From positions 1 to 27,701 of the IMG/VR virus record IMGVR_UViG_3300001460_000145: 27,701 nucleotides of DNA; one strand, 5' to 3'. The notes under the pieces are model-generated. The model was not told the DNA's origin. It worked only from the letters and a program-made list of their open reading frames with translations, and did not search any database. This document shows, in pieces, positions 1-27,701 of this stretch. Made by a program: the position numbers and the translations under genes. This stretch comes from a virus. Position 1 is the first letter of the stretch. Every line of letters starts with the position of its first letter.

Positions 1-456
1 AAAGGTGGTTATGCTGATTACTCAACATCAAAATGGTCAAGAAGAGAACGTGCATTAGATGAGGCAGAGAGAGCCGCAATCGAAACACATGGGTTACACA
101 ACCTAGGTGACTTCAGACCAAAAGAACCAACCGAAGCAGAAGTAAAAATAATCAAAGAATTATTTGAAAAATCTGTGGAAGGTGAGGCTTATGATCTTGA
201 GCAATACGGACAGTACTTCAGACCCGCAGGAATGGCTTACCAAGCTAAACCTCAGGTCTCCATGCCAGCGGCATCGGCTCCAGTGGCGGCACCAGTAACA
301 GAAGCGGCACCAGTAAGTGCGCCAGTAACTGCAACTGCACCCGTAACTGAATCTGCACCACAACCAACAGCGGCGGCTACGGCGGCTCCTGCAGGTGACA
401 GTGCCAAGAGGGCAGAAGACATCCTGAAGCTAATCAGATCAAGACAAGCAAAATAA
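1..456 (+). CDS. 32: Single-stranded DNA-binding protein gp32, C-terminal part (5' end outside window)
   Basis: The frame is open from the first base to the TAA at 454-456, giving 151 residues that lack the N-terminus. The start of this fragment (SRRERALDEAERAAIETHGL, then HNLGDF) and the later VEGEAYDLEQYGQYFRP match the end of the core domain of gp32 as I know it from marine T4-like phages. gp32 coats single-stranded DNA during replication, recombination and repair and contacts UvsX, UvsY and the primosome. The core is followed by a low-complexity linker of Ala, Pro, Val and Thr (about residues 80-130) and ends in a compact charged helix-like tip, RAEDILKLIRSRQAK. T4 gp32 instead ends in a strongly acidic tail. 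The position directly upstream of uvsX and uvsY supports the call. Confidence 0.88.
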   Translation, partial: KGGYADYSTSKWSRRERALDEAERAAIETHGLHNLGDFRPKEPTEAEVKIIKELFEKSVEGEAYDLEQYGQYFRPAGMAYQAKPQVSMPAASAPVAAPVTEAAPVSAPVTATAPVTESAPQPTAAATAAPAGDSAKRAEDILKLIRSRQAK

Positions 457-471
457 TCTGACATTTTACCA

Positions 472-497
472 AGGCCCTGATATTGACGTTAGGGCCT
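472..497 (+). repeat. 7-bp inverted repeat enclosing the uvsX -35 box
   Basis: AGGCCCT at 472-478 is repeated in inverted form as AGGGCCT at 491-497, with a 12-base loop. The loop contains the TTGACG -35 element at 483-488. It lies 15 bases after the gene 32 stop. There is no T tract after the right arm, so it is not a standard intrinsic terminator. It could be an operator-like palindrome or an RNA hairpin ending the gene 32 message; the sequence does not decide between these. Confidence 0.5.
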
Positions 498-511
498 AGG
501 TATGCTAATAT
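483..511 (+). promoter_or_regulatory. Sigma70-type promoter with extended -10, driving uvsX
   Basis: TTGACG (483-488) is followed after 17 bases by TAATAT (506-511). The preceding TGC (503-505) makes an extended -10. Predicted transcription would begin near 518, leaving a short leader that contains AAAGGA at 521-526, seven bases before the uvsX ATG at 534. A promoter of the same design lies at 17323-17350. Confidence 0.7.
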
Positions 512-533
512 AGGATATACAAAGGATAAAATT

Positions 534-1652
534 ATGACAAAAGTATTTGACGCAACAAAGTTTAGAAAGAGTATTACAAAATCTATCCAAGGATTAGGAA
601 TAGGATTCAGCGATCCCACAGATTGGATCAGCACAGGAAATTACGCATTGAACTATTTGATGACTGGGGATTTCAACAAAGGAATTCCATTAGGTAAGGT
701 GACTGTACTTGCAGGAGAATCAGGAGCAGGTAAGAGTTACATAGCATCTGGAAACATAATAAAGAATGCACAGGATCAAGGTATATTTGTTATACTAATC
801 GACACAGAGAATGCACTGGATGAAAAATGGTTACAAGCATTGAAAGTGGACACATCAGAAGATAAACTTCTAAAATTAAGTATATCAATGATTGATGATG
901 TAGCGAAAACTATTTCAGAATTCATGAAGGGCTACAAAGAAGCACACGCAGATGACAAAGAAGGTGCACCCAAAGTGCTATTCGTCATAGACAGTTTAGG
1001 TATGATGCTTACGCCAACTGACGTTAATCAGTTCGAAGCAGGTGACATGAAAGGTGACTTAGGTAGAAAACCCAAGGCGTTGACAGCACTTGTGAGAAAC
1101 TGTGTCAACATGTTTGGTTCGTGGAATGTAGGACTTATAGCAACCAATCACACTTACGCATCACAGGACATGTTTGACCCGGATGATAAGATATCAGGTG
1201 GACAAGGATTTATCTATGCAAGTTCAATTGTTATTGCAATGAAGAAACTTAAATTAAAAGAAGATCTGGATGGTAACAAAGTTACAGATGTAAGAGGTAT
1301 AAGAGCCGCTTGTAAAGTTATGAAAACAAGATACTCTAAACCTTTTGAATCAGTACAGGTCAAGATCCCATACGAAACAGGAATGAACCCATACAGTGGA
1401 CTGGTTGATCTATTTGAGAAAAAAGGTGTATTAGTACAGACTGGAAACAGGCTGAAATACATTGATAAAGCAGGTAAAGAACATATCGACTTCAGGAAAC
1501 AATGGATAGGTGATAAATTAGATATGCTAATGGCAGACTTCAAAGAAGACACAGACTTTGCTGATAAAGAAGTTGTGGAAGTACCTGTTGAAGCCGAAGT
1601 AAAGCCTAAAGCAAAAACTAAAAAAACAGAAACAATTAAAGAAGAGAAATAG
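534..1652 (+). CDS. uvsX: UvsX RecA-like recombinase
   Basis: This 372-residue protein is the phage counterpart of RecA. It polymerises on gp32-coated single-stranded DNA with ATP and drives strand invasion for recombination-dependent replication. The Walker A motif GESGAGKS is at residues 61-68, LIDTENALD at 88-96 and Walker B VLFVID at 148-153. NHTYAS followed by a Gly-rich ISGGQG stretch matches the DNA-binding loop region. T4 UvsX is about 390 residues, so the length fits. The C-terminus is a Lys/Glu/Val-rich tail. An upstream TTG at 483 would extend the frame by 17 codons, but it lies inside the promoter. ATG 534 has AAAGGA seven bases upstream and is preferred. The next gene begins immediately after the stop. 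Confidence 0.95.
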   Translation: MTKVFDATKFRKSITKSIQGLGIGFSDPTDWISTGNYALNYLMTGDFNKGIPLGKVTVLAGESGAGKSYIASGNIIKNAQDQGIFVILIDTENALDEKWLQALKVDTSEDKLLKLSISMIDDVAKTISEFMKGYKEAHADDKEGAPKVLFVIDSLGMMLTPTDVNQFEAGDMKGDLGRKPKALTALVRNCVNMFGSWNVGLIATNHTYASQDMFDPDDKISGGQGFIYASSIVIAMKKLKLKEDLDGNKVTDVRGIRAACKVMKTRYSKPFESVQVKIPYETGMNPYSGLVDLFEKKGVLVQTGNRLKYIDKAGKEHIDFRKQWIGDKLDMLMADFKEDTDFADKEVVEVPVEAEVKPKAKTKKTETIKEEK

Positions 1653-1892
1653 ATGATAGATTTTGATCACGCCGATATTGAACGAGTATGGAACTCCATT
1701 ATACATTACGTTCCTGAACGACAGAGATTAGACTTTGCCATTGACTTCATTAAAAGTCTAGAGGACATAGGTGTGGAGCATGACGTACTCAAAGGATCTG
1801 CAGAGCTTGATCCAAAACTAGAGGAAGCTGTTAATACTGTGTTCGAAGAGGAAGAATCCGATGACATGGGCTACGGCGATACTGATGAATGA
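1653..1892 (+). CDS. Small acidic protein between UvsX and UvsY, unknown function
   Basis: This 79-residue ORF starts at the base after the uvsX stop and overlaps the uvsY start by four bases (ATGA), so it is probably translated as part of that operon. The N-terminal half looks helical, with alternating charged and hydrophobic residues (ERQRLDFAIDFIKSLEDIGV at about 22-41). The C-terminus is strongly acidic and disordered-looking (FEEEESDDMGYGDTDE). I recognise no catalytic motif. Its place between two recombination genes suggests, but does not show, a role with UvsX or UvsY, for example as a small acidic partner. Confidence 0.75.
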   Translation: MIDFDHADIERVWNSIIHYVPERQRLDFAIDFIKSLEDIGVEHDVLKGSAELDPKLEEAVNTVFEEEESDDMGYGDTDE

Positions 1893-2350
1893 TAAATTGG
1901 TACAACGAAGTAAGCAGAAACCTAGATAAAATTCCAGATTGTGTTGCGTACTTTGACAACGAGTTACTCGAAGCAAGGAAGCAGTGTAAGATATACGGCA
2001 ATCTCGAACGAGCCAGTGCCTCATTGCCAGGCATAGTAGAAGAAAGATTTAGTCAACTGCAACAACTAGAAGCAATCCTAGAATATTTAAACATAGAATT
2101 ACGTAGATTAAGGTCAAAGACTTTTAGAAAATATCTAGAAAATTATAACAGAGCACTATCAAGCAGGGACGCAGAGAAGTATGTGGATGGCGAAGATGAT
2201 GTCGTAGACATGGATAAAATAATCAACGACTTTGCATTGATAAGGAATCAATGGTTAGGCATCACCAAAGGTTTAGACCAAAAACAATGGCAGATAACAA
2301 ACATTGTTAAACTGAGAGTAGCAGGAATGGAAGATGCCGATATCTCATAA
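1889..2350 (+). CDS. uvsY: UvsY recombination mediator
   Basis: UvsY loads UvsX onto single-stranded DNA covered with gp32 and stabilises the presynaptic filament. This 153-residue protein is close in size to T4 UvsY (137). The middle and C-terminal segments are typical of the family: LEYLNIELRRLRSKTFRKYL at about 65-84, and RNQWLGITKGLDQKQWQITN at about 119-138. The protein is rich in basic and aromatic residues and has no signal peptide or membrane segment. The ATG overlaps the stop of the preceding ORF by four bases. The next ORF starts inside its 3' end with a 17-base overlap, which is where the glycan island begins. Confidence 0.92.
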   Translation: MINWYNEVSRNLDKIPDCVAYFDNELLEARKQCKIYGNLERASASLPGIVEERFSQLQQLEAILEYLNIELRRLRSKTFRKYLENYNRALSSRDAEKYVDGEDDVVDMDKIINDFALIRNQWLGITKGLDQKQWQITNIVKLRVAGMEDADIS

Positions 2351-2984
2351 TAGTTATAATAGAATAATTCTCACAGATGTTGACGGAGTACTGTTGGAAT
2401 GGGAACATCATTTCACCAAGTGGTTGCAACTACGATCATATTTTGATAAAAAAGGTGTTAGGAAATACCCGTATAAATTAGTCGACGATTCACATAAAAA
2501 TTTAAGCTCAAGTTATGAAATGTCAAAAAGATTTGGCGTAGATAGAGATGTAATTAGACAAGAGATTAGGGAGTTCAATAGGAGTGCTTGGATGGGGACA
2601 CAAAGGCCTATGCTGGAATCTCAAACATGGGTAAAACTTTTAGCGGCAGAGGGTTGGACATTTGTACCAATAACATCTCAGACTTCAGACGTGCCTGCAC
2701 AAGAACTACGTAAGAAAAGATTGGGAGAACTATTTGGAGATCACATCTTCACAAATTACCACATACTAGGCACAGGAGCAGACAAAGACGGTGCATTAGC
2801 CGACTTCCATGATACCGGACTGTATTGGGTCGAGGACAAGCCAAAGAACGCACTAGCAGGGCTCTCATACGGTTTAAAGCCTATATTAATTGACCATCCA
2901 TACAATCGAGACTTTGAACACCCCGACATTATACGTGTAAGTAATTGGAAACAAATACATCAAATTTTGTCAGGTAGAAAATGA
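2334..2984 (+). CDS. HAD-superfamily hydrolase (phosphatase-like)
   Basis: The 216-residue protein has the HAD signature in order. Motif I is LTDVDGVLLE with nucleophile D15 and acid D17. The motif II Thr/Ser region is VPITSQT, a Lys-containing GADKDGAL forms the motif III area, and the acidic motif IV is YWVEDKPKNA. HAD enzymes of this size usually remove phosphate from small substrates such as nucleotides or sugar phosphates; the substrate here is not readable. The start lies within the uvsY 3' end and the stop overlaps the next ATG by four bases. It heads a plus-strand run of glycan genes, so a sugar phosphate or polyol phosphate substrate is possible. A nucleotidase is an alternative. Confidence 0.82.
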   Translation: MPISHNSYNRIILTDVDGVLLEWEHHFTKWLQLRSYFDKKGVRKYPYKLVDDSHKNLSSSYEMSKRFGVDRDVIRQEIREFNRSAWMGTQRPMLESQTWVKLLAAEGWTFVPITSQTSDVPAQELRKKRLGELFGDHIFTNYHILGTGADKDGALADFHDTGLYWVEDKPKNALAGLSYGLKPILIDHPYNRDFEHPDIIRVSNWKQIHQILSGRK

Positions 2985-3655
2985 AAATATACGTAGGACA
3001 CGACAGCAGAGAAGACATAGCATACCAAGTGTGTGAACACAGCATAAAGAGAAGAGATCCATCTGCAGAAGTAGTACCATTAAAGCAGAAACAGATGCGT
3101 GATCAAGGACTTTACACACGTCCTGTTGACAAACTTGCTTCAACAGAATTTACATTCACAAGATTTTTCGTACCATACATGAATGACTTCAAGGGCTGGG
3201 CAGTATTCTGCGATTGCGATTTTCTTTGGAAAATTCCAAGCCACGAACTGATAAAATACTGCGACCCATCAAAAGCAGTAGTTGTTGTACAGCATGATTA
3301 CACACCAAAAGAGACAACGAAGATGGACGGACAGGTACAAACATCATATCCAAGGAAAAATTGGTCTAGTATGGTTTTGTGGAATTGTGAACATCCTAAA
3401 AATAAGATACTTACACCGGAACTGCTTAATGAGGAATCACCAAAGTTCCTACATAGATTTAGTTGGTTAGAGGATAACGAAATTGGAGAACTGCCTCTGG
3501 AATACAATTGGCTAGTGGAATGGTACAAAGAGCCTAGGGACGGCACACCTAAGATACTGCACTACACAGAAGGCGGACCATGGTTTGATGGTTATAGAGA
3601 TTGCGAGTATGCAGACGATTGGAAGAAAGAGTTAATTAATCTCTTCAGTGCCTAA
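2981..3655 (+). CDS. GT-A fold glycosyltransferase (GT8-like, DxD)
   Basis: This 224-residue protein begins MKIYVGHDSREDIAYQVCEH, a typical N-terminus of phage GT8-like transferases. It carries the metal and nucleotide-sugar binding DxD motif as VFCDCDF (D78, D80). Near the C-terminus is LHYTEGGPWFDGY, an HxxxGxxW-type segment seen at the sugar donor site of such enzymes. It is expected to move a sugar from a nucleotide donor to a glycan or protein acceptor in the cytoplasm. There is no membrane segment. It overlaps both neighbours by one to four bases, so it is part of the plus-strand island operon. Donor and acceptor are unknown. Confidence 0.82.
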   Translation: MKIYVGHDSREDIAYQVCEHSIKRRDPSAEVVPLKQKQMRDQGLYTRPVDKLASTEFTFTRFFVPYMNDFKGWAVFCDCDFLWKIPSHELIKYCDPSKAVVVVQHDYTPKETTKMDGQVQTSYPRKNWSSMVLWNCEHPKNKILTPELLNEESPKFLHRFSWLEDNEIGELPLEYNWLVEWYKEPRDGTPKILHYTEGGPWFDGYRDCEYADDWKKELINLFSA

Positions 3656-4377
3656 TGATAGCAATATGTGTGTCTGGGATCATAAGTGAAAACTACAAAA
3701 CCGTAGTAGATAGAATTAGATCCATTTTTCCATACCCAATATTTTTCTCAACGTGGAATGGTCGGCCATTACCAGAGGTAGAGAACCTACACACATTTGA
3801 TGAACCAACTTTTGAATATCATCCCATGCTGGATGTGGAGGAACCACCGTGTGCAATATTTGGTCACTTGGTAAAAAAGTCTGGCAAGATTAGACGCCTA
3901 GGTAGAGAAAAACAAACACTTACAAGTGCCACACAGATACTAGGACACTGTGCCTTGGTCAATGCTATACCCGAGACATACACTACAATTATAAGGCTGA
4001 GGTATGACACTATAGTTTCGTCAGAAGTGGACTTCACCAAATATATAAAGATGGCAGAGAATGGCACAGTGATAGGATTTGGAAACTTCAACAGCGAGAA
4101 ACAAAGTTGGGAACTTGCTGAACCTTCGTCGAAGCTCAAAGAATATACACACAAAAGCACCCCAAGATCTCACTACAACATATGGGACAACATGATTATC
4201 CACCCTAGGGAGAAATGTGCTAATGCTTTCAAACTGTTTGAACAAAAGAAATTGATTGGCATGGAGTGGGGTTGGTATCAAGTTCTTTGTGATCAATGGG
4301 ATAGCACAGACTATATAAATGTAAACGGCGGCGTGATACTTGAGAAACTATGCACGACACCTATTGAACAAATATGA
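3655..4377 (+). CDS. Putative glycosyltransferase, WavE-like
   Basis: The 240-residue protein opens with a hydrophobic MIAICVSGII strand and then has FFSTWNG at 30-36 and RLRYDT at 114-119. This combination of an S/T-W segment and an Arg-x-Arg-Tyr-Asp segment resembles WavE-type lipopolysaccharide synthesis proteins, in which the Asp is thought to act like a reduced DxD. A later segment, HYNIWDNMIIHP, fits the acceptor half of such proteins. The assignment is by pattern only. Its start overlaps the preceding stop as TAATG and its end overlaps the next start as ATGA, so it is translationally coupled with transferases on both sides. Another carbohydrate-active role remains possible. Confidence 0.55.
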   Translation: MIAICVSGIISENYKTVVDRIRSIFPYPIFFSTWNGRPLPEVENLHTFDEPTFEYHPMLDVEEPPCAIFGHLVKKSGKIRRLGREKQTLTSATQILGHCALVNAIPETYTTIIRLRYDTIVSSEVDFTKYIKMAENGTVIGFGNFNSEKQSWELAEPSSKLKEYTHKSTPRSHYNIWDNMIIHPREKCANAFKLFEQKKLIGMEWGWYQVLCDQWDSTDYINVNGGVILEKLCTTPIEQI

Positions 4378-4811
4378 ATTGGGAAAAATTAAAAAAGAAT
4401 CATTACTACACAGAGCCAGTAGAACACATCCACACTGCACAAGTTTTTGATACACAAGAGTATGACAAACTTTATGAGAACCAAAAAGACCTTAATCATA
4501 AGGTATGGAATAAATTTAAAAATCAATATAAAGTAGATTTCAAATTCAATGAACAGCTTACAGACTTAGATCTCGATCCTGATGTGATTGCAATCTGGGC
4601 TTTCAGAGACAGGAGTCACAGATGGACGGCTCCACACATAAATGTTGGTGGTAAAAAAATTGCGTATACAGGCAACGCTTTTATAGTAACAAAATGCAAA
4701 GACATCAGAATAGAAGATGTTAAAAGGAAACACTTATGGACACCGTTTGTGCAGATCACCATGTCCGACGATCAATATAACTCGATTGTAAGTAGATTTA
4801 ATGGCAAATAA
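4374..4811 (+). CDS. Conserved-looking protein of unknown function in the glycan island
   Basis: I do not recognise this 145-residue protein. The first 55 residues are charged and aromatic (NHYYTEPVEHIHTAQVFDTQ). The middle is more ordered, with VIAIWAFRDRSHRWTAPHIN at about 71-90, an Asp-Arg-His/Trp-rich patch that could form an active site, then a Gly-rich GGKK turn. There is no signal peptide and no membrane helix. It is wedged by short overlaps between a WavE-like protein and an FkbM methyltransferase, so a part in glycan modification is a fair guess from context only. Confidence 0.7.
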   Translation: MNWEKLKKNHYYTEPVEHIHTAQVFDTQEYDKLYENQKDLNHKVWNKFKNQYKVDFKFNEQLTDLDLDPDVIAIWAFRDRSHRWTAPHINVGGKKIAYTGNAFIVTKCKDIRIEDVKRKHLWTPFVQITMSDDQYNSIVSRFNGK

Positions 4812-5367
4812 TAATAGACCAACAGACCACGAAAGAAGAATTCAAACATGGAATCTTGCTAAAAAATATATCAAAGGTTACGGCACGGCATTAGATTGCG
4901 GTGCACACATAGGGGAATACACAGAAATATTTGCAAAGGAATTCACTAAAGTAATTGCAGTTGAGCCTAATCCAACATTTCAGACTAAATGGTATGATAA
5001 TTGTGGCCAGTTAGAAAATGTCGAATTGATAACAAAAGCCTTGGGACATTGTGAGGGTAAGATGTTTCGAGACAATCCATTAGCACAAGTCTTACAAGTG
5101 AACCAAAAGGGAGACATGCCGATGGTAACATTAGATAGTCTCGACATTGATAATTTAAGTTTCATTAAAATAGATGTAGATGGCTCCGAAGCAAGACTGC
5201 TCGAAGGAGCAATACAAACTATTAAAAAATCTAATCCAGTTATACAGATAGAAATTAAAGACAAGAAAAGACCGGAAGTAAAAAAGAAAGTGCTACAATT
5301 ACTGTCCGAATTAAAGTATGTTCCAAAAGAAAGACGAGGATCTGATTGGATATACGTAAATATTTAG
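4801..5367 (+). CDS. FkbM-family SAM-dependent methyltransferase
   Basis: The 188-residue protein has the SAM-binding motif I at LDCGAHIGEY (31-40), the acidic end of strand 2 at VEPNP (54-58), and the FkbM-type C-terminal block FIKIDVDGSEARLLEGA at about 121-137. FkbM enzymes O-methylate small molecules or sugars, and in phage and bacterial surface clusters they usually methylate glycans. The length is at the short end for the family. It overlaps the preceding gene by 11 bases and is followed directly by the next ATG. A second FkbM protein lies on the minus strand at 6658-7356; the two differ outside the motifs. Confidence 0.88.
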   Translation: MANNNRPTDHERRIQTWNLAKKYIKGYGTALDCGAHIGEYTEIFAKEFTKVIAVEPNPTFQTKWYDNCGQLENVELITKALGHCEGKMFRDNPLAQVLQVNQKGDMPMVTLDSLDIDNLSFIKIDVDGSEARLLEGAIQTIKKSNPVIQIEIKDKKRPEVKKKVLQLLSELKYVPKERRGSDWIYVNI

Positions 5368-5976
5368 ATGATAGGACAAAATTTTGTAGACAAATGTTTA
5401 GACTCCACTGTTGAACACAGTCCATGGCCCCACCAAATTATAGAGGATACGTTACCAAAAGATACCTTTCAAAAGCTGAAACAACAATGCGAACAGAGAT
5501 TTTCAGACAAGACCGATAAACTTATTCACATTCATCCAACCGAGTTTAAAGATTATGGTATTGATTTTTATGATGAAACATTAGATATTTGTGATAAGTT
5601 GTATAAAAATTCTAAAACACTACACGAAGCATATCCAAGCTACAGGACTTATCCGGTATTAGGTATTAATGTTCATATCAGTGTAACACCTCCTTTGCCT
5701 TATAAATTCTACATACACCAGGAAGGTATAGAAAAAACCTGGAGTTCAGTTACTTACATTACCCCAGAAGTAAATGTTGGAACAAAAATGTATGCCAAAC
5801 AAAACGAATCTAGTTTTGTTAAAGAGGCAAAGTGGAAGCCCAATTCTACTTTTATTTTTTGTGGTCAGCAAAATAAAACATGGCACAGCTACGAAAGTGA
5901 TCAGATATCAAACAGGATTACTTTTAATATTTTTGTAATGAAATATAGAGATAAGAAATGTTTCTACAAAGGCTGA
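5368..5976 (+). CDS. 2-oxoglutarate/Fe(II) oxygenase-like protein
   Basis: The C-terminal half of this 202-residue protein fits the double-stranded beta-helix fold of prolyl-hydroxylase-like 2OG oxygenases. FYIHQEGIEKTWSSVTYI carries a first metal pair H117-x-E119. VGTKMYA is the usual Gly-Thr turn, KWKPNSTFIFCG precedes the distal His in TWHSYE (H173), and NRITFNIFVM supplies R183, which would bind 2-oxoglutarate. Most family members have H-x-D, so Glu at 119 is a variant. Enzymes of this type are frequent in marine T4-like phages and hydroxylate proteins, sugars or nucleobases. This is the last plus-strand gene before the first minus-strand block, and its end overlaps the opposing gene by 13 bases. 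Confidence 0.72.
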   Translation: MIGQNFVDKCLDSTVEHSPWPHQIIEDTLPKDTFQKLKQQCEQRFSDKTDKLIHIHPTEFKDYGIDFYDETLDICDKLYKNSKTLHEAYPSYRTYPVLGINVHISVTPPLPYKFYIHQEGIEKTWSSVTYITPEVNVGTKMYAKQNESSFVKEAKWKPNSTFIFCGQQNKTWHSYESDQISNRITFNIFVMKYRDKKCFYKG

Positions 5977-6665
5977 TCGAAAATTCCTTTTGCTATCTTT
6001 AACATGTCATAATCTGGTTTGAATTTTTGCGATCCCATGGCGTGACCGAAGTAAGCGTTTATACCATTCTTTTTATTGTATTTCCAATCCATCTTTTCTA
6101 TCTCTACACCAGACTCTAGCATAGCATATATGAGTTGCTCGTTGTCATCTCCCTGTAAGACTTTGTAGTCTAAATGTGTTTTCATCTTGTCTACTGCTGT
6201 TTTGTTAAGCATAAAAACTCCGGCATTAAATCTATTATCTTGTAAAACTTTTGCTGTAAATTTTTCTAGACATGTGTCTTTTGCACGTTTGGTATGATAA
6301 GGTAGTGTGTTTTTCTTTGCTATTCTATCCTGCACTGGTTTGAATTTACTAGCAGATGGGTATTCTTTGAATACATCTGGTGCGGTAGGCCATACGATAA
6401 CGTCAGTGTCAAGATAAAGAATGTGATCATATTCCTGCCACCACTCGTCATTGAAAAATAGGTCAAATCTCTCAAACGTAGGGTGTATCCAATTTATTTT
6501 TGGTTGTGTAATCAATTTATACTCTGCACCTATCCTGTTGGCATATTGCTTTACTGAAATTGTGCTATACTTGTAAAGTTCCTCGTTAACTCCAATTTGG
6601 TTGTAGGTAGGGTCTTCGTACTTGTCAACAGATACGAAAAATTGGACAATTAAATTTCTAGTCAT
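5964..6665 (-). CDS. GT-A fold glycosyltransferase (DxD), paralogue of 9911-10666
   Basis: This 233-residue protein has HPTFERFDLF at 61-70, the DxD motif in LYLDTDVIVW (D86, D88), NAGVFMLNK in the middle and GHAMGSQK near the C-terminus, a set typical of GT8-like retaining transferases. It shares its layout closely with the protein at 9911-10666 (an N-terminus of the M-T/R-x-N-L type, HPT-F/W-ERFDL, D-x-D-V-I, APD-V/I-F-EYP), so the two are paralogues. It is the last gene of the minus-strand block 8808-5964 and overlaps the FkbM gene ahead of it by eight bases. Donor and acceptor are unknown. Confidence 0.85.
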   Translation of the reverse strand: MTRNLIVQFFVSVDKYEDPTYNQIGVNEELYKYSTISVKQYANRIGAEYKLITQPKINWIHPTFERFDLFFNDEWWQEYDHILYLDTDVIVWPTAPDVFKEYPSASKFKPVQDRIAKKNTLPYHTKRAKDTCLEKFTAKVLQDNRFNAGVFMLNKTAVDKMKTHLDYKVLQGDDNEQLIYAMLESGVEIEKMDWKYNKKNGINAYFGHAMGSQKFKPDYDMLKIAKGIFDQPL

Positions 6666-7356
6666 TTGAAAAAATATAGTTAAATTCTTCTTCGTTACGT
6701 TTGTGTTGTGATTGCAAGGTCAATCCTAAGTCCTTGATTTTTTGTACGAATTCTATATGTTTGTTATCTATTTCTATTAGTACACTTTTGCATTTTTGTA
6801 TTGTTGCGTATGAACCTTTGATTACTCTATCTTCAAATCCGTCAACATCAATTTTAATGTGAGTTGGCTGTGGTAAAATACCTTTGCCTACCAGATAGTC
6901 TAAATGCATCTCAGTACATCCATGGTAGTAGTTACCACGCTGTCCAACTTTGTTGTCTGCAACACCCTCGTGCATATTTTTTACATTGATAGTACTCAGT
7001 GATATTTGGTTGCTCAATGCAACGCAGTAGGCCTGACACTTGTCGAGCTTATTCAAATTAATGCTGTCTAGTAAATTTTTGTAACTTGCAGAATGAGGCT
7101 CGAAAGAATACACAGTGTTCTCACGCATCACAGCACTATACAAAGTGTAGATACCAATATTAGCACCAACATCAAAAAACACACTGTCTTTTGTAAAGGA
7201 ATTAATCCATTTAATTGTTTCTGGTTCTTTAGACATTATTCTGTCCATTCTATTTTTAATATATGTTTTTTGTCCTTTGACATTGGCAAATTTTATTGTT
7301 TTATCTTTAATCGGGAAATTAAAACTATCCGTGTCATAACTTTTTAATTTTGGCAT
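6658..7356 (-). CDS. FkbM-family SAM-dependent methyltransferase
   Basis: The 232-residue protein has motif I FFDVGANIGIYTL at about 60-72, the strand-2 acidic residue in YSFEPHSAS at about 83-91, and the FkbM block HIKIDVDGFEDRVIKG at about 166-181. Methylation of a glycan hydroxyl is the likely role, given transferases on both sides. It is longer than the plus-strand FkbM protein at 4801-5367, with an extra N-terminal region of roughly 50 residues before motif I and an insertion between SFEP and IDVDG. The start overlaps the stop of the upstream minus-strand gene by one base. Confidence 0.88.
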   Translation of the reverse strand: MPKLKSYDTDSFNFPIKDKTIKFANVKGQKTYIKNRMDRIMSKEPETIKWINSFTKDSVFFDVGANIGIYTLYSAVMRENTVYSFEPHSASYKNLLDSINLNKLDKCQAYCVALSNQISLSTINVKNMHEGVADNKVGQRGNYYHGCTEMHLDYLVGKGILPQPTHIKIDVDGFEDRVIKGSYATIQKCKSVLIEIDNKHIEFVQKIKDLGLTLQSQHKRNEEEFNYIFSND

Positions 7357-8168
7357 TATAATATTCCTTTGTCCATTAAAACTTCAACAGCGGTTCCGTT
7401 TGCAAATTCTTCTGGTGTAAACTGTTGATAGGCCAGACTGTACAACCACGGCTCCGGGCCACCGTAATATGGATTCTCTATGTCTGCCAATTCAACATTG
7501 CCAACGTCTACAGCAAAACTTTTATTATCACAGAAAACCGGTATGCCTTCGCACATAGCTTCTATCGCCGATATAGAACAACTTGTTACAATGCACCATG
7601 CCTCTTTTAGGTCTTCCGATAACGGAACTGTTGCTTCGCTTGGCCCTGACGTACCCCTACCTCTGGGCTTGTGTCGAACTCTGATAGGCCTGTCGGTGTA
7701 TCTTTTGATCTGTTCTATTATTTCTTTAGTCCAGTTTGGTTTGTCTAGATAGTCGTGTATGCCTGCGGAACTAGGACAAACTAATATGTACTTGCCGGCA
7801 AAGTTCGGTGCCTTAATTTTTATTCCAAACTTTTCAAATCTGTCTGCTTTACAATTTTTCAAGTAAGGAACATGTATAGCATTCTTGCACACACGCCAGT
7901 AATGATTGTCCGGCTTCAGATTATTATTGTCAAATCTACCAAAGTATGGTGTATCAGTAAACCAATAGTTGTGATTACGTGCTTCTAACTTCCTGACCAT
8001 CCCCCTGTTGTTGCCAACGAATCCCCAAAACATACTGTTGCTTACTGGATCTGTTTCTACAGCATTATCTAACTTGGTTATCTGGTCTGGCCACGACTTT
8101 TCAACGCCGTTGAACACTTCCCATGCCTTGCTGTTTTTATTATTAAATGGTGCGTAAATTGTTAACAT
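7356..8168 (-). CDS. Capsule-synthesis-like (KpsS/KpsC-like) glycosyltransferase, paralogue 1 of 4
   Basis: This 270-residue protein shows a two-part GT-B-like pattern. The N-terminal half has NYWFTDTPYFGR. The C-terminal half has NWTKEIIEQI, YTDRPIRVRHKPRG, then AWCIVTSCSISAIEAMCEGI-PVF and LADIENPYY, and ends with LAYQQFTPEEFANG. The S/T-rich turn followed by an E-A-x-x-x-G-I/V-P segment is characteristic of Kdo-transferase-like capsule proteins of the PF05159 type. Three other proteins in this window share this order of segments (10685-11497, 11487-12470, 15116-15985), the first of them with the same length. There is no signal peptide. The sugar transferred is unknown. Its start lies 26 bases inside the end of the SGNH gene. 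Confidence 0.65.
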   Translation of the reverse strand: MLTIYAPFNNKNSKAWEVFNGVEKSWPDQITKLDNAVETDPVSNSMFWGFVGNNRGMVRKLEARNHNYWFTDTPYFGRFDNNNLKPDNHYWRVCKNAIHVPYLKNCKADRFEKFGIKIKAPNFAGKYILVCPSSAGIHDYLDKPNWTKEIIEQIKRYTDRPIRVRHKPRGRGTSGPSEATVPLSEDLKEAWCIVTSCSISAIEAMCEGIPVFCDNKSFAVDVGNVELADIENPYYGGPEPWLYSLAYQQFTPEEFANGTAVEVLMDKGIL

Positions 8169-8808
8169 CTATGAATTCTTTTAGTTGTTCCGCCCATTGT
8201 ACATGCCCTTCTGTTGACGGGTGTGGGTCTGCTGGGCTGACGATTAAATTTTTATCTGTAATATATTCTAAATGACTAACAGTAGGATTGAAAAATCTTT
8301 CCATGTTGATAGCATTCTTTATTGTTTTAAAATCTTGTAATTCTCCGTCAAAAGAATTAGGTAGTGCGTTGTACATCACGTACGGTATTCCTTTTCTTTC
8401 AAAATAATTTTGAAGATCAAATACGTTATCTAAGAAAGCCATAGTGGCATTGTTCTCTATATCCCATCCTGTATTACTTTTTATAAAACTAACATTGTCT
8501 AGTGTCTTCCATGTCCTCCATGTAAGATCTGTTCCGGGCATTCTACCTTTTTTCCACCCATCGTTTGTAATATAATCATTTCGATAAGCACTGGACCATC
8601 CTATCACAGCAAATGTGTCTTCTGTACCAAAATGCTCAAAATAAGTCTTAGTAGAGAAACTAATTCTTGTGTTTCCCCTGCCTCCCATAGCAATATTTTC
8701 AATATCCATGCCGTAAAGATCGGCAAGATGTCTGGTTACAAATGTGTTTACACCATCCTTGGGACGAAGTGTAAGGAAACTACAACCATTTGAAAATATT
8801 TTTGACAT
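8143..8808 (-). CDS. SGNH/GDSL-type hydrolase-like protein
   Basis: The 221-residue protein carries the SGNH blocks in order: a nucleophile block FSNGCSFL (S10), a Gly/Asn block MGGRGNTR at 41-48 that would form the oxyanion hole, and a C-terminal DPHPSTEGH (D194, H196) supplying the acid and base. SGNH enzymes in glycan clusters usually add or remove O-acyl groups. There is no secretion signal, so it should act inside the cell. It is the first gene of the minus-strand block. No Shine-Dalgarno sequence is visible before its ATG at 8808. It differs from the second SGNH protein at 26367-27086. Confidence 0.75.
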   Translation of the reverse strand: MSKIFSNGCSFLTLRPKDGVNTFVTRHLADLYGMDIENIAMGGRGNTRISFSTKTYFEHFGTEDTFAVIGWSSAYRNDYITNDGWKKGRMPGTDLTWRTWKTLDNVSFIKSNTGWDIENNATMAFLDNVFDLQNYFERKGIPYVMYNALPNSFDGELQDFKTIKNAINMERFFNPTVSHLEYITDKNLIVSPADPHPSTEGHVQWAEQLKEFIDVNNLRTI

Positions 8809-8831
8809 AGAGTAATATACTACAGTATAAT
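8802..8831 (+). promoter_or_regulatory. Near-consensus sigma70 promoter in the 31-bp divergent gap
   Basis: TTGACA (8802-8807) and TATAAT (8826-8831) are separated by 18 bases. The -35 box overlaps the start codon of the minus-strand SGNH gene. Transcription would start near 8838, two bases before the ATG of the plus-strand GT61 gene, so the message would be nearly leaderless. TATAATTA at 8826-8833 is also one base from the T4 late box. On the other strand, sequence such as TATATT could serve the minus gene, but its -35 is poorly placed. Confidence 0.5.
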
Positions 8832-8839
8832 TATTGTAA

Positions 8840-9922
8840 ATGCAAACAGTTCAAAATATTAATGATATAAAGTATTTTACAGATCAATTCGAGATAATTG
8901 ATACAAGTTACCAGTTCACTATCAACTGGGATCTATACAATATTAAGAATCAATTTACAAGTTTACCAACATTCGTTTCTGACTTCTCCAACTGTAGTGT
9001 AAATTCTTTGCCTGTACTTGTGACAGAAGATAGAAAAATTATCACTAATCATGTGTGGTCATTGATATCAAAGTACCGGGACAAACCACACAAGGTGCAT
9101 AATATATTCACAGAATGGGGTGATAACGTAGATATCAACATGCCTCCGGTTACACAACAATTTAATAGTGCATGGAAATACGTTTGGTTACCTGTTGACG
9201 AATACAGTGCTGAGAATCCTTGGCACATATGGATAGACATTGTCTCAAAATTTAGATTAATTGAAAAGCGTTGGAGTACAAACTTTGAGAAATACGTTTT
9301 CATTCTATCAAATCCAAGCAAATATTTTGACAGGATATGCGAAGTTTTTTTCCCAGATTTAAAATATATTGTGATACCAAAAAACGAGACATGGAGATTT
9401 AGTCATTTGATTGTGCCATCTTTGAGCAATCATCAAGATGGAATTCTGACTCCGCACATGCCACCATGGATCAGACACCTAAGCAACACTGTTAAGAAGA
9501 AGGAAACAAAAGCTAATCGAAAAATAATTATTACCAGAGAAAATGCACAGAACAGGAATATACAAAACAAAGAACAAATGTTAATGGCGCTCAAAGGTTG
9601 GGAGACTGTGGACTTAGATAAATTATCAATCAAAGACCAAGTGCAGACATTCGCTGAAGCAACACATATTGTGTCTCCTCACGGTGCTGGACTTACAAAC
9701 CTGTTGTGGTGCGAGGAAGGCACTAAAGTTTTTGAACTTACTCACGAAGCGTTCTTTGGAAAAAAAGTATATCCAGTTTTGTCGAGACACCTAGGATTGA
9801 AACACACTGTTATTTTGTGCGATACTGTGCCCATCAAAGGCAAAAAACCGAGAAATAAAAAAGGGAAGGATATGGTGGATCTTAAATTAGATGTGCCTAA
9901 ACTTATAAAGTTACTCGATTAA
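8840..9922 (+). CDS. GT61 (DUF563) glycosyltransferase
   Basis: The 360-residue protein has the hallmark of the GT61 family in its C-terminal third: IITRENAQNRNIQNKEQ, then ATHIVSPHGAGLTNLLWCEE (SPHGAGLTN at 279-287), then VFELTHEAFF. GT61 enzymes are inverting transferases that use pentose or GlcNAc donors in eukaryotic and bacterial glycans. The N-terminal half is variable, as is usual. It is a single plus-strand gene between two minus-strand ones. No Shine-Dalgarno sequence precedes the ATG, and the predicted transcript start is almost at the ATG. Its first 16 coding bases match the first 16 of the gene at 24571 in 15 places. Its stop overlaps the opposing gene by 12 bases. Confidence 0.85.
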   Translation: MQTVQNINDIKYFTDQFEIIDTSYQFTINWDLYNIKNQFTSLPTFVSDFSNCSVNSLPVLVTEDRKIITNHVWSLISKYRDKPHKVHNIFTEWGDNVDINMPPVTQQFNSAWKYVWLPVDEYSAENPWHIWIDIVSKFRLIEKRWSTNFEKYVFILSNPSKYFDRICEVFFPDLKYIVIPKNETWRFSHLIVPSLSNHQDGILTPHMPPWIRHLSNTVKKKETKANRKIIITRENAQNRNIQNKEQMLMALKGWETVDLDKLSIKDQVQTFAEATHIVSPHGAGLTNLLWCEEGTKVFELTHEAFFGKKVYPVLSRHLGLKHTVILCDTVPIKGKKPRNKKGKDMVDLKLDVPKLIKLLD

Positions 9923-10666
9923 TTCCGACATGTCGGCTTGTACTTCAGGATACATTTTTTTCAACTTACCCCATATCTTAACATCTTTCTTGTGCTTTTT
10001 TCCTCCTGCACAATGTAGGAAGTAGACGTTATCGTAATCGTACCGTTCACCATTATTTTTATGATTAAACTTTCTGTCCATGTCTAACAGCGGTACTTCA
10101 CTATCTACAATGCACGAATTCAAAAACATTCCATCGTCGATCCTGTTATCTGTTACGTCTTTATACTTCTCAACCCAAGGTAACATGAATTGAGTGCTTG
10201 TCTTGTTTAAAAGTATAACACCGGGCTGTACGAACCTTTTACTAATTTGCTCGCCTGTGTAGTTGTCAGCAAGTGGATTGACTCTCTGATTAACTTTGGC
10301 GCCAACTGATCCTGCATTTCTAAACTTAGGATAGTATGCAGTCTTTAATTTATTTTCAATTTGAGGATACTCCTCAAATATATCCGGAGCATGTGGTAAA
10401 GCAATAACATCACTGTCCACGTACATAATTTGATCATACTTGTCCCACCAACTCCTGTCTGTCCATAAATCAAATCTTTCCCAGGTAGGATGCTTAAATC
10501 CTAATTTTGGTTCGGTAATTCTAAGATAATCTAAATTATATTTTTCACAGTATAGTTTGAAACTGTGCCTACTGTATTCCTCCATAGGACTAGGCTTCAA
10601 ATTATTAAACTCCGGTTGCGAATATTTTCTAATATCTATATAATATTGAATAACCAAGTTTCTCAT
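9911..10666 (-). CDS. GT-A fold glycosyltransferase (DxD), paralogue of 5964-6665
   Basis: This 251-residue protein begins MRNLVIQYYI and has HPTWERFDLW at 59-68, the DxD motif in IMYVDSDVIALP (D84, D86), a central FVQPGVILLNKTS and a C-terminal FLHCAGGKKHK. The His and Gly-Lys residues of that last segment match the donor-phosphate contacts of GT8-like enzymes. Much of its N-terminal 100 residues can be aligned by eye with 5964-6665, while the middle (about 105-140) is longer. It stands alone on the minus strand, convergent with the GT61 gene and divergent from the gene at 10685, with no obvious ribosome binding site before its ATG. Confidence 0.84.
   Translation of the reverse strand: MRNLVIQYYIDIRKYSQPEFNNLKPSPMEEYSRHSFKLYCEKYNLDYLRITEPKLGFKHPTWERFDLWTDRSWWDKYDQIMYVDSDVIALPHAPDIFEEYPQIENKLKTAYYPKFRNAGSVGAKVNQRVNPLADNYTGEQISKRFVQPGVILLNKTSTQFMLPWVEKYKDVTDNRIDDGMFLNSCIVDSEVPLLDMDRKFNHKNNGERYDYDNVYFLHCAGGKKHKKDVKIWGKLKKMYPEVQADMSELIE
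9925..9936. repeat. 12-bp perfect palindrome at a convergent gene end
   Basis: CCGACATGTCGG is a perfect palindrome three bases after the stop of the GT61 gene and inside the last codons of the opposing transferase. It is symmetric, so it would look the same in either transcript, as a short 4-bp stem with a CATG loop. No T tract follows on either side. It could be a weak bidirectional pause site, a protein-binding site, or chance. Confidence 0.3.
10616..10644 (+). promoter_or_regulatory. Candidate sigma70 promoter for the gene at 10685
   Basis: TTGCGA (10616-10621) is 17 bases before a perfect TATAAT (10639-10644). It lies inside the 5' end of the minus-strand gene 9911-10666 and points towards 10685. 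The -35 matches only four of six positions. The region is AT-rich, so a chance match is possible. Confidence 0.35.
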
Positions 10667-10684
10667 TAATAACTATTTACGATT

Positions 10685-11497
10685 ATGTTTTATTGTATAC
10701 GCACAGAAAGAGCCAACACTGAAAAATATATTGAATCCATCGCTAGAGGATCTGCAGGCAAGATCGTAAATTACCAAGACGCCATGAAGGAAGACAGTAA
10801 GAAGGTTGCGTTCATGGGAGTTTTGCGAGGCACCAACATTGTTTATAACTGGGCAAAAGAAAATAAAAAAGATTTTTATTATATAGATCGTCCTTATTGG
10901 GGAGAAAGTAGAGGCACACCTTACTGGATGAGATGTGTGAAGAACGAGCACGTCAAAACAAAGCACGAACAAAGGCCAGACGATAGATACAAAAAATATT
11001 ACAAGGGAGACACGATTGTGCCTTATCACAAAAATGGAAAATACATATTGGTTGTTCCGCCTAGCCACAGCATGGCATTACACTTCTCATCGCCAAACTG
11101 GTTAGCAGAAACAATGGCAGTACTAAAAGAGAGCACCGACCGAGAAATTATAGTGAGAGAAAAACCTTATAACCCCAAAAGCTACCTCGATGATCAAGGC
11201 AGAATGTTACCGGGACCAAGTGAAAACAAGCAACCAGAGAAACCATTCGAATGGAATAATGTACATGCTGTGGTTACATTTAACAGTTCAATCACAATCA
11301 AAGCATTGCACAACGGAGTCCCATGCTTTAGTAATTTTGAAAATCCATGTGGACAGATCTGCGAAGACGATTTTAGTAAAATAGAAACACCAAGATATGA
11401 AGATAGAGAACCCATATTCAACAGCCTAGCATATGGTCAGTTCACTCAGGATGAGTTCAGAAACGGTTGGGCATTAAGTATACTAGATGGACGTTGA
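10685..11497 (+). CDS. Capsule-synthesis-like (KpsS/KpsC-like) glycosyltransferase, paralogue 2 of 4
   Basis: This 270-residue protein has the same length and layout as 7356-8168. FYYIDRPYWGE corresponds to WFTDTPYFGR, KYILVVPPSHSMALHF to KYILVCPSSAGIHDYL, NWLAETMAVLKESTDREIIV to the matching TDRPIRV region, and AVVTFNSSITIKALHNGVPC to the IVTSCSISAIEAMCEGIPVF region. It ends SLAYGQFTQDEFRNGWAL. The N-terminal half is shorter than in the other two plus-strand paralogues. It probably transfers a sugar onto a surface-type glycan; donor and acceptor are unknown. It starts a plus-strand run that continues through asnB, overlapping the next paralogue by 11 bases. No ribosome binding site is visible. 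Confidence 0.65.
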   Translation: MFYCIRTERANTEKYIESIARGSAGKIVNYQDAMKEDSKKVAFMGVLRGTNIVYNWAKENKKDFYYIDRPYWGESRGTPYWMRCVKNEHVKTKHEQRPDDRYKKYYKGDTIVPYHKNGKYILVVPPSHSMALHFSSPNWLAETMAVLKESTDREIIVREKPYNPKSYLDDQGRMLPGPSENKQPEKPFEWNNVHAVVTFNSSITIKALHNGVPCFSNFENPCGQICEDDFSKIETPRYEDREPIFNSLAYGQFTQDEFRNGWALSILDGR

Positions 11498-12470
11498 AAT
11501 ATTCAGAAGAACAGTAAAGGATCGTAGGCGTGGAGCAAGTTACGAACTATTACAACACATGGCGGAAGGCATACGTGCCTGTGGCGACAACCCCATAATA
11601 GTAAATGAGACTAAGAGCGGAGACTGGACAGATAACGAAATGGAACCCACAGCAAAAATAGGTTGTATGTTTGGGTATGGTGGATCTAATCAAATGCATC
11701 ACACCAAAGGACGTAGAAGAGATCTAGTGGAGCGTGCCAAGAAAAAAGGAATCCATATCATCACATTTGATGGTGGAATACTATCAAGTTTTGGTAATAC
11801 AATTACACACTCTAAACATCACTGGCGTGTAAGTTTATACTCTCCTATGAACAACGGGAATTTTTTAAGTGATAATTCTCCTCCCGATAGATGGGAGATG
11901 ATGAAAAAAACATGGAACGTGAAATACGAACCATGGAGAAAATCAAATCAAAATGATCCTATACTTTTTGTCCTGCAACCAAAAGACAACTGGAGTATGA
12001 ATGAACTAGATCCTATAGAATGGTTCAACAGTGTGTATGAGAAAATACGACCCATCACAGACAGACCGTTCTTAATTCGTCCACATCCTAATCACATGGC
12101 ACACATCGAAGAACGCATAAACGAGTTTCCGGAAGACTGTAAGGTCATAATAGGCCAAAAATTCTTTAGTGGTGATGAGAAAAAATTTTACAGATTCAAC
12201 TTTCAAGAGGCAATAGCGAATTGTCATGCAGTTGTAACTCATAATAGTACTGCCAGCATTGATAGTTGTGTTCGAGGTATACCTACATTTGTAACTTCGG
12301 ATCTTGCAATATGTTGGGACGTTGCTAACAAAAATCTTAATAACATAGAAACACCCGAATATCCTGACAGAGACCAATGGGTATATGATTTAGGATACAA
12401 ACAATGGACTGAACAAGAAATAAGAAACGGCACTGTGTTTAAGAGATTCAAAGAGAGGTTGGGTTACTAA
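11487..12470 (+). CDS. Capsule-synthesis-like (KpsS/KpsC-like) glycosyltransferase, paralogue 3 of 4
   Basis: At 327 residues this is the longest of the four paralogues. The N-terminal half (about 1-150) carries a Rossmann-like start and GCMFGYGGSNQMHHTKG, absent from the 270-residue copies. The C-terminal half has the family blocks ITDRPFLIRPHPNHM, AVVTHNSTASIDSCVRGIPT and NNIETPEYPDR, and ends LGYKQWTEQEIRNGTVF. The R-P-H-P segment is shared with paralogue 4 (15116-15985), so these two form a closer pair. The start overlaps the upstream paralogue and the stop overlaps the asnB start as TAATG. A role in building the same glycan is likely from context. Confidence 0.68.
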   Translation: MDVEIFRRTVKDRRRGASYELLQHMAEGIRACGDNPIIVNETKSGDWTDNEMEPTAKIGCMFGYGGSNQMHHTKGRRRDLVERAKKKGIHIITFDGGILSSFGNTITHSKHHWRVSLYSPMNNGNFLSDNSPPDRWEMMKKTWNVKYEPWRKSNQNDPILFVLQPKDNWSMNELDPIEWFNSVYEKIRPITDRPFLIRPHPNHMAHIEERINEFPEDCKVIIGQKFFSGDEKKFYRFNFQEAIANCHAVVTHNSTASIDSCVRGIPTFVTSDLAICWDVANKNLNNIETPEYPDRDQWVYDLGYKQWTEQEIRNGTVFKRFKERLGY

Positions 12471-14209
12471 TGTGTGGGATATACGGAATCACAGAGAACA
12501 ATCCTAAGTTGATACAAGACTATATCACTGTGTGTAGCCACAGAGGACCCGATGGTTCAAAAGTTTGGTCATCACCTGACAATAATCTAACGTTAGGACA
12601 TAACTTGCTTTCGATAATGGGAGACCCAAGTACTTCCATACAGCCGTGGATGACACCCGCAGGAAATTATTTGATCTATAATGGTGAGATATTCAACTAC
12701 TACGAGCTAAAAGAAAAATATAAGTCAAAAGGGTTTGTAGCCAAAACTGACTGTGACACTGAACTGCTGGCGTGGGGACTCGATATGTTTGGACTGGACT
12801 TTATAGATGAAATAGACTCCATGCACGGTTTTGCATATTACAGAACCAATAACAAAGAATTATGGTTATCTAGGGACCATGCAGGAATTAAACCTTTGTA
12901 CTATGCTGAAATAAAACAAGGAATAATATTTGGCAGTGAAATAAAAGGAATGCTAGATCACGTGCAAGGCTCGAGGAAGATCGACGAATTAGCATTCAGT
13001 TGTATGGCACATGTTGGGATCAACGTTACACAAAATACATTCTTCTCAAATATTAAAAAATTATTAAGTGGCGAAACTATAGTATATGATGTAGCCAATA
13101 AAAAAATTAAAAACAAAAAAAGAAATTTAATAATACCTACAAACGACCATAGTTTTGATCCTGAAGAGTTTAGACATGTGACTAGAGAAAGTGTAAGAAT
13201 GTGTAGTATAGGACGGAGAAATATTGGAATATTTTTAAGTGGAGGACTTGATAGCGGTATGGTCGCTTATGAATATAGCAAATTGCACAATAACACAAAC
13301 ACATACACAAACAAGATGGAACCAAACGTAATATGGAGAGAAGACGACCATAACGACGATCACTCCAAGGCGTTACAATTAGCTCAGCAATATAAATTCA
13401 ATCACAAGGTTGTAACAATGACTCCTCAGCTATTAACAGACTGTTGGGAAGACAGCATATACTTCATGGAGCAACCGGTATATAATCCTTCAATGGCTAT
13501 GTATTATTACACAAATAAATTTTTATCGGAAGATGGCATTGTTGTTACCCTTGCAGGAGATATGGGCGATGAAGTGTTGGGAGGATATCCAAAGTATTGG
13601 AAGTTCAGAAATCAAAATAATTCATCATGGCAAGGGTTGGTCGAGCAATGGATGAATAGAATTAAAAGACCTATACTGGTAAGCAAACATCCAATAAGCA
13701 GAGGAGACCTTGGAAACTATCTCATAAAGCACTTGCCTCAAGAACTGTACAACGATCAGGATCCTGTGAATTCATACATGGCACTAGACTGTGTAACACA
13801 GGTACCGGAAGAGTTTTTCATAAGGAATGATACCTATGGCATGGCATTCAGCATGGAGGGACGTTTCCCGCTAGCTACAAAAAAATTTATGAAGTATGCA
13901 TTAAGCATTCCGTCAAAAGATAAAATAGGAAATAATAAATCAGATACAAAATTATTAAGTAAAAAAGCATATCAAAATATATTTCCAGACTCTATCGTGA
14001 ACAAGCACAAGACCGGATGGACTGCACCTGTCAAAGGATGGATACAAGATCAACAAGTAGCAAAAGAGTTTTACCAAAAAAGAATAGAGCAGAATGACTG
14101 CCTCAAAGACATTGTACTAAGAAACAACGAATCGCAAAAGTCAGCCATACCTGCTTGGATTATGAGGGAATGGGCAAATAAATTTAACATGAGTTTTGAA
14201 AGTAAATAA
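12470..14209 (+). CDS. asnB: Glutamine-hydrolysing asparagine synthase (AsnB-like amidotransferase)
   Basis: This 579-residue protein has both AsnB domains and is close to the usual length of about 550. The class II glutaminase domain begins MCGIYGI, with the catalytic Cys2 exposed after Met removal, and has SHRGPDG and YNGEIFN. The synthetase domain has the ATP PP-loop FLSGGLDSGMV (SGGLDS at 257-262), and then AGDMGDEVLGGY and EGRFPL. It would take ammonia from glutamine and transfer it to an AMP-activated carboxylate. In free metabolism that makes asparagine. In polysaccharide loci, AsnB-like enzymes amidate sugar acids or peptidoglycan-like substrates, and its place between a KpsS-like gene and a transferase favours that idea, though it is inference. 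The start is fixed by Cys2. Confidence 0.92.
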   Translation: MCGIYGITENNPKLIQDYITVCSHRGPDGSKVWSSPDNNLTLGHNLLSIMGDPSTSIQPWMTPAGNYLIYNGEIFNYYELKEKYKSKGFVAKTDCDTELLAWGLDMFGLDFIDEIDSMHGFAYYRTNNKELWLSRDHAGIKPLYYAEIKQGIIFGSEIKGMLDHVQGSRKIDELAFSCMAHVGINVTQNTFFSNIKKLLSGETIVYDVANKKIKNKKRNLIIPTNDHSFDPEEFRHVTRESVRMCSIGRRNIGIFLSGGLDSGMVAYEYSKLHNNTNTYTNKMEPNVIWREDDHNDDHSKALQLAQQYKFNHKVVTMTPQLLTDCWEDSIYFMEQPVYNPSMAMYYYTNKFLSEDGIVVTLAGDMGDEVLGGYPKYWKFRNQNNSSWQGLVEQWMNRIKRPILVSKHPISRGDLGNYLIKHLPQELYNDQDPVNSYMALDCVTQVPEEFFIRNDTYGMAFSMEGRFPLATKKFMKYALSIPSKDKIGNNKSDTKLLSKKAYQNIFPDSIVNKHKTGWTAPVKGWIQDQQVAKEFYQKRIEQNDCLKDIVLRNNESQKSAIPAWIMREWANKFNMSFESK

Positions 14210-14216
14210 AAGTATC

Positions 14217-15119
14217 ATGAAAATCAAAGTTATCACATCGTATAAACCAGGCACGTGGGAACAATTTGCTAAGAAAGGCATAGAGTCGATGGCAGAACAA
14301 TTTCCAAAAGAAATAGACATTGTTGTGTATGCGGAAGAGCCTAAACCCAATTGTGAGCATGAAAGAATACAATGGGTAGATCTCAATTCTGCAGAGCCTG
14401 AATTGTTTAAGTTTAAAAACAAACATAAAAACGATCCTGTTGCTAATGGTGAACTTCAAGAGATAGAGGGCGGAGTAAGACGATCCGCAGAACTACAAGT
14501 AAAAGGTGGTAAAGACAAAAACAAAGGATCATTCCTTTGGGCCGCTGTAAGATTCTCAAACAAAGTATTCTGTGTTGTGAATGCTGTACGTAATTCAAAA
14601 GACCACGACTATGTCGTATGGATAGATGCCGATACATTTACATTCAGACCTGTGCCAATAGACTTCTTTGAAAAACTGTTACCACAAGGCACCATGTTGA
14701 CATACCTAGGTCGTGAGAATCCAAATCTCAACGACGGTGGCAAATATCCAGAATGCGGCTTCGTTGGATACAACATGAAGCATCCAGAGATACAAAACTT
14801 TGTGAATGATTGGGAAAAACTTTATGTTACAGACGAGGTGTTCAAACTACTAGAGTGGCACGACAGTTATGTGTTTTGGCACCTGTCAAAAATATACAGA
14901 AAAGAAAAAAACATACAAGTAAACGATATAGGATACTGGGTTGGGGTCAAAGGACACCATGTGTTTGTCAACAGTGAATTAGGATTATACATGGATCACA
15001 TGAAGGGTAAACGTAAAAAACACGGCACCAGTGGACGCAACGACTTACGTGCTAATCCAAATGCACCAGTAGATATTTTTTCAGTGGACTATTGGAAGAA
15101 AGCGCCACCGGCGGTATGA
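14217..15119 (+). CDS. GT-A fold glycosyltransferase-like protein (DxD)
   Basis: The 300-residue protein begins MKIKVITSYKPG and has a DxD motif in DYVVWIDADTFTFRP (D137, D139), followed by MLTYLGRENPN, GFVGYNMKHPE and a late YMDHMKGKRKKHG. This order fits a nucleotide-sugar transferase of GT-A fold, but it is not close to the other DxD enzymes of the island. A TTG at 14196 would give seven more residues inside the asnB end. ATG 14217, seven bases after the asnB stop, gives a clean beta-strand start and is preferred. The end overlaps the next start by four bases (ATGA). Confidence 0.75.
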   Translation: MKIKVITSYKPGTWEQFAKKGIESMAEQFPKEIDIVVYAEEPKPNCEHERIQWVDLNSAEPELFKFKNKHKNDPVANGELQEIEGGVRRSAELQVKGGKDKNKGSFLWAAVRFSNKVFCVVNAVRNSKDHDYVVWIDADTFTFRPVPIDFFEKLLPQGTMLTYLGRENPNLNDGGKYPECGFVGYNMKHPEIQNFVNDWEKLYVTDEVFKLLEWHDSYVFWHLSKIYRKEKNIQVNDIGYWVGVKGHHVFVNSELGLYMDHMKGKRKKHGTSGRNDLRANPNAPVDIFSVDYWKKAPPAV

Positions 15120-15985
15120 AGATAGAAGTGTGGACCGAATTTGGGCCTTTGAACAGTAAACCAATCTTTGAGGCTTTTATCAAAAGTTTAAACAAGGCAG
15201 GTGAAGAAGTACATATCAACAAAAGCGTTAACGGAGATGTCGCAGTGATATGGAGTGTATTATGGCGTGGCAGAATGCTTGGATACAAAAAAATATGGGA
15301 GGAGTTTCGTTCTAAAGGAAAACCTATTATTGTAATAGAAGTAGGAGGACTAAGGAGAAACGAAAGCTTCAAAATAGGAATCAACGGAATAAACAGAGAT
15401 GCAGACTTCGCCAATCAAACGTTCGACGACAAACGATGGCCATTGTTTAAACATACACTGAAGCCATGGAATTCAACAGGTGATTTAGTTGTAATTTGCG
15501 GTCAGCATGATACCAGCGAGCAGTGGAAAGATTTGCCAAAAATGAACACATGGATATCCAGACAGATAGACGAGATAAGAAAATTTACATCCAGACCAAT
15601 ATTAGTAAGACCCCATCCTAGAAACGAAATAAAATTTGACGTATCAAACTATAAAAATGTTAAAGTAAGACCGCCCAAGCGTGACTATACCACATATGAT
15701 GACACAGATTTCAAAGCCACGTTGGAAAGAACCTGGGCAGTGGTTAACCATAGTTCAAACCCTGCAATGGAATCAGTAATAAGGGGTATTCCTGTTTTCG
15801 TTAGTCCTAGCAGTCTTTGTTTTGAAGTTGGTAATGAAAAACTAGCAGACATCAACTATCCTGCAATGCCAAATAGATTGACCTGGGCGAACAAATTAGC
15901 GTACACTGAATGGTTCCCTAAGGAGATCGAAGCAGGATTACCATGGAAAAGATTAAAAAAACGTTTACAGGAGAAATACTTATAA
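15116..15985 (+). CDS. Capsule-synthesis-like (KpsS/KpsC-like) glycosyltransferase, paralogue 4 of 4
   Basis: The 289-residue protein has the C-terminal blocks of its three paralogues: WISRQIDEIRKFTSRPILVR and then PHPRNE, AVVNHSSNPAMESVIRGI with PVFVSP, LADINYPAMPNRLTW and LAYTEWFPKEIEAG. The N-terminal half starts MKIEVWTEFGPLN and has VEVGGLRR-like Gly turns. It is nearest to paralogue 3 by the RPHP segment. A TTG at 15092 would add eight residues, but ATG 15116 overlaps the upstream stop as ATGA, the pattern used through this operon, so I chose it. It is probably a transferase in the same glycan pathway. Confidence 0.68.
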   Translation: MKIEVWTEFGPLNSKPIFEAFIKSLNKAGEEVHINKSVNGDVAVIWSVLWRGRMLGYKKIWEEFRSKGKPIIVIEVGGLRRNESFKIGINGINRDADFANQTFDDKRWPLFKHTLKPWNSTGDLVVICGQHDTSEQWKDLPKMNTWISRQIDEIRKFTSRPILVRPHPRNEIKFDVSNYKNVKVRPPKRDYTTYDDTDFKATLERTWAVVNHSSNPAMESVIRGIPVFVSPSSLCFEVGNEKLADINYPAMPNRLTWANKLAYTEWFPKEIEAGLPWKRLKKRLQEKYL

Positions 15986-16122
15986 TGGATGAAATTAAGA
16001 TTTTGAAAAGGCAAATACAAGAAGAAGTAAAAGAAAAATACTATCTATATAGAAGAATAAAAGAATTAAACGAAAAAATTCAAATTTTAGAAAGGTCTAA
16101 TGCAAACAATAAATCTGTCTAA
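15985..16122 (+). CDS. Small charged coiled-coil-like protein (45 aa)
   Basis: This short ORF begins MDEIKILKRQIQEEVKEK and ends in a TAA at 16120-16122. The ATG shares its A with the stop of the preceding gene (TAATG), the coupling used repeatedly in this operon. The protein is almost entirely Glu, Lys, Arg, Ile and Leu with hydrophobic residues at 3-4 spacing, so it should form one long amphipathic helix or coiled coil. It overlaps the next gene by 23 bases. No homologue is recognised. Coupling and composition make it likely to be real; a helical adaptor between transferases would be a guess. Confidence 0.6.
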   Translation: MDEIKILKRQIQEEVKEKYYLYRRIKELNEKIQILERSNANNKSV

Positions 16123-16852
16123 CCGTAATCAAATTGATCCAATAGAGTTTACTCCTTATACCGGTGAAAATGTTTGTGTTAACACTACGATAAGAAAAGG
16201 AAAACGAATCCAAGATATTAAATTTTTCCCTGATAAAGTCAAAGCCGTTCTGAGAGGCAATGCCTATTGCATAGGTAACGGGCCTTCACGTAAAGGTGTT
16301 GATCTATCGCGATTAAAAGAATCAGGACAGACTTATGGATGTAATGCATTATATCGTGACTTCATGCCGGATTATATTTTCTCAGTAGATACAAAAATGA
16401 CAATGCAAATGGTCGAAGACGAAGTTGGTTTAAAGACAGTTCACTATGCCCCGGCACTTGAAGTAAATAGAAAGCAGAGCAAAGGTATGTTAAATCTTAT
16501 ACCTAATAACCCACACTGGATATCGGGAAATGCGGCCTACTGGACAGCAGGGGTTCACGGACACAAAAACATTTTTTTACTAGGTTATGATTTTAGAGAG
16601 TACGGCAAAGGCCAGCTGAACAACATCTACCAAGGTACAGATTGTTATGGTGAAAGGAACGATGATAAAATATTTGAAGGCTGGTTAAAGCAGTTCCGTG
16701 ATATGATCAAGATGAGACCTTACGTAAACTATACCGTTGTTCATGACGATCCTCCAGAGTACCTAGATCACCTACAGACAGGAACAGACCATGGCAATAG
16801 CAGAGTCATCACTATTAAAGAATTTGAGGATACTGTACTAGCCAGTTCTTGA
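16100..16852 (+). CDS. GNGPS-motif protein, sialyltransferase (GT42)- or MptE/DUF115-like
   Basis: The 250-residue protein contains YCIGNGPSRKGVDLSRL at about 57-72 (GNGPS 59-63), GCNALYRDF at 80-88, a following DYIFSVDTK (D97), and ISGNAAYWTA with IFLLGYDF further on. The GNGPS plus CN-x-x-Y pair is the signature of GT42 sialyltransferases such as CstII and of the related MptE/DUF115 fold found in flagellin-modification proteins. Both bind nucleotides. In a glycan island a sugar transferase, possibly of a nonulosonic acid, is the better guess, but the sugar cannot be named. It is the last plus-strand gene of the island and its end overlaps the SprT-like gene by 15 bases. Confidence 0.65.
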   Translation: MQTINLSNRNQIDPIEFTPYTGENVCVNTTIRKGKRIQDIKFFPDKVKAVLRGNAYCIGNGPSRKGVDLSRLKESGQTYGCNALYRDFMPDYIFSVDTKMTMQMVEDEVGLKTVHYAPALEVNRKQSKGMLNLIPNNPHWISGNAAYWTAGVHGHKNIFLLGYDFREYGKGQLNNIYQGTDCYGERNDDKIFEGWLKQFRDMIKMRPYVNYTVVHDDPPEYLDHLQTGTDHGNSRVITIKEFEDTVLASS

Positions 16853-17320
16853 TAAGTTCAGTCCAGCAGTTTTAAATCTATTTCTAAAAGCAAAGAAGTT
16901 AGCGTTATGGTTCGAGTAAGGATCTTGTATTACAGTCATCTGATATAGATGCACCATTTCGTGTGCTAGTGTTTCGATAAAATCTTTCCATGTAGGATAT
17001 TTTGAATGCAGTTCTATAGCAAACTCAATTTCACACTTGCCATACGGGATCACACTCTGATCATAGGTACCTTTCCTACACTTCCTATTATCCCAGTTGG
17101 CCCAACATCTACCCCAGTCATTAGTCATTCTTAGGATGTACAAGGGAACATTTGGTAATTTACTGTTGAACAGTCCTTTGTTCAACTCCTTGAACCAGTG
17201 GTATGCTTGTTGCTCGGTGGGTCTAAAGCCAATAATATTCTTACGTCTAGTCAGAGTATTTTCCAACTTGATCTTCAATGCTTTCCGTTGACTGTACGTT
17301 TTCTTTTTTATTTTCTTCAT
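16838..17320 (-). CDS. SprT-like zinc metallopeptidase
   Basis: The 160-residue protein has the metalloprotease motif HEMVH at 120-124 (zinc ligands H120 and H124, catalytic E121), with a third ligand probably H138 in SNHNANFF. Ahead of it are FNSKLPNVPLYI and a Trp/Cys-rich GRCWANWD segment, the usual SprT-like layout. The N-terminus is very basic (MKKIKKKTYSQRKALKIKL), which could bind DNA. In cells, SprT/Spartan proteins cut proteins cross-linked to DNA; in phages the target is unknown. A TTG at 17338 would add six residues, but ATG 17320 is preferred. It is the only minus-strand gene between the glycan island and the uvsW block and is divergent from 17385. Confidence 0.85.
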   Translation of the reverse strand: MKKIKKKTYSQRKALKIKLENTLTRRKNIIGFRPTEQQAYHWFKELNKGLFNSKLPNVPLYILRMTNDWGRCWANWDNRKCRKGTYDQSVIPYGKCEIEFAIELHSKYPTWKDFIETLAHEMVHLYQMTVIQDPYSNHNANFFAFRNRFKTAGLNLSRTG

Positions 17321-17322
17321 GG

Positions 17323-17350
17323 TTGACGTTTTTACCAAGTATGCTATAAT
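17323..17350 (+). promoter_or_regulatory. Sigma70-type promoter with extended -10, driving the uvsW block
   Basis: TTGACG (17323-17328) is followed after 16 bases by a perfect TATAAT (17345-17350), with TGC directly before it (17342-17344). The -35 hexamer is identical to that of the uvsX promoter and both share TATGCTA at the -10. Transcription would start near 17357, leaving a leader of about 28 bases to the ATG at 17385. Confidence 0.72.
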
Positions 17351-17384
17351 ATACTAATAATTATCAATATTACCGGATTTGAAA

Positions 17385-18722
17385 ATGCACACAGATATGC
17401 CAAAAACAATTAACGAAGCACTTAAAATACTAGCATATAATGATTATTTCTGGTCCGATCCCCAAAAAGCCCATATCAAGCCACACCCCAAGGATTACGA
17501 AACAGTAAGATCTTTAGCAGAATCACAGTATGCATGGACAGAGAAACAGGCAAGATTAGCACTAGTGATACTCAAAAGGTACCTCACAAAGTTCCAAGCA
17601 CACGGCATGGACATTAAAACATTATTAGACAAGCCGGAGTATGAGGACGATTTCCGTGTGATAAGTTTTGATAAAGTCATAGAGAAATACACTAATGAGG
17701 ACAATGTTGATATGATAGAGATGAGATTTCCATACAACAAAAAAGTAATCCAACTTATACGTTGTTTGAAAGACAAACGAGACCTGCCTGGAATGTATGC
17801 AATGTATGATGGTGAGAAAAAGAACTGGACTTTCAAACACACCGATGTAACTGCCTACTATCTGACCTTAATAGCTGTGCGATATGATTTTAAATTCATG
17901 GACGACAAATTGTTGGATGACTACGAAGAGATACAAAAAGAAATAACAGGACGTAGGAAACCTAGTGCAAGATTAATTGCAGGCGAGATTGTACTAGACG
18001 ACGCTCCGGAGTCACTACAAGAATACTGGGATCAAAACTTTAAAAGCAAGACGGCACTAGAGCAAGTCGACTCTTTAAAGAACTTTGGTATATCGACCAA
18101 AGGAATCAATGTGGAGGCCGAGACAACGATAGGTCATAAGATAGCACATAACAACTACCACAAGTTGTGGGTAGACTCAAAAGGATTCTCAAAGAAAGAT
18201 GTGGTCAAGGGTCTTATCGAGTTAAATTGCTTTCCATTGATGATGCCTGTGAGTGGTGACATACACATGGAAGATGACGTGAAAGACTTCTGGGAATGGT
18301 TGAATGCCTTCAAGGCACACGGCATAGACATACTGAATGATTGCAGTTGGGGTTTTGATATCAAAGAACCTATGTACGAAAAAGATTATGCCAAGCAGGG
18401 CAACGATAGAGTCACGCTACTGAATAATGCTAGGTCACAAGAATTCTTCGAAAACTTATTTGAACTACACCAGATGAGTAAACAATTCAAACTTATAAGT
18501 GATAATACCAAAATTATATTTGTGAGGAATAGAATACCTAGGGCTTTGATCAAAAGTAAAATTAAACCAAAAGCTTCACTTGTTGCATTGGGAGGCGGTT
18601 ACTATGCTACTGGAACAGATAACCTAAAAAGAATGCTTGAAAATCTTCCAAAAAAGTTGTATTATAGTGATCACCAACCGAATAGTTGGGATTGGCATGA
18701 TCACATTATAATAAAACTTTAG
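17385..18722 (+). CDS. Protein of unknown function upstream of UvsW, with a HARP-like stretch
   Basis: I do not recognise this 445-residue protein as a whole. Residues 115-171 (FPYNKKVIQLIRCLKD, then MYDGEKKNWTFKHTD and VRYDFKF) resemble the HARP domain of SMARCAL1-type annealing helicases, in which an F-x-Y-N segment is followed by a Tyr-Asp...Lys-x-W-x-F strand. The rest is mixed helical, with a late Gly-rich LGGGYYATGTDNLKR and a DHQPNSWDWHDH end. No Walker motifs are present. Its stop is one base before the uvsW ATG, so the two are surely cotranscribed. A substrate-recognition partner of UvsW is a reasonable inference. A TTG at 17379 precedes the chosen ATG; GGA at 17375-17377 is a weak ribosome binding site. 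Confidence 0.75.
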   Translation: MHTDMPKTINEALKILAYNDYFWSDPQKAHIKPHPKDYETVRSLAESQYAWTEKQARLALVILKRYLTKFQAHGMDIKTLLDKPEYEDDFRVISFDKVIEKYTNEDNVDMIEMRFPYNKKVIQLIRCLKDKRDLPGMYAMYDGEKKNWTFKHTDVTAYYLTLIAVRYDFKFMDDKLLDDYEEIQKEITGRRKPSARLIAGEIVLDDAPESLQEYWDQNFKSKTALEQVDSLKNFGISTKGINVEAETTIGHKIAHNNYHKLWVDSKGFSKKDVVKGLIELNCFPLMMPVSGDIHMEDDVKDFWEWLNAFKAHGIDILNDCSWGFDIKEPMYEKDYAKQGNDRVTLLNNARSQEFFENLFELHQMSKQFKLISDNTKIIFVRNRIPRALIKSKIKPKASLVALGGGYYATGTDNLKRMLENLPKKLYYSDHQPNSWDWHDHIIIKL

Positions 18723-18723
18723 A

Positions 18724-20190
18724 ATGAGCAGTTGTAAATTAATAATAAAAGATGAAGTGAACGTTAAGTTTGAGAACCTATCTCTCGAATGGCGTAAACG
18801 ATTATCTAACAAATTCAAATACGAGATACCATATGCTAGGCATTTACCAGCAGTCAAGTTAGGGAGATGGGATGGTAAGGTAAGTTTCTTTGGTTTGGGA
18901 GGAACAACATATCTAAACCTAGTTGATCAAATTGTACCTATACTAGACGAGGGTGGTGTGTACATAGATGTTGAGGATAACAGAGAGCAACACAACTTTG
19001 AATTCAAAGCGGTAGACAAAAATTATCTATCTCACATAAAGTGGCCCAAGAATCATCCGGCGGAAGGACAACCAATAGAATTAAGAGACTATCAAGTGGA
19101 GACAATCAACAAGTTTATAGAACATCCACAAAGCATACAAGAGATCGCCACTGGCGCAGGTAAGACCATTATTACAGCGGCACTGTGCCAATTGGTTGAA
19201 CCATATGGTAGAACCCTTACAATAGTTCCAAACAAGAGTCTAGTTACCCAAACAGAAGAAGACTTCCTTGCTTGTAATTTAGACGTTGGTGTGTACTACG
19301 GCGACAGGAAAGAGCTTGGACGTTTCAATACAATAGCAACATGGCAATCACTAAACGTACTAGAAAAGAAAAGCAAAGACGAACACTCGGAAGCATTTGC
19401 AGAAGCAATAAAAGGAATTAATACAGTAATAATTGATGAAGTACACATGGCCAAGGCAGATGTATTAAAAAGATTGTTGACTGGTCCATTCGCACACTGT
19501 GGCATACGTTGGGGACTTACAGGAACAGTACCCAAAGCAGATTATGAATTCATGGGTTTGAAATGTAGCATAGGAGACGTGTCTAACAGAATACAGGCCA
19601 GCGAATTGCAGGACAAGGGTGTACTCGCAAATTGTCATGTGAACGTCCTACAGACGCAGGATCATCCACAATTCAAAACATACGGAGAAGAGCTGAAATG
19701 GCTAACTACGGATAAAGTCAGAATGAAATGGGTGGCCAACACCATCAAAGATATATCCTCATCAGGAAACACACTAATACTTGTAGACAGAATATCTGCA
19801 GGTGACATACTACAAGAGCAATTGGAAGATTCAGTTTTCGTATCTGGAGCAACCAAAAACACAGACAGAAAGGAACAATACGATGAAGTATCTACAGCGA
19901 CAAATAAAATTATTATTGCCACATATGGAGTGGCTAGTGTTGGTATCAATATTCCTAGGATATTTAATCTTGTTCTTATTGAACCTGGTAAGTCTTTTGT
20001 AAGGGTCATACAGAGTATAGGAAGAGGTATTCGTAAAGCAGAGGACAAGGATAATGTCCAGATATGGGATATTACCAGCAGTTGCAAGTTTGCGAAAAGA
20101 CACTTGGGGGCAAGGAAAAAGTTTTACAAAGAGGCCAATTACCCGTATACTATAGAAAAGATAAATTATGATAACCCTTATACAAAATAA
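18724..20190 (+). CDS. uvsW: UvsW superfamily 2 DNA/RNA helicase
   Basis: UvsW remodels branched DNA such as D-loops, R-loops and stalled forks, and turns off origin-dependent replication late in T4 infection. This 488-residue protein matches T4 UvsW in size (about 500). The first 110 residues form the UvsW-type N-terminal domain (FENLSLEWRKRLSNKF, then LGRWDGKVSFF). The helicase core has the Q-like region ELRDYQVETI, Walker A ATGAGKT at 142-148, the DEVH box at 238-241, LTGTVP as motif III, and QSIGRGIR as motif VI at 430-437. It follows the HARP-like gene by one base and abuts the next ORF. Confidence 0.94.
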   Translation: MSSCKLIIKDEVNVKFENLSLEWRKRLSNKFKYEIPYARHLPAVKLGRWDGKVSFFGLGGTTYLNLVDQIVPILDEGGVYIDVEDNREQHNFEFKAVDKNYLSHIKWPKNHPAEGQPIELRDYQVETINKFIEHPQSIQEIATGAGKTIITAALCQLVEPYGRTLTIVPNKSLVTQTEEDFLACNLDVGVYYGDRKELGRFNTIATWQSLNVLEKKSKDEHSEAFAEAIKGINTVIIDEVHMAKADVLKRLLTGPFAHCGIRWGLTGTVPKADYEFMGLKCSIGDVSNRIQASELQDKGVLANCHVNVLQTQDHPQFKTYGEELKWLTTDKVRMKWVANTIKDISSSGNTLILVDRISAGDILQEQLEDSVFVSGATKNTDRKEQYDEVSTATNKIIIATYGVASVGINIPRIFNLVLIEPGKSFVRVIQSIGRGIRKAEDKDNVQIWDITSSCKFAKRHLGARKKFYKEANYPYTIEKINYDNPYTK

Positions 20191-20694
20191 ATGAAAATAT
20201 TAACACTCGACGATAGAACATATAGATTAGAAAAAATACCGGAATGGGTTGATGAAAAACTCAGGTTTGCAGTCTTAGATAATTCGGATCCAGATAATCC
20301 AGACTTTTTTTATATTCCACTAATATTTCTAGAAAGTTTTAACGCACCGGCGGCAGTACTACAAATTGGAAAATATAAATTAAAAATGCCTTTGGACTGG
20401 AAGATGCTGATAGGAGAGGCAGGACAACCGGAGATGCATGTTCTCCCAATCACTAGCTTGAATGACAGAGGATTTGATGCTTTTACATTCAATCCATTAT
20501 CAAGCCAAAAACCAGATTTCTATCCCATAGACGTTGTAGACATATACACAGAAGTCAAATGGTACTTCCCAAAAATTAAATCAGGACAGATGCTGGCAGT
20601 TCCTTTGACTAACGGACCAAAACCAATTTGTGCGTATTTCGTCAAAGACATATCGAGACAATGTGAACAGGTAGACTATGGCGACGTCTGGTAG
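20191..20694 (+). CDS. Conserved-looking protein downstream of UvsW, unknown function
   Basis: The 167-residue protein starts at the base after the uvsW stop. It appears globular and beta-rich: FFYIPLIFLESFNAPAAVLQ at about 40-59, LPITSLNDRGFDAFTFNP, and VKWYFPKIKSGQMLAVPL in the second half. There are no catalytic motifs, Cys clusters or membrane helices that I can name. It resembles conserved unknown proteins seen near replication genes of marine T4-like phages, but I cannot assign a role. Position suggests involvement in replication or its timing. The stop overlaps the next start by 17 bases. Confidence 0.78.
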   Translation: MKILTLDDRTYRLEKIPEWVDEKLRFAVLDNSDPDNPDFFYIPLIFLESFNAPAAVLQIGKYKLKMPLDWKMLIGEAGQPEMHVLPITSLNDRGFDAFTFNPLSSQKPDFYPIDVVDIYTEVKWYFPKIKSGQMLAVPLTNGPKPICAYFVKDISRQCEQVDYGDVW

Positions 20695-20920
20695 AAAAAC
20701 AATCAAAATAGATGCACCAATAATGATCACATCTGACAAGATAGCTGTGTGGATGGATGATGGAAATTGGGCAAGGAACTTTTTTGATTGGCTTGGAAAG
20801 AATAAACTTAACAACAAACTTTCAGGTTTACAACACATGCAGAATAAAATAAAATTAACTTTTGTGACAGCTAAAGACTGTACAATTTTTGGATTAAAAT
20901 ATGCCGGCAGAAAAAAATAG
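20678..20920 (+). CDS. Small basic protein, unknown function
   Basis: This 80-residue ORF has a clear ATG inside the end of the preceding gene and itself overlaps the gp62 start by 20 bases. It has a short beta-like region (IKIDAPIMITSDKIAVWMDD), a helix containing NFFDWLGKNK, and a basic end KYAGRKK. No known motif is visible. It sits between UvsW-linked genes and the clamp-loader subunit, so a role in replication is possible. It is too short for a confident fold guess. Confidence 0.68.
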   Translation: MATSGRKTIKIDAPIMITSDKIAVWMDDGNWARNFFDWLGKNKLNNKLSGLQHMQNKIKLTFVTAKDCTIFGLKYAGRKK

Positions 20921-21353
20921 AAAATTTTTCGATCTTAGGAATGGCTTGAAAGCAGTCGACTATAGAAACAAAGATTACTTTGACAGAGTCGATGAGAAAG
21001 AAAAATCATTGTATTCACCATATATGTTAATGAGGTACGTGTCCAATATCGCATCAAAAGATCGTTTCTATGTTGAACATTACGTAGAAATGATTAACGA
21101 ATGTGTGAACAAGCACTGCTTCACACTGGGTAAACATAAAAAATTACTTTGGATACTTACTGCTATGTGCGGGTCTCTACAACAACAGTTTCATCCGTGG
21201 ATTAAACCTATGAAACGTGTGCCTAATAAAAGTTTGAAAAAACTCCAAAAACTATATCCAAACGCCAAGGAGGACGATCTCGAAACGCTGGATAAAGTAA
21301 TTACAGACAGAGAACTTGAAGAACTCCTGGAGGCCCATGGGCAAGAATCTTAA
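20901..21353 (+). CDS. 62: Clamp loader small subunit, gp62-like
   Basis: In T4, one gp62 and four gp44 subunits form the ATP-driven loader that places the gp45 sliding clamp on DNA. This 150-residue protein has the features I associate with marine T4-like gp62. FFDLRNGLKAVDYRNKDYF is followed by LYSPYMLMRYVSN, a central YVEMINECVNKH, then FHPWIKP and KKLQKLYPNAKEDDLETLDK, ending in an ELEELLEAHG helix. It is shorter than T4 gp62 (187). The match rests on pattern and order rather than on a catalytic motif, since the small subunit has none. Gene 44 is not in the window. The start overlaps the upstream ORF. Confidence 0.72.
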   Translation: MPAEKNRKFFDLRNGLKAVDYRNKDYFDRVDEKEKSLYSPYMLMRYVSNIASKDRFYVEHYVEMINECVNKHCFTLGKHKKLLWILTAMCGSLQQQFHPWIKPMKRVPNKSLKKLQKLYPNAKEDDLETLDKVITDRELEELLEAHGQES

Positions 21354-22536
21354 AATTCTAGATTTCATAATACAGGACGATGCTTCGGCACTTTTAAGTT
21401 TATCACATATATTGCAAGAAGTGGAGAAAGTCAAAATAGAAGATGTACACCCAACTGATATGAACTATCTTGCTGTTTTTCTAAGACAGCCATACAGAGT
21501 AGAGGAGTTGCTTGACACAATACCACACGCAGTCTACACATTAATGCAACAAGGGTCAGTTCGTCCATTGATCATGATGACCACAGAACAATGGGATCTT
21601 TTTGAAACATTTAAATGGAATCTGGACAGAGAGGTTAATTTCAACGAAAGTCCGTACAAGGATTTCATAAAATATTTTACTATGCGAGATGTACCTGAAG
21701 AAAATATTACGTGGGTACTTCCAGATCACAACCATGTAAAACAAATAGAATTTCTAAAGGACAAAGGATATGATATCAAATGCAAATTTATTCAATTTAA
21801 TTCAATGGCACAGCTGATGATAGACGTGGCCAACTCTTATGAAATCAAAAATAAAAGTATATCTAAATACTACAGTTGCCTTTGCAAAGGCAGACCAAGA
21901 CACAATAGGTTTGGTATGATTTATGATCTTTGGCAAAATGATCTATTAGATAAAGGAAATGTAAGTTGCGAGCCATATAAAGAGCAAACACAAACCAAAG
22001 GATTCGATTGGTTAAACGACATTGTAACAACAAAAGATTTCATGTCAAATTTTAGTAATTGGGACATAAAACAAAGTGAATTCAAAAATATCTTGCCAAT
22101 AGAATACGACGGCAGACAAAACGATCATTGGAATGGTCCAGAGTACAACGAAGCTAATATATTTGAAAGTGCGTTTGTTTGGATAGCCTGTGAAACAATG
22201 AAAGAGCAGGACGGTATCTTTATTACAGAAAAAACATGGAAGGCCATTGCTCATGGATCTCCATTTATAATAAATGGCGATAGCGGATCTCTAGACTATT
22301 TGCACAGCATGGGTTACAAAACGTTTGCCGACTATTGGGATGAATCATACGATAAGGCTAACAGTACTGATAAAATAAAAATGATAACAGGAATAATAAA
22401 GGATCTCTGTTCTAAAGACACAAACACAATAAATCAAATGTGCAAAGATATGTTACCGATTTTAAAACACAATCAAGATCTGTTACGAAATAATAGACAG
22501 CATCAAAATTTAATAGAGGAACTGCACAATGGCTAA
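21337..22536 (+). CDS. Putative glycosyltransferase (fucosyltransferase-like C-terminus)
   Basis: The 399-residue protein has no motif I know in its first 270 residues. The C-terminal part reads ESAFVWIACETMKEQ, GIFITEKTWKAIAHGSPFI (ITEK at 296-299), then GYKTFADYWDESYDKAN. The E-T...I-T-E-K-x-W-K-A...G-x-P segment is the donor-binding signature of GT10-type alpha-1,3-fucosyltransferases and related phage proteins. A TTG at 21316 would add seven residues. ATG 21337 has GGAGG at 21329-21333, only three bases upstream, so translation may also depend on coupling with gp62, which it overlaps by 17 bases. It lies within the replication block rather than in the glycan island. Confidence 0.6.
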   Translation: MGKNLKILDFIIQDDASALLSLSHILQEVEKVKIEDVHPTDMNYLAVFLRQPYRVEELLDTIPHAVYTLMQQGSVRPLIMMTTEQWDLFETFKWNLDREVNFNESPYKDFIKYFTMRDVPEENITWVLPDHNHVKQIEFLKDKGYDIKCKFIQFNSMAQLMIDVANSYEIKNKSISKYYSCLCKGRPRHNRFGMIYDLWQNDLLDKGNVSCEPYKEQTQTKGFDWLNDIVTTKDFMSNFSNWDIKQSEFKNILPIEYDGRQNDHWNGPEYNEANIFESAFVWIACETMKEQDGIFITEKTWKAIAHGSPFIINGDSGSLDYLHSMGYKTFADYWDESYDKANSTDKIKMITGIIKDLCSKDTNTINQMCKDMLPILKHNQDLLRNNRQHQNLIEELHNG

Positions 22537-23212
22537 CACAAATAGATGTACATACTGTGGCAAAGAGTTTGCAAAGGAACGTACACTACAAGTACACCTG
22601 TGTGAACCTAAAAGAAGATATCTACAAAGAGATGAGAAATGGGTGGTGAATGGATTCATGGTGTTCCAAAGATTCTATCAAATACATCAGCACAACTCAA
22701 AACCCAAGACGTATGACGACTTTGTAAAAAGTTCTTACTACAACGCTTTTGTAAAATTTGGTAGATTCATAATGCATATCAATCCGTTGTATCCTGATAG
22801 GTACATAGATTTTGTTTTGAAATCTAAAATTAAATTAGATCATTGGTCGCGAGATGACTTGTACGAAACATATCTAATTGAAGCTTTAAAATCGGAAACT
22901 GTCGAGTCCGCACTACAGAGAAGTATTACTACGATGATGGACTGGGCTAACGAACAGAACGCCCAATGGAGCGACTACTTTAGACTTGTGAATACAAACA
23001 GAGCTGTGCAACACATACAGCAAGGAAAGATAAGTCCATGGATGTTACTAGGTTGCAACGCAGGCAAAAGGATGTTAAAATCATTTAACGACGAACAATT
23101 ACAAATGATTGAAAGATTTATAAACACAAGTTTCTGGCCCAGCAAGTTGAAGAGCTATCCTGCTGATCACATGTTGGTGCAGGACACAGCAAAGGAGGCC
23201 AAGATTGTCTAA
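22529..23212 (+). CDS. Zinc-finger protein of unknown function
   Basis: The 227-residue protein begins with a finger-like NRCTYCGKEFAKERTLQVHL, giving C7, C10 and H23. The fourth ligand would be C25, only one residue after the His, which is tighter than in classical C2H2 fingers. The remainder is helical and aromatic (FMVFQRFYQIHQHN, then FVKFGRFIMHINPLYPDRYI) and ends in FINTSFWPSKLKSYPADHML. The combination looks like a conserved T4-like marine phage protein, and a nucleic-acid-binding role is plausible from the finger. The start overlaps the upstream gene by eight bases. Its 3' end carries the strong ribosome binding site of the next gene. Confidence 0.75.
   Translation: MANTNRCTYCGKEFAKERTLQVHLCEPKRRYLQRDEKWVVNGFMVFQRFYQIHQHNSKPKTYDDFVKSSYYNAFVKFGRFIMHINPLYPDRYIDFVLKSKIKLDHWSRDDLYETYLIEALKSETVESALQRSITTMMDWANEQNAQWSDYFRLVNTNRAVQHIQQGKISPWMLLGCNAGKRMLKSFNDEQLQMIERFINTSFWPSKLKSYPADHMLVQDTAKEAKIV
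23192..23198 (+). promoter_or_regulatory. Strong ribosome binding site fixing a TTG start
   Basis: AAGGAGG is a full Shine-Dalgarno match. It is six bases before the TTG at 23205, with no ATG or GTG at a comparable distance in that frame. It is the best Shine-Dalgarno site I saw in the window. Confidence 0.75.
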
Positions 23213-23438
23213 GATAGATTTAGAAGTTTCTGATAACTTGGAGTTTGACGACGGAGACTGTGCTGTGATAATAAAAAATGACGGCTCTATAGGAAAAGTG
23301 GTTATGCCAGATGCAAATAGAAAAATGATAGAGTCAGAAGGATACAGGAAACTATTAGACGTACTAGAAGTATTGCAACCAGGTGCACGTGATAAAATGA
23401 TAAGATATGCTGAAAAAGGCAAAGGGAGTATGCACTAA
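23205..23438 (+). CDS. Small protein with TTG start, unknown function
   Basis: This 77-residue ORF uses TTG as start, supported by AAGGAGG six bases upstream. The N-terminal half is acidic with a beta-hairpin look (DDGDCAVIIKNDGSIGKVVM at 15-34). The C-terminal half is one helix (EGYRKLLDVLEVLQPGARDK at about 45-64) ending GKGSMH. No motif of known function is visible. It overlaps the zinc-finger gene by eight bases and shares TAATG with the mini-DnaE gene, so it is translated together with it and may be its partner. It does not resemble any part of DnaE itself. Confidence 0.72.
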   Translation: MSKIDLEVSDNLEFDDGDCAVIIKNDGSIGKVVMPDANRKMIESEGYRKLLDVLEVLQPGARDKMIRYAEKGKGSMH

Positions 23439-24028
23439 TGCCTGATGTAGACATAGATTTTTTTGATAGAGACGGCGTGTTAAAATTATTCAAACACACC
23501 CCTGCAACCATCATAAAAGAAAATAAAACCGAAAAACACAAAACCGGTGTATATTTTCATACTGTTCCCGAACATCCTGTGACAAGACACAGTTCGTTGG
23601 ACTATAAGAAAGCAGAGGACAGAGGATACTTCAAAATAGACTGTTTGAATGTAAACATATACAAGGATGTAAAATCAGAACAAGAACTAGTCGAACTAAT
23701 GATACAAGAACCTGACTGGGATATGTTAAAAGATCCTAAAACTGTAGAAACTCTTTTTCACCTAAACGGCCATTTCAATATCGTTTCAAAACTAGAACCA
23801 AAGAACATTGCACAGTTGGCGGCAGTGTTGGCCATCATAAGGCCTGCAAAGCGTCAATTGATGTACAAGGATTGGATAGATATAATGAAAGAAGTTTGGA
23901 TAAAGCCCACAGACGGATCGTACTTCTTCAAGAAGTCACATGCTGTGGCGTATGCACAGGCCATAGTGGTACAGATGAACTTGATAAAAAGTGCTAAATA
24001 TAGTTTTGATGCACCATCAGAAACGTAA
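23438..24028 (+). CDS. Miniature DnaE-like protein (DNA polymerase III alpha core fragment, 196 aa)
   Basis: This protein carries, in correct order, several motifs of bacterial polymerase III alpha. MPDVDIDF at 1-8 matches the PDFDVDF catalytic motif (D3 and D5 equal E. coli D401 and D403). HPVT at 46-49, then DYKKAEDRGYFKIDCLNV at 55-72, matches HPVT...DVEYAGLVKFDFLGL (D68 equals D555). FHLNGHFNIVSKLEPKNI and then LAAVLAIIRPAK at 107-138 match the FQLESRGM...LQP...ALFRPGP block. FFKKSHAVAYA at 163-173 matches FNKSHSAAYA. PHP, most of fingers and thumb, and all C-terminal domains are missing; E. coli DnaE is 1160 residues. It lies in a cotranscribed replication block. Whether it polymerises, regulates or binds a host factor is unknown. 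Confidence 0.78.
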   Translation: MPDVDIDFFDRDGVLKLFKHTPATIIKENKTEKHKTGVYFHTVPEHPVTRHSSLDYKKAEDRGYFKIDCLNVNIYKDVKSEQELVELMIQEPDWDMLKDPKTVETLFHLNGHFNIVSKLEPKNIAQLAAVLAIIRPAKRQLMYKDWIDIMKEVWIKPTDGSYFFKKSHAVAYAQAIVVQMNLIKSAKYSFDAPSET

Positions 24029-24167
24029 GAAAAAACTTCCTAAAAAACACAAAACATCCAAATCGTTATTAAGATCAGAACTTAATTCGTATCAGCCTAA
24101 TAGTCCTTTAACAAAGTATGTTGAAAAGGTATGTGGGGTTAATTGTACGGATCTTGATAAAGTTTAA
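24009..24167 (+). CDS. Small very basic protein (52 aa), unknown
   Basis: The ORF begins MHHQKRKKKLPKKHK, overlaps the end of the mini-DnaE gene by 20 bases in another frame, and stops at TAA 24165-24167. It fills what would otherwise be a 135-base gap between convergent genes and ends four bases into the opposing gene. The first 25 residues are almost all Lys, Arg, His and Ser, suggesting nucleic-acid binding. The second half is more balanced, with two Cys (VCGVNCTD). No ribosome binding site is visible, so coupling to the upstream gene would be needed. Its fit between its neighbours is the main support. Confidence 0.5.
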   Translation: MHHQKRKKKLPKKHKTSKSLLRSELNSYQPNSPLTKYVEKVCGVNCTDLDKV

Positions 24168-24538
24168 ACAGGTCTTCTCACTAATTGGATAGTTCTTCTC
24201 TTTACCCGTTTCTTTGAAATTTCAGATAGCTTCACTGTAGGTCCATGAACTATTTCTACATCTTTGGCATTAAGTGTTACGAGAGTTGATCTAAAATATC
24301 TGAAGTCACCTTTTAAAAATATGTTAATGGGAAGTTTTCTGTTTGATTCGTGCCACCAAATTTCTCCACACTTTAAAAACTTCATCTTATCCTGTGGTAA
24401 CATCAATCTACCATAATCATAGAAGCTGATTACATTGACGTCTTGGTTCTGCACTATACCCACAAATTCCAAATCGCCCTTTCTTATTAGGCTTAAAAAA
24501 GGAAATTTATCTCTTAAAGTTTTAAAAATTTCATTCAT
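24164..24538 (-). CDS. Conserved-looking protein of T4-like marine phages, unknown function
   Basis: The 124-residue protein has an FLSLIRKGDLEFVGIVQNQD start, a central ISFYDYGRLMLP, a conspicuous IWWHESNRKLPINIFLKGDF at about 60-79, and a C-terminal KDVEIVHGPTVKLSEISKKR before a basic RRTIQLVRRPV tail. The pattern is one I associate with conserved unknown proteins of marine T4-like phages. It looks like a small beta barrel with a basic tail, so RNA or DNA binding is possible. It is the only minus-strand gene in the right third of the window and is divergent from the late virion gene. Confidence 0.75.
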   Translation of the reverse strand: MNEIFKTLRDKFPFLSLIRKGDLEFVGIVQNQDVNVISFYDYGRLMLPQDKMKFLKCGEIWWHESNRKLPINIFLKGDFRYFRSTLVTLNAKDVEIVHGPTVKLSEISKKRVKRRTIQLVRRPV

Positions 24539-24546
24539 GTTCTATC

Positions 24547-24554
24547 TATAAATA
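24547..24554 (+). promoter_or_regulatory. T4-type late promoter box
   Basis: TATAAATA is identical to the T4 late promoter consensus, recognised by RNA polymerase with the phage factors gp55 and gp33 and stimulated by the sliding clamp. It points towards the virion-type gene at 24571, giving a leader of about ten bases without a Shine-Dalgarno sequence. It lies in the 32-bp gap between divergent genes. It is the only exact copy of the box I found in the window. Confidence 0.72.
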
Positions 24555-24570
24555 CTGTTAAATATGTATT

Positions 24571-25350
24571 ATGCAAACAGTACAAAGGTATTTAATAAAT
24601 CAATTGGTAATAGCCTACATAAGTGGTTATCACGGAAGGAACTCAAAAGTGTACGATAGACGCTTAACACTGCACAGGGGTGTATCAAATCCCATCTCAT
24701 TCACGTTCAAGAACGAGGATCAGAAGGCGCAGGATATCACATCTAAAACATACGAATTAAATGTTGTTGACACAGAGAGCAAAAAAGCGGTCATAACAAA
24801 GCCTCTGACCATACTTGATGACGGATCCACAGTAAGTACGAAGGGTGATGCAAGTTGCACTATCACAGATGGTGATCTACTAAAACTAGATGCGAAGTTT
24901 TATAATTTCTCAGTAAGTGATGTAACTGACCGTGACAATCCAGAGATAACATATTCTGATACTGGTTATGCGGCCGCCGGCACTATTGAAGTTTTAGACG
25001 GAGCATATGCACAACACGTATCAAGTACATCAATTACTGCCTTTACATTGTCTGGAGAAACATTTACGTCAGGTGCCATTACAGCAAGACCCGGTATAAA
25101 CAACAACAAAGCATTGCATACTGTTGCGATTTACCCACAGAACTTCACAGGCACAGTAAGAGTAGAGGGTACAATGGTTGCAACATCACCAGCGGACAAT
25201 GATTATTTTACAATTACCAGTACTGACCTAACAGCATCATCAAGTGTTTCCAGTTTGAACTTCAATGGCGTTTTCCAAAATGTTAGATTTAAGGTAGTTA
25301 GAACATCTGGTAACACAGGACGTGTTGACAAAATCCTATATAGACAGTAA
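24571..25350 (+). CDS. Virion structural protein-like, beta-rich
   Basis: The 259-residue protein is rich in Thr, Ser, Asp and Val. An N-terminal domain reads LHRGVSNPISFTFKNEDQKA and goes on to KPLTILDDGSTV, resembling the N-terminal beta-sandwich of baseplate and fibre proteins of the BppU type. The C-terminus has VRVEGTMVATSPADNDYFTI and FQNVRFKVVRTSGNTGRVDK before ILYRQ, a form I associate with structural proteins of marine myoviruses. The exact late promoter box 17 bases upstream agrees with a virion gene, though the neighbours are replication genes. I cannot say which part of the particle it belongs to. Its first bases nearly repeat those of the gene at 8840. Confidence 0.7.
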   Translation: MQTVQRYLINQLVIAYISGYHGRNSKVYDRRLTLHRGVSNPISFTFKNEDQKAQDITSKTYELNVVDTESKKAVITKPLTILDDGSTVSTKGDASCTITDGDLLKLDAKFYNFSVSDVTDRDNPEITYSDTGYAAAGTIEVLDGAYAQHVSSTSITAFTLSGETFTSGAITARPGINNNKALHTVAIYPQNFTGTVRVEGTMVATSPADNDYFTITSTDLTASSSVSSLNFNGVFQNVRFKVVRTSGNTGRVDKILYRQ

Positions 25351-25360
25351 AATATAAGAT

Positions 25361-26374
25361 ATGAATCTTATACAATCTACTATTCTGACGAGCCTGCCTA
25401 CACCCAGGAAAAAAACTCCAAGCGGGTGGACAAGTTTCAATGCTCCTTGTTGTGTACATAACGGTGAAACAGCTGACAAAAAGAAACGTGGTGGCTTAAT
25501 GACTAGTGCTGACGGTACAGTCAGTTATCACTGTTTCAACTGTGGCTTCAAGGCAAGTTATGTGATTGGAAGAAAACTTACATACAAGATAAGACAGTTC
25601 ATGGGATACATAGGTATACCGGATGACACAATACGTAAGCTAGCCATAGAAGCTATGCGTGAAGAAGATGGTGATGTAAAGTATGAGAAGAAAAAGTTTA
25701 TATCTTTTAAGAACAAAGCACTACCCAAGAATACACACAAACTAGATGTATGGTTAGAGAAGTACGTGGGAAACGATCTCACAGAACCACAGTGGAAGAA
25801 AATTGACGGACTACTAAAATATCTTGAGACGAGAGGGATTGGTCCAGACTGGTATGACTTCATGTACTCACCAGACCAACACTGGGACGTAAATCAAAGA
25901 TTGTTGATTCCATTTTATTGGCGAGGAGATGTTGTTGGTTTCACTGGTAGGATGTTTACAGACTCAGACAAAGTAAAATATTACACTGACGTACAGCCAG
26001 GGTATGTGTTTAACATGGACGCACAAGATTGGAATAGGAAATTTGTAATAGTTACAGAAGGACCGTTTGATGCTATTACCATTTCTGGTGTGAGCATACT
26101 TGGTTCAGAGATAAATGATGTACAGCGAGAGCTTATAGATGGACTTGGCAGACAGGTAATTGTTGTGCCAGACAGAGATGCACCGGGACAGAAACTAGTG
26201 GACCAAGCGACTGAATTTGGTTGGGGCGTTGCTTTTCCAGAGTGGGATAAAACAGTCGGCGACGTGGCGGATGCTGTATCAAAATATGGAAGGTTGTTTA
26301 CTATACAATCAATTTTAAAAACAACCGAAACAACTAAATTAAAAATAGATTTAAAAAGAAAGATGTATGGATAA
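25361..26374 (+). CDS. 61: DNA primase gp61
   Basis: gp61 makes the RNA primers of the lagging strand and works with the gp41 helicase. This 337-residue protein is the size of T4 gp61 (342). The N-terminal zinc-binding domain has C30, C31 and H33 (APCCVHN) and C58 and C61 (YHCFNCGF). The TOPRIM domain has the Glu in VIVTEGPFDAI (E233) and the Asp pair in VVPDRDAPG (D271, D273), as in DnaG-type primases. The ATG at 25361 follows the virion gene by ten bases. The 3' end overlaps an SGNH hydrolase gene by eight bases, and gp41 follows it. Confidence 0.93.
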   Translation: MNLIQSTILTSLPTPRKKTPSGWTSFNAPCCVHNGETADKKKRGGLMTSADGTVSYHCFNCGFKASYVIGRKLTYKIRQFMGYIGIPDDTIRKLAIEAMREEDGDVKYEKKKFISFKNKALPKNTHKLDVWLEKYVGNDLTEPQWKKIDGLLKYLETRGIGPDWYDFMYSPDQHWDVNQRLLIPFYWRGDVVGFTGRMFTDSDKVKYYTDVQPGYVFNMDAQDWNRKFVIVTEGPFDAITISGVSILGSEINDVQRELIDGLGRQVIVVPDRDAPGQKLVDQATEFGWGVAFPEWDKTVGDVADAVSKYGRLFTIQSILKTTETTKLKIDLKRKMYG

Positions 26375-27086
26375 GCCTATTTTAGTTTTTGGAGATTCAA
26401 ATACATACGGTGACGGATTTTTCGACGCTGGAAGTGTCGAACCATGGAAACAACATAGTCAGTTAACGTGGCCATATCATATGTTTCCAAAAGCACAAAT
26501 AAAAAATCTTGCTTATCCCGGCTGTTCAAACGATACAATATGTTTAAAACTAGTTAGACATGCCTCAAAAGATAATGTAGTTCTTATAATGTTTACCACT
26601 CCAACGAGAATACACATGATTAAAAAAGGTTTTAATTTTATTGTAAGTCATAACGGAACTCAAGCAATATCCGATAACGGAGACGAAAACTGGGTAGCAA
26701 AACAAATTGCAGATAAAAATGAAGAAAAAGATAAAAGATATTTTGTAGAAAATTTTGATGATGATTTTCTAGAAATAATCTTTCTCAAAAATATATCATG
26801 GTGTCAATATTTTTGCAGTAGCAAGAATATAGAGTGTTATTTTACATTAGCTAACACTTACAAAAAAAACAAAATGAGAGGAAGTCTTGAAAAATATAGA
26901 GATAGTTTATATAACAATATTAACTGGGATAATATATTTTTGGCAGAAAACACACATGGATTTAGAGACTACGCAGGAAAGATAGATGCCAAGAAATTAC
27001 AGGATAAAAAACACTACGACCAAGAGTATAACAAACTATTTGGTAATTTATTTTTAGATTGGATTAATAACAAAAATCAAGTATAA
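26367..27086 (+). CDS. SGNH/GDSL-type hydrolase-like protein
   Basis: The 239-residue protein begins MDKPILVFGDSNTYGDGF, an almost classical GDSL block with nucleophile S11, followed by an AYPGCSND segment that may be the Gly block. It ends with DKKHYDQEYNKLFGNLFLDW, in which D213 and H216 form the DxxH of block V. Esterase or acyl-transfer activity is expected, substrate unknown. No signal peptide is present. It sits between primase and helicase genes and is visibly more A/T-rich than they are, with many Asn, Lys and Ile codons, which suggests later insertion. It is unlike the island SGNH protein at 8143-8808 outside the motifs. Confidence 0.78.
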   Translation: MDKPILVFGDSNTYGDGFFDAGSVEPWKQHSQLTWPYHMFPKAQIKNLAYPGCSNDTICLKLVRHASKDNVVLIMFTTPTRIHMIKKGFNFIVSHNGTQAISDNGDENWVAKQIADKNEEKDKRYFVENFDDDFLEIIFLKNISWCQYFCSSKNIECYFTLANTYKKNKMRGSLEKYRDSLYNNINWDNIFLAENTHGFRDYAGKIDAKKLQDKKHYDQEYNKLFGNLFLDWINNKNQV

Positions 27087-27093
27087 TATTAGA

Positions 27094-27701
27094 ATGGCTG
27101 ACTACAACAACAACGAATCGCAACAACAGGCAAAGAACTATTCTTTCGACGTGCAGAAATTGTACATAGAGATGCTGTTGGCAGATGCCGAATCATTCGC
27201 GAGGGCACAGAATATATTCAAGCCTGAATCATTTGATCGTAAACTGCAACCTATTGCAAAATTCGTTAAGGATTACATGGACGAGTACAAAGTGATGCCG
27301 GAGGTTGAGATCGTAAATGCAGAGCATGACATCAAATTAAAAACAGCAAAGGATCTAGATCCAGCACACTTCAACTGGTTGTTGGATGAGTTTGAAACAT
27401 TCTCGAGACACAAGGCACTAGAACATGCAATACTTTCGTCTGCAGACTTATTAGAGAAAGGAGATTATGCTCCGGTTGAGGACATGATCAAAGAAGCAGT
27501 CAGTGTAGGACTTACAAGAGATTTAGGTACAGACTACTTCGAGGATCCAAAAGGAAGACTTGAAGCACTCAAGGACAACAACGGACAGATCAGTACAGGG
27601 TGGGATAACCTGGACAAGAAACTGTTTGGTGGTTTCAACAGAGGAGAGCTGAACATATTTGCAGGAGGTTCAGGAGCAGGTAAGAGTTTGTTCTTGCAGA
27701 A
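27094..27701 (+). CDS. 41: Replicative DNA helicase gp41, N-terminal part (3' end outside window)
   Basis: The frame opens at ATG 27094 and stays open to the end of the window (202 codons). The N-terminal domain is helical (VQKLYIEMLLADAESFARAQ at about 21-40, later HFNWLLDEFETFSRHKALEH). The linker GQISTGWDNLDKKLFGGFNR leads into LNIFAGGSGAGKSLFLQ, where Walker A GGSGAGKS spans 191-198. This is the DnaB-family layout of T4 gp41 (475 residues), the hexameric 5'-3' helicase of the replication fork. It follows primase gp61 after one intervening gene. The Walker A DNA is nearly identical to that of uvsX over 28 bases. Confidence 0.93.
   Translation, partial: MADYNNNESQQQAKNYSFDVQKLYIEMLLADAESFARAQNIFKPESFDRKLQPIAKFVKDYMDEYKVMPEVEIVNAEHDIKLKTAKDLDPAHFNWLLDEFETFSRHKALEHAILSSADLLEKGDYAPVEDMIKEAVSVGLTRDLGTDYFEDPKGRLEALKDNNGQISTGWDNLDKKLFGGFNRGELNIFAGGSGAGKSLFLQ

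Follow-up and report, generated by a model that had tools for sequence, protein, structure and literature searches.

Glycosyltransferase genes are common in marine phages, yet what they make, and on which target, is nearly always unknown. This question is raised by the window (the whole stretch of DNA analysed here, 27,701 nucleotides of the viral record IMGVR_UViG_3300001460_000145), in which an island of transferase-like genes lies between uvsY and uvsW: what would these genes build, and what would be the acceptor?

A survey of the open reading frames of the window finds 19 tightly packed ORFs at 2334-16852, one of them doubtful, in line with the roughly twenty genes that a first-pass annotation had placed between uvsY and uvsW. 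The same annotation gave these two genes as the borders; they do flank the island, but the island does not abut uvsW, from which it is separated by a SprT-like gene and a 447-aa gene, both present in every relative. UvsX is encoded at 483-1652 (PHROG 97, 4e-64), and neither a tRNA nor an Rfam match was found in the window. Counts of haplotypes refer throughout to a set of 21, which includes 20 close relatives. The flanking features are:

1889..2350, plus strand: UvsY, left border (PHROG 231, 2e-16; 93-100% identity, 20 sequences)
16838..17338, minus strand: SprT-like protease, conserved right-hand neighbour, kept in every relative
17379..18722, plus strand: 447-aa protein without assigned function (g17379), conserved neighbour (21/21 haplotypes)
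18724..20190, plus strand: UvsW helicase, right border (PHROG 16, 2e-76)

The phage had been assigned to the pelagimyophages, an assignment that we abandon, as its UvsW is closest, among cultured phages, to those of Phosso, Atu_ph07 and PA5oct-type phages; at the DNA level, the window has no match in the phage collection. The moraphages (PMC12619734) were also considered as this lineage and rejected, since they are Bacteroidota-associated and different. Sinorhizobium phage Phosso (identity of 53% for UvsW, 68% for UvsX and 49% for UvsY) has the order TerL-uvsX-uvsY-[three unrelated genes, 2.8 kb]-uvsW-...-primase, which is that of our phage without the island, and in Atu_ph07 the uvsY–uvsW gap is filled by unrelated small genes. 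Neither interval is matched by g17379, SprT or the tested island-family profiles. The island itself is composed as follows:

2334..2984, plus strand: HAD-like phosphatase, backbone gene (weak PF06941, 0.0012; PHROG 420, 5e-28)
2981..3655, plus strand: GT-A-like glycosyltransferase (GT2981), DCD motif, backbone gene (46-50% to Mosig and S-SCSM2R proteins)
3655..4377, plus strand: protein without assigned function, this window only (single-member family; no family match)
4374..4811, plus strand: small cassette gene (7/21 haplotypes)
4801..5367, plus strand: FkbM methyltransferase (PF05050, 5.6e-14)
5368..5976, plus strand: candidate 2OG-oxygenase-like cassette gene (no Pfam match; 7/21 haplotypes)
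5964..6665, minus strand: GT8-like glycosyltransferase, cassette gene (PF01501, 0.005, under cutoff; PHROG 28746, 4e-27)
6658..7356, minus strand: FkbM methyltransferase (PF05050, 1.3e-13)
7356..8168, minus strand: glycosyltransferase of predicted KpsC/WbbB fold (g7356r), RxKP type, backbone gene (AF2 model; 21/21 haplotypes)
8143..8808, minus strand: SGNH-like hydrolase/acyltransferase, four allele classes (GCSF and D.HP motifs conserved)
8840..9922, plus strand: GT61 glycosyltransferase, backbone gene (PF04577, 9.8e-23)
9911..10666, minus strand: GT8-like glycosyltransferase, marker of this central cassette (PHROG 28746, 7e-18)
10685..11497, plus strand: KpsC-like paralogue (g10685), RxKP type (four allele classes, median identity 44%)
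11487..12470, plus strand: KpsC-like paralogue (g11487), RPHP CMP-binding motif (RxHP in 21/21 alleles)
12470..14209, plus strand: AsnB-type amidotransferase, optional cassette gene (TIGR01536, 4.6e-87; 11/21 haplotypes)
14217..15119, plus strand: GT-A-like protein (g14217), DAD motif, four allele classes (conservation; no family match)
15119..15985, plus strand: KpsC-like paralogue (g15119), RPHP motif (RxHP in 20/20 alleles)
15943..16122, plus strand: short doubtful ORF, 59 aa, without supporting family
16100..16852, plus strand: GT42/DUF115-like transferase, backbone gene (21/21 haplotypes)

Ten glycosyltransferase-like proteins can be counted (2981, 5964r, 7356r, 8840, 9911r, 10685, 11487, 14217, 15119 and 16100), in agreement with the "at least ten" announced, with only 8840 above the Pfam cutoff and the other nine recognised by PHROG relatives, predicted fold or motifs. 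Profiles likewise recover the two FkbM methyltransferases and, above its cutoff, the AsnB named in the first-pass annotation. For its SGNH hydrolase, the GCSF and D.HP...G motifs are consistent but there is no gathering-level Pfam match, and its 2OG oxygenase is reduced to a candidate. The two GT8-like proteins form one family. The GT42-like protein was compared with Cst-I/Cst-II (E 0.025, with two Cst-II motifs in order) and reaches a PHROG sialyltransferase at 0.006; its AF2 model (pLDDT 38) was set aside. GT2981 has homologues of 55-60% identity in many Alphaproteobacteria, and its profile, like that of g14217, has no match in the PDB. None of the island proteins is hydrophobic enough to pass the threshold set for a membrane span, and PHROG searches detect no tail fibre among them. 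It is true of this window, as first reported, that no NDP-sugar, lipid-carrier or export gene can be recognised; an initiating sugar-phosphate transferase (PF02397) is found neither in the island nor on a 335-kb relative, and the contig of this relative also has no match to the flippase PF01943 or to PF00483.

All close relatives (20/20) carry the island in the uvsY–uvsW interval, which spans 12-19 kb, and all show an identical backbone gene order with swappable cassettes within; the HAD-like phosphatase gene adjoins uvsY in every relative covering that side. This comparison bears out the proposal of a fixed core position with variable content inside conserved borders, but the accompanying notion of a hot spot for cargo does not hold: since backbone and order are common to the 20 relatives, the locus is a maintained pathway rather than an open cargo site. 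Pairwise identity has a median of 98% for UvsY and UvsW, which falls to 44-50% for those island proteins that vary most. Alleles sort into about four classes, and loose coupling delimits two blocks, one being g10685-g11487-g14217 (rho 0.77-0.84) and the other g7356r-g15119-ST (rho 0.67-0.87). Coupling is low between the blocks (g10685-g15119, rho 0.13) and with the flank (g10685-uvsY, rho 0.04), and the central and left-hand cassettes swap among phages largely independently of the flanks. Other haplotypes carry a sulfotransferase, an epimerase and a GDP-mannose dehydratase, and some carry 2OG and radical SAM enzymes. No link between the virion protein g24571 and the cassette type was seen on inspection by eye.

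This architecture recalls bacterial O-antigen and capsule loci, in which conserved borders also enclose an exchangeable central cassette and transferases are mixed with decorating enzymes; the island, however, is carried by a phage, sits in a replication region and lacks an initiating transferase as well as a flippase, a polymerase and an exporter. Among marine phages, the pelagimyophages also have a large hypervariable region that contains glycosyltransferases, their host recognition cluster (PMC7029224), but it lies between vrlC and gp14 and includes tail fibres. The glycosyltransferase clusters of jumbo cyanophages (PMC7824862) resemble the island in that several transferases stand alongside genes for 2OG enzymes and methyltransferases and that related phages differ in them, whereas the island belongs to another lineage and combines the fixed uvsY–uvsW site with a conserved backbone containing KpsC-like paralogues. 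Homologues of GT2981 and of the KpsC-like proteins also stand beside methyltransferases in clusters of Pelagibacter phage Mosig and Caulobacter phage C1, but these have about six or seven genes and lie elsewhere (beside ruvC/RNR; between a large gene and lysozyme).

The four KpsC-like paralogues (g7356r, g10685, g11487 and g15119) form one family, and are predicted to share the KpsC/WbbB beta-Kdo transferase fold, the modelled member being g7356r. Its AF2 model (pLDDT 85.7) has KpsC as the best match in the PDB (Foldseek 1.3e-6; VIA Z 11.9); KpsC and WbbB rank on top with Z 11-11.9 over 217-240 aligned residues, against 8.6 for unrelated rows, and the absence of a family from these structure-search rows does not count against that family. 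The (K/R)xHP CMP motif is found in all g11487 (21/21) and g15119 (20/20) alleles and in 30 of 49 members of the wider family, and RxKP replaces RxHP in g7356r and g10685. Where the QXXXD nucleophile motif of known retaining Kdo transferases (defined in PMC10148158 and PMC12887879) would be expected, all four window paralogues lack it, and only 3/49 family members have it in exact form; Asp72 of g7356r, considered at first as the KpsC nucleophile, was dropped because PMC10148158 puts the nucleophile in QXXXD. The likeness to KpsC (GT107), WbbB (GT99) and KrkA (GT140) consists of the predicted fold of g7356r, of (K/R)xHP in two of the four paralogues and of kds genes nearby in relatives, whereas the window proteins lack QXXXD, have a single domain of about 270-330 aa and show no sequence-profile relation to the PDB, in which the KpsC-like profiles found nothing useful. 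Capsule_synth (PF05159) has no match in the window.

The kds genes point to a likely sugar donor. A kdsB lies inside the island of a relative whose UvsW is 88% identical, and in a sister clade with UvsW near 60%, made up of the 335-kb relative and about 30 further contigs, the pair kdsA-kdsB comes shortly after uvsW; neither gene occurs in the covered region of the window and its close relatives. The initial claim that the island must feed on host precursors is therefore not general, since relatives encode GDP-mannose dehydratase, epimerase, KdsA and KdsB. Given the position of the kds genes, CMP-Kdo is the likeliest donor of the KpsC-like enzymes, and would be host-made in this phage; we infer this donor rather than assign it, because the window paralogues lack the nucleophile motif that known Kdo transferases have. 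In giant viruses such as CroV (PMC9614988), glycan clusters similarly place viral genes for Kdo synthesis next to those for transferases and methyltransferases, but these are eukaryotic viruses and the Kdo pathway is a predicted one, the activities being unproven there too.

The glycan-building function first proposed for the island is thus supported, and with a probability of roughly 60%, a figure that does not extend to the acceptor, we read it as a Kdo-type, modular, serotype-like glycan locus. A decorated glycan with an ulosonic acid, most likely Kdo, would be assembled inside the infected cell: the KpsC-like enzymes would use CMP-Kdo as donor (supplied by the host in this phage, and by the phage itself in the sister clade), the GT2981, GT61, GT8-like and GT42-like proteins would add further sugars, and the FkbM, AsnB, 2OG and SGNH proteins would vary the chemistry, as would the sulfotransferase, epimerase and GDP-mannose dehydratase of other haplotypes. 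As for the acceptor, we slightly and tentatively prefer a virion protein to the host lipopolysaccharide, because an initiating transferase, a flippase, a polymerase and an exporter are all lacking. The expression signals do not favor this choice, as the presence of sigma-70-type promoter sites, together with the fewness of motifs of the late type, hints at expression in the early or middle phase. Two sites are concerned:

8802..8831, plus strand: sigma-70-type promoter match, 12/12, in the divergent gap
17323..17350, plus strand: conserved promoter-like site with extended -10, preceding g17379

Less probable, but still a serious candidate, is a remodelling of the host surface, in which soluble transferases would extend the lipid A-core with Kdo and other sugars at the cytoplasmic face, host MsbA/Lpt would export the product and other phages would be blocked. 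GT8- and GT42-type enzymes and Kdo are typical of the LPS core; one relative has HldE/HldD/GmhB homologues for ADP-heptose, a GT2981 homologue adjoins waaA-kdsD-kdsA-kdsB on a Rhodobacteraceae contig, which fits LPS, and early expression would suit this target as well. Published inferences on pelagimyophages (PMC7029224) and jumbo cyanophages (PMC7824862) also favor surface remodelling. However, the phage has no ligase, flippase or exporter of its own, no more than 3 of the 73 GT2981 loci from bacteria have kds genes nearby, and retention by the whole clade exceeds what is expected of optional exclusion genes. There is a slim chance that the genes make no coating but a small, diffusible product, either a glycoside or a modified amino acid, which is what has been suggested for a second cluster of jumbo cyanophages (PMC7824862). 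The AsnB here and the 2OG and radical SAM enzymes of some haplotypes would agree with this, but ten transferases and several allele classes are more than such a product needs, and there is no transporter. We give very little credence to a glycosylation of the phage DNA against restriction: phage glycosyltransferases do this in T4, and the island sits among replication genes, but its KpsC-like, SGNH, FkbM and AsnB proteins (and the sulfotransferase, GDP-mannose dehydratase and KdsB of relatives) fit surface glycans, and no gene for modified-base synthesis is recognised within the window. An integration hot spot for unrelated cargo without a common pathway is hardly credible, as the other content at this site in Phosso and Atu_ph07 and the several single-occurrence genes have to be set against the ordered backbone of the close relatives and the related content of the sister clade.

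For the Kdo-type glycan locus that we prefer, the order of the genes is conserved, alleles are exchanged, a fold can be recognised and kds genes are linked; taken together, this leaves CMP-Kdo as the one likely donor and two acceptors to choose between. It is conceivable, if rather doubtful, that an abundant marine jumbo-phage lineage puts Kdo glycans on its virions with a divergent KpsC-fold family, that virion "serotypes" recombine at one fixed locus and that the sister clade makes its own CMP-Kdo. If virions do bear the glycan, these phages would vary their own particles in an antigen-like manner; if the host LPS is the target, the locus would show how a surface change made at the time of infection is diversified.

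The window is a single IMG/VR virus record, 27,701 bases long. We confirmed the core genes UvsX (483-1652), UvsY (1889-2350) and UvsW (18724-20190) with PHROG profiles, and between uvsY and uvsW we found 19 tightly packed ORFs at 2334-16852, with both strands used. Profile searches gave strong FkbM matches for two of these ORFs, GT61 for one and a clear AsnB-type amidotransferase for another; two are GT8-like, one weakly resembles GT42 sialyltransferases, the SGNH-like assignment of one rests on a motif, and four form a paralogous family that standard profiles leave unnamed. The first-pass annotation had placed this island between the two borders, and this stands; two genes found in all relatives, one SprT-like and one encoding 447 aa, intervene before uvsW. 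Its 2OG oxygenase obtained no Pfam support in the window, and a clear one is present in another haplotype. The genes discussed below, where g-numbers are start coordinates, are:

2334-2984, HAD gene
from 2981, GT2981, a glycosyltransferase gene
7356-8168, minus strand, g7356r, KpsC-like
8143-8808, SGNH-like gene
8840-9922, GT61 gene
from 10685 and from 11487, g10685 and g11487, KpsC-like
12470-14209, AsnB gene
from 14217, g14217, GT-A-like
from 15119, g15119, KpsC-like
16100-16852, ST, GT42-like
16838-17338, minus strand, SprT-like gene
17379-18722, g17379, the 447-aa gene
24571-25350, g24571, virion structural gene

Pelagimyophages had been named among the phage's relatives, an affiliation that UvsW did not bear out: the closest cultured UvsW proteins are those of Sinorhizobium phage Phosso, Agrobacterium phage Atu_ph07 and PA5oct-type phages (51-53% identity). 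UvsW relatives occur in 530 IMG/VR stretches, and identity is 93% or more in the best 80. The order TerL, a 338-aa protein, UvsX, UvsY, UvsW, primase, DnaB is common to relatives of the window and to Phosso, whose TerL is 47% identical to theirs. The Phosso genome is 469 kb; the close-clade contigs compared are all fragments, none longer than 61 kb. The MAGs into which contigs of this group were binned (L205, L206, L207, L208, L214, L215, L234) carry the names Pelagibacter, Rickettsiales, Verrucomicrobia, Neomarinimicrobiota and Euryarchaeota, so that a MAG label does not indicate the host.

The uvsY-uvsW interval measures 16.4 kb in the window and 12-19 kb in relatives with both borders, 2.8 kb with three genes in Phosso, and about 6 kb of small genes in Atu_ph07; none of the island profiles tested matched either of the latter two intervals. 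The predicted conserved borders with differing filling are thus seen when the relatives are compared with Phosso and Atu_ph07. The site had also been proposed as a hot spot for cargo, but it is not open to just any, since the relatives keep the same gene set in one order (HAD, GT2981, FkbM, g7356r, SGNH, GT61, g10685, g11487, g14217, g15119, ST, SprT, g17379), with a few members broken or absent. In L087, around 9731-14118, AsnB seems split over two frames and g10685 is broken, and L099 has no intact g15119; both may reflect decay or assembly error. With two outgroups to go by, the island may have been gained in the window's lineage or lost in Phosso. Outside the island, a 406-aa ORF at 21316-22536 is shared with L027 (49% identity) and absent at that place in most relatives, which makes it a variable gene. 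A second SGNH-like protein lies 3' of the primase gene (26367-27086; few relatives share it, L043 and L058), and some relatives carry a second small SGNH-like and KpsC-like gene pair downstream near DnaB, where radical SAM and FkbM genes also occur (L107 12840-14485; L113 8553-10198; L114 726-2371).

Within this fixed order, the alleles vary. Median pairwise protein identity is 98% for both UvsY and UvsW (minimum 93% each), and 44% for g10685, 44% for SGNH, 50% for g14217 and 67% for GT61, each of these four having four allele classes. Correlation of identity matrices splits the genes into two blocks, the first made of g10685, g11487 and g14217 (rho 0.77-0.84, with GT61 looser at 0.44-0.62) and the second of g7356r, g15119, ST and g17379 (0.59-0.87), with rho of 0.13-0.35 across them. 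Tracking of g10685 with uvsW is weak (0.34) and with uvsY absent (0.04, p 0.25, permutation p values being indicative as the sequences compared are related). Because the second block flanks the first on the map, exchange of the middle of the island as a unit would most simply account for this pattern, although distance correlations taken alone are no proof of recombination. Accessory genes go along with the allele classes: a 2OG gene sits beside the nine alleles of one class, a GDP-mannose dehydratase and a second g14217 accompany the four alleles of another, GT8 is found with three of the four alleles in the window's class, and a sulfotransferase goes with three alleles. An epimerase with a GT2-type gene, radical SAM, AsnB and g4374 combine more freely.

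The unnamed family could be approached through structure. The AlphaFold2 model of g7356r (53 aligned sequences, mean pLDDT 85.7) retrieved KpsC first from the PDB with Foldseek (E 1.3e-6); WbbB and KrkA were further down the list. In VIA-align, KpsC and WbbB reached Z of 11-11.9 with 217-240 residues aligned, and unrelated enzymes at most 8.6. Two motifs define the retaining Kdo transferases in published work, QXXXD for the nucleophile and (K/R)XHP for CMP (PMC10148158, PMC12887879). Every allele of g11487 and g15119 has RxHP, and g7356r and g10685 have RxKP; a Gln is retained in most HP-type members. Only 3 of 49 family members have an exact QXXXD, and we therefore regard these proteins as probably CMP-ulosonate-transferase-like, and leave them outside GT99, GT107 and GT140.

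Kdo genes lie nearby in some relatives. In a relative with 88% UvsW identity (MED657 contig, L206; also L306 and L308), kdsB lies within the island and overlaps the adjacent KpsC-like gene. A 335-kb contig from another MAG, more distantly related (UvsW 62%), also has an island between uvsY and uvsW and carries kdsA-kdsB about 3 kb past uvsW; its KdsA is above the NCBIfam cutoff, and its KdsB matches KdsB models best yet under their cutoffs. About 30 IMG/VR contigs share this arrangement, in the order KpsC-like, g14217, KpsC-like, uvsW, g20191, kdsA, kdsB, g20901. At 271-276 kb on the 335-kb contig (L302 11471-15708), homologues of HldE, HldD and GmhB cluster with cupin-like and 2OG-like genes and likely form an ADP-heptose pathway; the contig as a whole gave no PF01943, PF02397 or PF00483 match. 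The loci examined in the window's own clade hold no kds gene, so there the host would be the source of CMP-Kdo, provided it is Gram-negative, as the homologues suggest.

Among bacteria, GT2981 homologues (55-60%) occur in many Alphaproteobacteria. In two marine single-cell genomes (L223, L262), a chromosomal cluster amid housekeeping genes combines GT2981 with two KpsC-like proteins, one TPR protein and a homologue of g14217, without obvious export genes; the phage and marine Alphaproteobacteria thus have this toolkit in common. Genes of the kds type are close to GT2981 homologues in 3 of 73 bacterial loci, one of which is also beside waaA.

At 8802-8831, in the divergent gap, the sequence matches the sigma-70 consensus in full, and an extended -10 site ahead of g17379 is conserved. 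The T4-type late motif TATAAATA is exact at 24547-24554, 24 nt 5' of g24571, and keeps this spacing in seven stretches of relatives; it precedes no island-region ORF in the window or the relatives' stretches. A late-type octamer stands before 20 of 82 ORFs in the structural region versus 22 of 424 in the island region, all in related sequences. Sigma-70-type sites at the island and the scarcity of late-type motifs there suggest early or middle expression.

We propose that CMP-Kdo, made by the host or through phage KdsA/KdsB, would supply the KpsC-like transferases, while the remaining transferases would attach further sugars and the cassette enzymes would decorate them. As the window's island proteins appear soluble, assembly would take place in the cytoplasm or at the cytoplasmic face of the membrane. 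Virion proteins may be glycosylated prior to release, or the lipid A-core may be extended at the inner membrane and then exported by host machinery. Early-type promoter sites and LPS-linked homologues speak for the lipid A-core, but export and initiation genes are missing, and for this reason virion proteins are slightly favored as the acceptor.

Polymorphic phage glycosyltransferase clusters are known from jumbo cyanophages and pelagimyophages (PMC7824862, PMC7029224), and a Kdo pathway has been predicted in giant viruses (PMC9614988). One cyanophage of the phage collection also carries a homologue of GT2981, close to genes with KdsA and KdsB annotations. Our searches of an open-access library found no report of phage kds genes joined with KpsC-like transferases. 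What appears to be new here is the fixed locus, its cassette structure and its link to Kdo.
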